Assembly: GCA_946414315.1 (NCBI GenBank) | Contig: CAMKNZ010000014.1 | Location: 1 to 56,086, forward strand | DNA from: an uncultured Clostridia bacterium | GTDB taxonomy: Bacteria; Bacillota; Clostridia; Christensenellales; Aristaeellaceae | Length of the DNA: 56,086 bases | Direction of reading: 5' to 3' | In this document: positions 1 through 56,086 of the stretch, one piece after another | Position numbering within the stretch: the stretch's first letter is position 1 | How the letters are laid out: every line of letters begins with the position of its first letter | Made by a program: the position numbers and the translations under genes | Notes under the pieces: model-generated | The model's input: only the letters and a program-made list of their open reading frames with translations | Databases searched by the model: none | What the model was told of the DNA's origin: nothing

Positions 1-374
1 GCACCATCCTCTACAAGGCTCACGAAGCCCTCGAGTCCATCTGCCTGGACAAGCTTACCATGCATGAGAAGCAGAAGCTGTCCATCACTTTCGCCGAACT
101 GGTTTACAACGGCCTGTGGTTCTCTCCCCTGCGGGAAGCCCTTTCCGCCTTCGTTGACAAGACCCAGGAAAAGGTCACCGGCAAAGTGAAGCTCAAGCTC
201 TACAAGGGCAACATCATCAAGGCGGGTGTCTGGAGCGATTATTCCCTCTATTCCGAGGACATCGCGACCTTCGGCGCCAGCGATTACGACCAGAAGGATT
301 CTGCCGGCTTCATTACCCTGTTCGGCCTTCCCACCAAGGTCCAGGCCCTGGTTGACGCCGCGAACAACAAGTAA
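1..374 (+). CDS. argG: Argininosuccinate synthase, C-terminal part (5' truncated by window edge)
   Basis: Only the last ~123 codons are present; the reading frame is open from position 3 to the TAA at 372-374, so the gene begins outside the window. The translation opens with [19 protein letters not shown], matching the conserved C-terminal domain of argininosuccinate synthase (helix plus LDK-type segment before the oligomerisation tail). The enzyme joins citrulline and aspartate using ATP, in the cytoplasm, as the penultimate step of arginine synthesis. It lies 72 nt upstream of argC on the same strand, so it is probably the leading or an early gene of the arginine operon. The catalytic ATP-binding part cannot be checked here. 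The assignment rests on the C-terminal match plus context. Confidence 0.85.
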
Positions 375-393
375 GCTTATCAAGGATCAGTCC

Positions 394-423
394 AAACTCC
401 CGCCCCTACCGGCGGGATAGTTT
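394..423 (+). terminator. Hairpin between argG and argC (possible attenuator or processing site)
   Basis: CCCGCC (399-404) pairs with GGCGGG (411-416) across a 6-nt loop, and AAACT (394-398) pairs with AGTTT (419-423) across a 2-nt bulge. A short T-rich stretch (TTTGGTATTT) follows. The tail is weak for an intrinsic terminator and argC begins 24 nt later, so partial termination, mRNA processing or differential stability are all possible. The structure is visible; its function is inferred. Confidence 0.35.
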
Positions 424-446
424 GGTATTTATGGAAAGGCTGTACC

Positions 447-1373
447 ATGACCAAAGTATTCATTGACGGCAGCGCCGGAACCACCGGCCTGCGGATCCGG
501 GAACGGCTGTCCGACCGGAAGGATCTCGAGCTGATCATCCTGCCGGAAGAAACCCGCAAGGATCCCGCCGCCCGGGCGGACACGCTGAACAGCGCCGCTG
601 TTTCCTTCCTCTGCCTGCCGGACGCCGCAGCAATCGAAGCCGACTCCTTCGTTACCGATCCGGATGCGGTGATCATCGACACCTCCACTGCCCACCGGGT
701 CGCGGAAGGCTGGACCTATGGCATGCCGGAGCTGGCCGGACAGCATGAAAAGCTGAAAGCTGCGAAACGCATTGCGAACCCCGGCTGTCACGCCACCGGC
801 TTTATCTCCCTGGTCGCGCCGCTGGTTGCCGCGGGTCTGATTCAAAAGGATGCCCGGCTTTCCTGTTTCTCCCTCACCGGATATTCCGGCGGCGGAAAGA
901 AAATGATCGCCGAGTATGAAGCGCCGGATATGGATCCGCTGTATCAGGCGCCCCGGCAGTACGGCCTGGGCCAGACCCACAAGCACCTGCCGGAAATGGC
1001 AAAGATCTGCGGGCTGGATCATGCTCCCGTCTTCTGTCCCATCGTGGCGCCCTATTACGCCGGCATGGAAGTCACCGTACCCCTGACCCCGACGGATACC
1101 TCCGCCTCCCTGGAAGAAATCAAGGCGGTCTACCGGGAATATTATCAAAACGGCCTGATCCGCTTCGCGGAAGGAACGGACGAAAACGGTTTCCTTTCCG
1201 CCGGCACCTTCGCCGGCCGGGACGATCTGGAGATCGCCGTCTTCGGCAATGAGGAACGGATCCTGCTGGTTTCCCGCTTCGACAATCTGGGCAAGGGAGC
1301 CTCAGGCGCGGCGATCCAGAATATGAACATCGTCCTTGGACTGGACGAGAAAACGGGACTGGTAGTTAAGTAA
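447..1373 (+). CDS. argC: N-acetyl-gamma-glutamyl-phosphate reductase, type 2
   Basis: 308 residues, the short (type 2) form of the family. It reduces N-acetylglutamyl-5-phosphate to the semialdehyde with NADPH, the third step of arginine synthesis. The N-terminus MTKVFIDGSAGTTGL is the characteristic type-2 nucleotide-binding loop, and the catalytic Cys114 sits in the ANPGCHATGF motif. The start is supported by GGAAAGG at 433-439, 7 nt before the ATG. The stop is 2 nt before the next ATG, so the downstream GNAT gene is probably translationally coupled. Nothing looks truncated. Confidence 0.95.
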   Translation: MTKVFIDGSAGTTGLRIRERLSDRKDLELIILPEETRKDPAARADTLNSAAVSFLCLPDAAAIEADSFVTDPDAVIIDTSTAHRVAEGWTYGMPELAGQHEKLKAAKRIANPGCHATGFISLVAPLVAAGLIQKDARLSCFSLTGYSGGGKKMIAEYEAPDMDPLYQAPRQYGLGQTHKHLPEMAKICGLDHAPVFCPIVAPYYAGMEVTVPLTPTDTSASLEEIKAVYREYYQNGLIRFAEGTDENGFLSAGTFAGRDDLEIAVFGNEERILLVSRFDNLGKGASGAAIQNMNIVLGLDEKTGLVVK

Positions 1374-1375
1374 GT

Positions 1376-1843
1376 ATGGAAAAGAAGATCAACATCGTCC
1401 CCATGACGCCGGCAGACTATGACGACGTACGTGCCCTGTGGATGACAATCCGCGGGTTCGGCATCCGCGCCCTGGATGACTCCCGGGAGGATATTGAGCG
1501 GTTCATTGCCCGCAATCCCACCACCAGCGTGGTCGCCAGGGACGGAAACAGGATCGTCGGTTCCATTCTCTGCGGATCGGACGGACGCCAGGGCGCGCTG
1601 TATCACGTCTGCGTTGCGAAGGAATACCGCCGCCGCGGGATCGGCACCCAGATGGTTGCCTTCTGTATGCACCAGCTGCGGTATATGGGCATCAACAAAG
1701 TCGCCCTTATCGCCTTCACGACCAACGAAGCCGGCAACGCCTTCTGGAACAAGATCGGCTGGACGAAGAAGACGAACGTCAACTATTACGAATTCGTGCT
1801 GAATGAAGAAAACATCACGCAGTTTATCACAGGAGAAGAATGA
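1376..1843 (+). CDS. GNAT-family N-acetyltransferase inside the arg operon
   Basis: 155 residues with a full GNAT fold pattern: beta-rich centre with VVARDGNRIVGSILCG, then the acetyl-CoA pyrophosphate loop RRRGIGTQM (about residues 84-92), and a C-terminal FTTNEAGNAFWNKIGW segment typical of motif B. It starts 2 nt after argC and its stop overlaps the argJ start (ATGA), so it is locked into the operon. Family membership is clear; the substrate is not. An obvious inference is acetyl-CoA:glutamate acetyltransfer (priming the pathway), since argC, J, B and D are all neighbours and no argA-type gene is present. It could equally acetylate another small amine or a protein. Confidence 0.85.
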   Translation: MEKKINIVPMTPADYDDVRALWMTIRGFGIRALDDSREDIERFIARNPTTSVVARDGNRIVGSILCGSDGRQGALYHVCVAKEYRRRGIGTQMVAFCMHQLRYMGINKVALIAFTTNEAGNAFWNKIGWTKKTNVNYYEFVLNEENITQFITGEE

Positions 1844-3090
1844 TGAAGATTCGGAAGATTCCCGGCGGTTTCACCGCAGCCAAGGGGTTTAAGGCCGCCA
1901 GCTGTGAAGCAGGCATCAAGTATCAGAACCGGAGGGACATGGCTCTGCTCTTTACGGACGTGCCCTGCGCCGTCGCCGGCACCTTCACCTCCAATAAGGT
2001 GAAAGCCGCTCCCGTCCTCTGGGATATGGATATCGTAAAAAGCGGAAAGCCTGCCCGGGCCGTGGTCGTCAACACCGGCATCGCCAACGCCGGCACCGGT
2101 GCCGAAGGCATGCGCCTGTGCAGCGAGACCGCGAAGCATACCGCCCAGGTGCTGGGGATCTCCCCGGATTCCGTGCTGGTCGGCTCCACCGGCGTCATCG
2201 GCCCCAACGTGCCGCTGGATCGGATCACCGCCGGTGTCACCGCCATGGCGGGCCTGCTCTCTGATTCTGCTGAAGCGTCCACCCTGGCCAGCAAGGCGAT
2301 CATGACCACCGATACCGTGAACAAGGAATTTGCGGTAGCCTTCGATCTTCCCGCCGCCTCCGGTGACGGAACGGTCACCGTTCATCTCGGCGGCATGAGC
2401 AAGGGTTCCGGCATGATCCATCCGAACATGTGCACCATGCTGGGCTACCTGGCCACGGACTGCGCCATCGCGCCGGAACTGCTGCAGAAAGCCCTCAGCG
2501 CCGTAATCAAAGACACCTTCAATATGATCACCGTGGACGGCGACACCAGCACCAACGATACGCTCCTCCTCTTCTCCAGCGGTCTGGCGGAAAACAAGCC
2601 GGTCACGGAGGAAGATGAGAGCTATGAACTCTTCTGTGCCGCGCTTTACAGCGTCTGCCGCGACCTGTCCATGCTCATGGCTTCCGACGGCGAAGGCGCC
2701 ACCCACCTGCTGGAAATCCGCGTCTTCCACGCGGATACCAAAGAGAACGCCCGCATCCTCGCCCGTTCCGTCGCCGGTTCCAGCCTTGTCAAAGCCATGA
2801 TCTACGGCAAGGACGCCAACTGCGGCCGGGTGCTCTGCGCGCTGGGCTATGCCGGCCCGGAATTCGATCCGGCGAACATCGTCATCACCATGACCGGTGA
2901 GTCCGGTTCCGTCTGCTTCTACAAGGACGGCTGCGTCCAGGTCTTCAACGAGGATAAAGCCCTGGAGATCCTTTCGGAGCACGACGTGCATTTTGACTGC
3001 GATATGAATATGGGTTCGGAAGAAGCCACCGCCTGGGGCTGCGATCTGACCTATGATTATGTAAAAATCAACGGGGACTACCGGACTTGA
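1840..3090 (+). CDS. argJ: Glutamate N-acetyltransferase / ornithine acetyltransferase
   Basis: 416 residues, full length for ArgJ. It transfers acetyl from N-acetylornithine to glutamate and so recycles the acetyl group; some members also use acetyl-CoA. ArgJ cleaves itself at a Thr that becomes the nucleophile of the beta chain; here this is Thr199 in KGSGMIHPNMCTMLGYLATD, the family signature. The start is ATG at 1840 (SD AGGAG just upstream inside the previous gene) or the adjacent ATG at 1843; the 4-nt ATGA overlap with the GNAT gene indicates coupling. Whether it is mono- or bifunctional cannot be decided from sequence alone, and the coupled GNAT gene makes the question relevant. Confidence 0.95.
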   Translation: MMKIRKIPGGFTAAKGFKAASCEAGIKYQNRRDMALLFTDVPCAVAGTFTSNKVKAAPVLWDMDIVKSGKPARAVVVNTGIANAGTGAEGMRLCSETAKHTAQVLGISPDSVLVGSTGVIGPNVPLDRITAGVTAMAGLLSDSAEASTLASKAIMTTDTVNKEFAVAFDLPAASGDGTVTVHLGGMSKGSGMIHPNMCTMLGYLATDCAIAPELLQKALSAVIKDTFNMITVDGDTSTNDTLLLFSSGLAENKPVTEEDESYELFCAALYSVCRDLSMLMASDGEGATHLLEIRVFHADTKENARILARSVAGSSLVKAMIYGKDANCGRVLCALGYAGPEFDPANIVITMTGESGSVCFYKDGCVQVFNEDKALEILSEHDVHFDCDMNMGSEEATAWGCDLTYDYVKINGDYRT

Positions 3091-3123
3091 GCCGTTGCGA
3101 CGATCGCAAGGAGGAGAACCATC

Positions 3124-4020
3124 ATGAACACTGATCTGACCAATATGGAGCGGGCCGAGGTCCTGACCGCCGCCCTGCCCTACATCCGTCGCTACAACGG
3201 CAAAGTCGTCGTGGTGAAATACGGCGGCAACGCCATGATCAACGACCAGCTCAAACAGCAGGTTATGGAGGACATCGTCCTCCTGTGGCTCATCGGTGTG
3301 CGTATCGTGCTGGTGCACGGCGGCGGCCCGGAGATCAACGACCTCATGGACCGGCTCGGCAAGAAGCCTGAGTTCGTGGACGGCCTGCGGGTCACGGACA
3401 AGGAAACCATGGACATCGTCCAGATGGTCCTGGCCGGGAAGATCAACAAGACCCTGGTCAACCTGCTGGAGATGAAAGGCGGCAAAGCCGTCGGACTTTC
3501 CGGCATGGACGGCCGTCTCCTCCAGTGCAGCGTCAAGGACGAGCGCCTGGGCTATGTCGGCGAGATTCAGAAGGTGCATATCCAGCCGGTCACAGACCTG
3601 CTGGACCGGGGTTATATCCCCGTCGTCTCCACCGTCGGCTGCGACAAGAGCGGCAACGCCTACAACATTAACGGCGACACCGCTGCCGCGTATATCGCCG
3701 GCGCCCTGGGTGCCGAGCGCCTGATCATGATGACGGATATCGCCGGTGTGCTGAAGGACAAGAACGATCCCTCCACCCTGATCCCGGAGATCACCCTCCA
3801 GGAGCTTCCCTCCCTGTATGACAGCGGCATCATCTCCGGCGGCATGATCCCGAAAGTGGAGTGCTGCGCGAAGGCGCTCTCCCGCGGCGTCCGCAACGTG
3901 GTCATCATGGACGGCCGCGTCCCCCACTCCATCCTCATGGAACTCCTGACCGACGAAGGTGCCGGCACCATGGTTTCCCGTGGAGAAACCGCAGAAGACC
4001 GTCAAAAGGGATGGGAGTGA
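3124..4020 (+). CDS. argB: Acetylglutamate kinase
   Basis: 298 residues of the amino-acid kinase fold. It phosphorylates N-acetylglutamate with ATP, the second and usually feedback-controlled step of arginine synthesis. The N-terminal VVVKYGGNAM loop, the VLVHGGGPEIN motif and the C-terminal GGMIPKVECC segment (ATP and arginine-site region) are all present. A strong SD, AAGGAGGAG at 3108-3116, sits 7 nt before the ATG. The SD is partly preceded by a small perfect inverted repeat, TTGCGA-CGA-TCGCAA (3095-3109). The N-terminal helix before KYGG (about 24 residues) is of the kind that carries arginine inhibition in hexameric ArgB proteins. Confidence 0.96.
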   Translation: MNTDLTNMERAEVLTAALPYIRRYNGKVVVVKYGGNAMINDQLKQQVMEDIVLLWLIGVRIVLVHGGGPEINDLMDRLGKKPEFVDGLRVTDKETMDIVQMVLAGKINKTLVNLLEMKGGKAVGLSGMDGRLLQCSVKDERLGYVGEIQKVHIQPVTDLLDRGYIPVVSTVGCDKSGNAYNINGDTAAAYIAGALGAERLIMMTDIAGVLKDKNDPSTLIPEITLQELPSLYDSGIISGGMIPKVECCAKALSRGVRNVVIMDGRVPHSILMELLTDEGAGTMVSRGETAEDRQKGWE

Positions 4021-4159
4021 CGTCCGAGAATCAAGGGCTTTGCCCGAAGATGATCGGGTAACGGCACCCACAGTTACAGGAGCCCGCGATTGGCGAGCCG
4101 CAGGCGAAGGCAGAGCGGCTGCGACGATCACTGGGAGTGAATAGAAAGGATATCATAGT
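4021..4159 (+). other. 139-nt argB-argD spacer with overlapping hairpins
   Basis: The only sizeable gap within the operon. GGGC (4035-4038) can pair with GCCC (4042-4045), but CCCGA (4043-4047) can alternatively pair with TCGGG (4054-4058), so the two hairpins exclude each other. Further on GCCGC (4097-4101) faces GCGGC (4115-4119), followed by TGCGACGATC, a 10-mer that also occurs with a one-base-shifted context in the argJ-argB gap (3096-3105). No open frame, U-tract or recognisable riboswitch is seen. SD AAAGGA at 4145-4150 serves argD. Confidence 0.45.
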
Positions 4160-5323
4160 ATGAATACCTTCGAACTTGATCAAACCTACATCGCCGGAAC
4201 CTACAAGCGGTTCCCGGTGGAGATCGTCAGCGGCAAGGGTTCCCTTGTCAAAGACGTGAATGGTAAGGAATACATCGACATGGGATCCGGCATCGCCGTC
4301 ACCTCTTTCGGCGTCGCGGACGACGTCTGGATCGATGCCGTGGAAAAGCAGATCCGCAGCGTCCAGCATATGTCGAACCTGTACTACACCGCCCCCTGTG
4401 CGAAGCTGGCGGAAGCCCTGTGCAAAAAGACCGGCATGGCGAAGGTTTTCTTCTCCAATTCCGGTGCCGAAGCCAACGAATGCGCCATCAAGGCAGCGAG
4501 GAAATGGGCCGCTGAGCATAAAGGCCCTGCCTGTTCCACCATCGTCACCCTGGAAAATAGCTTCCATGGCCGGACGCTGACCACCCTGGCCGCCACTGGC
4601 CAGGAACACTACCATGAACTGTATCAGCCGCTGACGCCGGGCTTCGCCTCCTTCCCCGCCGGCGATCTGGATGCGCTGAAAAAGCTCTGTGCGAACGGCA
4701 CCGTTGCCGCGGTCCTCATCGAATGCGTGCAGGGCGAAGGCGGCGTGATCCCGCTGGATCCGGGCTTTGCCAAAGAACTGGCTGCCTACCTGAAGGAGCA
4801 GGACATTCTCCTCATGGTGGATGAAGTTCAGACCGGCAACGGCCGCAGCGGAAAGCTGTACGCCTACATGACCTACGGATTGGAGCCGGACGTGGTTTCC
4901 ACTGCGAAGGGCCTGGCCGGCGGCCTGCCCATGGGCGCTACCCTGCTGGGTGATAAAGTGAAGGACGTTTTCTCCTATGGAGATCACGGTTCCACTTTTG
5001 GCGGCAATCCCGTCGCCGCGGCGGCCGCGCTGTCCGTCGTGGAGCGCTTGACGGACGACTTCCTGGCGGACGTTACCCGCAAGAGTAACCTGATCCGGAA
5101 CCTGCTGGACGGTGCTCCGGGCATTGGGAGCATCTCCGGGCTGGGCCTGATGCTTGGCCTGAAGACGAGCAAGCCTGCCGGTGAAGTGGTTGCCGCCTGC
5201 ATGGCCAACGGCGTCCTCTGTCTCACCGCCAAGGACAAGGTCCGCCTTCTCCCCGCTCTGAACATCCCTGACGATCTTCTGGTCAAAGCTGCAGAAGTGA
5301 TTAAAGAAGCCTGCAAACCATAA
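4160..5323 (+). CDS. argD: Acetylornithine aminotransferase (class III PLP)
   Basis: 387 residues, normal length. It converts N-acetylglutamate semialdehyde and glutamate to N-acetylornithine; family members often also serve lysine synthesis. Visible class-III features are the SNSGAEANE phosphate-binding segment (residues ~99-107), FHGRT (135-139), the MVDEVQTGNGR aspartate region (219-229; Asp221 contacts the PLP ring nitrogen) and STAKGLAGG with Lys250 as the Schiff-base lysine. The SD AAAGGA lies 9 nt upstream. It is separated from argB by a structured 139-nt spacer and from carA by a short AT-rich gap. Confidence 0.95.
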   Translation: MNTFELDQTYIAGTYKRFPVEIVSGKGSLVKDVNGKEYIDMGSGIAVTSFGVADDVWIDAVEKQIRSVQHMSNLYYTAPCAKLAEALCKKTGMAKVFFSNSGAEANECAIKAARKWAAEHKGPACSTIVTLENSFHGRTLTTLAATGQEHYHELYQPLTPGFASFPAGDLDALKKLCANGTVAAVLIECVQGEGGVIPLDPGFAKELAAYLKEQDILLMVDEVQTGNGRSGKLYAYMTYGLEPDVVSTAKGLAGGLPMGATLLGDKVKDVFSYGDHGSTFGGNPVAAAAALSVVERLTDDFLADVTRKSNLIRNLLDGAPGIGSISGLGLMLGLKTSKPAGEVVAACMANGVLCLTAKDKVRLLPALNIPDDLLVKAAEVIKEACKP

Positions 5324-5354
5324 TCACCAATCATTCTTCATTATGGAGGTCCCT

Positions 5355-6416
5355 ATGGCATACCTGGTTTTATCCAACGGCACGGTCTTTGAAGGCAGGC
5401 GCATCGGCGCGCCCATCGACCGCATCGGCGAACTGGTCTTCACCACCGGTATGGAGGGCTATCTGGAGACCCTGACCGACCCGAGCTATTTCGGCCAGAT
5501 CGTCACCCAGACCTTTCCGCTGATCGGCAACTACGGTGTCATCGAGGAGGATTTCGAGGGCAACAGCACACTCTTCGGCTATATCGTCCGGGAACTGTGC
5601 GATACGCCTTCCAACTTCCGCTCTGCCTACCCGCTCAACGATTACCTGGTGGCCAAGGGCATCCCCGGCCTCTGCGGCGTGGATACCCGGGAGATCGTCC
5701 GTATCACCCGGGAGGAGGGCGTCATGAACGCCATGATCTGCGATGAAGTACCTTCGGATCTCAGCGCGATCCGCGCCTTCACCGTGAAGGACGCCGTGGC
5801 TTCCGTCTCAAGCAATGAAAACTATACCTGCCCCGCCGAGGGGGAGGAAAAATGCCGTGTCGCCCTGATTGACTACGGTGCCAAGCATAACATTATCCGC
5901 AGCCTGCAGAAGCGCGGCTGCACCGTCACGGTCTGGCCGGCCAGCACCTCCGCGGAGACGATCCTGGCCTCCGGCGCGGACGGTATCATGCTTTCCAACG
6001 GTCCCGGAGATCCGAAGGAAAACACCGCCTGCATCGCGGAACTGAAAAAGCTTATCGGGAAGAAGCCGGTCTTCGGCATCTGCCTGGGCCACCAGCTGAC
6101 GGCCCTGGCTTTGGGCGGCGACACGATCAAGCTGAAATACGGACACCGCGGCGGCAACCAGCCTGTCCGGGACCTGAACGCCGGCCGCACCTATATCACC
6201 TCCCAGAATCACGGATATGCGGTCGTGGCAGATTCCCTGAAGGGCGTCGGGAAGGAATCCTTCCAAAACGCCAACGACGGAAGCTGCGAAGGCATGGATT
6301 ATCCGGACCTGAAGTGCTTCACCGTCCAGTTCCATCCCGAAGCCGCCTCCGGTCCCCGGGATACCACGATCCTCTTTGACAGATTTGTAGAAAACATGAT
6401 CGGAGGGAAGAAATAA
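5355..6416 (+). CDS. carA: Carbamoyl-phosphate synthase small (glutaminase) subunit
   Basis: 353 residues from the ATG at 5355, chosen over the ATG at 5343 because GGAGG at 5345-5349 lies between them and the family N-terminus is MAYLVLSNGT-like. It hydrolyses glutamine and channels ammonia to CarB. An N-terminal CPSase small-chain domain (about 1-150) precedes a class-I glutamine amidotransferase domain with the nucleophile Cys243 in VFGICLGHQ and the C-terminal FHPEAA His-Glu pair. The stop overlaps the carB start (TAATG), indicating coupled synthesis of the two subunits. Placement in the arg operon suggests arginine-linked supply of carbamoyl phosphate, although pyrimidine synthesis would draw on it too. 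Confidence 0.96.
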   Translation: MAYLVLSNGTVFEGRRIGAPIDRIGELVFTTGMEGYLETLTDPSYFGQIVTQTFPLIGNYGVIEEDFEGNSTLFGYIVRELCDTPSNFRSAYPLNDYLVAKGIPGLCGVDTREIVRITREEGVMNAMICDEVPSDLSAIRAFTVKDAVASVSSNENYTCPAEGEEKCRVALIDYGAKHNIIRSLQKRGCTVTVWPASTSAETILASGADGIMLSNGPGDPKENTACIAELKKLIGKKPVFGICLGHQLTALALGGDTIKLKYGHRGGNQPVRDLNAGRTYITSQNHGYAVVADSLKGVGKESFQNANDGSCEGMDYPDLKCFTVQFHPEAASGPRDTTILFDRFVENMIGGKK

Positions 6417-9400
6417 TGCCGAAAGATTCCTCCATCCGTAAAGTATTGGTCATCGGCTCCGGCCCCATCGTTATCGGCCAGGCAGCCGAGTTTGACTATG
6501 CCGGTGCCCAGGCCTGCCGCGTGCTGAAAGCGGAAGGCATCAACGTGGTGCTGGTGAACTCCAACCCCGCCACCATCATGACGGACCAGCACCTGGCGGA
6601 CGAGATCTACCTCGAGCCGCTGAATGCTGCCACCGTCCGCCGGATCATCGAAAAAGAACGCCCGGACGGTATGATCGCCGGCCTCGGCGGCCAGACCGGT
6701 CTGACCCTGGCCATGCAGCTGAGCCGCGACGGCACCCTGGAAGAGTTCGGCGTGCGCTTGCTGGGCACGCCCATCGAGGCCATTGAGAAGGCGGAAGACC
6801 GGGAGAAGTTCCGGGATACCATGCTGTCCATCAACCAGCCTTGCGTACCCTCCGAGATCGCGGAGACCCTGGAGGATGCCCTGAAAGCTGCCGGTGATAT
6901 CGGCTATCCGGTGATCGTGCGCCCCGCCTACACCCTGGGAGGCAGCGGCGGCGGCATCGCCGCCAACGAAGCGGAAATGCGCGTCATCGCCCGGGCCGGC
7001 CTGGATGCCTCCCCCATCACCCAGATCCTGGTGGAACGCTGCATTTCCGGCTGGAAAGAGATCGAGTTTGAAACCATGCGGGATGCCCAGGGCAACGTCA
7101 TTGCCGTCTGTTCCATGGAGAATGTGGACCCTGTCGGCATCCATACCGGCGACAGCGTGGTCGTCGCCCCGGCCCTGACTCTGTCAGACAAGGAATACCA
7201 GATGCTGCGCAGCGCCTCCCTGGACATCGTCAGCGCCATCGGTATCGTCGGCGGCTGCAACTGCCAGTTCGCCCTGAATCCCGATTCCTTTGAGTATGCG
7301 GTTATCGAGGTCAACCCCCGGGTCAGCCGCTCCTCCGCCCTGGCCAGCAAGGCCACCGGCTATCCCATCGCCAAGATCACCACGCGCCTCGCGCTGGGCT
7401 ATGCCCTGGACGAGATCGCCAACGATATTACCGGCAAGACCTGCGCCTGCTTCGAGCCCACCGTTGACTATGTGGTCGTAAAGTTCCCGAAGTGGCCCTT
7501 CGACAAGTTCTACGGTTCTTCCCGCCGCCTGGGCACCCAGATGAAGGCCACCGGCGAAGTTATGTCCATCGGCCAGCGTTTTGAGGAAGCCCTGATGAAG
7601 GCCGTCCGCGGCGCCGAGATCTCCCTGGATACGCTGAACGCGCCGCCGCTGACGGATGAACCCATCCGTGAGCGCCTGACCCGGCAGGACGACCGCCGGC
7701 TCTTCACGGTCTTCGAAGCCCTGAAGCAAGGCATGACCGTTGACGAAATCTTTGACATCACCAAGATCGACCGGTTCTTCCTCTACCGTCTCCGCGCCAT
7801 GGCGGAGCTGGAAATGCGCACGGAAGGCAAAGGCCTGCAGCCCGGTGACTATGAAGCCTTCAAGAAGATGGGCTACCCTGACGCCGCCATAAAGCGGATT
7901 ACAGGCGCATCAGAAGTTCCCGGCTGGACCATGAGCTATAAGATGGTGGATACCTGCGGCGCAGAATTCGCCGCGGAAACGCCATACTTCTATTCCTGCA
8001 CGGACAAGGCCTGCGAGTCCCGGAGCCTGAAGCGTTCCGGCCGCCCCGTGGTCATCGTGCTGGGTTCCGGCCCCATCCGTATCGGCCAGGGCATCGAGTT
8101 CGACTACTCCTCTGTCCACTGCGTATGGACCCTCCGCCGGATCGGTTATGACGTGGTTATCATCAACAACAATCCCGAGACCGTTTCCACGGACTATGAC
8201 ACCGCGGACCGTCTGTATTTCGAGCCCCTGACCCCGGAAGACGTCATGAACGTCATCAAGGTGGAAAACCCCGTGGGCGTCGTGGTCGCCTTCGGCGGCC
8301 AGACCGCCATCAAGCTGACCCAGTTCCTGGATTCCCAGGGCATCCGCATCCTGGGCACCAGCGCCGAGTCCATCGACATCGCCGAGGACAGGGAGCGCTT
8401 TGACAAGCTGCTGGAGCAGTTCGGCATCCGCCGTCCCCGCGGCATGGGCGTCCGCACAATGGAAGAGGCCGTCGCCGCGGCGGAAGGCCTGGGCTACCCG
8501 GTGCTGCTGCGCCCCTCCTATGTCATCGGCGGCCAGAACATGACCATCTCCCGCAGTCGGAAGCACACCGTGGACTACATGACGCGGATCCTTTCCGGCG
8601 GCATTGAGAACCCGGTGCTCGTGGACCAGTACCTGCCCGGCATCGAGCTGGAAGTGGACGTCATTTCCGACGGCAGGGACGTGCTGATTCCCGGCATCAT
8701 GGAGCACATTGAGCGGGCCGGTGTCCACAGCGGCGATTCCATCGCCGTCTATCCGCCCTTCAACCTGACCGAAAAGTTCCAGGAGAAGATCTGCGATATT
8801 TCCACCAAGCTGGCCCTGGCGCTGGGCACCAAGGGCCTTGTGAATATCCAGTACCTGATCTACGATAACGAACTGTACGTCATCGAGGTCAATCCCCGGG
8901 CGTCCCGCACCGTGCCGTATATCTCAAAGGTAACGGGTGTGCCCATGGTGGATCTCGCTTCCCGCGTCATGCTGGACGAACCGCTGAAGGATCTCGGTTT
9001 CGGCACGGGCCTCTATCCCGCTCCGCCCTACTGTGCGATCAAGGTACCTGTCTTCTCCTTCGAGAAGCTGAACGATGCCGACTCCATCCTCGGACCGGAG
9101 ATGAAGTCCACCGGCGAAGTGCTCGGTATCGGCATCACCAAGGCGGAAGCGCTCTTCAAGGGCCTGTCCGCTGCAGGCTTCCACCTGCCCACCACCCGCG
9201 AGAAAGGCCATACCGGCGTCCTGCTGTCCGTTGAAGACGAGGACTTCCCGGATGCCATCGCCGTAGCCAAGCGCTGCTACGACCAGGGCATCAGCGTCTA
9301 CGCCACCAAGGATACCGCCCGGGCGATCTCTGCCGTCGGCATCCGCGTAACACCCGTGCAGGATCCCAAGATCAGCGATGAGATCTTCGACCTCATGGAG

Positions 9401-9616
9401 GATGGTTCCGTGAACTACATCATCTATACCGGCGCCGTCAAGGACGATACCGTGGGCGACTACACCCTGCTCCACCGCCGGGCCATGGTTCTCGGCATCC
9501 CCTGCATGACCTCCCTGGATACCGCCAACGCCCTCATGGACATCCTCGGTTCCCGCTTCTCCCTGCAGAATACCGAATTAGTTGATATAAATCATATGAG
9601 GCGTCAGAATCCCTGA
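6416..9616 (+). CDS. carB: Carbamoyl-phosphate synthase large subunit
   Basis: 1066 residues, full length. The two homologous halves are obvious: [20 protein letters not shown] near residue 10 and [20 protein letters not shown] near residue 545, each starting an ATP-grasp synthetase unit (carboxyphosphate first, carbamate second). An oligomerisation region lies between them (~400-540), and an MGS-like allosteric domain occupies about the last 130 residues, with [13 protein letters not shown] at its start. The ATG overlaps the carA stop by one base. A strong terminator follows, marking the operon's end. Confidence 0.97.
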   Translation: [1066 protein letters not shown]

Positions 9617-9630
9617 TTTCTTCTGTATCA

Positions 9631-9662
9631 AAAACGGATCGCCGCAGCGATCCGTTTTTTTT
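9631..9662 (+). terminator. Intrinsic terminator of the arg-car operon
   Basis: A 12-bp perfect stem, AAAACGGATCGC (9631-9642) with GCGATCCGTTTT (9647-9658), encloses a 4-nt loop and runs into eight T residues. The A-rich left arm gives the reverse strand a T-tract too, so it may also stop the convergent flavo-diiron gene. Confidence 0.92.
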
Positions 9663-9700
9663 CGCATTATTCGTTCAGAATGATGAATTACAAAAACGTA

Positions 9701-10864
9701 TTATTCCAGCATCTCTTTCGCCAGCTGTTCGATCTGGGCTTTGTTCTCTTCCGTCATGGCGGAGAGGATCTTTACCTCTGTCTCCGCGAAAGTGGTGTTC
9801 TTGCAGCCTTCCAGCATGCCCTTCATCACCTTCGCCGCGGTGGGCGCCCAGCTGCCGTTTTCGATCAGGCCGATCTTCCGGTTCTGGTACCCGCGCTCGG
9901 TCAGGTGCTCAATGAACTCCCGCATGAACGGGAAGATGTCCGCGTTGTAGGTGGTGGAGGCCAGCACGATCTTTCCGTAGCGGAAGGCGTCCTCCACGGC
10001 TTCGGCCATATCGTCCCGGGCCAGGTCGCTGACAGCCACCTTCGGGCAGCCCAGCTCCTGCAGTTTTTCAGCCAGCAGTTCCGCGGCCGCCTTCGTATGG
10101 CCGTATACGGAGGTGTAGAATACGGCCACGCCTTCGGTCTCCGTGCCGTAGGAAGACCAGGTGTTGTACAGGTCCAGATAGTATCCCAGGTCCTCCTGCA
10201 GCACCGGTCCGTGCAGCGGGCAGATAATCCGGATGTCCAGCGCCGCGGCCTTCTTCAGGACCGCCTGCACCTGGGCGCCGTATTTGCCGACGATGCCGAA
10301 GTAATACCGCCGCGCCTCGCAGGCCCAGCCCTCCTCGTCCACCGCGTCCAGCGCGCCGAACTTGCCGAAGGCATCCGCGCTGAACAGCGCCTTGTCTTTC
10401 TCGTCATAGCTCATCATAACTTCCGGCCAGTGCACCATAGGCGCGGTAATGAACTTCAGCGTATGGCTGCCCAGTTCCAGCGTGTCGCCTTCCTTGGCGA
10501 CGATGCCGCGGGCGGTATAGTCTTTGCCGGTAAAGTTCTTCATCATGGTGAATGCCTTGGCCGTCGCCACGATCTTCACTTCCGGGTACTTCTCCGCGAA
10601 GGCTTCGATACCGGAGGAATGGTCGGGCTCCATGTGGTGCACGATCAGGTAATCCGGCTTCCTGCCTGCCAGTGCGGCTTCCAGGTTGGCCAGCCAGGCG
10701 CCGGTGAAATTCCGGTCCGTGGTGTCCATGACCGCAACCTTGTCATCCAGGATTACATAGGAATTGTAGGCCATGCCTTCCGGCACGATATACATTCCTT
10801 CGAACAGGTCGATCTCATGATCGTCCACGCCGATGTAGCAGATATCTTTTGTAATGTTCACCAT
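9701..10864 (-). CDS. fprA: Flavo-diiron protein (A-type flavoprotein, O2/NO reductase)
   Basis: 387 residues. The N-terminal metallo-beta-lactamase-like domain carries the diiron ligands: HHMEPDH (H77, E79, D81, H82 area), H145 in MVHWPE, D164 in FSADAF and H218 in CPLHGP. A C-terminal flavodoxin domain starts at about residue 245 (VFYTSVYGHTKAA) and binds FMN. No rubredoxin or NADH-oxidase extension is fused, so this is a class A protein needing a separate electron donor. It detoxifies oxygen or nitric oxide in the cytoplasm of anaerobes. SD GGGGAGG lies 5 nt before the ATG. It is the last gene of a minus-strand trio, 24 nt after the Lgt-like gene. Confidence 0.93.
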   Translation of the reverse strand: MVNITKDICYIGVDDHEIDLFEGMYIVPEGMAYNSYVILDDKVAVMDTTDRNFTGAWLANLEAALAGRKPDYLIVHHMEPDHSSGIEAFAEKYPEVKIVATAKAFTMMKNFTGKDYTARGIVAKEGDTLELGSHTLKFITAPMVHWPEVMMSYDEKDKALFSADAFGKFGALDAVDEEGWACEARRYYFGIVGKYGAQVQAVLKKAAALDIRIICPLHGPVLQEDLGYYLDLYNTWSSYGTETEGVAVFYTSVYGHTKAAAELLAEKLQELGCPKVAVSDLARDDMAEAVEDAFRYGKIVLASTTYNADIFPFMREFIEHLTERGYQNRKIGLIENGSWAPTAAKVMKGMLEGCKNTTFAETEVKILSAMTEENKAQIEQLAKEMLE

Positions 10865-10888
10865 GAAAACCTCCCCTTATTCAACGCC

Positions 10889-11887
10889 TTATGCTTCCGT
10901 TACCGGAAAGGCTTTTTTCCATGTTTTCAGGACCGTCAGCAGCATACAGGCGCAGGCCAGTCCCATCACCAGGTAGCAAAGGTCCGCCCGCATCCAGGTC
11001 AGGAACCCGATCTTCTGCTCCAGGGCAAACTCCATCGCGGTAGCGATTCCCGCCGTCAGGAACAGCGTTACGGTCATGCCTGCGGAATACCTGCCGTCCG
11101 CTCTGCCTTTCTTCAGGCAGATGATCAGGGCGGTCAGCAGCGCCAGTGCGCTGATCAGCATATTGATCTTCATAAAGTTCAGCCGCAGGACCTCGTCTTC
11201 CCGCATAGACTCAAACACAACCTGGCAGGAGGCGTACATCATCAGCAGCAGGACTGCCGCGCCGCCGTCTTTCCGGGTCTTCATCCGGAACAGGATCACT
11301 GCGAACACGATCGCTGCGATCCCCTCCAGGAGATTGATCGCGAACATCCAGTCGCCGTAAAACGGATCCTGCACCGCAAACGGAAACCGGCACAGGATAT
11401 CCGGCTCTTCCCAGGCGATAAAGCTTCTGTTATAACTGTTCCACGGATCGAACCAGTCTGTGACGGAAAACCCGTATCCCGCTCCGGTCAGGTATTCCGC
11501 AAACCGTCCGGCTGCAATCGTCAGGGCTGCCGGTGCGGCTGCGCAGTCCGCAATCCTGCCGACGGGTGTTTCTGTGATCCTCCCGGTCAGGAAAGCCGCC
11601 AGCAGTCCGCCGGCCGCCGCGCCGTAGAGCATCATTCCGCCGCCGGCCAGGTCAAAGAACGGTACGCCCATTGCCTGCATCCGGTTGATGGAGCACAGAT
11701 AGTATCCGGCCCGGCCCAGCAGTATGCACAGCGGAATCGCCAGCAGACCGAACAACGGCACCGTGCCCTGTTTCAGGCCGCGTTTCTTTCCGTTCAGGGC
11801 CGTCAGCAGCAGCGATACCAGCGCTGCGGCGGCAACCACGGCGCCCCAGGAATAGCCGGTCATGCCGCCGGCCTTGAACTGCGTCAT
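10889..11887 (-). CDS. Divergent prolipoprotein diacylglyceryl transferase (Lgt) family membrane protein
   Basis: 332 residues with about seven or eight hydrophobic segments. The spacing of LGRAGYYLC, GGGMMLYGAAAGGLLAA and GRFAEYLTGAGYG follows the Lgt layout, but the motifs are degraded. The canonical HGGL histidine is replaced (LYGAA), and the canonical GRxGNFxNxExxG signature reads GRFAEYLTGAGYG, without the Asn residues. It is therefore unlikely to be the housekeeping Lgt; it may be a paralogue with another lipid-linked acceptor, or inactive. It starts 3 nt after the stop of the phosphodiester glycosidase gene, with GGAGG 8 nt before its ATG, so the two are co-expressed. Confidence 0.65.
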   Translation of the reverse strand: MTQFKAGGMTGYSWGAVVAAAALVSLLLTALNGKKRGLKQGTVPLFGLLAIPLCILLGRAGYYLCSINRMQAMGVPFFDLAGGGMMLYGAAAGGLLAAFLTGRITETPVGRIADCAAAPAALTIAAGRFAEYLTGAGYGFSVTDWFDPWNSYNRSFIAWEEPDILCRFPFAVQDPFYGDWMFAINLLEGIAAIVFAVILFRMKTRKDGGAAVLLLMMYASCQVVFESMREDEVLRLNFMKINMLISALALLTALIICLKKGRADGRYSAGMTVTLFLTAGIATAMEFALEQKIGFLTWMRADLCYLVMGLACACMLLTVLKTWKKAFPVTEA

Positions 11888-11890
11888 GGA

Positions 11891-12811
11891 TTATTCCTCC
11901 GTCACTGCGGAAGCGAAATAGATCAGTCCGGAGATCTTCCGGCCCTGACCCCTCGCGCTGTTCAGCTCTTTCCCGCCGAAGATCAATTTGGAGGAATTGC
12001 CTCCGTCCAGGTTGTACGCGACTTTACACTCCGGAAAATGCTCCGCGATAAACCCGGCCAGTTGATTGCCGGTCATGCCGGTTCCCTCGCTCATGGCGCC
12101 GTCCACTGTCATAATAAAGTATTTCAGATGATCCAGCTGGCCGATCACAGCCCGGGCGCCCTTCAGGTGCATTGAATGGATACTGTCCTCCGTCGGGCAG
12201 TCCAGCGGCTGTCCGTCAAGCACCAGTGTCGGTCCGAAAGTGAAGATGTTCACCGGTTCCCGGTTGTTTTCCTTCAGTTCGGCAAGCTTTGATTCAACCG
12301 TACCGGTCGATGCTTTGATCACGACGTAAAAGTCTCCCTCATTGTCGATGATCAGCACGTCCTGCGGCTTTTGAAGTTTCTCCAGCGTATCCTGGTAAAA
12401 TACGCCCTGCCGCATGACATAACCCTGGAACTTGTTGAATTTGACAAAGTCGTCGTTTACTGCCGCAAGGGCGTTGACGGACTTGGCCATGTCCAGCGAC
12501 CTGGCCAGTCTCTGGTCTTCGAAGTTTTCATAGCTCAGCGTACTGCGCAGCTGGCTGGCGTCCGCGACCTCGATCACGATCGTCCGCACGTAGACATTGT
12601 GGAACCGGTCCTTCGTGAGCACCGCATGGATGGATTCATCCCGGTATTCCACGCCGGGTTCAACCCATCCGTCATCCCGCAGCGGCATTCCGTGCGTCGT
12701 CAGGTCCATCCCGAGAGGTTTGGTCTCCGCATATGCCGATACTGTAAGAACCGCCGCCAGACATATTATGATCAGACCCGCAATAAAGCGTCTGTTTCTT
12801 CCCTTTTGCAC
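11891..12811 (-). CDS. Exported phosphodiester glycosidase (NAGPA-like) domain protein
   Basis: 306 residues from GTG 12811. The GTG is preferred over the ATG at 12832 because GGAGGT sits 6 nt before it and because the inferred promoter would leave almost no leader for the ATG. An N-terminal signal/anchor segment (~FIAGLIIICLAAVLTVSAYA) is followed by the NAGPA-family pattern: NDDF (family NGDFF), GARAVIGQ, VDGAMSEGTGMT, YNLDGGNSSKLIFGG and ISGLIYFAS. Family members remove sugars from phosphodiester linkages; the mammalian member uncovers mannose-6-phosphate. In bacteria they act outside the membrane on poorly known substrates, plausibly teichoic-acid-like or exopolysaccharide phosphodiesters. 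First gene of the trio with the Lgt-like protein. Confidence 0.8.
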   Translation of the reverse strand: MQKGRNRRFIAGLIIICLAAVLTVSAYAETKPLGMDLTTHGMPLRDDGWVEPGVEYRDESIHAVLTKDRFHNVYVRTIVIEVADASQLRSTLSYENFEDQRLARSLDMAKSVNALAAVNDDFVKFNKFQGYVMRQGVFYQDTLEKLQKPQDVLIIDNEGDFYVVIKASTGTVESKLAELKENNREPVNIFTFGPTLVLDGQPLDCPTEDSIHSMHLKGARAVIGQLDHLKYFIMTVDGAMSEGTGMTGNQLAGFIAEHFPECKVAYNLDGGNSSKLIFGGKELNSARGQGRKISGLIYFASAVTEE

Positions 12812-12841
12812 ACTTGCACCTCCAGTATCCATATCTGGTAT

Positions 12842-12870
12842 ATTTTAGCATACTCCCGCCTGACCCGCAA
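12842..12870 (-). promoter_or_regulatory. Promoter of the glycosidase/Lgt-like/fprA group
   Basis: On the minus strand: -35 TTGCGG (12865-12870), 17-bp spacer, -10 TAAAAT (12842-12847) preceded by TGC (extended -10). The implied start lies near 12835, giving a short leader to the GTG at 12811. Confidence 0.7.
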
Positions 12871-12900
12871 GGAAATCCGCACTGTGTTTTCCGGTTTCCC

Positions 12901-12929
12901 TTGTCCTTTCTGCAAAACAGTGCTACAAT
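12901..12929 (+). promoter_or_regulatory. Promoter of the CPA2 antiporter gene
   Basis: -35 TTGTCC (12901-12906), 17-bp spacer, -10 TACAAT (12924-12929) preceded by TGC (extended -10). It is divergent from the glycosidase promoter, with only 30 bp between the two -35 boxes, so the two could share a regulator. Confidence 0.7.
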
Positions 12930-12973
12930 CTTCCCCGTGCGAAAAAGCACATGAAAGGAAGCGCAAACCCTTT

Positions 12974-14290
12974 ATGCAAACCCTTCTGCTGATTGCAGTC
13001 GCCCTTTTTGCCGGTCTGCTGATGACCCGGCTTTTTGTTAAGCTCCATCTGCCGGACGTAACTGCCTACCTGGTCGCCGGCATCCTCATCGGGCCCAGCG
13101 TGCTGGGCCGCCTGGGCCTGCCCGGAATCGGATTCAATACGACAGATCAGGTGGATTCCCTGTCCATGATCTCCGACGTCGCCCTGGGCTTCATCGCTTT
13201 CGCCATCGGACATGAGTTCCGCCTTTCCGCATTGAAACAGACCGGAAGGCAGGCGGTCATCATCGGTATCCTGCAGGCTGTAACCGCCACAATCCTTGTG
13301 GATATCGCCCTGGTCGCCCTGCACTTCATTATGCCGGACCTGCTGCCCCTGCCGGTGGCGGTCACCCTGGGCGCCATCGCTGCTGCCACCGCTCCCGCCG
13401 CCACACTGATGGTCGTCCGTCAGTACAAGGCCAAGGGCCCGGTGACGGATGTGCTGCTGCCGGTCGTCGCCCTGGACGACGCCGTCGGTCTGGTGATCTT
13501 TGCGGTCTCCTTCGGTATTGCCCAGTCCATGAAGAACGGTTCCACCCACGTCGCCGCACTGATCCTGGAGCCCCTGGCGGAAGTCGTTCTTTCGCTGGTC
13601 TTCGGCGGCGTGGTCGGGCTGATCCTCACCTGGCTTGAGCGCTTCTTCCATTCCCACCGCAACCGCAACGCCCTGATTGTCGGCAGTGTCATTCTGACCG
13701 TAGCGGTCAGCCAGTATATCATCTACGTGGGTTCTTTTTCCTTCGGCTTTTCTTCCCTGCTGGTCTGCATGATGCTTGGCACCGTGTTCTGCAACTTCTG
13801 CCCCCTCAGTGAGGACCTGATGCTGCAGGCGGACCGCTGGTCCGGTCCGGCGATCACCCTGTTCTTTGTGCTCAGCGGCGCCGCACTGGATTTCAGCGTC
13901 TTTGCGGACGTCTCCGTGATCCTGATCGGCGTGGTCTATATCATCGTCCGTTCCCTGGGCAAATACATCGGTGCCAGCTGGTCCTCCGTCCTGGCCAGGA
14001 GCCCTGAACCGGTCAGGAAGTGGCTGGGCATTACCCTCCTGCCCCAGGCCGGTGTCGCCCTCGGCATGTGCGCCACAGCCTACCGGGTTCTCGGCGGACC
14101 GGAAGGTACGCTGATCCGGAACATCGTCCTCTTCTCCGTGCTGATCTATGAACTGGTCGGTCCGAGCCTGACCAAGATGGCCCTGACCAAAGCCGGCGAT
14201 ATCCAGGCGATTCCCCAGGAAGTGGCCACCCGCCGCAAAAAGCGTCTGGCGGAAGTTACCAAACCCGTTCCCCCTGCCTTTGACAAATAA
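12974..14290 (+). CDS. CPA2/Kef-type monovalent cation:proton antiporter
   Basis: 438 residues with about 12 membrane segments. The start is the ATG at 12974 (MQTLLLIAVALFAGLLMTR); an AAAGGAAG lies 13 nt upstream, a rather long spacing. The family core is visible: HLPDVTAYLVAGILIGPSVLG in the first helices, AIGHEFRLSALK, the ATAPAATLMVV crossing helix, and the paired acidic LDDAVG motif (ion-binding Asp-Asp) about residue 170. The C-terminus ends in a short basic tail with no TrkA-N (RCK) domain, so ligand gating of the KefB/C kind is not expected. It exchanges Na+ or K+ for protons at the cytoplasmic membrane. Confidence 0.88.
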   Translation: MQTLLLIAVALFAGLLMTRLFVKLHLPDVTAYLVAGILIGPSVLGRLGLPGIGFNTTDQVDSLSMISDVALGFIAFAIGHEFRLSALKQTGRQAVIIGILQAVTATILVDIALVALHFIMPDLLPLPVAVTLGAIAAATAPAATLMVVRQYKAKGPVTDVLLPVVALDDAVGLVIFAVSFGIAQSMKNGSTHVAALILEPLAEVVLSLVFGGVVGLILTWLERFFHSHRNRNALIVGSVILTVAVSQYIIYVGSFSFGFSSLLVCMMLGTVFCNFCPLSEDLMLQADRWSGPAITLFFVLSGAALDFSVFADVSVILIGVVYIIVRSLGKYIGASWSSVLARSPEPVRKWLGITLLPQAGVALGMCATAYRVLGGPEGTLIRNIVLFSVLIYELVGPSLTKMALTKAGDIQAIPQEVATRRKKRLAEVTKPVPPAFDK

Positions 14291-14301
14291 TCGCAAGTTT
14301 T

Positions 14302-14342
14302 GCCCGGTCTTCGGAAACTGCTTGAAGGCCAGGCTTTTTTTT
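14302..14342 (+). terminator. Intrinsic terminator after the antiporter gene
   Basis: GCCCGGTCTTC pairs with GAAGGCCAGGC (one C-A mismatch and one G-U pair), 11-nt loop, followed by eight T residues. Confidence 0.75.
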
Positions 14343-14350
14343 GTTATCAT
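14322..14350 (+). promoter_or_regulatory. Possible promoter of the MFS gene, overlapping the terminator
   Basis: TTGAAG (14322-14327), 17-bp spacer, TATCAT (14345-14350). The -35 box lies in the right arm of the preceding terminator. The hexamers are moderate, so this is tentative. Confidence 0.35.
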
Positions 14351-14391
14351 CGCCGTATGAAAGAGTATGAACGTCCCGCTTTGGAGGCACG

Positions 14392-15594
14392 ATGAATAAG
14401 AAGATTTCTTCCGTCACCTTCCACTATATGATCATCACCGGCGGGTTCTGGATGGCCTTCTGTGTGGTCACTACCTATGCCGCGGTATACCTGAAGGGCG
14501 TCGGCTGCTCCAATACCGAGCTCGGTCTGATCCTCGCCCTGGGCAATGTGGGCGGCGCGCTGCTCAGCCCGGTGCTCGGCGCCATGATCGACCGGAACCG
14601 GAACCTGCGCCATGCTTCCGTAGTCAACATTCTCCTGTCCGTCCAGGTCGTGCTGCTTGCACTTCTGCGGCTGCATCCGGCCCACGACCTGTTTAATGCG
14701 GTCTGCTATGTGCTCTATATGACCGCCATGATGCCTGTCAACGCCGTCAACCTGGACCTGTGCGTCCGGCTGGAGCGGGCGAAGGCGCCGCTGAATTTCG
14801 GCCTGGCCCGGTCTATGGGCAGCTTCTCCTTCGTGATTCTCAGTACCCTCCTCGGGTTCGTCACAGCCCGGTGGGGGCATCTTTCCCTGCCCTTTGCCGG
14901 GCTGGCAGTGGTGGCGCTGCAGTTCTTCGGCAACCGGATCGTCGACCGGGATCTCCGCAGTGCCGAAGCTGCCATGCCGGAGAAAGAAGTTGTCATTACG
15001 GAAAAATCCTCCTCCCTGTCGGCCTTCATCCGGGAGAACAGAATGTTCTGCCTCATGCTCTTCGGCACGATCATCATTTTTATCGCCCATAGTCTGGACG
15101 GCAATTTCCTGATCAACGAGGTAGAGGCCCTGGGCGGCAATACTGCGATCCTGGGCTATGTGGCCGCCTTCACGGCGATCGTGGAAGTGCCCGTGATGAT
15201 GTTCGCCTCAAAGCTGCCGTCGAAGTGGTCCACCGTGCAGTATATCCGTCTTTCCTTCATCTTCTTTGTGCTCAAAATCCTGGCCTACGCCCTGGCGCCG
15301 ACCATTCCGCTGTTCTTCGCAGCCCGTGTGCTCCAGGCGCCCAGCTACGCCCTCTATACCGTCCTCATCGTAGGCTACGCCGATCGGACGGTCGCCCGCA
15401 AGGATTCGGCGAAAGCCCAGAGCCTGGCTTACAGCATGACTACCATCGGATCGGTGCTGGCCAGCCTGATCGGCGGTCCCATGTTCGACGCCGTCGGCGT
15501 CCGGCCGACCATGCTGACCGGCGCAGCCATTGCGGCCGTCGGCACAATCATCGCCCTTGCCGGAACCGCCGGATCAAAAAAGACGGCTGCGTGA
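14392..15594 (+). CDS. Major facilitator superfamily transporter
   Basis: 400 residues with 12 predicted membrane spans in two groups of six, separated by a charged loop (about residues 185-210: EAAMPEKEVVITEKSSSLS). GAMIDRNRNLRHAS after span 2 is the MFS motif-A loop. The overall look is that of the LacY/nucleoside-symporter-like branch (MFS_1_like). The substrate is unknown; sugar or nucleoside import is possible given the neighbouring glycoside hydrolases, but none is adjacent. GGAGG lies 5 nt before the ATG. Confidence 0.85.
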   Translation: MNKKISSVTFHYMIITGGFWMAFCVVTTYAAVYLKGVGCSNTELGLILALGNVGGALLSPVLGAMIDRNRNLRHASVVNILLSVQVVLLALLRLHPAHDLFNAVCYVLYMTAMMPVNAVNLDLCVRLERAKAPLNFGLARSMGSFSFVILSTLLGFVTARWGHLSLPFAGLAVVALQFFGNRIVDRDLRSAEAAMPEKEVVITEKSSSLSAFIRENRMFCLMLFGTIIIFIAHSLDGNFLINEVEALGGNTAILGYVAAFTAIVEVPVMMFASKLPSKWSTVQYIRLSFIFFVLKILAYALAPTIPLFFAARVLQAPSYALYTVLIVGYADRTVARKDSAKAQSLAYSMTTIGSVLASLIGGPMFDAVGVRPTMLTGAAIAAVGTIIALAGTAGSKKTAA

Positions 15595-15636
15595 GCCGTC
15601 CTGATCAGATCGTGTATTTCATTTGCAATTGAACAT

Positions 15637-15675
15637 GAGCAGGCTGCCTGAAGCATGGCAAGCCTGCTCTTTTTT
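15637..15675 (+). terminator. Intrinsic terminator after the MFS gene
   Basis: GAGCAGGCT (15637-15645) pairs with AGCCTGCTC (15661-15669), with extra GCC/GGC pairing inside the loop, then six T residues. The hairpin also lies just past the stop of the convergent glycosyltransferase gene, but has no T-tract in that direction. Confidence 0.88.
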
Positions 15676-15681
15676 AATAAT

Positions 15682-16995
15682 TTATGCTGCCTTCCTCCGC
15701 AGTGCCGGCGAGCATTCCCGCTTTGTTACTGTCCGGGCGGCGATCCGGTGTTCTGTCTTGACCCAGCACTGCTGGTTCCTGAATTTGATCAGGCCGCCGA
15801 CCTGCATGAACGCGCCTACGATCGCGTTGGCCACAAACCCGCCCAGCATCAGCGGAATCGTCCGGAAACGGAATGCCAGGTGGTTGTCCATCCAGTCCGA
15901 CAGGTAGAACAGGAAGAAATAGCTGTAAACAAAGATTCCCAGGCCGACTAACACGCCGTCGAGTGAAAAATCAAACAGCGGTTTCGTGGGGTTCATCAGC
16001 CATACAGCCAGAATCGCAAGACCCTGGATGATCGACAGCGGCAGAGCCGCTACGCTGTACATATAGGTCAGCAGGTTCAGGAATTCACCGATGCTGATGT
16101 TCCCTGCCAGGAAGCTGCGGAATACTTTGCCCGTGTTTTTAATCGTCACATACCAGTGTCCCTGGCCCCAGCGCGTCCGCTGCCGGATCGCGGCACGCAG
16201 ACTGGTGGGTTTTTCATCGTAAACCCGGGTGTTATGGTTCCACAGGATCCGGCGGCCTTCCAGCGTGGCTTCCACCTGAATCTCATAATCCTCGGTCAGC
16301 GACATGGTTGTCCAGCCGCCGCGTTCGTAAAGATATGCGGTTGACATTGCAAAACCGGTCCCGCCGATGGGGCAGTTCAGTCCGAGGCGATGCTTGGCCA
16401 GGTCAAAGAAACGGTTGCTCAGCGTATAGCCGGTATAATAAAACCATGCCACCACGCCTTCCTTGTTCTTCGCGCCCAGATAGCACTGGATAAAGTCCGG
16501 TTTGCCCTTGTCCAGATACTGGCTGTTTACTTCGCGGAACATATTGGTATCCATCAGGTTGTCCGCGTCAAAAACCATCATCAGGTCATACCGGTCCTGA
16601 TAGTTTTTCAGGGAATTCAGTGCCTTGCGCAGCGCGATAGGCTTGCCGGTCGGCGCGTCCGGGTGTTCCTTTCTGGTCTCAATCACTTTGGCGCCGGCAG
16701 CGCGGGCTGTTTCCGCGGTACGGTCTGTGCAGTTATCCGCTATTACGTAATAGTCATACAGTTCCCGGGGATAGTCCATGTCTTCCAGGTTCCGGATAAT
16801 ATCGCCGATAACCTGCTCTTCATTATGCGCGGGAATCAGTACCAGGAATCGCGCTTCCGGATCATGGTCCGCATAGTCCTTTGTCGCTTTTTTGAATCCA
16901 AAAAGACCGATCACAATCTGGTAAAACATCATAAACATCAGCAGGAATCCCGCGGAGCTGCCGATGATCTCCAGAACACTCGCGATCTTGTCCAT
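15682..16995 (-). CDS. Processive-type family 2 glycosyltransferase (membrane)
   Basis: 437 residues from the ATG at 16995, selected because GAGGAGG lies 6 nt upstream. One N-terminal membrane helix (SSAGFLLMFMMFYQIVIGLFGF) and about three C-terminal helices flank a cytoplasmic GT-A domain. The beta-processive motif set is present: D in ADNCTD, FDADN (DXD), SLTEDYEIQ (catalytic Asp) and QRTRWGQGHW (QxxRW). This architecture is that of cellulose, PNAG or hyaluronan synthases and of single-step glycolipid GTs. Product unknown; polysaccharide or membrane glycolipid. No PilZ or accessory gene adjoins it. Confidence 0.85.
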   Translation of the reverse strand: MDKIASVLEIIGSSAGFLLMFMMFYQIVIGLFGFKKATKDYADHDPEARFLVLIPAHNEEQVIGDIIRNLEDMDYPRELYDYYVIADNCTDRTAETARAAGAKVIETRKEHPDAPTGKPIALRKALNSLKNYQDRYDLMMVFDADNLMDTNMFREVNSQYLDKGKPDFIQCYLGAKNKEGVVAWFYYTGYTLSNRFFDLAKHRLGLNCPIGGTGFAMSTAYLYERGGWTTMSLTEDYEIQVEATLEGRRILWNHNTRVYDEKPTSLRAAIRQRTRWGQGHWYVTIKNTGKVFRSFLAGNISIGEFLNLLTYMYSVAALPLSIIQGLAILAVWLMNPTKPLFDFSLDGVLVGLGIFVYSYFFLFYLSDWMDNHLAFRFRTIPLMLGGFVANAIVGAFMQVGGLIKFRNQQCWVKTEHRIAARTVTKRECSPALRRKAA

Positions 16996-17056
16996 TCTTT
17001 TCTTCCTCCTCTGCGGGGCACCCGCCCCGTACCGCTGCAAATACGCTAACTGCGCT

Positions 17057-17086
17057 ATTTAACCACCATCATCCATTATTTGTCAA
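17057..17086 (-). promoter_or_regulatory. Promoter of the processive glycosyltransferase
   Basis: Minus strand: -35 TTGACA (17081-17086), 18-bp spacer, -10 TTAAAT (17057-17062). The leader then contains a small GC hairpin, CGGGGC-ACCC-GCCCCG (17014-17029 on the + strand), immediately before the SD, which could influence translation. Confidence 0.55.
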
Positions 17087-17119
17087 GGCGCCTGCTGTTT
17101 TTTCACGGCTTTTTGCGTG

Positions 17120-17155
17120 AAAAAAAGACCGGGGATGATTTCCATTCCCGGCCCG
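17120..17155 (-). terminator. Intrinsic terminator of the second GT2 gene
   Basis: On the minus strand a GCCGGGA / TCCCCGGT stem (one bulge) with an internal ATG/CAT pairing is followed by CTTTTTTT. An adjoining symmetrical hairpin with TTTTTTCACG / CGTGAAAAAA arms (17097-17126) may reinforce it. Confidence 0.6.
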
Positions 17156-17167
17156 TCCTGTATGTGT

Positions 17168-18184
17168 TCAGAATCGGATGATTTTCCTGCCGAACTTATA
17201 GCTGCCCACCGTCAGGCCCCTGCCCAGCGGGCCGGGAATCATCGTAACCCCGCCGGCAAAGGTGTGGCCCAGTTTCCGGTACAGTTTTTCGTCATAGGAC
17301 CGGATCGCCTGTTTCAGCTCCGCGTTCTTTTTCCGGCCGTCCTCCCCGCTCAGGTACTGCAGGGCGGACGTAGTATACAGCTGGCCCGAGGCATTGCTGA
17401 TCATATAGTTCCGCAGCTTTTTCGGCAGCGCCGCCAGCTCGTCCCAGGTATAGCTGGTGATCATCTCCTGCGCGATGCGGGTCACCTGGTCCAGCCGGCG
17501 GATGATTACGCTGTCGTTCACGGACTGGTCCGCCCGCCCGATATAGTATCCATACAGCGGCCTGTCCAGGTAGAGGATCTTCTTCACATAGGGCAGCGGC
17601 TGGTAGATATACAGGTTATCCTCGTAGAAGGTGTGCTTTGGCAGTGTCAGGTTCATCTCCCGGAGCATGCCGGTGCGGTAGGCCATGGCGTGGATCATGA
17701 ACTGCTTCCACGGCGGAAACGCCCGGCAGTTTTCCCAGGTATTCACCCGGTCCGGGTTGAACACGTTCCGGTAGCTGACGGAGAAACAGGCTTTCTTCTC
17801 TTCCCGGTCGTATACATAGTCGTTCACGATCAGGTCAACCTGGTCTTCAGGGGCTGTATGCGCCTTCAAGCGTTTCAGCAGTTCCTTCAGGGATTCCGGA
17901 TCCAGCCGGTCGTCCGAGTCCACGCTCTTGAAATACAGTCCCTCCGCGTTGCGGATTCCCTGGTTCAGCCCTTCCCCATGACCGCCGTTCTCCTGGTGGA
18001 TCACCCGGACGATCCCCGGATATTCCGCTGCCCAGCGGTCCGCGATCCGGCCGGTTTCGTCCGTGGATCCGTCATCCACGATAATCACGTCCAGTTCGTC
18101 GCCCCCGGCGACTACGCTCTTCAGGCACCGTTCCATATAGGCCGCCGCGTTATAGCACGGGATCGTGACAGTCAGTAGTTTCAT
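17168..18184 (-). CDS. Family 2 glycosyltransferase
   Basis: 338 residues from ATG 18184 (GAGGAAGGAAG SD, 6 nt upstream). The N-terminal GT-A domain reads MKLLTVTIPCYNAAAYMERCL, then IIVDDGSTDET (nucleotide-sugar binding), ENGGHGEGLNQGIRNA and VDSDDRLD (DXD). There are no membrane helices; the C-terminal ~120 residues are basic and end in FGRKIIRF, compatible with peripheral membrane attachment. It probably adds a sugar to a lipid-linked or wall glycan. It is transcribed divergently from a flippase-like membrane protein, which suggests a shared glycolipid pathway, though this is inference. Confidence 0.85.
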   Translation of the reverse strand: MKLLTVTIPCYNAAAYMERCLKSVVAGGDELDVIIVDDGSTDETGRIADRWAAEYPGIVRVIHQENGGHGEGLNQGIRNAEGLYFKSVDSDDRLDPESLKELLKRLKAHTAPEDQVDLIVNDYVYDREEKKACFSVSYRNVFNPDRVNTWENCRAFPPWKQFMIHAMAYRTGMLREMNLTLPKHTFYEDNLYIYQPLPYVKKILYLDRPLYGYYIGRADQSVNDSVIIRRLDQVTRIAQEMITSYTWDELAALPKKLRNYMISNASGQLYTTSALQYLSGEDGRKKNAELKQAIRSYDEKLYRKLGHTFAGGVTMIPGPLGRGLTVGSYKFGRKIIRF

Positions 18185-18216
18185 CAGGCGCTTCCTTCCT
18201 CGTTTTTTCGCTGCCC

Positions 18217-18222
18217 ATTTTA
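18217..18222 (-). promoter_or_regulatory. Extended -10 element for the GT2 gene
   Basis: Minus strand TGG-TAAAAT (an extended -10) lies 33 nt before the GT2 start. No good -35 box is seen, which extended -10 promoters tolerate. Confidence 0.35.
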
Positions 18223-18328
18223 CCACATTTGGGGCCTGGTAGACCAGAGCGACGGTTAATTTGGACCAAAAAGCAGAAAAAAGAATAAAACGGTTCAAAA
18301 GAGCCGTCCCCCTGGTCCGCTCATCAAC

Positions 18329-18357
18329 TGGACAGATACGGCAAAACAGGATAAGAT
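18329..18357 (+). promoter_or_regulatory. Promoter of the flippase-like membrane protein gene
   Basis: -35 TGGACA (18329-18334; five of six consensus bases), 17-bp spacer, -10 TAAGAT (18352-18357), 36 nt before the ATG at 18393. Confidence 0.45.
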
Positions 18358-18392
18358 ATTCGGGTGTCAAAGAGAGGGGTGAGGACGGAAGC

Positions 18393-19457
18393 ATGAGCCC
18401 GAAAATGAAAAAAGCGCTGAGCGCGCTTTTCATCGTGCTGTCCGTCGCAGCCGTTTTCTGCATTGCCTTCGGCAACACAGAACTGACCGACGCCTGGGAA
18501 GCGCTCCGCCACCTGGATCCCGGCTGGCTGGTCGGCCTGGTCGGCTGCTGGGCCGCTTTCCTCTTTTTTGACGTCCTCGCCACCTGGTACTGCCTTCGCA
18601 GGCAGGGTTTTCCCCTCAGCCTCTTTCGGGTGCTGATCATCAATATCATCGGCCTGTATTACAGCAATATCACCCCGGGTGCCAGCGGCGGCCAGCCCAT
18701 GCAGGTCAATTACATGCGCAAGGCCGGCGTTCCGGTGGGCAACGGCACCACCGCCGTCACCATCCGCCTGATCGCCAACCAGTTCATGGTCTGCCTGCTG
18801 AGCCTGCTGTTCCTGGTGTTCAACCGGTCTTTTGTCTACACCCAGCTGGAAGGCGCCATCTGGTTCGTCCGCGTCGGCTGGCTGATCAATTTCGCCGTGG
18901 TGCCCCTGGTGCTGATGGCCGCCTTCTGCCCGAAGCTGATCCGGAAGCTTGCCGGCGGGCTCATCGGCCTGCTCGCCCGTCTCCGGCTGGTAAAGGACCG
19001 GGATGCCTTCATGGAAAAGGTAAACGGCGTGCTGGATACCTATTACACCGCCATCCACGACCTGCTCCGCTCCCCGGCCCAGATCCTGCTCCAGTGCCTG
19101 CTCAGCGGGCTGAGCATGCTGGCCCTGACCGGTGCCGTCGTCTTTGCCTATTATGCTTTCGGCATGTCGGGCACACCCTGGTACCAGGTGCTGACCCTGA
19201 GCCTCCTGCTCTTTGTCAGCGCCAGCTATACCCCGCTCCCCGGCGCCAGCGGCGCCCAGGAGGGCGGTTTCCTCTATTATTTCCGCAACATCTTTACCGG
19301 CGGCACCGTCGGCCTGGCGCTGCTGGCCTGGCGGTTCTTCACCTATTACATTGCCCTGTTCGTCGGCGTCCTGACCCTGTTGCTGGAAAAGCTTACCCGC
19401 AAACGGTCAGGTGAATCTGCACCGACGGATAATCCCCCAGGAACTGAGGCAGGCTGA
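18393..19457 (+). CDS. LPG-synthase transmembrane (UPF0104/AglD-like, flippase-like) protein
   Basis: 354 residues and about eight membrane helices. Family signatures are ITPGASGGQPMQVNYMRKAGVP (residues ~94-115) and TPLPGASGAQEGGF (~285-298), the two conserved loops of the LPG_synthase_TM family. The C-terminal lysyl-transfer domain of MprF is absent, so this is the stand-alone form thought to move or position lipid-linked substrates. Start: ATG 18393 with GAGGACGGAAG just upstream. Its last ~21 codons run antisense into the conserved end of the GH36 gene, so its C-terminal tail (RSGESAPTDNPPGTEAG) is unlikely to be functionally conserved. Confidence 0.8.
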   Translation: MSPKMKKALSALFIVLSVAAVFCIAFGNTELTDAWEALRHLDPGWLVGLVGCWAAFLFFDVLATWYCLRRQGFPLSLFRVLIINIIGLYYSNITPGASGGQPMQVNYMRKAGVPVGNGTTAVTIRLIANQFMVCLLSLLFLVFNRSFVYTQLEGAIWFVRVGWLINFAVVPLVLMAAFCPKLIRKLAGGLIGLLARLRLVKDRDAFMEKVNGVLDTYYTAIHDLLRSPAQILLQCLLSGLSMLALTGAVVFAYYAFGMSGTPWYQVLTLSLLLFVSASYTPLPGASGAQEGGFLYYFRNIFTGGTVGLALLAWRFFTYYIALFVGVLTLLLEKLTRKRSGESAPTDNPPGTEAG

Positions 19458-21579
19458 TCCCGCCCTGCGTCAACGCGGCCCCGGTCAGTCGCTCGCCAGT
19501 GTCCTCCCGAAGATAGGTTTTCTCCGGATCCAGTCCCTGCAGCCGGACAAACGGGAACGGTGCGTTCGCGCGCACATGGGTCGCCACGACGCTGACCAGC
19601 GCTTCTCCCTTGTCCGGGGAAACGAACATCCAGGCCGTATAGTCTTTTTCTCCTTCATCCAGCCGGTAATAATCACCCTGTTCGATCAGGTCCTCATAGC
19701 GGTGGAAGACAGCAATCTGCTCCTTCACCGCTTTCTTTTCGTCCTCCGTCAGTTTCGCCGGATCCAGTTCATATCCGAACGTCCCCGCCTGGGCGACGAC
19801 CCCGCGGGTCGCAAACGGAACGGTCCTTCCCGTCTGGTGGTTCGGGCAGGCGGAAACATGGGCGCCCATCGTGCAGATCGGGTAGCCATAGCTGGTCCCC
19901 TTCTGGATCTCCAGCCGCTCCACCGCGTCCGTGTCATCGGAACACCAGATCTGCGGACAGTAATACAGCATGCCTGCGTCAAAGCGTCCTCCGCCGCCGG
20001 AGCAGCCCTCGATCATCACGTCCGGGAAGGCTTCCGTCAGCCTTTCCAGCAGGCGGTAGGTCCCCAGCATGAACCGGTGGGCGGTCTCCCCCTGCCGGTC
20101 CGCCGGCAGGGCACGGGAATATACGTTCGCAACGCTCCGGTTGAAATCCCATTTCACATATTCGATCTGCGCGTCCTTCAGAACTGCAGAGATGCTGTCA
20201 AACAGATAGTCCTGCACCTCTTCCCGGCCCATGTCCAGCACCAGCTGGTGACGGGCGACCATGGGATCCCGCCCCGGGTCTGTCAGTGCCCAGTCGGGAT
20301 GTGCCCGGTACAGGTCCGAATCCAGGCTGACCATCTCCGGCTCAAACCACAGGCCGAATTTCAGGCCTTCGGCATGGATCTTTTCCGACAGCTCTTTCAG
20401 GCTGCATCCGAGCTTTTGCTCGTTGCAGGTCCAGTCGCCAAGGCTGTTGGTATCGTCATTCCGCTTTCCGAACCAGCCGTCGTCCAGCACCAGCATCTCC
20501 ATGCCCAGCGCCGCCGCGCTCCGCGCCAGCTTCAGCAGTTTTTCCGCGTTGAAATCAAAATAGCAGGCTTCCCAGCTGTTCACCAGCACCGGCTTTTTCA
20601 TGCCCCGCCACCGGGCCGGGATTACCTCGTCCCGGATCAGCCGGTGATAGTTCCGGCTCAGGGCGTTCAGGCCCTCCGCGCTGAAGGAAAGGATCGCCTC
20701 CGGGGTCCGGAAGCTTTCGCCCGGCGCCAGTTTCCACCGGAAACCTTCCGGATGAATTCCGCAGACCACCCGTATGCTTCCGACTTGGTCCGCGCTGACT
20801 TCCTCCAGGTGATTCCCGGAATACATCAGCATCACACCGGCGCAGTCTCCCTGGCGCTCTGTCGTTTCCGGATCGCACAGGATGATAAACGGATTGCTCT
20901 GGTGGCTGGTCATGCCCCGGCGTGATTCAAAGGCAAGCCGTCCGCCCGAGGGGATCTCAACCCGCTCCGGATTCCGTTCCGCGGCCCACCGGCCGTGGAA
21001 ATGCATCACCTGCTTCCGCCCGTAGGGAAGATCCGCGCACATCGAAGCAGCCTTGGTCAGGGTGACCGCTTTCCCGCCCCGGTTTTCAATCCGGACGCTG
21101 CGGACGATCACATCACAGGCCTCAAACAGCCAGTAACTGAGGTGCGCGGCCAGCCCGCTCACTTTATCTTCCAGGACGATCTCCAGGCCTTCGGTCTCCG
21201 CGTTTCCGCGTACGCCGGGCAGGCCTTCCGGCTTCTCTTTGCCCTTCAGCACCCGGTATCCGCTGTAACGCCAGTCCACGCTCAAGCTGCCGTCCGCACC
21301 CTCCCCCTCCACGGAAGAAGAACGGAAATCGCCTACACCGCTGCCGCTGTATTCCTGGGGCAGCGTGTCCAGAGAATAATCCAGCCGGTCCTGCGCTTCA
21401 TACGGATTGCCGCAGAATCCCCGGTTCATCGTACGGATCCGGTAGCTCATGTCCGCATCCGTCCGCGGTCCATACCATACGTGCAGCAGCACGCCGATTT
21501 CGTCTGCTTTGATCTGATACATCGTATGTGCTGTCTCCAGGGAGAAAAGCCTGCCCTTTTCATCAATCCGAATGCTCAC
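19393..21579 (-). CDS. Alpha-galactosidase, glycoside hydrolase family 36
   Basis: 728 residues from GTG 21579. The GTG is chosen because GAGG lies 5 nt before it and MSIRIDEKGRLFSLET is the usual GH36 N-terminus, while the ATG at 21612 has no clear SD. An N-terminal beta-sandwich (~1-330) precedes the (beta/alpha)8 barrel with LVLDDGWFGKRNDD, LWFEPEMVS and YVKWDFNRS (nucleophile Asp478 in this numbering), then GCSGGGGRFD and WCSDDTDA (acid/base Asp548). The C-terminal sandwich ends in LGDYPSVQIHL, the family's normal end. No signal peptide: it acts on imported galactosides such as melibiose or raffinose. The last 65 nt overlap the convergent membrane-protein gene. Confidence 0.95.
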   Translation of the reverse strand: MSIRIDEKGRLFSLETAHTMYQIKADEIGVLLHVWYGPRTDADMSYRIRTMNRGFCGNPYEAQDRLDYSLDTLPQEYSGSGVGDFRSSSVEGEGADGSLSVDWRYSGYRVLKGKEKPEGLPGVRGNAETEGLEIVLEDKVSGLAAHLSYWLFEACDVIVRSVRIENRGGKAVTLTKAASMCADLPYGRKQVMHFHGRWAAERNPERVEIPSGGRLAFESRRGMTSHQSNPFIILCDPETTERQGDCAGVMLMYSGNHLEEVSADQVGSIRVVCGIHPEGFRWKLAPGESFRTPEAILSFSAEGLNALSRNYHRLIRDEVIPARWRGMKKPVLVNSWEACYFDFNAEKLLKLARSAAALGMEMLVLDDGWFGKRNDDTNSLGDWTCNEQKLGCSLKELSEKIHAEGLKFGLWFEPEMVSLDSDLYRAHPDWALTDPGRDPMVARHQLVLDMGREEVQDYLFDSISAVLKDAQIEYVKWDFNRSVANVYSRALPADRQGETAHRFMLGTYRLLERLTEAFPDVMIEGCSGGGGRFDAGMLYYCPQIWCSDDTDAVERLEIQKGTSYGYPICTMGAHVSACPNHQTGRTVPFATRGVVAQAGTFGYELDPAKLTEDEKKAVKEQIAVFHRYEDLIEQGDYYRLDEGEKDYTAWMFVSPDKGEALVSVVATHVRANAPFPFVRLQGLDPEKTYLREDTGERLTGAALTQGGISLPQFLGDYPSVQIHLTVCG

Positions 21580-21704
21580 AGAATCCTCTTTCCGGGCGCC
21601 GGCGCCCCTCATCGCTTTTCATTCTGAATGCCGGCATAAAAGTATCACGACGGGTTTTATCTGTCAATTCGGCATATTATGTGTTTTTGAATTTCTGCCG
21701 ACTC

Positions 21705-21748
21705 AAAACCAAAAGAATTACCACCCGTTAAGGGTGGTAATCTTTTGG
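21705..21748 (-). terminator. Terminator of the tRNA-Arg gene
   Basis: A long stem, CCAAAAGATTACCACCC with GGGTGGTAATTCTTTTGG (one extra T), 5-nt loop, followed by TTTT on the minus strand. It begins within the encoded CCA end. Confidence 0.85.
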
Positions 21749-21822
21749 TGAGCCCGGCGGGATTCGAACCCACGACCTTTTGATTCGTAGTCAAACACTC
21801 TATCCAGCTGAGCTACGAGCCC
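21746..21822 (-). tRNA. tRNA-Arg (anticodon ACG)
   Basis: 77 nt including an encoded CCA. The acceptor pairs GGGCTCG with CGGGCTC, the D-arm is AGCTCAGCTGGATAGAGT, the anticodon stem TTTGA/TCAAA encloses CTACGAA (anticodon ACG, read as ICG after deamination), and the T-arm carries GGGTTCGAATCCC. It decodes CGU/CGC/CGA. Standing alone with its own promoter and terminator. Confidence 0.97.
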
Positions 21823-21847
21823 ACATGCTGTCCGTGACAGCTCAACA

Positions 21848-21876
21848 ATAATAGCACAACGGATAATACCTGTCAA
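21848..21876 (-). promoter_or_regulatory. Promoter of tRNA-Arg
   Basis: Minus strand: perfect -35 TTGACA (21871-21876), 17-bp spacer, -10 TATTAT (21848-21853) preceded by TGC. The -10 is 25 nt before the mature 5' end. Confidence 0.88.
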
Positions 21877-21924
21877 TCATTTTTGTGTTATCAATCATGA
21901 ACCGTTGAAAAACAGGCAATTTTC

Positions 21925-21953
21925 TTGTCACCCACCCTCGTTTCAGCTATAAT
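21925..21953 (+). promoter_or_regulatory. Promoter of the GH13 gene
   Basis: -35 TTGTCA (21925-21930), 17-bp spacer, perfect -10 TATAAT (21948-21953). The leader is about 28 nt and contains AGGAGG at 21975-21980. No cre-like or other operator is evident around it. The 408-nt stretch 21580-21987 is otherwise filled by the tRNA gene, its terminator and the two divergent promoters. Confidence 0.88.
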
Positions 21954-21987
21954 ATTTCCATTGATTTAATCCTCAGGAGGTCCTTCC

Positions 21988-24078
21988 ATGGCAGTCAGTC
22001 AAACCGTCCTCTCCGCCGTCTTCAGCGACGAGTCCCCGCACTACCGCTTTCCTTCCGAGCCGGACAGCGGCGACACGGTCCGTATCCGCCTGCGGGTGGC
22101 GAAAGACAGCGCGGAGCGCGTCATACTGCTTTTTGAATCCCTGACCGTCGGAACCATGATGGTCAAGGTAAAGAGCGACGACTTCTTCGACTGGTATGAA
22201 GCCGGCATCATCTGCAGCGAGAGCGAAGTCATCTACCGCTTTCTGATCGAATGCCCGGACGGGACAAAAATTGCCTTTGACAAGAGCGGCGTCCGTGCCG
22301 ACGAGCACCGTACGCCCGATTTCAATCCCGCCTACGCCTTCCGCTTCATTCCCGGCTTCCATGTGCCGGACTGGGCCAAGGGCGCCGTTCAGTACCAGAT
22401 CTTCACAGACCGCTTCTGCAACGGCGATCCGTCCAACGACGTAGTGGATAATGAATATTATTACACCGTCGGCCATTCAAAGCACATTGCCGACTGGGAC
22501 GCAGTCCCTACGGATACCGACATCCGCGCCTTCTACGGCGGCGACCTGCAGGGCATCCTGGACAAACTGGATTATCTGCAGGACCTGGGGATCGAAGTCC
22601 TCTATCTCAACCCGATCTTCGTTTCCCCTTCCAGCCATAAATACGACTGCCAGGATTATGAGCATATCGATCCCCATTTCGGTGTTATTACCGACGATAT
22701 GGATCATGTGATGCAGGCCTGGGAAAAGCATAACGGCTACGCGCCGAAGTATATCCGCCGCGTCACCAGCATGGAAAACCTGGAAAAGAGCGACGCGCTT
22801 TTCGCCACGCTCTGCCAGGAACTCCACCGCCGCGGCATGCGCATCATCCTGGATGGCGTATTCAATCACTGCGGTTCCTTCAACAAGTGGATGGACCATG
22901 AGGGGATCTATCTGGGCAAGGCCGGCTTCCAGCCCGGCGCCTTCCAGAGCATCCACAGCCCCTACCGCTCCTATTTCCGCTTCAACGATTCAAGCAACGG
23001 CCGCAGCCCGATGTATGAAGGCTGGTGGGGCTATTCCACCCTGCCCAAGCTGAATTATGAGGATTCCCCGGAACTGTGCGAGGAAATCTTGAAGATTGCC
23101 GAAAAATGGCTTTCCCCGCCTTACAGCATCGACGGCTGGCGCCTGGACGTGGCGGCGGACCTGGGCCACAGTTCCGAGTTCAACCACCGTTTCTGGGCCA
23201 CCTTCCGCCAGCGGGTCAAAGCAGTCAACCCGGACGCGCTGATCGTCGCGGAGCACTACGGTGATCCCTCCGCCTGGCTGAACGGGCGTGAATGGGATTC
23301 CATCATGAACTACGACGCCTTCATGGAGCCAGTAACCTGGTTCCTCACAGGCATGGAGAAGCATTCCGATTCCTACCGGGACGATCTGTATCAGAACGGC
23401 GCGGCCTTCTTCGGTATCATGATGGACAAGATGGCGCGCTTCAAGTATCCTTCCCTCATGTGCGCCATGAATGAGCTGTCCAACCATGATCACTCCCGTT
23501 TCCTGACCCGTACCAACCGGATGATCGGCCGGATCACGACCCTCGGCCCCGGCGCTGCCGGCGCCGGCATCAACAAAGGCGTTTTCCGGGAAGCCGTCAC
23601 CATCCAGATGTCCTGGCCGGGCGCCCCCACCGTCTATTACGCCGACGAGGCGGGCCAGGTGGGCTGGACGGATCCGGATGACCGCCGGACCTATCCCTGG
23701 GGCCAAGAAGACCAGAGCCTGATCAGCCTGCACCGGGACCTGATCCGCCTGCGCCGGGATCTGCCCGTGCTCAAGGACGGCTCCCTGAAGCAGCTGCTGG
23801 CGGAATACGGCCGGATTGCTTATGCCCGCTTTGACGACGACACGCGCTGCATCGTCGCCGTAAACAATACCGCCGGATGGACGGATTTCCGTCTCTTTGC
23901 CCGGGATGCCGGTGCCCTGGAAGGCGAAACCTTCTTCCGCCGCGTCCAGACCTCGGAAGAGGGGCATGAAACAGTGCCAGACGAGCTCTGCAAGGTGTCT
24001 GAAGGCTTCCTCGCCTTCGATCTCCCGCCCTTCTCCTCCGTCATCCTCAGCAATGCACCCGGTGCTTTAGCGAACTAA
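21988..24078 (+). CDS. GH13 alpha-glucan hydrolase (neopullulanase/cyclomaltodextrinase-like)
   Basis: 696 residues, no signal peptide, so cytoplasmic. An N-terminal beta domain (~1-125, CBM34-like position) precedes the barrel, which opens with VQYQIFTDRFCNGD. The four conserved GH13 regions are visible: LDGVFNH (289-294), GWRLDVAAD with nucleophile Asp387, VAEHYG with acid/base Glu422, and NHDH with Asp501. The DRFCNGD and SSHKYDCQDY features and the large insert between regions (~240-270) fit the subgroup degrading cyclodextrins, pullulan or maltodextrins. The C-terminal beta domain ends at about residue 690. SD AGGAGG lies 7 nt before the ATG. Expected to hydrolyse imported maltodextrins; exact specificity is not decidable here. 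Confidence 0.9.
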   Translation: MAVSQTVLSAVFSDESPHYRFPSEPDSGDTVRIRLRVAKDSAERVILLFESLTVGTMMVKVKSDDFFDWYEAGIICSESEVIYRFLIECPDGTKIAFDKSGVRADEHRTPDFNPAYAFRFIPGFHVPDWAKGAVQYQIFTDRFCNGDPSNDVVDNEYYYTVGHSKHIADWDAVPTDTDIRAFYGGDLQGILDKLDYLQDLGIEVLYLNPIFVSPSSHKYDCQDYEHIDPHFGVITDDMDHVMQAWEKHNGYAPKYIRRVTSMENLEKSDALFATLCQELHRRGMRIILDGVFNHCGSFNKWMDHEGIYLGKAGFQPGAFQSIHSPYRSYFRFNDSSNGRSPMYEGWWGYSTLPKLNYEDSPELCEEILKIAEKWLSPPYSIDGWRLDVAADLGHSSEFNHRFWATFRQRVKAVNPDALIVAEHYGDPSAWLNGREWDSIMNYDAFMEPVTWFLTGMEKHSDSYRDDLYQNGAAFFGIMMDKMARFKYPSLMCAMNELSNHDHSRFLTRTNRMIGRITTLGPGAAGAGINKGVFREAVTIQMSWPGAPTVYYADEAGQVGWTDPDDRRTYPWGQEDQSLISLHRDLIRLRRDLPVLKDGSLKQLLAEYGRIAYARFDDDTRCIVAVNNTAGWTDFRLFARDAGALEGETFFRRVQTSEEGHETVPDELCKVSEGFLAFDLPPFSSVILSNAPGALAN

Positions 24079-24094
24079 AGCGTACAGCGTATTT

Positions 24095-24130
24095 AAAAAA
24101 GGGACAGCTTCGATGCTGTCCCCTTTTTTT
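24095..24130. terminator. Bidirectional terminator between the GH13 gene and the convergent PT-rich gene
   Basis: AAAAAAGGGACAGC / GCTGTCCCCTTTTTTT with loop TTCGAT. Both strands have a T-tract after a GC stem. The minus-strand gene's stop codon touches its right edge. Confidence 0.92.
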
Positions 24131-25860
24131 CACTCTACCTCGTGATCACCGTAATCATATTTGGTGTCCTTAATGAGGTTTCCGTCGTCGTCGTATTGAT
24201 ACCGGTGGCTCACCGCGCCATCCTCCAGCATAATGGCAAACCCGTCCGTATCATAGTATTTCTCATATACAACCCGGTTATATGCGTCAAATTCACGGTA
24301 AACGATCGAGTATCCGGCTTTGCATCGTACCGGGTTCCCGTTCTGGTCAAAATACTTTTCTCGGTTGATGTTGCCCGCCTTGTCATAGGTATATTCAATC
24401 CGGTAATACGTATCATCTCCATAAGGAACTGGGTTATCATTTTCATCTCGCCAGGTCACGGAGATCGTTTTCTTTCCGCTCACAACCCGCAGTCGTGTAA
24501 TGAATCCTTTTTCTCCCTTCACCTTATTGCCGCTGTAGTCATAATAAGTCTCGCGGATTACTGTTTCCTCTTCAGACTCCTCTGTTTGCAATACAGGTGC
24601 CGGTGTTTCAGTTGGTTCCGGCGTATCCGTCGGTTCCGGCGTCGGTGTGTCTGTCGGTACCGGTGTCGGCGTCGGTATCGGCGTTGGCGTTGGTGTGGGA
24701 GTCAGGGTGGGCGTAGGTTCAGCAGTCGGCGTAGGCGTAGGACTGTATGTCGGCGTCAGAAACTCCGTCGGTTCCGGTGTCGGTGTATCCGTCGGTGTTG
24801 GTGTCGGAGTTGGTGTAGGCGCTGGTGTTGGCGTCGGAGTTGGTGTTGGCGTCGAAGTTGGTGTCGGAGTTGGTGTCGGAGTTGGTGTAGGCGCCGGCGT
24901 CGGTGTGGGTGTCGGAGTGTCCGTCGGTGTCGGTGTCGGAGTTGGTGTATGCGTTGATGTTGGCGTCGGAGTTGGTGCTGGTGTAGACGTTGGTGTTGGT
25001 GTAGGCGTTGGTGTTGGCGTCGGAGTTGGTGTGGGCGTCAGCATCGGTGTGTTTTGTTCTTCAGGTATCTTGGTCGCCTTTGGCGTTGGTGTAGGCGTCA
25101 TCAGCGGAATGACTGTCGGAGTCAAAGTCGGTTCAGGAGATGGTGTCGGAGTTGCTGTCGGTTCAGGGGTATCTGTTGGCTCAGGTGTCGGTGTTGGAGT
25201 CGGTGTTGGTGTAGGCGTAGCTGTCGGCGTAGGCGTGGGCGTAGACGTCGGTGTTGGTGTGGGCGTCGGTTCAGGTGTGGCCGTTGGTTCAGGTGTCGGC
25301 GTTGTCCTTGTTTTCGCCGGTTCCATCACCTCTCCCTCCGGTAGTCCCTCAATGCAGGGAACGCCTTCCGGGGTCAGCACTTTAAACAGCAGTGTGTTTT
25401 CCGCATCCTTCGGCTTCACCTTTCGTCCGCTCACATTGGCAAACGTGCCGCCGTCGATCATCTTCTCTTTGTCATAATGGACGGTAATCCGGGAGTATCC
25501 TTCTTCACCGACGGCAATCGTTTTGCCGTCTTCATCGTAGAATGTGATCTTGGTGACCGCTGTCCGTTTGCTGTTGTAGTCGTATTTGATCACGGCGTAT
25601 CCGTCCCGGTTTTTTACCCGGTTCCCTTCCTCGTCAAGGTAACGGATCTTGTTGGGCCATTTGGATCTGCCCTGATACTCCATTTCAAGGATCGCGTATC
25701 CTTCCGGCCCCTCCGTCGGATTTCCCGCTTCGTCGGTAAAGATATACCGGATCGTATTCTGTTGTTTGTTGATCTCAATCTGATAGCCGCTATCTGCGCC
25801 TGCGGTACCCCAGCAGAGCAGAAGCACTGCTGCTGTCATCAACGCAAGAATCCGTTTCAT
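24130..25860 (-). CDS. Exported protein: YD-like repeats split by a long Pro-Thr linker
   Basis: 576 residues from ATG 25860, chosen over 25866 because GGAGG then sits 8 nt upstream. A signal peptide ([22 protein letters not shown]) leads to three or four repeats of the form YxDExGNxVxxxxGYAxIxxxY (~25-155). A Pro-Thr linker (~185-430) is built from TPTP units with occasional EPT, DTP and STP, and a C-terminal block of about four more repeats follows, ending [10 protein letters not shown]. No sorting motif, dockerin or membrane tail is seen. The repeats match those of the 1485-residue protein at 26622-31079, so the two are probably partners or paralogues. The PT linker resembles glycosylated extended spacers of surface proteins. 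Function unknown. Confidence 0.8.
24598..25330 (-). repeat. Pro-Thr coding low-complexity tract
   Basis: Six-base PT-coding units (minus strand ACxCCx) repeated for roughly 700 nt with interspersed Glu, Asp, Ser and Ala codons, broken once by an unrelated segment around 25010-25110 ([20 protein letters not shown]). The third positions vary (GTC, GTT, GTG, GTA on the + strand), so the peptide pattern is kept while the DNA drifts. Likely length-variable between strains. Confidence 0.85.
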
Positions 25861-25893
25861 TTGCATAGCCTCCGGCCGGTACTCTGTTTACCG

Positions 25894-25925
25894 AAAAAAT
25901 CCCCGAACCTCTTCGATTCGGGGAT
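25894..25925 (-). terminator. Terminator of the 177-residue exported protein gene
   Basis: ATCCCCGAA / TTCGGGGAT, 9-bp perfect stem with 9-nt loop, followed on the minus strand by TTTTTT. It lies between this gene and the PT-rich gene, for which I see no clear separate promoter, so read-through may matter. Confidence 0.78.
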
Positions 25926-25946
25926 ATGATAATTTTTTTCTGCTGC

Positions 25947-26480
25947 TTACTTACTCACAGGAATCGCAATGAAAGGATTGTTGGCAATCTTCGCCAGTTC
26001 TTCAACAGTAACCTTCACAACCACATCGCCATCCTTGTTGGCAACGCCGGTCTTCACGATCCATTCCACTTCCGCGTCAGCGTCGGCATAATCAATACCG
26101 ATCAGCACGGTCACTTCTTCGCCTTCTTCATAGGGGGACTCAAACTTGAAGATCAGCTCCAGTTCGCCCTTTACAGCACTTACATCGCCTTCCAGCTTCC
26201 AGCAGGTCAGTTCGTTGATCGTTTTGTGTTCAGCAGGAATCTTGGCGAGCAGTTCTTCCGGCAGGCCTTTCAGCGCGTCTCCTTCGTCCTTATAGGCGCC
26301 TTTGATCTTCTCGATGAGCTTTGCCAGTTTGTCAGTAGGATCAATCTTCACCAGCTTGATCTCTTCATCACCGGTATCGCCCCCCGTAATGTCCTTGTTT
26401 CCCTTGGAGTTTTCGGCCAACGCGCTTACAGCGGTCAGAATCATCATTACAGCCAGAACCAGAGCAAGGATCTTTTTCAT
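25947..26480 (-). CDS. Small exported acidic protein, unknown family
   Basis: 177 residues. Signal peptide MKKILALVLAVMMILTAVSALA with AxA-type cleavage, then a mature acidic protein. The first part (~25-80) is Lys/Glu-rich and probably helical (DKLAKLIEKIKGAYKDEGDALKGL). The second (~90-177) looks like a single beta-sandwich (ELELIFKFESPYEEGEEVTVLIGI, VKTGVANKDGDVVVKVTVEELAKI). There are no Cys-based motifs beyond one Cys, and no anchor. SD GGGGGAAGC lies before the ATG. It has its own promoter with an embedded palindrome and its own terminator, so it is an independently regulated single gene within the surface locus. I do not recognise the family. Confidence 0.75.
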   Translation of the reverse strand: MKKILALVLAVMMILTAVSALAENSKGNKDITGGDTGDEEIKLVKIDPTDKLAKLIEKIKGAYKDEGDALKGLPEELLAKIPAEHKTINELTCWKLEGDVSAVKGELELIFKFESPYEEGEEVTVLIGIDYADADAEVEWIVKTGVANKDGDVVVKVTVEELAKIANNPFIAIPVSK

Positions 26481-26557
26481 GTTTGCTTCCCCCTGAATAA
26501 TAAATCATTTTTGGATTACAAATACAAAATCACGTACATGTACCTGTACAATTACAT

Positions 26558-26585
26558 ATAATACCATAGATATGGTATTTGTCAA
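26558..26585 (-). promoter_or_regulatory. Promoter of the 177-residue exported protein
   Basis: Minus strand: perfect -35 TTGACA (26580-26585), 16-bp spacer, -10 TATTAT (26558-26563). The leader is about 70 nt and includes GTACATGTAC (26534-26543), a second short palindrome, next to another GTAC-containing copy (TGTACA, 26545-26550). Confidence 0.72.
26560..26579. promoter_or_regulatory. Perfect 20-bp palindrome inside the promoter (operator candidate)
   Basis: AATACCATA-GA-TATGGTATT fills the whole space between the -35 box and the -10 box and overlaps the -10. A dimeric repressor bound here would block polymerase directly. No regulator gene is in the window. Confidence 0.65.
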
Positions 26586-26621
26586 AGCTTTTTTTGACCG
26601 ATTATTGTTTTTTGCTGTCAA

Positions 26622-29600
26622 TTATTCTTTTTTACTCCCATCCGGCAGCAGATACTCCTCTCCGGTCATTTTTCCTTTCTTGTTGTAGGTCCGGACCACC
26701 TTGAAATATCCGTCTTTACAGAGCATCGGCTGCCCTTCCGCGTCAAAATACTGTTCCTGGATTACATTTCCCTTCTTGTCATAGTCGTATGTCGTCTGGT
26801 ATACGCCCTTGCTGTTCGCCATCGGTTGACCGTTATGATCCATATAGCTCTCATAGATTACTTTCTTATTGCCGTTATACCGTTTCCATACCATTTCATA
26901 ACCGGCAATGCATGCAACCGGTATCATGTTTTCATCCAGGTATTTTTCAACGCAGACGTTTCCGGCTTCGTCATATTCTTTTTGTCTTATACTGTAGGTG
27001 TCGTTCCGTGTTGTCGGCTGACCGGCAGTGTCGAACCAGGCTTCCTGGATCACCTGTTTCTTGCTGTTGTATTCCCGCCGGATTCCGGCATATCCGCCCT
27101 TGCAATCGATCGGTTGCCCATCCGGACCGTAATAGTATTCCTCGTTTGTATTTCCGCGCTCGTCGAATCCTCTTACGATCTTTACATAGGTATTGCCCAT
27201 CGTCATCGGTTTATCGTCCGTGTCAAACCAGGCTTCACTGGTAATATGCTTCTCATCCCGGTAAGTTTTCTCGATTCGGTGATATTTGTTCTTCGTATGG
27301 ATAACGGGTTCTCCAGCCGTACCGAAATAAGCCTCGCTGGCAACGAGTCCGTCTTCGCCGTAGGTCCGTTCGGTCACGGCTACGCCGTATATATTCGCCG
27401 TCGGTTCGCCATCCGTCAGGCATTCAACCCGGATTGCTTGGTTCTTTTCGTTAAATGCTCGCCGGACCTCGTCATACCCGCCGTTCCGGGCGATTGGGTT
27501 CCCGTCCGCGCCGTAGGTGATCTCCCTCACCGTGTTCCCACGCTCGTCAAACTCCCGTTCGATCTTCACATACGTATCGCCCGTCGTCATCGGCTGCCCA
27601 TCCGCGTCGAACCAGGCTTCGCTGGTAATATGCTTCTCGTCCCGGTATGTCTTCTCGACCCGGTGATATTGGCTCTTCGCGTGCGCCACCGGCTCGCCGT
27701 TTACGCCGTAATACGCCTCAACGGCAATCAGTCCGTCTTCGCCGTATGTTCGTTCGATCACAGCCAGTCCGTTCACGTTCAGCGTCGGTTGGCCGCCCGT
27801 CAGGTATTCAACCCGGATTACGCGGTTCTTTTCGTCAAACGTCCGCCGGACCTCGTCATATCCGCTGTCCCGGGCGATCGGGTTCCCGTCCGCGCCGTAG
27901 GTAATCTCCCTCACCGTGTTCCCGCGCTCATCAAACTCTCGTTCGATCTTCACATATGTATCGCCCGTCGTCATCGGCTGCCCATCCGCGTCGAACCACG
28001 CCTCGCTGGTAATATGCTTTTCATCCCGGTATGTCTTTTCGACCCGGTGATACTGGTTCTTTGTGTGGATAACGGGTTCTCCGGCCGTACCGAAATAGGC
28101 TTCGCTGGTAATGAGTCCCTTATCGTCATATGTCCGCTCAACTACAGCTACGCCGTTCACATTCAGTGTCGGCTTTCCGGCTGTCAGATACTCATACCGG
28201 ATCGCGCGGTTCTTTTCATCAAATGTCCGCCGGACCTCGTCATATCCGCCGTTCCGGGCAGTCCGCTTGCCGTACCGGTCATAGGTGATTTCCTTCACCG
28301 TATTCCCGCGCTCGTCAAACGTCCTGACAATCTTCACATAGGTATCCCCGTGAGTGATCGGCTTGCCCCATGGATCAAACCATGCTTCGCTGGTAATGTG
28401 TTTCTCGTCCCGGTATGTCCTTTCGATCCGGGCATACTGGTTTTCCGTATGCATGGTGACTTCGCCTTTGGCGTTCAGGTACCATTCCTTTGCGACAAAC
28501 CCCTGCTCGTCATAAGTTCTCTGTCTCACAGCTACGCCGTAGATATTCTCTTTCAGCTCTCCGTTCGTGTAATAGCTGGTCTGTATCGCGTGTCCCTGTT
28601 CGTCGTATATAACCCGCACTTCGTCATATCCGTCCTTGCGCTGGATGGGATTGCCTTCCGCGTCGAAGGTCTTCGTGGCGATTGTGTTTCCGTTGTTGTC
28701 AAACGTCCGTTCTATTCTCGCATAGGTATCGCTGACCGCAATGCCCTGTCCCTCTGCGTCAAACCATGCTTCGCTCGTAATATGATCTATGTCTCTGTAG
28801 GTTCTTTCGATCCGGGCATATTTTGTCTTGCTGTTCACCACAGGCTTTCCGTCTGCGTCATAATATATTACGCTCAGGGCCAGCCCCCGGTAATCGTTCT
28901 CCCGCTTATAACTGTGGTATCCTTCCGCGAGGGTCGCCTTTTCACCTTCCGCCGTATAATAGGCCGCCCGGGTCAGCGCGTTTTTGCTGTTATATTCCCT
29001 TTCGATCACCGCATAACCGGCCTTCAGGTTTACCGGGTTCTTCTCTGCGTCGTAATAGCTTTCCTTAATCACCTTGCCGGCTTTGTTTGTCAGCTTTTCA
29101 ACCCGGGCATATCCGGCTTTCAGGTTCATCAGTTGGTTATCGGTTCCGTAGTATTCCGTAATGGTTCCCCGAAGGCCGGTCCCTGTCGGTATATTTACTG
29201 TTTCGTCGTCAGTTCCTTCGTCTGTTTCTTCGGTTTCTTTTTCCGTGGTTGCCGGTTCCGTCTGTTCCGCTTCGTATGAGATCACTTCGTCTTCCTCGTC
29301 GTCTTCATCTTCCGCGTCTGTTTTTTCATCCGGATCCGCTTCCTCGTTTTCTTCCGTTTCCTCCTTTTCTTCCCCTTCTTCGTCTTCTGCGTCTTCTGCG
29401 TCTTCTGTTTCTTCCTCGTCTTCCTCGTCCTCGTCCAGTGCGCTCAGATCCTGCAGCAGAATCGTTTTCACATAGGCGTATTCCTTGCCCGGTGTCTGCG
29501 TCAGTTCACCTTTTGCGTTGTAATACCTCACGCTCATCTTGTCGCCCTGGCTGTTGTATTCGGTTTCCACAGAGGCGTATCCGGCCGAAATCTCCAGCGG

Positions 29601-31079
29601 GTTTCCCTTTGTGTCAAAAAAACTCTTCCGGCGAATTTTCCCGGATCCGTTGTATTCCATCCGGATTTCGTGATATCCGCCCTTGCCGTTCTCAGGTTCT
29701 CCTGCCGCGGTCCAATAGCTTTCGGATATCTTGTTCTTGCCCTCCCAGGTGTTCCTTACTTCTTCCGCTCCGGCCGCTCCGTTGCATGGATTGCCTTCTG
29801 CGTCATACCAGTTGGTCCTGATAATCTGATTCGCGTCGTTCCGCTCATAAGTAACCCGGGCATATCCGGCTGCAATATTAACCGGCGTTTTTTTATCAGT
29901 ATCGAAATAGCTTGTGCTGATCAGTTTCTTGCCGTCATACCGGTTAAACAGATAAGCGTACCCCTCCGGGTTCAGCACGGTCCTCCCTTTTTCGTCCACG
30001 TATTCCGTATCGGCGATTCGCTTGTTCGACACCGTGTTTTTCACCCGGCTGTATCCAAGCTTTTCCACTGTCATCGGCTTGTCGTTCTCATCCAGGTACT
30101 GCACGCTAGTAAGAACTTTTCTCATATAGCGCCGATATACGCCGCTGTATCCGTCCGTACTCCGGCCGCGCTCGTTTTCACCGGTAAAATAATATTCTGC
30201 CTTTATATGCTTGGTGTTTAGTTTTTCAATGCCACATATCCCTTTTTCGTTGTAATACAGCGTCCCGTCTGCGTTGTAATACATCGTTCTGATCTGCTGG
30301 TTTTGATGGTAGCTGTATTTTACGCAGGCATATCCGTCCGGCCCGGCAATCGGTTCGTTATCCGGTCCGTAAAAGCGGGTCGCGATAAGCTTTGTCCCGG
30401 TGAACTCGCGTTCCATCCGGGCATATCCGGCCTTTTTGTAATAGAACAGATTCCCCTGCTCGTCATAATAAGCAACCTTGCTCTTGGTTTTTGATACATA
30501 TTCCACTTCCATCCTGGCATAGCCGTTCGGCCCTGCAACCGGCCTGTCGTTCACGTCATACCAGCCGTCAGTCTTGATCCTGTTGCTGTCGTAATACAGC
30601 GTGATCCGGTGTGTGTTCACCGGATTTCCGTCCGGGTCATATTGCCATTCTTCTCTGTATTTCCCGAAGGCGGACTTCACTTCGTATTGGGCATACCCTG
30701 CCGGACCGGTAACCAGGTTTCCGTCTGCGTCTAAATACTTCTGCCCGGTGACTTTTCTTCCGGTGTAGTTGTATTTCCGTTCTATCGCGGCATAACCGTC
30801 TTTGCCGTTGATCAGGTTTCCCTCCAGGTCCAGCAGTTCGATCTTGATGAGGCTCCGGTATCTTTTTCCTGTATAGATATACTTGATCGTGGCATATCCC
30901 TTGTCGCTGGCAATCGTCGGATTACCGTTATCGTCAACATATGTCTCCGTGGTAATCTTGTTTTTTGTCGTCTTGGTGGTCGCTGATACGATCTTCAGGT
31001 TTGTGCTCAGCTCCGCACCGGCCTGTCCGGCCAGAATTAAAGCGCCCAAAACCAAAAACAACCCGATTAGTTTCCTCAT
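26622..31079 (-). CDS. Large exported YD-like repeat protein
   Basis: 1485 residues from ATG 31079, preferred over 31085 because GGAG then sits 6 nt upstream. Signal peptide MRKLIGLFLVLGALILAGQAGA. Nearly the whole mature protein is about 30 repeats of ~43 residues with the form ...YYDAxGxPVxxxxGYAxxExxYxxxGxI, reminiscent of RHS/YD or other beta-strand repeats. A Glu/Asp-rich linker (~540-650) divides it. The C-terminal half contains a higher-order repeat of exactly 128 residues. No RHS core box, toxin tip, sorting signal or dockerin. It is the last gene of the CpsCD-LCP-CpsB operon, 28 nt after cpsB, which suggests its export or attachment is tied to that system. A secreted structural or sugar-binding fibre is plausible; function unknown. 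Confidence 0.85.
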   Translation of the reverse strand: MRKLIGLFLVLGALILAGQAGAELSTNLKIVSATTKTTKNKITTETYVDDNGNPTIASDKGYATIKYIYTGKRYRSLIKIELLDLEGNLINGKDGYAAIERKYNYTGRKVTGQKYLDADGNLVTGPAGYAQYEVKSAFGKYREEWQYDPDGNPVNTHRITLYYDSNRIKTDGWYDVNDRPVAGPNGYARMEVEYVSKTKSKVAYYDEQGNLFYYKKAGYARMEREFTGTKLIATRFYGPDNEPIAGPDGYACVKYSYHQNQQIRTMYYNADGTLYYNEKGICGIEKLNTKHIKAEYYFTGENERGRSTDGYSGVYRRYMRKVLTSVQYLDENDKPMTVEKLGYSRVKNTVSNKRIADTEYVDEKGRTVLNPEGYAYLFNRYDGKKLISTSYFDTDKKTPVNIAAGYARVTYERNDANQIIRTNWYDAEGNPCNGAAGAEEVRNTWEGKNKISESYWTAAGEPENGKGGYHEIRMEYNGSGKIRRKSFFDTKGNPLEISAGYASVETEYNSQGDKMSVRYYNAKGELTQTPGKEYAYVKTILLQDLSALDEDEEDEEETEDAEDAEDEEGEEKEETEENEEADPDEKTDAEDEDDEEDEVISYEAEQTEPATTEKETEETDEGTDDETVNIPTGTGLRGTITEYYGTDNQLMNLKAGYARVEKLTNKAGKVIKESYYDAEKNPVNLKAGYAVIEREYNSKNALTRAAYYTAEGEKATLAEGYHSYKRENDYRGLALSVIYYDADGKPVVNSKTKYARIERTYRDIDHITSEAWFDAEGQGIAVSDTYARIERTFDNNGNTIATKTFDAEGNPIQRKDGYDEVRVIYDEQGHAIQTSYYTNGELKENIYGVAVRQRTYDEQGFVAKEWYLNAKGEVTMHTENQYARIERTYRDEKHITSEAWFDPWGKPITHGDTYVKIVRTFDERGNTVKEITYDRYGKRTARNGGYDEVRRTFDEKNRAIRYEYLTAGKPTLNVNGVAVVERTYDDKGLITSEAYFGTAGEPVIHTKNQYHRVEKTYRDEKHITSEAWFDADGQPMTTGDTYVKIEREFDERGNTVREITYGADGNPIARDSGYDEVRRTFDEKNRVIRVEYLTGGQPTLNVNGLAVIERTYGEDGLIAVEAYYGVNGEPVAHAKSQYHRVEKTYRDEKHITSEAWFDADGQPMTTGDTYVKIEREFDERGNTVREITYGADGNPIARNGGYDEVRRAFNEKNQAIRVECLTDGEPTANIYGVAVTERTYGEDGLVASEAYFGTAGEPVIHTKNKYHRIEKTYRDEKHITSEAWFDTDDKPMTMGNTYVKIVRGFDERGNTNEEYYYGPDGQPIDCKGGYAGIRREYNSKKQVIQEAWFDTAGQPTTRNDTYSIRQKEYDEAGNVCVEKYLDENMIPVACIAGYEMVWKRYNGNKKVIYESYMDHNGQPMANSKGVYQTTYDYDKKGNVIQEQYFDAEGQPMLCKDGYFKVVRTYNKKGKMTGEEYLLPDGSKKE
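27087..28760 (-). repeat. 384-nt tandem super-repeat within the YD-like repeat gene
   Basis: The same position of the unit recurs at 27087, 27471, 27855, 28239 and 28623, that is, four successive steps of exactly 384 nt (128 codons, three ~43-residue units). Comparing 27471-27670 with 27855-28054, most differences are at third codon positions. The outer copies are more diverged. Confidence 0.85.
29200..29460 (-). other. Coding region of a Glu/Asp-rich linker
   Basis: About 85 codons dominated by Glu and Asp (for example DEDEEDEEETEDAEDAEDEE), then EQTEPATTEKETEETDEGTDDE. It splits the repeat array into a longer C-terminal and a shorter N-terminal part. Likely an extended, strongly charged, possibly calcium-binding spacer. 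Confidence 0.8.
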
Positions 31080-31107
31080 ATTCATCTCCGTTTTCTCTTT
31101 GTCCCAT

Positions 31108-31815
31108 TTAATCCTGAATCAGTTCTTCTGCATTCTTCAGTATCCTGTCAATAACCCGGTCTCCGTATTTTACCCGTGCCGCCTTGATTCCTTCCGTCAT
31201 GCACGTCCCGCGGCCTTCCATAGAATGGGTGTCCGTTGCGATAAAGTCCACCAGTCCTTCTTTGAAGATCCCGTCAAAGAATCCCCTCCGCAGCAGCGGC
31301 TGCTTTCTCGTCAGCGTCCGGGCGTTGATCTGCACCATCGCTCTGAACCGGCTCTTCATCTCTTTCACCTGGCTGATCTTCCCGATCGCCGGATACCGCT
31401 CCATGTGGGCGATGATTGGAATAAACCCGCTCCCCGCCACTTTCTGAAGTGCGTCAAAGATATGGTCGTTCGTATCCGTCGGGCTGAATTCGATCATCGC
31501 GTGTTTCGTCTCCGCCATTGACAGGACCCGGCCTTCCCGCAGCAGCCTCGACGTCGGGTCCGTATAAAGAATCTCCGCGCCTTTGTACAGCTTCAGTGCC
31601 AGCCCTTCCTGCCGGATGTATTGCTTCGCGGCATCAAAATGCTGGAGGAAAACATCCTCCGGAAATTCATACACTCCCGGCGTCACATGCGGCGTGCAGA
31701 CAATGGCTCCGATTCCGTCCGCCACCGCCTCCTGCAGCATCCTTTGCGTTTCTTCCTTCGTCTTCGCCCCGTCATCCACGCCCCAGATCACATGGCTGTG
31801 AATATCAACAAACAC
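31108..31815 (-). CDS. cpsB: CpsB/YwqE-type PHP tyrosine-protein phosphatase
   Basis: 235 residues from a GTG at 31815 (AAGGAA about 10 nt upstream). The PHP metal site is complete: DIHSH (D4, H6, H8), DDG, TPH (H43), GAE (E81), IIAHMERY and IATDTHS near the C-terminus. Members dephosphorylate the BY-kinase CpsD and thereby set polymer output. It lies between the LCP gene and the large repeat-protein gene, in the same operon as its expected partners CpsC and CpsD. Nothing appears missing. Confidence 0.92.
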   Translation of the reverse strand: MFVDIHSHVIWGVDDGAKTKEETQRMLQEAVADGIGAIVCTPHVTPGVYEFPEDVFLQHFDAAKQYIRQEGLALKLYKGAEILYTDPTSRLLREGRVLSMAETKHAMIEFSPTDTNDHIFDALQKVAGSGFIPIIAHMERYPAIGKISQVKEMKSRFRAMVQINARTLTRKQPLLRRGFFDGIFKEGLVDFIATDTHSMEGRGTCMTEGIKAARVKYGDRVIDRILKNAEELIQD

Positions 31816-31911
31816 GCTTGCTTATTCCTTCATTCCCTGATACTTCATTCCGAACTCTGAATTCCCATTTGAATAATGATGAATGATGAATTCTGATTTA
31901 TGAATTCTTTA
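31816..31911 (-). other. AT-rich intergenic spacer with repeated GAATTC/ATGATGAAT units
   Basis: Within 96 nt, GAATTC occurs three times and ATGATGAAT-like units repeat, in sharp contrast with the GC-rich genes. Similar sequence occurs at 9664-9692 and, in shorter form, at 5328-5344. No promoter or terminator is convincing. It looks like a dispersed intergenic repeat inserted in the operon between the LCP gene and cpsB. Confidence 0.5.
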
Positions 31912-32910
31912 TTACTCTCTGCTGTACAGATGCTCCAGCACCCAGTCTACTGCGGCTCCCTCTTTCATGTGGAACTCAACAAACCCGTCTTTGCCGATGG
32001 TATACTCCCCTTCCGGATGCTCGACTGCCAGGGTTTCATATTCTCTGGCCTTGTACATTTCCTCCGCCAGCCGCTTTGATGTCATATTGCTGACGCTCAG
32101 TTCCCGCAGGCCGTCCAGCACCTGTTCGCCGAATGACAGATCATTCGCAATCCCTTGTTTCATCTTCGTGATCGCGTTCCGCATGAACTCGTTCTGGCGC
32201 TCCATGCGTTCTTTGTTTGTTCCCTCTCCAACGCTTTTCCGGGCGCGCACAAAGGTTTCTGCTTCTTTGCCCTTCAGCGTCACCGTGCTGCCCTTCGTCC
32301 AGGCCGGATTCAGGTTCGTCATGTCAAAATCGATCTTCACCTTTACGCCGCCCAGCGCGTCGTTCAGCGTGCTGATCGCGCTGTAGTCGATCATATAGTA
32401 TCCGTCGATTTCCATGCCGTCCAGCAGCCTTTCCACCGCGCGGATTGTGTATTTTGCGTTGTCTTCCGGTGTCGCACCGAAGCTGTGGGCCAGGCACAGC
32501 TGTTCTGTCCGTGTGCCGACCTCGTTGCCGAAAATGCCCAGGATGTCGATCTCCGCCATCGTGTCGCGCTCCAGCTGCAGCTGGTGGATTTTCTTGTCCG
32601 TATGATCGATTGCGATCAGCAGCAGAAAGTCCGCCTGTCCGCCGTCCCGGTAACTGTCTTCGGTTATTCTTTCCGTTGCTTCGGGCTTGTCAATGCCGCA
32701 GATAAGCAGTGTCGTCACCGCCGGCTTTTCGCGGTATGTCACGCCGCCGATCGTAACCGTTTTCAGCTGGCCGAAGCCAACGCTCATCGTTTCCCGCTGC
32801 TCGGTATTCTGGTCCTTCTCGCTGTCGTTCAGCAGGATGATCCCGGTAACCAGCACCGCCACCGCGATCAGGCCCAGTATTCCGGCCCGGATCCAGTGTC
32901 TTTTTTTCAT
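31912..32910 (-). CDS. LytR-CpsA-Psr (LCP) family protein
   Basis: 332 residues: short basic N-terminus, one membrane helix (~9-27), then the extracellular LCP domain with VTTLLICGID, ADFLLLIAIDHTDKKIHQLQLERDTMAEI (conserved Arg-Asp after the beta strand), YYMIDYSAISTLNDALGGVKVKI and the RARKSVGEGTNKERMERQNEF motif that contacts the polyprenyl-pyrophosphate. LCP enzymes transfer glycopolymers from lipid carriers to peptidoglycan or, in some species, to proteins. Its ATG overlaps the stop of the preceding gene (ATGA). The context with CpsB, C and D matches capsule attachment modules, but no polymer synthesis genes are nearby. Confidence 0.92.
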   Translation of the reverse strand: MKKRHWIRAGILGLIAVAVLVTGIILLNDSEKDQNTEQRETMSVGFGQLKTVTIGGVTYREKPAVTTLLICGIDKPEATERITEDSYRDGGQADFLLLIAIDHTDKKIHQLQLERDTMAEIDILGIFGNEVGTRTEQLCLAHSFGATPEDNAKYTIRAVERLLDGMEIDGYYMIDYSAISTLNDALGGVKVKIDFDMTNLNPAWTKGSTVTLKGKEAETFVRARKSVGEGTNKERMERQNEFMRNAITKMKQGIANDLSFGEQVLDGLRELSVSNMTSKRLAEEMYKAREYETLAVEHPEGEYTIGKDGFVEFHMKEGAAVDWVLEHLYSRE

Positions 32911-33551
32911 TTACTGATCACCACTGGCGATGCAAACAGTCTTTCGATGGCATACGCCAGCCCTTCGTTTGATGTGTCTTTTTCAATCAGCGCGCATATG
33001 GCCGCTCCTGTCCCTTTTTCTTTATCAAGCTTTTCCCGATAGTTGTCCGCCTGCGAAAAGATCAGGTTAAAGGTAATATATCCGGCCGTCTCGCCTTCTG
33101 TTTTCACCGGTTCTGTCATCAGCAGGTAGGTATATGCGCCGGCGCCGGCTTCTTCCGTCATGAACACATGCACCTTCGTACCGTTCAGGATGTTTTCGTC
33201 TTCGATAACGTCAACCGGCGCGTATTCATGGCTGAACAGTTCCGTCCCGTCCGCTTTTTTGCCTGTGATCCGGCTTCCGTCGACGCTCAGGTCTTCCACG
33301 CCGTTTTCCAGCACGTGTCCCTGCAGCATCATCATCTTCAGCTGTTCGCCGCTCAGCCCGGACAGATTCATGCTTTCGCCGAATGTCTTCGCCGCTTCGT
33401 TCCATACTTCTTCCAGTCCGTCCTGCGCCAGTGCCAGTGAAAAGCTCAGCCATCCGGCTTCATGCTGCCATGCTTCCGTTCCGGTTTCTTCCGCCCATGC
33501 GCCTCCGGCCAGAAACATCATTGCCAGCACCATGCAGATGATCTTCTTCAT
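32907..33551 (-). CDS. Exported protein, weak ZinT/calycin-like resemblance
   Basis: 214 residues with a signal peptide (MKKIICMVLAMMFLAGGAWA). The mature part has a short helical start (EEVWNEAAKTFGESMNLSG) followed by alternating beta strands with ITGKKADGTELFSHEYAPVDV, KVHVFMTEEAGAGAYTYLLM and AGYITFNLIFSQADNYREKL. The strand pattern and the DG..LF..EY segment recall the ZinT lipocalin-like metal-binding domain, but its histidine cluster is absent, so metal binding is doubtful. GGAGG lies 9 nt before the ATG. Translationally coupled to the LCP gene (4-nt overlap), so probably an extracytoplasmic accessory of it. Family assignment is tentative. Confidence 0.6.
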   Translation of the reverse strand: MKKIICMVLAMMFLAGGAWAEETGTEAWQHEAGWLSFSLALAQDGLEEVWNEAAKTFGESMNLSGLSGEQLKMMMLQGHVLENGVEDLSVDGSRITGKKADGTELFSHEYAPVDVIEDENILNGTKVHVFMTEEAGAGAYTYLLMTEPVKTEGETAGYITFNLIFSQADNYREKLDKEKGTGAAICALIEKDTSNEGLAYAIERLFASPVVISK

Positions 33552-33634
33552 ACTCTCTCTCCTCCATGCTTTATCCTTCTGTCTTTATGGCCGGTACTTC
33601 CCGTCGCAGTCCGCTTCGTTCCGGATTCTGCTTA

Positions 33635-34408
33635 CTATTCTTTGCCTTTTTGCTTTTCTCTCCGGTAATACCCCGCCTCATACCTTCCGTACTTTCCGTA
33701 TTTGCCGTACTTGCCGTACTTGTTGTATCCGTACTTCCCGCCATAGCTGTAATACTTCTTCGTGCTCAGCCGGTCCATCGTCACTTTGTTCAGTACGCAG
33801 CCCAGAATCGGTACGCCGGTCCGCTCCATCTGGTCCTTCGCGTCCTGCAGTGCGCGCCGGTGCGTCTTGTTGTATTCCAGCACCAGTACGCATCCGTCGC
33901 AGCTCTTGGCGATTTCCGCCGCGTCGATCACCAGGCCTACCGGCGGGGCGTCGATCACCACAAAGTCAAATGTTTCGCCCATCACGTTCACCAGGTTGTC
34001 AAAATCCGGTGTGGCAATCAGGCTCAGCGGCGCCTGCACGTCCGTCCCGATCGGAACATAGAAGACGTTCTGCAGGTTGGTTTCGTATACGATTTCGTCT
34101 ATCTGGCATTGCCCGCTCAGCAGGTGTGCCAGTCCGAACTTCGGCCCTGTCAGTTCAATCTCATACTGGGTGTCCATAATGCTCAGCCGCAGGTCCGCGT
34201 CCATCATCAATACGCGTTTGCCACGCTTCGCCATGTTCACCGCCGTCTGGATCGCCACGAAGCTTTTGCCGTCGTTCGGCTCGCAGCTGGTAATGACGAT
34301 CTTGCGGATGTTCTTTCCGGAGAAAGTCAGGTTGGAGCAGATTGTATTCAATGCTTCATTGCCGGCATAATCCAGCGTCAGGTTGCCTTTGATTGTCGCC
34401 TTCTGCAT
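33635..34408 (-). CDS. cpsD: BY-kinase CpsD (bacterial tyrosine kinase) with expanded Tyr-rich tail
   Basis: 257 residues. Walker A SCEPNDGKSF (about residue 41), Walker A' VLMMDADLR and Walker B VVIDAPP define the bacterial tyrosine-kinase fold. The C-terminal tail contains 12 tyrosines within 34 residues, including several consecutive G-K-Y triplets, the site of autophosphorylation in this family. It works with the membrane partner CpsC, encoded directly upstream (6 nt gap), and is opposed by CpsB. AAGGAG lies 9 nt before the ATG. In known systems phosphorylation cycling controls polysaccharide chain length and export; here the target polymer is not evident. Confidence 0.94.
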   Translation of the reverse strand: MQKATIKGNLTLDYAGNEALNTICSNLTFSGKNIRKIVITSCEPNDGKSFVAIQTAVNMAKRGKRVLMMDADLRLSIMDTQYEIELTGPKFGLAHLLSGQCQIDEIVYETNLQNVFYVPIGTDVQAPLSLIATPDFDNLVNVMGETFDFVVIDAPPVGLVIDAAEIAKSCDGCVLVLEYNKTHRRALQDAKDQMERTGVPILGCVLNKVTMDRLSTKKYYSYGGKYGYNKYGKYGKYGKYGRYEAGYYRREKQKGKE

Positions 34409-34414
34409 TTTTCG

Positions 34415-35218
34415 TCACTCCTTCCTGCTTTTCTGGTTGTGGCTTTTTTCAGCGTTATAGTCCATGTCCTGCAGCGGGATCATGCCCAGCGTCGGCAGCT
34501 TGCCGACCTTGGCAATATCCTCGCTCGTGCAGATCCGGTCGTCGCTGATAAATTTGATCGTCACAATCGCCATCGCCAGCAGTGCACCTACTAGGAAACC
34601 GATAATGATGTCCCGCGTCTTCTGAGGTGTTACGGGTGACGTGGGTGTCCGTGCTTCTTCAAATACGTTCGGCTCGCGCATGTCCATCTTCGCCGCGATA
34701 AATTCTCTGGCCACCTGGGCGTAGGTATCCGCCATCAGCTTGGCTTCGTTCTTATCCGGGCTTTTCACCGTCACATACAGCACGTGCGATCCGCTGGGGT
34801 TGCTCACCGAGACCATCTTGCTCAGCTTGCTGTAGCTGTAGTTTAGGTTCAGCCGCTTGTCCACCAGTTCGTGAACATGCCAGTTCTTGAATACTTCTTT
34901 ATAGTCTGCCGCCAGGTTCGAACCGATCTGCAGGTCCGTCAGGCTGATCGTCGTGTCGCTGCCGACGATATAGATCTTCGCGGTCGTCTGATAGATTGGC
35001 GTCACCAGGTAGTTCACGATCCCGAAAGCGATTGCCGCTCCGATCAGCGCCGTCAGCACGATCCAGTGTGCCTTCTCCAGAAACCGGTAAAACAGCGCAA
35101 CCAGGTCGATCTCGACCACGTTGTTGTTCGATCCTGTCCTTGCCGCGCTGCCGGCCGCTGCCTTGTTCTCGCCTGCAGCTCCCTGCATGTTTGTTTTCTT
35201 TACATCCGCTGTAGCCAT
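34415..35218 (-). CDS. cpsC: CpsC/Wzz-type polysaccharide co-polymerase (kinase adaptor)
   Basis: 267 residues with two membrane helices (~52-72 and ~205-225) flanking an extracellular Wzz domain that begins YQTTAKIYIVGSD. A 40-residue Ala/Asn/Gly-rich cytoplasmic N-terminus (NMQGAAGENKAAAGSAARTG) precedes the first helix and is longer than usual. The short C-terminal cytoplasmic tail activates CpsD in characterised systems. First gene after a good promoter; SD GAGG lies 7 nt before the ATG. Defines the start of a six-gene operon running to 26622. Confidence 0.92.
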   Translation of the reverse strand: MATADVKKTNMQGAAGENKAAAGSAARTGSNNNVVEIDLVALFYRFLEKAHWIVLTALIGAAIAFGIVNYLVTPIYQTTAKIYIVGSDTTISLTDLQIGSNLAADYKEVFKNWHVHELVDKRLNLNYSYSKLSKMVSVSNPSGSHVLYVTVKSPDKNEAKLMADTYAQVAREFIAAKMDMREPNVFEEARTPTSPVTPQKTRDIIIGFLVGALLAMAIVTIKFISDDRICTSEDIAKVGKLPTLGMIPLQDMDYNAEKSHNQKSRKE

Positions 35219-35299
35219 GTCATAACCTCGCCATTCGTTTTTGAGACGCTGTTGTCAGGTCTGTTTGTCCCGCCTTTACCGTTACCCGATAACTGAATA

Positions 35300-35328
35300 A
35301 TTATACCTGAATTCTCTTGTCCGAACAA
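35300..35328 (-). promoter_or_regulatory. Promoter of the cpsCD-LCP-cpsB-repeat protein operon
   Basis: Minus strand: -35 TTGTTC (35323-35328), 17-bp spacer, perfect -10 TATAAT (35300-35305). The -35 box is part of the inverted repeat CTTGT-TCGG-ACAAG (35316-35329), a possible operator. It begins only 7 bp beyond the stop of the giant gene upstream, with no terminator between. Confidence 0.72.
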
Positions 35329-35334
35329 GTCCTT

Positions 35335-38300
35335 TTACCTTCCCACGCTGCCCTGCCTGACGTCCTGCACAATTTCTCCGCATCCGTCAAACGCGCTTTC
35401 CTTGATCTCAATTCCGCCGTTCAGATAGCCCGCCGGATAGCTGATATACACCAGCCGGTCGCAGCCATCAAATGCGTGTTCGCCGATATACGTACATCCG
35501 TCCGGAATGATCACCGCCTGGAACGCGCCGCCTGCGAAGGCGTAGTCTTCAATCCTCGTCAGGCCTGCCGGCAGTCTCAGCGTATTCAGCGTGTCCAGAC
35601 TGCCCGAGATCAGCGTTACATACACGTCCATCGGTGCATATCCTGCCTTGGAAGCCATGATGTTTACACGGTATCTCGCTCCCGTCCCCTGAAGGATTGC
35701 GTAGCCGTCTTCATCCCTGGCAGGCACAGTGATTGAGTGGCCGCTTTGTTCTCCGCAGGAGAATACATAATTGTTTTCCGCATCATAAATGTACACATTC
35801 ATTCTGTCCGGCAGGGCCGTGTTTGTCCCGTCCTTGCTCTCCAGGCTGATCGTGAACGTCTCGTCCGGCGCCACAAGCGCCGGCATGTTAACCGTCACCG
35901 CGTCTGCCAGGTCTCCGTTGGGTGTAACAACACTGATTGTCAGTGGTTCCTTGATCCTCAGGTTCGTATTGTTCTTGTACAAGGATACAGGGTTGTCATT
36001 CGTTCCGGCATAGTATCCCTCCACACAGACGTCTGTAGATTTGAACATAGAACTGCCGTCTGGGTTGTAATAGCCCCATATGGAATAACTGTTGATGCCC
36101 CCGTACCAGTTTGTATCATTCCACCATTCGGTTTCGTCCAGTCCTTCCACGCCTGTCGGTTCCAGTCGGATCGCGTATCGCTCGCTGCAATTCAGTTCCA
36201 GAGAGCCGTTTGCCGTCTGCCATTCACCGATTGCCGGCGTTTCCGGATCAAACAGGGCATAGCTGACGTCGATCTCCAGTTCTGTCAGGTCCGTATGGTC
36301 CAGCGTAATCTCCACGTCTTTGCTGTAGATTTCGCCGTTGTATTCAGCGCTGATCGTGTATTTGGCCACGCCTGTCTCATTCGGGAGAATACCGCTTTCT
36401 CTGGGTGCGATCCATCCATAGTAGATGTCGTCTTCACTCGTAACCAGCCGGAAGCAGTCCGGTCCGTCTGTGTGCTCCAGGCTCCATACCGGCGCCGTCA
36501 CATTTTCGTCCCGGTCTTCGTACGGGATCCCGTATTCGCTGCTCGTTGCCTCGCTGTATGCGCCGCCCTGCGCCGGCATCTCTGTTCCGATGCTCGTGTA
36601 CCAGGTGAATGTATCGGATCCGTTCATCCGCTTCGGCCGCCTGATGTTGGACATCACGACAAACTTGCTGAATTTGTCCGACCTGACCACTGCCGTTGCG
36701 CCATCTGCTACTTCGGATACCGCGTCCGCCGATACACTCCCGTCTTCGTTGCGATGCAGCCGGACGATGCGGATGCTGCTTTCTGTCGGATTGTTGACCG
36801 TGATGTCGACCGGTCCGTTTGGCAGTTCATGGATTGGTCCGTTGGAACCGTCGTGATTGGAATCGCAGATATAGTCTGTAATCTCGATATCGAACACGGA
36901 ATAAACCCGGTTCAGTCCCTCCGAGCCCCAGCGTTCGTCGTCTGTCAGCAGGGCGTTCAGCGCCGCTGTTTCGTCGTCATAAAGATACACATCGTCGTCG
37001 CGGACGTCCATCACAGGCTGGTGCGCCTCACTCAATCTGGCCGCTGCAATGATTTCTGTTGTCGTCGGCACGATTGCCTTCGTCTGCTGTCCGGACCGCC
37101 AGCTCATGATACTCAGCTGGTTATCGGAATAGAGCGTCTTGTTACTGCCTGTCTGTCCGAAGTATCTGGTGCCGTACACTTTCCGGTTCCAGTGTCCCTC
37201 TGTCACAGAACCGTTTGCTCCCGTGCTCACCTGGAACAGACCGGACTGTGTCGCGTCAATCTCCAGGTTGTTCACTGTGCTGTTGATCGTTACGTCGGTC
37301 TCGTCTTCCTCATCCGCATAGCTGAACACACAGGCCTGGTTGACGGGACAGTTGATCTGAATCCGGCTGTTGTTGGCGCTCAGGTAGTTTAATCCTGCTC
37401 CTGTTGTGGTGTCTCCGTTGATCTGCACAGTCTCTCCGTTCTGGCCAATATTGGAGAGAATCAGGTTCGTATGGTCACCCCACTGGATGTCCGCAAGACT
37501 GAAGTCTTCCTTGTATATGGTCAGGTCGTTGATCCAGGCCTGGTCGCCCGTTCCATACAGCAGTGTGATCGGTTCAAATCTGAGTCTCCATTCTCCGTCT
37601 CCGTTCCAGTCGTAATGCAGGTTGCAGTTGTCTTTAGTGTATCCGTCTTTGCCCGTCATGCCTTCAACCTGAACCGTTCCGTTTTGGGCGATCGGTGTAG
37701 CCTTGTGCACATTGTTGAATTCGTTGATTGTAACATTGCCGATGCTCACCTCAAGGTCGGTTTCTTCACCTTCGGCGGTTCTGCCGATCCTCGGAATATA
37801 GACCTTGCCGGTTCCATATATATCGCCGTGTCCGATGGTTCCCGTCACCGTCAGGGTGCCCATATAGGCCTCGCTGGTGTCGCTGGCATCATGGAAGATC
37901 AGTCCGTCCACGTCGCCGTCAATGGTCACGCTGCCTGTGCTGTCCGATTGCCGCATCGACAGCGTACCTACGTTGCCGGTCACGGTCGTCTGTCCGCTGC
38001 TGCATACGCTCAGCGTGTGAATGGTATTTATGTTATTGACCACCAGGTTCATGTTCGGGCTCTCGTTTTCCAGCCAGAAGGAATTCTTCAGCCCGGCCGG
38101 CAGGTTGATCTCGTATGGATCCTCGTCCTCCGGCGCCGCGCAGTTACCCGCAAAGGCAATCCCTCCAACCAGGTTCCAGTGACCTTCATAGGGTTCGCGC
38201 ATTGCTTCGCTGTCGGGAATCTGATTCAGGTAGACGATCCTGTTGCGGAATGCTGTTTCCATAGCCTGTTCGGGCGTCGCTTTTGCGTATGTCCAGCTGC

Positions 38301-41300
38301 CGTCCTTCAGATATTCAACTTCCCATCCCGCGTAGCCGTTCCGGCCGTATTCAAGGTAACATTCGTACACGTCGTTCTCGACATATGCCGGCAGCTGCAT
38401 CCATGTCAGCGTTCCGCCATACTGTACGGCGTTTGCCCAGCTGCCGTCGCTGTTGTAATAGCGGCATACCGCTTCTGTTTCGGTAAAGGCGCCTGCCGCG
38501 ATATCCGGCAGTTCTCTCCCAAGGAAGTCGATATGGACCCTGTGTCCGAAGTTGGCAAATACGCCCGCGTCAATACCGGTGATCCCTTCTCCGATCTTAA
38601 TCCGCTCGATACCGGCGATATCGTCTTCCCATTCGGCGTTGCTGTCAATCCGGCCGTATCCGGTAATGATCAGATCATGGTTGATCCCGGTTTCCGCGTG
38701 GATTTGGCTCTCTGCCGTCATCCCGCAGATGGTGCATGCCCCGCCCTCCTCCGGGAATACGTGGGGTTCTGTCACCGTGCTGACGATCGTCGTCACCTCC
38801 GGACCGTTATACGAGCAGTCCGGACAGTATTCATGGCTTCTCCGGATCGTAAATACTTTGTGCTCTGTTGCGCTGACCCATTTGTATTCGGTCGTTTCGT
38901 CGTCTTCAATGGTTTCACTGTTTGTATGGGCGCACCGGTGTTGGCAAAATTGGCATACACCTGTTTGCAGGTCATAGTTATAGTTGTAGCTGTGTGTCTC
39001 GTATCTTGTGATTGGCTCGTTATCCTTCCTCTCCAGCGTCACATCGCAGTCTTCGCACCTGATATACACTGTCCCTCTGTTGATAACCATATGCTGTTGA
39101 TCATCGGTGGTTTCTTCGTATTCCGTGGGAACAGACCAGTCGATGTCTTCATCACGGGCTGTATGCTCGTGCAGGCATTCATAGTCGCACCACACGCACA
39201 CGCCGTTATAGAAGCTGTGGTCCTCAGTCAGTGTCGTCTCTGCCGGTGCCCCGGTCTCCAGCACTGTGCCGCAGATGTCGCATATCACCTGCGGAATAGC
39301 CGTCCCCGTGTGGGTATGTGTCTGCGCTCCGTTTGAAGTGGTGGTCAGGCTGATCCACCCGTATTCCGTCTTCGTCTGCTCATGTTCACAGCTCACCGAG
39401 ACCGTCACCGCGTTGGTATATGCCCAGTTTTCCCCGTCTGTTGTATATTTTGCGAGAATTTGGCCCTCGGTGGTCAGCTGTCTGGCTTCCTGGTTCAGGG
39501 TAAAGGTAGAATCGAATTCATCCGGCGAATAACCATTCCAATCGTATCCTTCCAGGTTCGTAACTGCAACTTCGGTCACATTCTCCGGCAGCCCGGTGAC
39601 TAGAATTGTATACTGGTCTCCGTAGTGCATCGTCTGCGCTTCTGTGCTGTTGTTGATCTTCAGGATGGCCGTGCCAGGCTCTCCGGTAATCAGTTTCCTT
39701 GTTGTTTCAATCGCTTCCCAGCCCGCTTTTCTGACTTTCAGATTAATGCTGTACTCTTTTCCGGCCGCGTCCAGCATGTCATACTCTTCCTCATTCTGGG
39801 CAGGAATGGTGATCGTCTTCTGGTTCGAAACATGGCCGTGATAGATTGTTGACCAGATGGATCTGTCTGTCAGCCAGATATCCATCGAATCCGGAGTAGT
39901 GTCTTCTCCCTCTTCCTTATCCGTCAGGCTGATCGTAACCGCTTCGCCCGGCGTCACAAACAGCGGAATATTGACTGCCAGCGCCTCTTCCAGCTTGCCG
40001 TTAGGCGCAGTCACGCTGACCGTCCGTTCATCCACAATGCGGATATTGCTTCCGTTCTGCTCCAGGTAGAGGTAACACTTGCCGGCTCCAGCCCCGACCG
40101 GCTCAATGCAGTAGTCCAGGTTTGTCAGCAGGTTGTTCCCTTGACCGTCCCTGAGATCCCATCTGTCAAAGGAGCTCAGCACTGATCTGTCGATGTTTGA
40201 GTTATTGTTCCATCCGTTTTCGTCCGATCCTTCCGCACCGGACGGCGTCAGTCTGATCGCATACAGGTTCCCTGTGGTCATCTCCTGCAGGTCGTTCATC
40301 GTCTGCCACGGGCCGATCGCCGGTGTCTCCGGATCGATCTGGGCAATCTGCACATTCATGCCCGTCGGAGCCGTCGTGAGAATGTGGATCGTAACATCCT
40401 TGTAGTAGTATGTCTCGTTATAGGTTGCCGCTGCCCTGTATGTCCATTCACCCGCGGTAAATTCCGCGTCCTCTTTGGGCTGGAGGTAGACGAAATACGG
40501 ATTGTTTTCTTCAGTCACAATCCGGAAGCAATCCGGTGCGCCTTCGCTGGCCGGGCTCACACTCCATTCCGGATCTTCCGCGTCTTCTTCCCGGTCATTG
40601 TACGGGATATAGAATCCCCCGATCCGGTCCGTTCCGTATACGCCTCTTACTGCCGGTACCTTTGTACTCAGCCCGGTATACCAGTACATTTCGCTGTAAT
40701 ACCACTCAAGCGCTTTCGGCATCGCCACGTCGGATACGATCACATATTTTCCTTCGCTGTTCGCGCTGAATGTCATGGTCCGGGTTACCTGGTTCTGGGC
40801 AGCTTCCACAAGCACCGCTGTATAGCCGCCGTTGTCGTCCTCCACCAGTTTCACGATGCGGCTGTTACCATCCACCGGATTCTGAATGCAGATCGTAAAC
40901 GTCCCGCTCAGCGGCCCGCTGATTTCTTCTATATCGATTGCGTTGTTGCCGTCCATCCAGCCCTTCTCCAGCTCGATTCGGAACGCCATGTTGGCCCGCG
41001 TCATGTCTGGCGCGTCCCATTGTTCGTTTCCGGTCAGCGCTTCCACCGCGTCGATGGCATCCTGGCTCAGGTAGTCTTCCCGTATATTTACCGCTGCGAA
41101 ATAGTCCCCGCCATATCCTGCAGCCGTGTCCATCTCTGCGTTCGCCGGCAGGATAGCCTCCAGCGTGTCCCCGTAGTCTCTGCTCATCAGCCGCGTCTGC
41201 CCGTTGGCATAGATCTGGGTACTGGCGCCAATCTGTCCGATTTCCCTGTACCCGAACAGCGGCACATACAGCTCGCCGTTGTCGATCCTTCCTGCCGCGC

Positions 41301-44300
41301 CTGTGCGCACGCTCATATTCTTCCGGCTGTTGTTCCTGATCGTCAGTTGCCCGACCTTGTTGTTGATCGTTACGTCCGAGCACGCCCCGGCTTCGTTTCT
41401 GTTGTCTTCAACCGTCATCCCTCCGACGGTTCCGTTCACCTGGGCATAGCTGTCATGGATGTAAAGGTCGTCTGTGTTCCGATTAATCTGAACATGGCTT
41501 CGATAGATCTCCATCTGCCTGATCGCCGGTTCATTCCCGTTGCCGATCACCAGCGGGTACTCTTCGCTGCCTTGTCCGTGGAGAGTCAGACTCGTGTTCG
41601 CGCCGTAATACACGTCGTCGACTCCGAATCCGTCTTTGTAGTTTTCGAGCCCGTTAATCCAGATGTCAACCCCGCCGTTACTGTCCAGCGGCTGCATGTA
41701 CAGTTCCCAGTTTCCGGATTCATACAGATAGTAATGCAGCCTGCAGTTCTCCTTTGTATATGCCGGCAGCTCGTGAACGCCCTCAACCAGGATCGTGCCG
41801 CCGGCTGCGATCGGTGTGTTCATCTTCACGTTGTCAAACGTGCCCGTCACCATGCCTCTGCTGATAGCCAGGTCGTTTCCGTTTTCGCCGGCCTTCGGGA
41901 TCATAATCGTTCCCATGCCCTGCACCGTGCCATGGGCAATCGTGCCTGTCACATATACCGTGCCCTTATATGCGTCCACGCCCATGCTGCCGTCGTGAAT
42001 GCATAGCAACCCCACGTTTCCGTTCACCGTCACGGTATCGCCTGTGTTTTTGTTGCCCAGCAGCATCAGTTCATCCACGTCGCCGTTGATGGTCACGTTT
42101 CCGTGGTATACATAGATCCTCCTGCAGCGGAATGTCTGCTCCATTGCTTCCGCTTCACTGATCGTGAAATTGTCCCAGCACCCGTCCTGCAGACGCTCGC
42201 CGTATATTCTCCATCCGGACGCGGAATCACTGCCATAATAAAGATAATCACTGTCGTTTCTCCAGTATACCGTCAACTGTTTCCATGTCAGATTGCCGCC
42301 GTATTGCCCGGCCGTCGTCCAGCTGTCGTCGTTGTAGTAATACCGGCATACCGCAGTCGTGTTGGCAAATGCGCCTGCTTCAATCTCCGGCAGTTTCTTC
42401 CCCAGGAAGTCAACCCGTAGCCCGTCGCTGAATCCGGCAAACGCGCCCGCTTTGATCCTGACAATTTCTTCACCGATCGTAATCCGCTGGATCCCGCTCT
42501 TATACTGTGCCCATCCTTCGTCCGCGGTCACTTCGCCGTATCCGGTAATAATCAGCTCGCTGTTCCCGTCACCTTGGATTCCCCAATCCCAGTCGCCTTC
42601 GGCTTTCATATGGCATACGCTGCATATTCCGTCTTCGTCCGGCTCCGTATGCGCTTCCAGCGTTTCGGTCGGGTGCTCGTCTTCAACTGCGAGGATCTCT
42701 GTGCAATCGTGCCCGATGCACACCTTGTGCATTTCCTTCTTCGTAACAACCTTGTGTTGTTCCGGGCTGTACCACTCGTAGGTGGTCACCGTCTCGCCCT
42801 CAATGATCTCTGGATCCCATACATGTTGAATCTCAAATGGGTAGGTTACTGACTCATATTCTGTAAAAATCGTACAGTAATACCATCCGGTCGTTTCCAC
42901 GCTGTTGATGGTCAGTTCGCCTTCGACTTCGAACGTCTCATAACCTTGGTACCAGTAATTCCCTTCCGGATTGAATCGGTTCGGATATGCCCACCATTTG
43001 TACCGGATCGTGCCCTTCCCGGTCGTTGCGTTCACCGCAAAAGTGACGCTTTCGCCCTGGTCAACGGATACACGCTGATCTGTCAGGATTTCCACCGCCA
43101 GGTCGTTGTTTACTTGGATGTTGAAACAGACGGACCACCATCCGCCAAATCCGTTGTTGACCCGGCACCAGACTTCCTGCCGTTCCCTGATGTTTTCAAT
43201 GGTGATGCTGTTCGTCGTGCCCGTCAGTTCTTCTTCGGGCAGTTCCGTTCCGTCCGCGTCATACTTCACCCGTGTCCATCGAAAGATCAGCGGAGCGCCG
43301 CATTCCGACCGTACGTCCACAGCCAGCTCGGCGTCTTCACCCTCTTCAACAGTGATTTCAGTCACATCAGTCACAGGCCAGTTACAGATGAACGGTGCCT
43401 GAACCGATACATCGAAATGAACACTGGCCTGATTACCGTATTCGTCTACAACCATACATAAATAATTGGAGTAGTTCACTGCCCTGAAGGTATATTCGCT
43501 CCTGTCGGCTCCCTCGATTCTATGGCTGTCGGCCTCATAGCCATCCTCATCCCGCCGCAACTCAAACCAGTAATAGTGGAATACGGCACCTTCCTGGCCG
43601 TTATCAGCAATCACCTTCAGCGTCACTTCATCGTTGTATGTGGGTGAGAGCAACGTGGATCCGTCTGCTGTTACGTTCAGGGAAGTTACCCTGACCGTGA
43701 AGTCAACTCTCTTCTGGCTGATTCCGTCGCTGACCACACAGCAGTAATACCCGTCAGACCAAAGGGCTTTTGTTGTATAGCTTGCCCCCGTGCCAACCGG
43801 GATGCCGCCCTGCTCATACAGGAGGTTGCCTGCCCCGCGCGCATAGATCATCTGATACCATTGATAGCTCAGTTCCCTGCCGGCTGCGCAGGTAGCGTTC
43901 ACCTTCAGCACGGCTGTTGCTCCCGGTGCAACGGTAATCTCCGCTGCTTCAGCTGTAGCGATCAGCCCGCTTTCAATTGTAACTGTGAAGCATACATAGT
44001 CGCTCGTCGTCCCGTCGGTCACCATGCATGTATATTCTCCCGGGATCAGCTCTGCCCCTGTCAGTGTGATGCTGTCGCCGTTCCCCTCCAGTTTCCGGTA
44101 TGTCTCGCCTTTGTAATTGCCCACGCCGCGGGTTGTCCTGTACCAGTTGTAGCTTAATGATCCGCTCCCGCCTGTTGCGTTCACTGCCAGGGTAATGGAC
44201 TCGCTGCCGTTTGTCTCAATGCTGGTTCCGCCGTTTGCCGTAACAGACAGCGGTGTTGCAGTCTCCTGTTGCGGATAAACATAGAAATCCAGCTCCTCTG

Positions 44301-46467
44301 TATTGATACCGTCGGAGACAATGCAGCGATAATTTGTATTTTGGCTTCCGGGCATGGTGATCGTAATCTCGTCACTTGTTCCGATCTCGAACTGCCAGTA
44401 GCTATAGTTATAGTCGCACATGAACCATCTGTAATCGATACCGCTCGTGATTGGTTGCTCGTTTTTGTCTTTTGCAACCACCCGCATCGTAACCTGGCTG
44501 CCGGTCGGTGCGCTCACGCTGTAGTAATTGTTTTGTTTTGAGCAGTGCTCATCCTCCACCGCTTCCAGAGTAAATCCGTCGGTAGTGGTGAAGTAAAAAT
44601 TCACAGTCTGGCTTGTCTGATCCTTGGTCACCTCGCAGAAATAGTAAATACCTTCCTTTGGCTCAGCAACCGTGATACTGTTCCCTTGTCCGTTAATGGA
44701 GGGCACGATCGGGCCGTCGCCTTCTGCGTACCATCTGTAGGTATAATCATCTTCCGCCGGCGCGGCTGTCACGCTCAGCACAACGTTTTTCGCACTCTTT
44801 GGAATCTGAACGGTTCCTCTTTCAGTTACAGGATAATCCCCTGCGCTCCTTGTCAGGGTAAAGTCATCCTCTCCGCTCCAGTTGTATTGCGGATAGACAT
44901 AGAATGATTTATGTGTCTCATAGCCATACTGACCCATCACCCGGCAGGTAAGCAACTTTCTCGTTTTGTCGGTCTTATAGGTATAGGTCGCCCCTGTGGC
45001 GCCGGTGATTGGCGTTCCGTAATTGATATTATCGTCTTTGTAATAATACCAGTGGTCCGAGCTGTCATACCACTGATAGCTCACGCCTTCACCGATCACC
45101 TCACCCACGCGGAGTGTAATCTCTTCCCCTGCCAGGGGGTACATGGTCTGCATATCAGGCTCGGCCAGAATCAGTCCGCTCCCTACCCGGATCTCAAAAT
45201 TCACATACTGATCCTGCCATTCTCCCTGCAAAAGGTGTGTCACATGGCAGCGGTATTTCTCCGAACGGCGTTTTCCCGTTGCCGAATCGGTTTCCGCCGA
45301 AGCGGTATAGCTGGCGTTCTCCGCTCCCTGGATCTCCTCGTACCGGCAGGCAGTCCCGTTCCACTTTTCCCATTGATATTCGATCTCGCCGCATACAATG
45401 GCCGCTCCGACCTGCATCGTCACCGCTTCTTCCGTATTGTCCGGGGACATGTATACGGTTTCCGGCGATAGCGCTGCTGCGCTGAATTCCCAGGAGGGGA
45501 TAACGTCCACGCGGCTCTGCCCGCAGATCGTTGCAAAGTTGTCGTCGCTCGCCTGGCATTCAACAGTCATGATCCTGTCGCTGTAACCAGTCTGCAGCAT
45601 AGGCGTGTCTGTCTCCGCGATCAGCACCAGTGTCTCTGCCCCGCCTTCCGTCTCCGCGGGGATCACCTCAAACCACCGGTATTTTAGTGTACCTTCTCCG
45701 TCGGCAACCATGACATCCGCTGCCAGATCCGTCGGTGAAGCAGGATGCCCGTAGTTCCCGTAGTAGTATCTGTCGTTGTTGTACAGGTTCATCCTCACCC
45801 GGCCCCTGTAATCCATTCTCAGATGATAGGAGAAGGGGATGCTGCCAAGCGGCTCGGAATCATTGATAGCATATGCGTAAAGATAATAGAGTTTGTTCTT
45901 TTCCATCCTGACCGGATCCGGCAGGACCTCGCAGTAGTAGTCGTGGTATTCAGCCGGTGTCAGGTTGCTATTATACACAAATGTGTCAGCGCTGTAGTTC
46001 GGTGATGATCCTTCGTCCACAGAAGGATAATAGAACCCCGTTTCCGGCGCGACGAAAGAATAGATCCTGTGATCCGTTTCCGCCGTCAGCGTCACCGTCA
46101 CTTCTTCGCCAATCGAGATCGGCGTGGCGTTCAGTCCGGCCTGTTCTGCATATTCGTATCCGCAATCTGCGCAGACCCATTTCCCGTTCTGAACCTCATA
46201 CCGGTGCGGTTCTTCTGTCGGTTCTGTCGAATCGATACATTCCTGTTCCTTTATTTCCCCGCAGTTTTTACAGGTAATATAACGCCAGGTTTCTATGCGG
46301 TGTTCGTGTCTTTGGTTGTCAACAGCGGCATAGACGTCCTTCGCTTCATCCACAGGGGCATTTGAATACAGATGCTGACATCCCTCTGCCTTCACGTCTC
46401 CTGTCCATCCGCAAACGCACAGCACCAGCACTGCCATCATACACACCAGCACGATAACCTTACGCAT
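35335..46467 (-). CDS. Giant exported Ig-like / beta-helix / leucine-rich repeat protein (3710 residues)
   Basis: An uninterrupted 11.1-kb gene; GGAGG lies 7 nt before the ATG. Signal peptide MRKVIVLVCMMAVLVLCVCGWTG.. is followed by a CxxC/His segment (TCKNCG ... CADCGYEY, ~residues 60-105). About ten Ig-like domains come next (~230-1210), each with a YxWY-type strand and a later YxC (GYYCCVVSDG, GEYTCMVTDG). Two homologous large modules follow (~1212-2357 and ~2358-3600), each with a CxxC/His header, a BspA-like LRR piece (LIITGYG ... GAFA), right-handed beta-helix-like VTINGDV/VTGTI repeats and a domain containing PDCFR. The C-terminus is an LRR_5 cap (LPAGLTRIEDYAFAGGAF). No LPXTG, dockerin or membrane tail. 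Likely a surface or matrix protein; function unknown. Confidence 0.85.
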   Translation of the reverse strand: MRKVIVLVCMMAVLVLCVCGWTGDVKAEGCQHLYSNAPVDEAKDVYAAVDNQRHEHRIETWRYITCKNCGEIKEQECIDSTEPTEEPHRYEVQNGKWVCADCGYEYAEQAGLNATPISIGEEVTVTLTAETDHRIYSFVAPETGFYYPSVDEGSSPNYSADTFVYNSNLTPAEYHDYYCEVLPDPVRMEKNKLYYLYAYAINDSEPLGSIPFSYHLRMDYRGRVRMNLYNNDRYYYGNYGHPASPTDLAADVMVADGEGTLKYRWFEVIPAETEGGAETLVLIAETDTPMLQTGYSDRIMTVECQASDDNFATICGQSRVDVIPSWEFSAAALSPETVYMSPDNTEEAVTMQVGAAIVCGEIEYQWEKWNGTACRYEEIQGAENASYTASAETDSATGKRRSEKYRCHVTHLLQGEWQDQYVNFEIRVGSGLILAEPDMQTMYPLAGEEITLRVGEVIGEGVSYQWYDSSDHWYYYKDDNINYGTPITGATGATYTYKTDKTRKLLTCRVMGQYGYETHKSFYVYPQYNWSGEDDFTLTRSAGDYPVTERGTVQIPKSAKNVVLSVTAAPAEDDYTYRWYAEGDGPIVPSINGQGNSITVAEPKEGIYYFCEVTKDQTSQTVNFYFTTTDGFTLEAVEDEHCSKQNNYYSVSAPTGSQVTMRVVAKDKNEQPITSGIDYRWFMCDYNYSYWQFEIGTSDEITITMPGSQNTNYRCIVSDGINTEELDFYVYPQQETATPLSVTANGGTSIETNGSESITLAVNATGGSGSLSYNWYRTTRGVGNYKGETYRKLEGNGDSITLTGAELIPGEYTCMVTDGTTSDYVCFTVTIESGLIATAEAAEITVAPGATAVLKVNATCAAGRELSYQWYQMIYARGAGNLLYEQGGIPVGTGASYTTKALWSDGYYCCVVSDGISQKRVDFTVRVTSLNVTADGSTLLSPTYNDEVTLKVIADNGQEGAVFHYYWFELRRDEDGYEADSHRIEGADRSEYTFRAVNYSNYLCMVVDEYGNQASVHFDVSVQAPFICNWPVTDVTEITVEEGEDAELAVDVRSECGAPLIFRWTRVKYDADGTELPEEELTGTTNSITIENIRERQEVWCRVNNGFGGWWSVCFNIQVNNDLAVEILTDQRVSVDQGESVTFAVNATTGKGTIRYKWWAYPNRFNPEGNYWYQGYETFEVEGELTINSVETTGWYYCTIFTEYESVTYPFEIQHVWDPEIIEGETVTTYEWYSPEQHKVVTKKEMHKVCIGHDCTEILAVEDEHPTETLEAHTEPDEDGICSVCHMKAEGDWDWGIQGDGNSELIITGYGEVTADEGWAQYKSGIQRITIGEEIVRIKAGAFAGFSDGLRVDFLGKKLPEIEAGAFANTTAVCRYYYNDDSWTTAGQYGGNLTWKQLTVYWRNDSDYLYYGSDSASGWRIYGERLQDGCWDNFTISEAEAMEQTFRCRRIYVYHGNVTINGDVDELMLLGNKNTGDTVTVNGNVGLLCIHDGSMGVDAYKGTVYVTGTIAHGTVQGMGTIMIPKAGENGNDLAISRGMVTGTFDNVKMNTPIAAGGTILVEGVHELPAYTKENCRLHYYLYESGNWELYMQPLDSNGGVDIWINGLENYKDGFGVDDVYYGANTSLTLHGQGSEEYPLVIGNGNEPAIRQMEIYRSHVQINRNTDDLYIHDSYAQVNGTVGGMTVEDNRNEAGACSDVTINNKVGQLTIRNNSRKNMSVRTGAAGRIDNGELYVPLFGYREIGQIGASTQIYANGQTRLMSRDYGDTLEAILPANAEMDTAAGYGGDYFAAVNIREDYLSQDAIDAVEALTGNEQWDAPDMTRANMAFRIELEKGWMDGNNAIDIEEISGPLSGTFTICIQNPVDGNSRIVKLVEDDNGGYTAVLVEAAQNQVTRTMTFSANSEGKYVIVSDVAMPKALEWYYSEMYWYTGLSTKVPAVRGVYGTDRIGGFYIPYNDREEDAEDPEWSVSPASEGAPDCFRIVTEENNPYFVYLQPKEDAEFTAGEWTYRAAATYNETYYYKDVTIHILTTAPTGMNVQIAQIDPETPAIGPWQTMNDLQEMTTGNLYAIRLTPSGAEGSDENGWNNNSNIDRSVLSSFDRWDLRDGQGNNLLTNLDYCIEPVGAGAGKCYLYLEQNGSNIRIVDERTVSVTAPNGKLEEALAVNIPLFVTPGEAVTISLTDKEEGEDTTPDSMDIWLTDRSIWSTIYHGHVSNQKTITIPAQNEEEYDMLDAAGKEYSINLKVRKAGWEAIETTRKLITGEPGTAILKINNSTEAQTMHYGDQYTILVTGLPENVTEVAVTNLEGYDWNGYSPDEFDSTFTLNQEARQLTTEGQILAKYTTDGENWAYTNAVTVSVSCEHEQTKTEYGWISLTTTSNGAQTHTHTGTAIPQVICDICGTVLETGAPAETTLTEDHSFYNGVCVWCDYECLHEHTARDEDIDWSVPTEYEETTDDQQHMVINRGTVYIRCEDCDVTLERKDNEPITRYETHSYNYNYDLQTGVCQFCQHRCAHTNSETIEDDETTEYKWVSATEHKVFTIRRSHEYCPDCSYNGPEVTTIVSTVTEPHVFPEEGGACTICGMTAESQIHAETGINHDLIITGYGRIDSNAEWEDDIAGIERIKIGEGITGIDAGVFANFGHRVHIDFLGRELPDIAAGAFTETEAVCRYYNSDGSWANAVQYGGTLTWMQLPAYVENDVYECYLEYGRNGYAGWEVEYLKDGSWTYAKATPEQAMETAFRNRIVYLNQIPDSEAMREPYEGHWNLVGGIAFAGNCAAPEDEDPYEINLPAGLKNSFWLENESPNMNLVVNNINTIHTLSVCSSGQTTVTGNVGTLSMRQSDSTGSVTIDGDVDGLIFHDASDTSEAYMGTLTVTGTIGHGDIYGTGKVYIPRIGRTAEGEETDLEVSIGNVTINEFNNVHKATPIAQNGTVQVEGMTGKDGYTKDNCNLHYDWNGDGEWRLRFEPITLLYGTGDQAWINDLTIYKEDFSLADIQWGDHTNLILSNIGQNGETVQINGDTTTGAGLNYLSANNSRIQINCPVNQACVFSYADEEDETDVTINSTVNNLEIDATQSGLFQVSTGANGSVTEGHWNRKVYGTRYFGQTGSNKTLYSDNQLSIMSWRSGQQTKAIVPTTTEIIAAARLSEAHQPVMDVRDDDVYLYDDETAALNALLTDDERWGSEGLNRVYSVFDIEITDYICDSNHDGSNGPIHELPNGPVDITVNNPTESSIRIVRLHRNEDGSVSADAVSEVADGATAVVRSDKFSKFVVMSNIRRPKRMNGSDTFTWYTSIGTEMPAQGGAYSEATSSEYGIPYEDRDENVTAPVWSLEHTDGPDCFRLVTSEDDIYYGWIAPRESGILPNETGVAKYTISAEYNGEIYSKDVEITLDHTDLTELEIDVSYALFDPETPAIGEWQTANGSLELNCSERYAIRLEPTGVEGLDETEWWNDTNWYGGINSYSIWGYYNPDGSSMFKSTDVCVEGYYAGTNDNPVSLYKNNTNLRIKEPLTISVVTPNGDLADAVTVNMPALVAPDETFTISLESKDGTNTALPDRMNVYIYDAENNYVFSCGEQSGHSITVPARDEDGYAILQGTGARYRVNIMASKAGYAPMDVYVTLISGSLDTLNTLRLPAGLTRIEDYAFAGGAFQAVIIPDGCTYIGEHAFDGCDRLVYISYPAGYLNGGIEIKESAFDGCGEIVQDVRQGSVGR
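35610..39395 (-). repeat. Second copy of the large internal module in the 3710-residue protein
   Basis: Homologous at protein level with 39395-42830. Anchors: the ITGYG motif at about 38662 here against 42544 in the first copy (3882 nt apart), and the DCFR motif near 36445 against 40523. The header in this copy is longer, with four CxxC pairs. DNA identity is low, so the duplication is old. Confidence 0.8.
39395..42830 (-). repeat. First copy of the large internal module in the 3710-residue protein
   Basis: Header with KVCIGHDCTE and CSVCHMKAE, then LRR segment, beta-helix-like repeats (VTVNGNVGLLCIHDG), the PDCFRIV domain, and a tail ending at VTVSVS just before the next header. See the partner copy at 35610-39395. 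Confidence 0.8.
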
Positions 46468-46580
46468 ACCTGTTCCTCCGTTCTCTTTTCCCGGATCTCA
46501 ATAAGTTCAGAATCGTTATTACTCACTGCTGCCAAATAATCGTATGAAACACGGTTCACCGCTATCTGGATAAGTGTGAG

Positions 46581-49500
46581 TCATTCTCCCGTCAGTTCGA
46601 TATATCCGTATCCTTTGCTATCCGCGAATGTCTTCGCTGTGTTGCTGCTTCCGTATACCGTCATATTCCAGGTGTATCCGAATGCGTACTCATCTATCTT
46701 CGTCACGCTGTTCGGAATGACCACCGCCGCCAGGTTCGGGCAGTCCGCAAATGTGTTCTCTTCGATCCTTGTTACATAGTTCGGGATAATGATCATTCGG
46801 GCGTTAATGCCCCTGAACGCTTCGCTTTCCAGCGTCGTCAGGCTCGCCGGCAGCTCCAGGGTCTGGCCTGCCGCTTCCCTGCGGATCCAGTAATTCCGGT
46901 AGCTGTTGACATACCCTTCCTTCCACTGTTCAACGCTGATCCGGTAATCACAGTCGCTGCTCAGTTCGCTTCCGTCGATCTCGATATCCCGCTGCATGCG
47001 GTAGAACCAGTGGTTTCCGCCAGCCCCTTCTTCCTGGATGTCAACCTTAAAATACACCTCCGGATCCGTTGTCACAATGCTGAATCTCAGCGCCCCGCTC
47101 GTCCACGGTGCTGCCATTGTGATCCGGATCTCACCTTCCAGCTCGCTGCCGGTTACGGTAAAGTCCTTCGTTTCCGACCAATCCGATCCGCTCGCGCCTT
47201 CCGCTTCAAACACAACCCGGAATTCCCCTGCTGTTCCGATATTCAGCGGGATCCTGGCGCAGTCGCCTTCGATCCATTCGTTCCATCCGAAGTATTCATC
47301 ATATTCGTTCTGATCATTCTTTTTCAGTACATGATACCGGGTCAGCGCCGCGCCGGGGATCAGCGCATAGTATTCTCTCTCGCTGTTGGCCGGGATCTCC
47401 TCCGGAATGTCCGTGACAAATTCATTCGGATTCACGATCGTAAACGTTCCGGCTTCCACCATATTGTCTCTCCAGCCTTCCGCGTCCACCACGATGCGCA
47501 GCCGGTAGTTCCCGGGCTCCAGCGGGAATGTGGAGATGTTGAACTTCCTGTCTTCCGCGCCGGTCCAGTTCCAGTGCCATTCCGGTAGGTGGTTCCAGTA
47601 GGTGTTGTTGTCTCCGTCTGTCTCCTGCCTGTCAATCTCGGCGTAATACCATACTGCCGGTGCTATCTCCACCTCTTTGTCTGTTGCCGGATCCTCGCCG
47701 ATCGTCACCGTCAGCGTCTCGCCCCTTGTATAGCTGTTGCTGATCGGCCCGAAATTCGGCTCTCCGAGGCTTCCTTCGTTGGTAATCTTCACCTCGATGA
47801 TGTTGCTCCATCCGGTCCAGGTGAGGCCGTCGTCATAGCTGGCCATCGCCATGATCACCGTGTCGCCGCCGTAGTTCCGGTATTCGTCAAAACGGTCCCC
47901 TTCCCGGTCCTCCCGTTGGTTTCCGTTGATCAGACGGATCGCGTCGGCGCCTGGTGCCGATACTTCGATACGCATCTGCCGGCTGGAAGGATATGTCATC
48001 TGAGCGTCATTTCTTCCGTCGATGGTCAGCGTTACCGTCTTCGTCGTATCTTTCGCGTCGTTCACAACGATCACCTGTTTCTCCGCGTGTCCGCTGTTCC
48101 AGTTCCGCTTGTTGGAATGAGCGTCAACCTGGTATATGCCTTCATAGTCAAATTCGTTTCCGCTGAAGGTATAGCTGCCGGTTCCGTCTGCGTCCGGGTA
48201 GATGGTGCCTTCCCCGCGGCTCCAGCCCTGCGGTCCGCTCACGTCGGTCAGCTGTATATGCACGTCGTCCGCGATAATGCTTTCGTCAGAGGCTTCGCCC
48301 TCTGCCGGTTTTGTGCCCTTGGCGGTAACGTTCACCGTCAGGTCGCTTCCGGCTGTAATCACGCTGGCCATCCCGATCTCAGGGTCCTTCAGCGAGCCGG
48401 TCGCGCTCACCTGTAGCGTCATCGTTTCTTCCTGCATGGCGATGCCATCCACATACGGCGTAATGGTATATTCGTCTGCCGCGCCCGCGCTCCAGCTCCA
48501 TCTGCCGGTCTCCCGGTCGTCCCACCGTTCATCCTGCCATTCAGGGTCTTCGCTGCGGGTAATAATCACGCCGACGCGCTCCGCGTCCTTCGCGTAAAGG
48601 AGGATTTCCGTTTCCTCGCAGGTCTGCAGTTCGGTCGTCCCGATCTGTAGCACAAACGCAGGCGCTTCCTCCGCTTCGACGATGTCGATGATAAACGCTT
48701 TCTCGTTGTCCTCCCATTCTGCCGTTCCCATGCCTATGCAAATCCGGTATTTACCGGGTGCATAGTCATATGTCGGAATCAGGATCTGGCTTCCCCGGCC
48801 CATGCGGTCCTGGTGATCCTCATGGCTCCAGGTCCATTCGTCCTGCTCCTCGTCATAGTCAATGCCCCGGAAAATATTCACATAGTACCAGAACTCATGG
48901 CCCGTCAGGTATTCGCCCGTCGGGTCGCTGTTGATCGTCACCTTCAGCACATCGCCCTGGGTATATCCGCTGGTATAGTTTTCATCCCATGCGGTGTTGC
49001 TCAGCGTCACGTCCGGCTCCGGCAGCCTGCCGCGGCTCGACACGGTCAGGGTCGCCGCGTTGCTTCCGCCGGCCCATGTTACGCTGTCCCAGTCGTATGC
49101 CCATATGTCGTTGTCGTCCACCGGCACGTTCTGTGTCGTATACCGTGCCCAATAGGTCCATGTTCCTTTATTGTGCAGTTCTGCTTCGAATGTCGCCGTA
49201 TGGGTTTCGGCGTCAACGCGTTTGATATCGGTGTTCCCGTATTCCTTGATCAGCTGCACATAGGTCGCATTCGCCGGTACGCCGGTCACCGTCGCCGTCA
49301 CGTGTCCGGAGATCATAATCTCCTCCGGGTCAAGGCTCAGTGCCATGCCCGTCGTGGTCTCAATGCCCAGCACCTGTATTTCTGCAAAGTCGCCGCGCCA
49401 TCCGGGTTCGCCCCATGCTTCTGCTTTGATATAATACCGTTCGCCGCAGCTCAGCCCCTCTGTTACGCTGAATGTCGTAACGCCGTTGACTGCTTCCGGG

Positions 49501-52500
49501 CCGTCCCAGTCGGTCCACTCGCTGATGATCTCACCATCGTTGTCCCTGACCTCAACCCGCCAGCTGCTCGTATGGTTTTCCAGTCCTGCCACGGTAAATT
49601 GGAGACCCAGCTCGCTGTTCACCTCAAAGGCGTTGTCCGCCGGTCCGGTCAGGGCAACCGTTGCCGTTCCTTCATAGCGGATCTGCCGGGTCTCCCGCGG
49701 GCTGCTTTCCGCGCTGGTCCATTCTTCCGTATCCTGATCCAGATACCACGCTTCCGCCCAGATGGTATAGTCTCCCTCTTCCAGGCGCTGTCCGTTTATA
49801 AAGACACACTCGCCCCCATAGGTGTCCGGATAGTCCTCCGGGTCTTCTTCGCCCTCTCCGGCTTTCAGGTAGTGGATCACAATCTTGTCCGCGCCCTTTG
49901 CGTAGGCGGATACGGGGAAGTCCATATCGGCATGGATGGTCTCCGGGATCTCCAGGATCACCTCGCCGTCTTCCGGCTCGGTCACCGTGATCAGCTGTCT
50001 TCCCCTGCCGTCGCAGTTCCATTCGCAGTTCGTAGCGCTCGTGTCCACGTATACATACCAGTCTCCCGCTTCCAGTTCGCTCGTCGGAATCTGCACCGTG
50101 AACGGGATCGCCGCTTCCAGGAACTGTCCGTTCCGATCTGCGCCATCGTCGTTCCGGAAATTAATGCTGAAGAAGGTCGGTGTTTTCTGCTCCGCGCCTT
50201 CCTCTTCCGAATCATAGGCGCCTGTTACGTTCACTGTCACAAGCCCGCCGCGTGTCACCGTCTGCGGGCTTACTGCAAAGATTGCTTCTTTGGCTGTTTC
50301 GCTGGCAGTCACGTGAACCGTCACCGCGTTGGATACGCTGCTGCTCCATACCGATTCGCCGTTTACGATATATTCGCCCTGCACCACGACCATCCGGTCG
50401 CCGCTGTCAAACATTTCCGTAAACCGCACCGTATCGTCTCCCGGGCGGTATTGCCCGATATATTGCCATCCCCTGCCGTCACCGCGCATATAGCGCAGCC
50501 CGACGGGCCGCTCGTCCTCATCTCCGCTGATCGTGATTTCAACCGGCACCTTCGTCCTCGCCTGCGTGCTGGTTTCGTTGCTCTCCCCGTTCACCTTCAG
50601 GGAGATATGGTCGTCTTCCCCGGTGACAAACACGATGGTTCCTTCCACCCGGAACGGATCGCCGCCCCGTACGTTGATCTCGATCTGCACCCTGACCCGG
50701 TCGCCGGGCTGGATGTTAACCTCGCTCTGCTGTACCGCAAAGACTGTCGGAATCGGCATCCACGGTGAATAACATTCAAGGATCTCAACGGAGTCTTCAT
50801 CATCCCGTTCCAGCCTCGCCCGGATGTTCCACCATACCGGATCCTTGCCTTCTTCCGTGGTGATGCTGAACAGCGGCAGCCAGGTTTCTTCCGGGTCAGC
50901 TTCGCTCAGGTCGTATATCCAGTCGATGTCCAGTTCAATCCCGTTCTCGCCGCCTTCCACCTCAAACACCAGTGCGTCGGACAGGACAATTTCGTCTGCT
51001 TCATCTTCTTTGTTGATATAGTGGACCTCAACCTGCACGCTCTGCCGGCCCGGATCCAGCGACAGGGTCCTGGAGCCGTATGCGCCCCATTCATACTGCC
51101 ATTCATATCCGTTGAAGAACCGGTAATACTTCCGGTATCCTTCCCGTTCCGGTGCCCAGAAGCTGACCTGGAAATCATCAAACGCAGGTACCGTGTAATC
51201 GTAATCTTCCTCTTCGACGGGCTGTGCCGTCGTCGTCAGCCACAGGCCGCTGGCCGGCGCATGCTCGTTTTCCAGCACAACAAAGCTGCTGTGCTTATCC
51301 ACGTTCGGCTTCCCTGTTTCTTCTGCGAATACCACAATGTGGTAGTATCCCGGCTCCAGCATCGTCGTCGGGATCCGGCAGCTGTACTGCGTGCCGTCAA
51401 GCCGCATATCCTTCCGGATGATCTCCCGGTCATACTGGTATACGGTTGCCGCGCAGATGTTGTATCCGGTGTATCCGTTTTCACCCTGCAGGGTCACGTT
51501 GATCCAGTTTCCCTGCGTCACTGCGCCGATATCCGCCTCTCCGTCAAACCGTACCGTCATGCCTGTCGGCGCCCCTTCGGTAATCAGTTCGATGGTAAAT
51601 ATCTCGTCCTCCGTCACCGGCTCCCATACCGGTTCTTCGTCTTCGCCGGGTTCTTCATAGCAGGCCTGAGCAAATACCTGTACCGTCCCCGTGAACCAGT
51701 AATCCCAGTCGTATTGATATTCGCAGTTTTCTTCGGGCTCCAGGTATTCAAACTCTTCGCCCTTCCAGAAGCGCACCATCACGGCGTCCGGAACCTGGAA
51801 CCGGAACAGCACCGGCTGGTGCAGCAGCAGTGTTGCGGGGCTCTGGATCTCTGTTTCTGTCGGTTGATGGGTGTTCTCGTCGAATTCCCTAATCACCGCG
51901 CTCAGGAGAATTGGATTGTGCGTCTTCTCTTCCGCCACCGCGGTGATCTTCCTGGTGATATAAATCGGCTGATACCCTTCCGCAAAGATGTTCAGTTTCA
52001 GTTCATACGTATGGCCGACGATCAGGTCATCTCCATCAACGCTCAGCTCAGTGTCGTCATTCAGCATGCCCCAGTTCTCGCCGTCGGGGGTGATCCGGAT
52101 CCAGGCCCAGCCGTCCTCCAAGTCAGAGAACTGTGCCTCATATTGCACCCGGGTTCCTTCTTCCACGGCCGGCCGCTCAATCGTGATGCTCCAGTCTTCT
52201 CCCGCGGTCATGGTGTCGGGGATCTCCGGCAGGAAACCGTCATTCAGCTGCGCACCCTGCGCATACAGCGTCTCTTCGCCGATGGTCTCCTTCGTTCCGT
52301 CCTCAGCCACTGCCTCCGCCCGGATCACCGTCTCCTCGTCCGTCAGCATACCGTAGTATTCGGCCAGCGCTCCCGGCTCCGCCTGTTGGATCGTGTCGTT
52401 CACATAGAAGAAGATGTTCTCCGCGTCCGGCGCGTAGGCAACCACGTGCAGCCCGCTGCACATAGCTGCCGGATGACCCGCGCTGCCGGACTCCCCTTCC

Positions 52501-54917
52501 GGTTCAAGAACGATCATCTCCGCTTCACCCGGCACGATCATGAACGAAGCGTCCAGCGAACCCGTCTCGTAGTTCCATCGGTCCGCCATGATATGGATCT
52601 GGTATTCGCCGTATTCCATATCTTCCGGGAATCCCGGTCTGCAGACGACCTTCCCGTTCTTCATGTTTCCTTCTGTGCCCGTCTCGCCGTCCTCATAGCT
52701 CAGCCCGGGCATGCCCCAGGTGGCAGCGAGATACTGGTCGGCCTTGTCGGGATCGTTGTAGTCCTCACCCTCCCCGTCATACCAGAAGGAGGCCTCCGCG
52801 AAATACGCCGCCTCGTCCCACCCATCCTTGGTGATGATCACGTTAATGTGCTGCGGGAACTTCGTCGTAAAGCTAAAGCTGAAGTTCGAAAGTTCCGTGG
52901 CGGAAACCGTCGCCGGCAGGTCGACGAACACCGGTGCTTCCAGTTCGCCGGTCTTTGTCAGCGTGAATTCCTTCGTGACAACCGTATCCTCCAGGATCTG
53001 GTCATTCTCGTTTTCGTCACGGGTCCAGATCGCCGCTTCCAGCACGTAGTCTCCGGGCCTGCCGATCCTCAGGTCTGTTTCCCAGAAATCATTAGGATCC
53101 CCGCCCTTGTCATACCAATTATCACCCGGGTTGAATCTCTCCTCCAGCGGACAGTAATCCTCTGCTTCAAAAATACGGAGCCGTAGCCATTCGTTTTCCG
53201 TCAGGGCAGCTCCGCCCGTATACCGGGCATAGAAACAGATCGGGGCTGAGACGACATATTCGTCGTTCATGCTCACCACAATAGCGCCCTGTACAGGCGT
53301 CACCTGGAACCGGATCCCGGTATCCGATGTCACCAGCCTGTTGTCTTCCCCGCCGCCGGAGGTATATACGTGTACCTCATAGGTCTTGTTTGCTTCACAG
53401 TTGGTCATCGGGATGTGCACCACGGTCCATCCGGGAACCCATTCTTTTTCCACCGGGTGCGTATCCGCGATCTCGTCCGTCTGTCCGTATTCCGTGATAT
53501 ATGCACCATAGAAATTAGCGCTGTTGTTCTGAATCTCGACTGCCAGCACTTTATCCTGCGGAATCAGCAGGATATCGTTGCCTGCGCTGATGGTCTCGTA
53601 TTCTCCTGCCGTGCGGGCGGTCAGCGCCGGGGCGGACGCCGCCGTCGCGGACAGGCCCAGCCAGCCGTCCTTGTTGAACTGGGCGTATGTATCGTCGTCG
53701 AATATATATTCGATTTCGCTTCCGCCAGCCGTATAATAATAGGTTTTATCATTCGCGCCTGTATCCGTATATCCGTCCAGGAACAGTCCGCCATTTGCAC
53801 CGATGGCGGGGCGGTTTCCCTCCGCCACATTTCCGTCGCTGTTCGTCACATCGGCAATGTAATGATGGTTGTTCATCTGTACAATGTTCCACATGTGCGG
53901 GCCGCCGTCCATTTCGCCGCTCACGCAGATCACTTTGACCGCGTCCTCTTCGCTCCATTCGCTCTGATCGCACAGATACATGAATGCTTTGGAGTATCCC
54001 TCGCACACCACCGTAGTACCCGGATTCCCGTCAAACACCCATACCAACTGCCAGGGATCCCCGTAGCCTTCGGTCCATTGTTTTTCATCTGCCGCTTCAT
54101 GGTTATAATCTGTCAGCCTGCAGATTTCGTTCTTGTATGCTGTCAGTTTTTCATAGTCGTCCAGGCCGGCATTGGTCTGAACGATGCTGCCAGCATTGTC
54201 CGCTGCGTCATGCACACCCTGGATCTTGCTGCTGTTGATCGTATACTGGCTGTTGCCGATATAGGAATTGTTCACCATGATCCGGATTGTCATAGAAACC
54301 GTGATCGTCTGCACCGGGCTCAACGTGCCGCCGTAACTTGATTGCGCTGAGAAGATATTCTTTCCCTCTCCCTTGTCCATCCAGAACATTTCATAGGGGC
54401 AGTCATAAAGCACCGCCTTGAACGCCTTGTTAGGAACACCCGCCATCAGTTCCTGGACCTTCGTAGAGGCTGCGTCACGAATGTGATAATAGCCATCGTC
54501 TCTAAGTTCAAACAGGTCCTGTCCATCCATGTCCAGATCTGCTGCGGCAAAGGTAAAGATGTTTTCAAACACAAATGAGGTGGAAGACAGATTTCCCGCC
54601 GCCACCTGTTCCACTTGTTCCCTCAGCGCATTATATACAATCCGCTCGCGGCTGCTTTCTCCGAGTCCTTCGCCGCCCACGTATCCGCGTAGCGGTACGG
54701 AGTATTCTTCCACTGGCGTTACCGGTAGGCCAAATACGCTGTTCAGGTATTCTTTTTCTGCAATCTCGCTGGTAACCCTGGCCCCGAGGTCAGAAAGATC
54801 CGCCTCCACTTCGATGGTCTCTATGATCTCCTCCGCCGCCGCGATGCTACCAAAGGCGCTCATTGCCAGACAGACTGCCAGACACAGCACGATGATGATC
54901 CATATCCTGCGCTTCAT
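46581..54917 (-). CDS. Giant exported transglutaminase-like, Ig-repeat, LRR protein (2778 residues)
   Basis: Start at ATG 54917 because AAGGAGG lies 9 nt upstream. Signal peptide MKRRIWIIIVLCLAVCLAMSAFGSIAAA. Residues ~40-400 form a transglutaminase-type (papain-fold) domain: Cys305 in TTVVCEGYSKAFMYLC, His341 in GGPHMWNIV, Asp356 in HHYIADVT, the canonical order and spacing. After it come some 20 Ig/fibronectin-like beta modules rich in Trp, Asp and Glu (recurring ...GTWTYWARY, ...PGKYRICIG, ...AGDWYVYVD strands) up to ~2680. An LRR_5 cap (SLTTLESEAFRGINARMIIIP ... VIPNSVTKIDEYAFG) ends the protein at YGYIELTGE. No wall anchor. The N-terminal domain could crosslink or cleave extracellular proteins; the giant neighbours are obvious candidate substrates (inference). 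Confidence 0.87.
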   Translation of the reverse strand: MKRRIWIIIVLCLAVCLAMSAFGSIAAAEEIIETIEVEADLSDLGARVTSEIAEKEYLNSVFGLPVTPVEEYSVPLRGYVGGEGLGESSRERIVYNALREQVEQVAAGNLSSTSFVFENIFTFAAADLDMDGQDLFELRDDGYYHIRDAASTKVQELMAGVPNKAFKAVLYDCPYEMFWMDKGEGKNIFSAQSSYGGTLSPVQTITVSMTIRIMVNNSYIGNSQYTINSSKIQGVHDAADNAGSIVQTNAGLDDYEKLTAYKNEICRLTDYNHEAADEKQWTEGYGDPWQLVWVFDGNPGTTVVCEGYSKAFMYLCDQSEWSEEDAVKVICVSGEMDGGPHMWNIVQMNNHHYIADVTNSDGNVAEGNRPAIGANGGLFLDGYTDTGANDKTYYYTAGGSEIEYIFDDDTYAQFNKDGWLGLSATAASAPALTARTAGEYETISAGNDILLIPQDKVLAVEIQNNSANFYGAYITEYGQTDEIADTHPVEKEWVPGWTVVHIPMTNCEANKTYEVHVYTSGGGEDNRLVTSDTGIRFQVTPVQGAIVVSMNDEYVVSAPICFYARYTGGAALTENEWLRLRIFEAEDYCPLEERFNPGDNWYDKGGDPNDFWETDLRIGRPGDYVLEAAIWTRDENENDQILEDTVVTKEFTLTKTGELEAPVFVDLPATVSATELSNFSFSFTTKFPQHINVIITKDGWDEAAYFAEASFWYDGEGEDYNDPDKADQYLAATWGMPGLSYEDGETGTEGNMKNGKVVCRPGFPEDMEYGEYQIHIMADRWNYETGSLDASFMIVPGEAEMIVLEPEGESGSAGHPAAMCSGLHVVAYAPDAENIFFYVNDTIQQAEPGALAEYYGMLTDEETVIRAEAVAEDGTKETIGEETLYAQGAQLNDGFLPEIPDTMTAGEDWSITIERPAVEEGTRVQYEAQFSDLEDGWAWIRITPDGENWGMLNDDTELSVDGDDLIVGHTYELKLNIFAEGYQPIYITRKITAVAEEKTHNPILLSAVIREFDENTHQPTETEIQSPATLLLHQPVLFRFQVPDAVMVRFWKGEEFEYLEPEENCEYQYDWDYWFTGTVQVFAQACYEEPGEDEEPVWEPVTEDEIFTIELITEGAPTGMTVRFDGEADIGAVTQGNWINVTLQGENGYTGYNICAATVYQYDREIIRKDMRLDGTQYSCRIPTTMLEPGYYHIVVFAEETGKPNVDKHSSFVVLENEHAPASGLWLTTTAQPVEEEDYDYTVPAFDDFQVSFWAPEREGYRKYYRFFNGYEWQYEWGAYGSRTLSLDPGRQSVQVEVHYINKEDEADEIVLSDALVFEVEGGENGIELDIDWIYDLSEADPEETWLPLFSITTEEGKDPVWWNIRARLERDDEDSVEILECYSPWMPIPTVFAVQQSEVNIQPGDRVRVQIEINVRGGDPFRVEGTIVFVTGEDDHISLKVNGESNETSTQARTKVPVEITISGDEDERPVGLRYMRGDGRGWQYIGQYRPGDDTVRFTEMFDSGDRMVVVQGEYIVNGESVWSSSVSNAVTVHVTASETAKEAIFAVSPQTVTRGGLVTVNVTGAYDSEEEGAEQKTPTFFSINFRNDDGADRNGQFLEAAIPFTVQIPTSELEAGDWYVYVDTSATNCEWNCDGRGRQLITVTEPEDGEVILEIPETIHADMDFPVSAYAKGADKIVIHYLKAGEGEEDPEDYPDTYGGECVFINGQRLEEGDYTIWAEAWYLDQDTEEWTSAESSPRETRQIRYEGTATVALTGPADNAFEVNSELGLQFTVAGLENHTSSWRVEVRDNDGEIISEWTDWDGPEAVNGVTTFSVTEGLSCGERYYIKAEAWGEPGWRGDFAEIQVLGIETTTGMALSLDPEEIMISGHVTATVTGVPANATYVQLIKEYGNTDIKRVDAETHTATFEAELHNKGTWTYWARYTTQNVPVDDNDIWAYDWDSVTWAGGSNAATLTVSSRGRLPEPDVTLSNTAWDENYTSGYTQGDVLKVTINSDPTGEYLTGHEFWYYVNIFRGIDYDEEQDEWTWSHEDHQDRMGRGSQILIPTYDYAPGKYRICIGMGTAEWEDNEKAFIIDIVEAEEAPAFVLQIGTTELQTCEETEILLYAKDAERVGVIITRSEDPEWQDERWDDRETGRWSWSAGAADEYTITPYVDGIAMQEETMTLQVSATGSLKDPEIGMASVITAGSDLTVNVTAKGTKPAEGEASDESIIADDVHIQLTDVSGPQGWSRGEGTIYPDADGTGSYTFSGNEFDYEGIYQVDAHSNKRNWNSGHAEKQVIVVNDAKDTTKTVTLTIDGRNDAQMTYPSSRQMRIEVSAPGADAIRLINGNQREDREGDRFDEYRNYGGDTVIMAMASYDDGLTWTGWSNIIEVKITNEGSLGEPNFGPISNSYTRGETLTVTIGEDPATDKEVEIAPAVWYYAEIDRQETDGDNNTYWNHLPEWHWNWTGAEDRKFNISTFPLEPGNYRLRIVVDAEGWRDNMVEAGTFTIVNPNEFVTDIPEEIPANSEREYYALIPGAALTRYHVLKKNDQNEYDEYFGWNEWIEGDCARIPLNIGTAGEFRVVFEAEGASGSDWSETKDFTVTGSELEGEIRITMAAPWTSGALRFSIVTTDPEVYFKVDIQEEGAGGNHWFYRMQRDIEIDGSELSSDCDYRISVEQWKEGYVNSYRNYWIRREAAGQTLELPASLTTLESEAFRGINARMIIIPNYVTRIEENTFADCPNLAAVVIPNSVTKIDEYAFGYTWNMTVYGSSNTAKTFADSKGYGYIELTGE

Positions 54918-54980
54918 GGGTGTTAACCTCCTTGAGTCGGTTAATATCGTCACATAAGAGAAATACTGTTGGATTTGTTT

Positions 54981-55020
54981 TCAGCGTTCCCGGAGTCGAA
55001 CCGGGAAAACCCTACGCTGA
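54981..55020 (-). other. tRNA T-arm-like minihelix upstream of the transglutaminase giant gene
   Basis: Read on the minus strand: TCAGCGT, an 8-nt spacer, CCCGG-TTCGACT-CCGGG, one A, ACGCTGA. The inner hairpin has all conserved T-arm positions (G53, TTC, purine, A58, C61), and the outer 7-bp stem sits where an acceptor stem would be. D and anticodon arms are absent and no CCA follows. It may be a tRNA relic or a leader structure. Confidence 0.45.
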
Positions 55021-55026
55021 TGGAAA

Positions 55027-55048
55027 TGGGAACCCCAAAGGGTTCCCA
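55027..55048 (-). terminator. Hairpin after the partial Ig/LRR gene
   Basis: TGGGAACCC-CTTTG-type perfect 9-bp stem (27-35 with 40-48 of 550xx) and a 4-nt loop, followed by only TTTCC on the minus strand. A weak terminator at best, so read-through into the giant gene is likely. Confidence 0.35.
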
Positions 55049-55055
55049 AAGAGAT

Positions 55056-56086
55056 TTAGTTGCCTGTTGATACGGAATCCATGCTGCTCAGATTTGTACA
55101 GTTCTGGAATGCTCGGGCACCGATTACTTCAATCGAATCCGGAATTATGATGCTTGTCAGAGCAGTATTACCCATAAAGGCTTCAGGTCCGATTTCAATC
55201 AGGGTGATACCATCCAGATACTGGGTCACATCCAGTGCTGATGCAATTCCAAAGTACTTGTACAGGATCCAGCCAGATGCGGTCTGCCGGAAGACAATGC
55301 CATCGTAACCGTTGAAGGCGTCTTCTGCAATTGACGTAACAGAATAGCTTTGAGATTCATATAACACAGTCATCGGAATAAAGATAGCAGGTACAGTATC
55401 ATCTATTGACATAACTGATACTTCTGTTGAACTATCTTTTTTAATCTGATAAGTTATATGATCCACAACGAAAGTGATGTCAGCTGGTTCTACAATCTTT
55501 ACTGCTTTCGAATACAGTACGCTTCCATCATTCCCTGTAATCTTGCAGCGGAACTGCATACTCTTTCGACTGCTCGTTACTTCTACATCTACTACTGAAT
55601 CTTTCGCCCAGTCTCCTGTCCAGCTTGTCCAACTGCCTCCACTCTTTTTATACTGCCATACGTAGCTCGCCGCTCCTGTGGCTACTACCGTGAACCTCGC
55701 ATACCCGCCGATTACGCCTTCTGCGTTTTCCGGCTGCTCCGTGATCTCAAACGGTACTTCCAGTGTGATTCCAACTGCATTTGAATAAACTGTGCTTCCG
55801 TTGATCCCTGTGACCATGCAGCGATAAAGCAATGCAGCACTCTCTTCCGTCGCTTCTATTGCTATCTCGGCTTCCTGTGCCCATGCTTCTTCATAGCTCG
55901 TCCAGGTTTCTCCTGCGTCCTCGCTGTATTGCCACGTGTATCCTGCGGCATTTGTTGCTGTAACTGTAAAGGTTGCATTCCCTCCTGTGACTACTGTCAC
56001 ACTTTCAGGTTGCTGCGTGATCTCACACTGCGGTTCTACAATCTTTACTGCTTTCGAATACAGTACGCTTCCATCATTCCCTGTAA
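55056..56086 (-). CDS. Exported Ig-like / LRR_5 protein, C-terminal part (N-terminus beyond window)
   Basis: The frame is open to the window edge, so at least 343 residues are present and the true start lies outside; the GTG at 56000 is internal to an Ig repeat. At least two Ig-like domains of ~90 residues are seen (ITQQPESVTVVTGGNATFTV ... YRCMVTGINGSTVYSNAVGI; ITEQPENAEGVIGGYARFTV ... FRCKITGNDGSVLYSKAVKI). A linker with IFIPMTVLYESQSYSVTSIAE and an LRR_5 cap (LIEIGPEAFMGNTALTSIIIPDSIEVIGARAF) close the protein. The same Ig-then-LRR plan as the two giants downstream. It appears more AT-rich than its neighbours. Confidence 0.82.
   Translation of the reverse strand, partial: TGNDGSVLYSKAVKIVEPQCEITQQPESVTVVTGGNATFTVTATNAAGYTWQYSEDAGETWTSYEEAWAQEAEIAIEATEESAALLYRCMVTGINGSTVYSNAVGITLEVPFEITEQPENAEGVIGGYARFTVVATGAASYVWQYKKSGGSWTSWTGDWAKDSVVDVEVTSSRKSMQFRCKITGNDGSVLYSKAVKIVEPADITFVVDHITYQIKKDSSTEVSVMSIDDTVPAIFIPMTVLYESQSYSVTSIAEDAFNGYDGIVFRQTASGWILYKYFGIASALDVTQYLDGITLIEIGPEAFMGNTALTSIIIPDSIEVIGARAFQNCTNLSSMDSVSTGN
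55486..55540 (-). repeat. 55-nt exact repeat, copy 1 (Ig-like array)
   Basis: Identical to 56032-56086, 546 nt away, which is 182 codons or two Ig-like modules. Encodes TGNDGSVLYSKAVKIVEP. The second copy runs to the window edge, so the identity may be longer. Confidence 0.9.
56032..56086 (-). repeat. 55-nt exact repeat, copy 2 (truncated by window edge)
   Basis: Exact copy of 55486-55540 in the same frame and orientation, showing recent tandem duplication or gene conversion in the Ig-like array. Confidence 0.9.

What the first reader, a model, noticed from the sequence alone, without database searches (positions are those of the whole stretch)
24130..56086. A 32-kb one-strand surface locus pairing CpsBCD/LCP phospho-control with giant repeat proteins instead of polymer genes
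The window shows CpsC, CpsD, LCP and CpsB in one operon, ending in a 1485-residue exported repeat protein and directly preceded by exported proteins of 3710, 2778 and >343 residues. From established knowledge, CpsBCD and LCP normally accompany Wzx/Wzy, glycosyltransferases and sugar-nucleotide genes; none are here. Inference: the tyrosine-phosphorylation module regulates building or anchoring of a protein-glycan matrix made of these giants, with the LCP enzyme attaching glycan to wall or protein and the transglutaminase-like domain joining chains.
Basis: partly seen in the sequence, partly recalled or inferred. Interest (0 to 1): 0.7.

Follow-up and report, generated by a model that had tools for sequence, protein, structure and literature searches.

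The report
Capsule-control genes with strip-like surface protein
A gut bacterium carries the standard switch-and-anchor genes of a sugar coat next to a long, ribbon-shaped secreted protein, and relatives keep such a ribbon protein inside their sugar-coat operons, suggesting that it helps to assemble or hold the coat; the giant proteins beside it are probably just neighbours.

Summary
The genes are real: cpsC, cpsD, orf214, LCP, cpsB, a 1487-residue repeat protein (REP), orf177 and orf578, behind giants of 3710, 2778 and >342 residues. The window is a whole contig of a 60%-complete MAG, so it cannot be extended. 'Instead of polymer genes' is not the rule: in the closest of five relatives compared (G008) the same five cps genes follow an exopolysaccharide (EPS) gene cluster, and this genome has polysaccharide genes on contig C2. 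Two species (G003, G041) do show cps plus REP without an adjacent EPS cluster. The giants' pairing with cps is not conserved. REP's is: REP and Wzz lie within 15 kb in 15 of 17 genus genomes whose places were listed (15 of 22 if unlisted ones count as misses; about 0.5 expected), and in 13 genomes of three genera the order is Wzz-kinase, REP, LCP, then an initiating sugar transferase. REP is predicted to be a strip of beta-hairpins like YD/Rhs repeats (pLDDT 91-92), without Rhs toxin marks. Most likely REP is a dedicated extracellular partner (binder, tether or acceptor) of the EPS that CpsBCD/LCP controls and anchors. That function is inferred, not shown.

The parts
55056..56084 (-). ORFc: C-terminal 342 aa of a protein cut by the contig end; Ig-like repeats + LRR_5
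   Evidence: Pfam Ig_3 2.2e-5 (below cut-off), LRR_5 9.9e-9; contig ends at 56086
46581..54917 (-). G2: 2778 aa exported giant; transglutaminase-like N-terminal domain with conserved Cys/His/Asp, long middle part without family, C-terminal LRR_5
35335..46467 (-). G3: 3710 aa exported giant; C-terminal LRR_5; relatives elsewhere in G006, G020, G031
34415..35218 (-). cpsC (Wzz-domain chain-length / kinase-partner protein), 267 aa
   Evidence: PF02706 8.7e-12, over cut-off; TIGR01006 1.1e-45, below its cut-off
33635..34408 (-). cpsD (BY-type tyrosine autokinase) with Walker A and Tyr-rich tail, 257 aa
   Evidence: TIGR01007 187.6 bits, cut-off 108; sequence
32907..33551 (-). orf214: secreted protein of no known family, end overlaps the LCP start; homologue (55%) at the same place in G008
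31912..32910 (-). LCP glycopolymer transferase, 332 aa
   Evidence: PF03816 2.6e-25; TIGR00350 over cut-off
31108..31815 (-). cpsB (PHP-type tyrosine phosphatase family), 235 aa
   Evidence: PF19567 2.7e-58
26622..31085 (-). REP: 1487 aa exported protein of about 32-residue YD-like beta-hairpin repeats with an acidic linker
25947..26480 (-). orf177: secreted 177 aa protein, with relatives beside cps/REP in several genomes
25899..25925 (-). intrinsic-terminator-like hairpin (11 pairs, T tail) between orf177 and orf578
24130..25866 (-). orf578: exported, REP-like repeats flanking a Thr/Pro-rich stretch (73 TP dipeptides in the protein)
   Evidence: a G006 homologue scores over the Pfam RHS_repeat cut-off

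Best explanation
The core (cpsC-cpsD-orf214-LCP-cpsB-REP-orf177-orf578) is an EPS/capsule control and anchoring module with its own secreted partner proteins. CpsC/CpsD and the phosphatase CpsB set polymerisation and chain length by the usual tyrosine-phosphorylation cycle; LCP takes finished polymer off its lipid carrier and links it to an acceptor. REP is a long YD-type beta-hairpin strip, exported to the surface, that receives, binds or tethers this EPS. In this genome the polymer would come from genes elsewhere (contig C2 carries a cluster with no Wzz hit of its own) or beyond the contig end. The LRR/Ig giants are separate surface proteins that happen to lie upstream. Shown: gene families, the recurrent REP-Wzz-LCP neighbourhood, EPS-type genes beside it in relatives, the predicted strip fold. 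Inferred: that REP touches the polymer, that LCP acts on this polymer, that C2 supplies it.
For: Families. Same five genes after an EPS-type cluster in G008. 15 of 17 genus genomes with listed REP places and a Wzz hit have them within 15 kb, 0.48 expected under uniform placement (coordinates). Order Wzz-kinase, REP, LCP in 13 genomes of three genera, with REP-LCP gaps of -26 to 61 nt in the 12 measured. REP-like proteins inside EPS-type clusters in two genomes of another family (G318, G184), and one fused to VanZ in an EPS-type cluster of G035. Strip fold: pLDDT 91.3 and 92.3; Foldseek to Rhs/teneurin YD proteins E 3.6e-15. Own-genome polysaccharide genes on C2; a single Wzz hit in the genome, the window's.
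Against: No function of REP is shown. The window has no polymer genes; G003 and G041 likewise have cps+REP without an adjacent EPS cluster. Five more genus genomes (G005, G009, G013, G021, G028) have both a REP match and a Wzz hit, but their REP places were cut's list; counted as misses the figure is 15 of 22. Type-A modules with no REP in the stretch read: G042:C46, G020:C39, G031:C24, G009:C33, G005:C119, G026:C29, G044, G028 (the last two with an orf578 relative; some are short contigs), and G008:C24 and G013:C12, which stop at contig ends. Type-B Wzz at G009:C49 and G008:C10 lack REP too. REP also occurs without EPS genes in the stretch read (about 400-aa forms in several species; G054, G055, G223, G230). 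The MAG is 60% complete, so 'only one Wzz' is weak.
Confidence: 0.6

Rival explanations
1. One reading: a protein-glycan matrix in which the tyrosine-phosphorylation module builds or anchors the giants, with LCP joining glycan to protein and the transglutaminase-like domain cross-linking chains.
For: Giants lie directly upstream on the same strand; G2 has a transglutaminase-like domain with conserved Cys/His/Asp; a homologue of that domain is directly upstream of cpsC in G006, and two more lie within about 15 kb of a REP gene (G031:C6, G026:C9), out of 13 such loci listed outside this genome.
Against: G3-like giants are not beside cps modules in the other genomes searched (61 genomes); the G2 query, mostly through its LRR_5 tail, matches 48 of 61 genomes, so such neighbours are easily met by chance; no giant lies within the stretches read beside cps in G008, G041 or G044.
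Confidence: 0.12
2. REP is an Rhs/WapA-like contact toxin carrier that merely hitch-hikes in EPS loci.
For: Fold similarity to Rhs, Tc and teneurin YD repeats; RHS_repeat scores near or over the cut-off in relatives.
Against: No DPxG-x18-DPxG motif in any of 15 REPs checked; the window REP is repeats to its last residues; type-B REPs keep a nearly constant length of 1933-1985 aa, unlike polymorphic toxins with variable C termini (recalled). No search for immunity genes was made.
Confidence: 0.06
3. REP and orf578 are ordinary adhesins placed in the EPS operon only so that they are made at the same time as the coat, with no direct contact with the polymer.
For: Exported, repeat-rich, no enzyme domain found; orf578 is Thr/Pro-rich like adhesin stalks; REP also found without EPS genes nearby.
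Against: Fixed place between Wzz-kinase and LCP with short gaps and near-constant length across three genera fits a machine part better than a fast-evolving adhesin.
Confidence: 0.22

Closest known systems
Wzy-dependent CPS/EPS control genes cpsBCD with an LCP ligase (pneumococcal type)
   Same: CpsC, CpsD, CpsB and LCP families all present; in relatives beside GTs and an initiating transferase. The review PMC12220298 (passages read) describes CpsCD/CpsB control and LCP ligation to peptidoglycan
   Different: Here followed by REP, orf177 and orf578; polymer genes not adjacent on this contig; extra orf214
YD/Rhs repeat proteins (Rhs effectors, Tc toxins, teneurins)
   Same: Predicted beta-hairpin strip; Foldseek prob 1.00, E 3.6e-15
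   Different: No toxin end, no DPxG pair, no RHS_repeat Pfam hit in the window protein; superposition only local (rmsd 7.5-10.1 A over 208-221 residues in the ten top VIA rows; 4.9 A over 275 for 4igl_D, 3.4 A over 172 for 8qjc), so a closed cocoon is not indicated
Actinomyces oris LcpA/GspA (LCP enzyme that glycosylates a surface protein)
   Same: An LCP enzyme with a surface protein as acceptor is the principle of the novel reading here; abstract and outline of PMC6381275 seen
   Different: GspA is cell-wall-anchored; REP has no LPxTG-type match; glycosylation of REP is untested
LoaP antiterminators of long operons
   Same: LoaP-like NusG paralogues sit in 11 of the 13 kinase-REP-LCP orders and beside type-A modules of G003, G005, G009, G013, G033, G041 and G044; PMC7819879 passages read
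   Different: Six scanned score 28-100 bits against a curated cut-off of 125, so not filed as LoaP; none in the window. The same model also rings below cut-off in 13 of 14 control genomes, as ordinary NusG would
BspA-type LRR / transglutaminase-like surface proteins
   Same: LRR_5 tails; G2 catalytic residues align with PDB 9crn
   Different: Very large; cross-linking activity unknown

Membership tests
CpsBCD tyrosine-phosphorylation module | BY-kinase with Walker motifs and Tyr-rich tail, separate from the Wzz protein | tested here: met
   TIGR01007 over cut-off; Tyr-rich tail in the sequence
CpsBCD tyrosine-phosphorylation module | Wzz-domain membrane partner and PHP-type phosphatase next to the kinase | tested here: met
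   PF02706 and PF19567 over cut-off; TIGR01006 below its cut-off
Complete Wzy-type capsule locus | wzx/wzy/glycosyltransferase/initiating transferase adjacent | tested here: not met
   none recognised in 24130-56086; contig ends. In the sister species G008 GTs and Bac_transf are adjacent; Wzx/Wzy there not scanned
LCP glycopolymer transferases | LytR_cpsA_psr domain over curated cut-off | tested here: met
   89.8 bits, cut-off 24.6
LCP glycopolymer transferases | transfers a glycopolymer to peptidoglycan or protein | not testable with these tools
   needs biochemistry
YD/Rhs repeat family | RHS_repeat Pfam match in the window protein | tested here: not met
   no RHS_repeat among hits at E<=0.1; 21.6 bits (cut-off 22) in G022 REP, 16.1 in G050 REP, 25.1 in a G006 orf578 homologue, none in three other proteins
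YD/Rhs repeat family | beta-hairpin strip fold | tested here: met
   pLDDT 91.3, Foldseek E 3.6e-15
Rhs/Tc toxins | DPxG-x18-DPxG autoprotease motif (motif recalled) | tested here: not met
   0 of 15 REPs
LoaP | NF033641 over cut-off | tested here: not met
   28-100 bits vs 125 in six proteins of relatives; 69 bits in own genome C2; controls ring below cut-off in 13 of 14 genomes
Transglutaminase-like superfamily (G2) | Cys-His-Asp triad | tested here: met
   aligned with 9crn; conserved in the window and the 3 of 9 loci that passed the script's score filter

The most novel reading that the evidence does not exclude
REP is the dedicated acceptor or guide for the capsule: the LCP enzyme encoded next to it loads the finished polysaccharide onto (or along) a fixed-length YD strip instead of, or as well as, peptidoglycan. 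The 43 predicted hairpins of REP1487 (16, 27) would make a flat strip of roughly 40 nm, and the 1933-1985-aa form, about 60 units, roughly 55-60 nm, enough to cross a wall; these lengths are my arithmetic at 4.8 A per strand, assuming one flat layer. This would be a protein-scaffolded capsule controlled by the CpsBCD phosphorelay.
Probability: 0.2. Interest if true: 0.8.

Novelty: new variant of a known kind. Interest (0 to 1): 0.5.

Why it matters
[quoted passage not shown] A YD-strip protein fixed between the Wzz-kinase and the LCP ligase across a family of gut Clostridia points to a possible missing part of the anchoring machinery, and gives YD repeats a possible role outside toxins and teneurins. 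It turns an open question (what, besides peptidoglycan, accepts or holds the polymer) into a gene-by-gene test.

Tried and rejected
Extending the contig on the right: not possible, the window is the whole contig; no other contig of the genome matches the Ig repeats of ORFc, only LRR parts. PDB sequence search with REP gave two matches at E 0.44 and 0.71, and its profile none at E<=1. NCBIfam for REP, orf214, orf578 and orf177: nothing. Direct cpsB-REP junction in G008: contig ends C24 and C56 fit in order but share no overlap, and C24 does not run into REP, so the link is not proven and G008 is a miss in the 15-of-17 count. Promoter/terminator scans gave about as many sites as shuffled sequence; only the hairpin at 25925-25899 and the promoter-like site at 26585-26558 stand out. 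Literature, listings only unless said: YD repeat + exopolysaccharide + LytR-CpsA-Psr, two of three terms (53 papers, 15 listed, none of these holding 'YD repeat'); YD repeat with matrix terms, three of four (3805 papers, 12 listed, one holding 'YD repeat', not read); RHS repeat + exopolysaccharide + tyrosine kinase + gene cluster (0); RHS repeat + LytR + capsular polysaccharide (0); teneurin + YD repeat + carbohydrate (3, not read). None listed describes this arrangement; subscription papers are mostly not held, so this is a thin test of novelty. The taxon (possibly Aristaeellaceae) is my guess from recall; searches do not establish it. One search used only REP hits printed (its list is cut) and Wzz hits of G000-G036; five genomes with both were thereby left out (see the Against line).
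Full report
What is in the window. The window is a whole contig, C14 (56086 bp), of a 2.24-Mb MAG of 54 contigs, 60% complete. On the minus strand, in transcription order: ORFc (contig-cut, 342 aa seen), G2 (2778 aa), G3 (3710 aa), cpsC, cpsD, orf214, LCP, cpsB, REP (1487 aa), orf177, orf578. Pfam and NCBIfam place CpsC, CpsD, LCP and CpsB in their families; TIGR01006 for CpsC is below its curated cut-off, while Pfam Wzz is above. The giants end in LRR_5, ORFc has a sub-threshold Ig match, and G2 has a transglutaminase-like region whose Cys, His and Asp align with PDB 9crn (E 4e-6) and are conserved in the four sequences aligned (the window and 3 of 9 loci given to the script).

Polymer genes. 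None was recognised in 24130-56086. The whole-genome search gives Bac_transf on contigs C2 and C6 and Glycos_transf_1 on C2, C13, C22 and C9. Ten C2 proteins were scanned: Bac_transf, Polysacc_synt_2, LicD, Epimerase_2, Glycos_transf_2, GDP_Man_Dehyd, NTP_transferase and DegT families were found in 8 of 10; two membrane-like proteins had no hit. A LoaP-like gene lies at C2:44 kb, below the LoaP cut-off, in a search whose controls also ring below cut-off. The window's CpsC is the only Wzz hit in this incomplete genome. So an EPS-type cluster exists in the genome, unlinked on present contigs, and the window module could serve it in trans (inference).

Relatives, type A (short CpsC plus separate CpsD). 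G008:C24 has cpsC-cpsD-orf214-LCP-cpsB, the closest match of the five relatives compared (77, 86, 55, 81 and 74% identity), downstream of an EPS-type cluster: ten of its proteins were scanned and all ten had a family (two GT2, Epimerase_2, Polysacc_synt_2, a second epimerase, UDPG_MGDP_dh, NTP_transferase, GHMP kinase, acyltransferase, methyltransferase), and a Bac_transf lies at 33.1 kb; the ORFs between 18 and 33 kb were not scanned, so Wzx and Wzy are not established there. G044 has the module with orf177 and orf578 relatives but no REP, ahead of sugar-nucleotide and EPS-type genes. G006 has cpsC-D-LCP-cpsB-REP-orf177-orf578, with a G2-like transglutaminase-like protein, an epimerase, a nucleotidyltransferase and a GHMP kinase upstream, then a 2697-aa LRR/BACON giant. 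G003 (whole 20.6-kb contig) and G041 (40 of 70 kb annotated) have cps plus REP with no EPS cluster that I could recognise from the gene calls; these were not scanned with Pfam, and a starch-synthase-like and a GT4-like gene lie 4-11 kb upstream in G041. G033 has REP-cpsCD-LCP behind a LoaP-like gene. REP is absent from the stretch read in G042:C46, G020:C39, G031:C24, G009:C33, G005:C119, G026:C29 and G028:C33, and not seen in G013:C12 or G008:C24, which stop at contig ends.

Relatives, type B (Wzz with kinase in one ORF or adjacent, 466-603 aa as called). In 13 genomes (G001, G002, G004, G011, G020, G022, G023, G026, G034, G035, G044, and G050 and G053 of two other genera) the order on one contig is Wzz-kinase, REP of 1933-1985 aa, LCP; an initiating-transferase-like gene follows within about 6 kb of REP in 13 of 13 (10 also by Pfam PF02397; G044, G050, G053 by similarity only), and a LoaP-like gene was listed in 11 of 13 (not in G053, G020). 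The labels come from phmmer against a set of query proteins, one of which (the type-B LCP) scores below the TIGR00350 cut-off at E 7e-12. G036 fits but is split over two contig ends. Type-B Wzz genes without REP: G009:C49 and G008:C10. The 51 stretches were chosen for REP, Wzz or CpsB hits, so this is not a random sample. The less biased figure is: 17 genomes (G000-G036) with a listed REP place and a Wzz hit, 15 within 15 kb, expectation 0.48 under uniform placement; five more genomes (G005, G009, G013, G021, G028) have both kinds of hit but no printed REP place, so the worst case is 15 of 22. REP-LCP gaps are -26 to 61 nt in 12 genomes.

How wide REP is. Full-length window REP as query: 47 of 100 genomes, being 43 of 45 of the genus (own included), 4 of 15 from other genera of the family, 0 of 40 from other families of the order. 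A type-B profile: 4 further genomes among 290 others of the class; in two of them (G318, G184) the REP-like gene lies inside an EPS-type cluster, in two (G223, with an N terminus that looks TIR-like by eye, and G230, a 6.3-kb contig) none was seen. The one named genome scan found 15 loci, all from Clostridia or Clostridiales MAGs by title; those whose titles name a host came from goat, sheep and roe deer gut.

The giants. Relatives of G3 below E 1e-20 were found only in G006:C31, G020:C17 and G031:C6 among 61 genomes (searched with an inner 2999-residue stretch), none beside a cps module; G031:C6 has a REP about 7 kb from its G3/G2-like gene. The G2 N-terminal domain has 13 listed homologous loci outside this genome; three lie within about 15 kb of cpsC or REP (G006:C42, G031:C6, G026:C9), a weak hint only. 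I therefore treat the giants as neighbours in this genome, not as parts of the module.

Mechanism. From established knowledge of CpsBCD (PMC12220298, passages) the kinase cycle controls polymerisation and LCP ligates polymer to peptidoglycan. A. oris LcpA shows that an LCP enzyme can mediate glycosylation of a protein (PMC6381275, abstract and outline). REP's recurrent place and, in type B, near-constant length argue that it is a structural part of EPS assembly or retention; aromatic residues make up 11.6-14.4% of the 15 REPs examined, compatible with glycan binding. Whether it binds, carries or merely accompanies the polymer is not shown.

Noticed in passing
L200:7400-8863 (G035:C1:1262400-1263863); REP-like genes of similar size in EPS clusters of G022 and G001: REP-like repeats fused to a VanZ domain (Pfam 3e-15, tested only in G035) near GHMP kinase and nucleotidyltransferase genes.
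   Followed up: partly
L238:10417-14187 (G223:C64): A 1256-aa protein with a TIR-like N terminus (by eye) followed by REP-like repeats, with no EPS genes recognised nearby.
   Followed up: no
L240:9828-12215 (G184:C3): A membrane-like N terminus followed by REP-like repeats, between a LoaP-like/PolSyn2-like pair and a sugar-transferase-like gene: possibly a polymerase-type protein with a YD strip.
   Followed up: no
G007:C29, G025:C8, G036:C29, G040:C9, G043:C30, G031:C44, G018:C16: REP-like proteins of about 400 aa recur in the genus; no EPS query matched in the stretches read (5-20 kb) except a GT2-like gene about 6.5 kb away in G018. Function unknown.
   Followed up: no
G041:C21:6806-12751: Tandem copies of cpsC-cpsD, one followed by LCP, the other by cpsB.
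   Followed up: no
window 447-9616: Arginine/carbamoyl-phosphate genes in a row (semialdehyde dehydrogenase, GNAT, ArgJ, AA kinase, class-III aminotransferase, CPSase small and large chains).
   Followed up: no
G000:C42:4540-5286: A second, divergent CpsB-like PHP gene in this genome, on a 9-kb contig without a Wzz hit.
   Followed up: no
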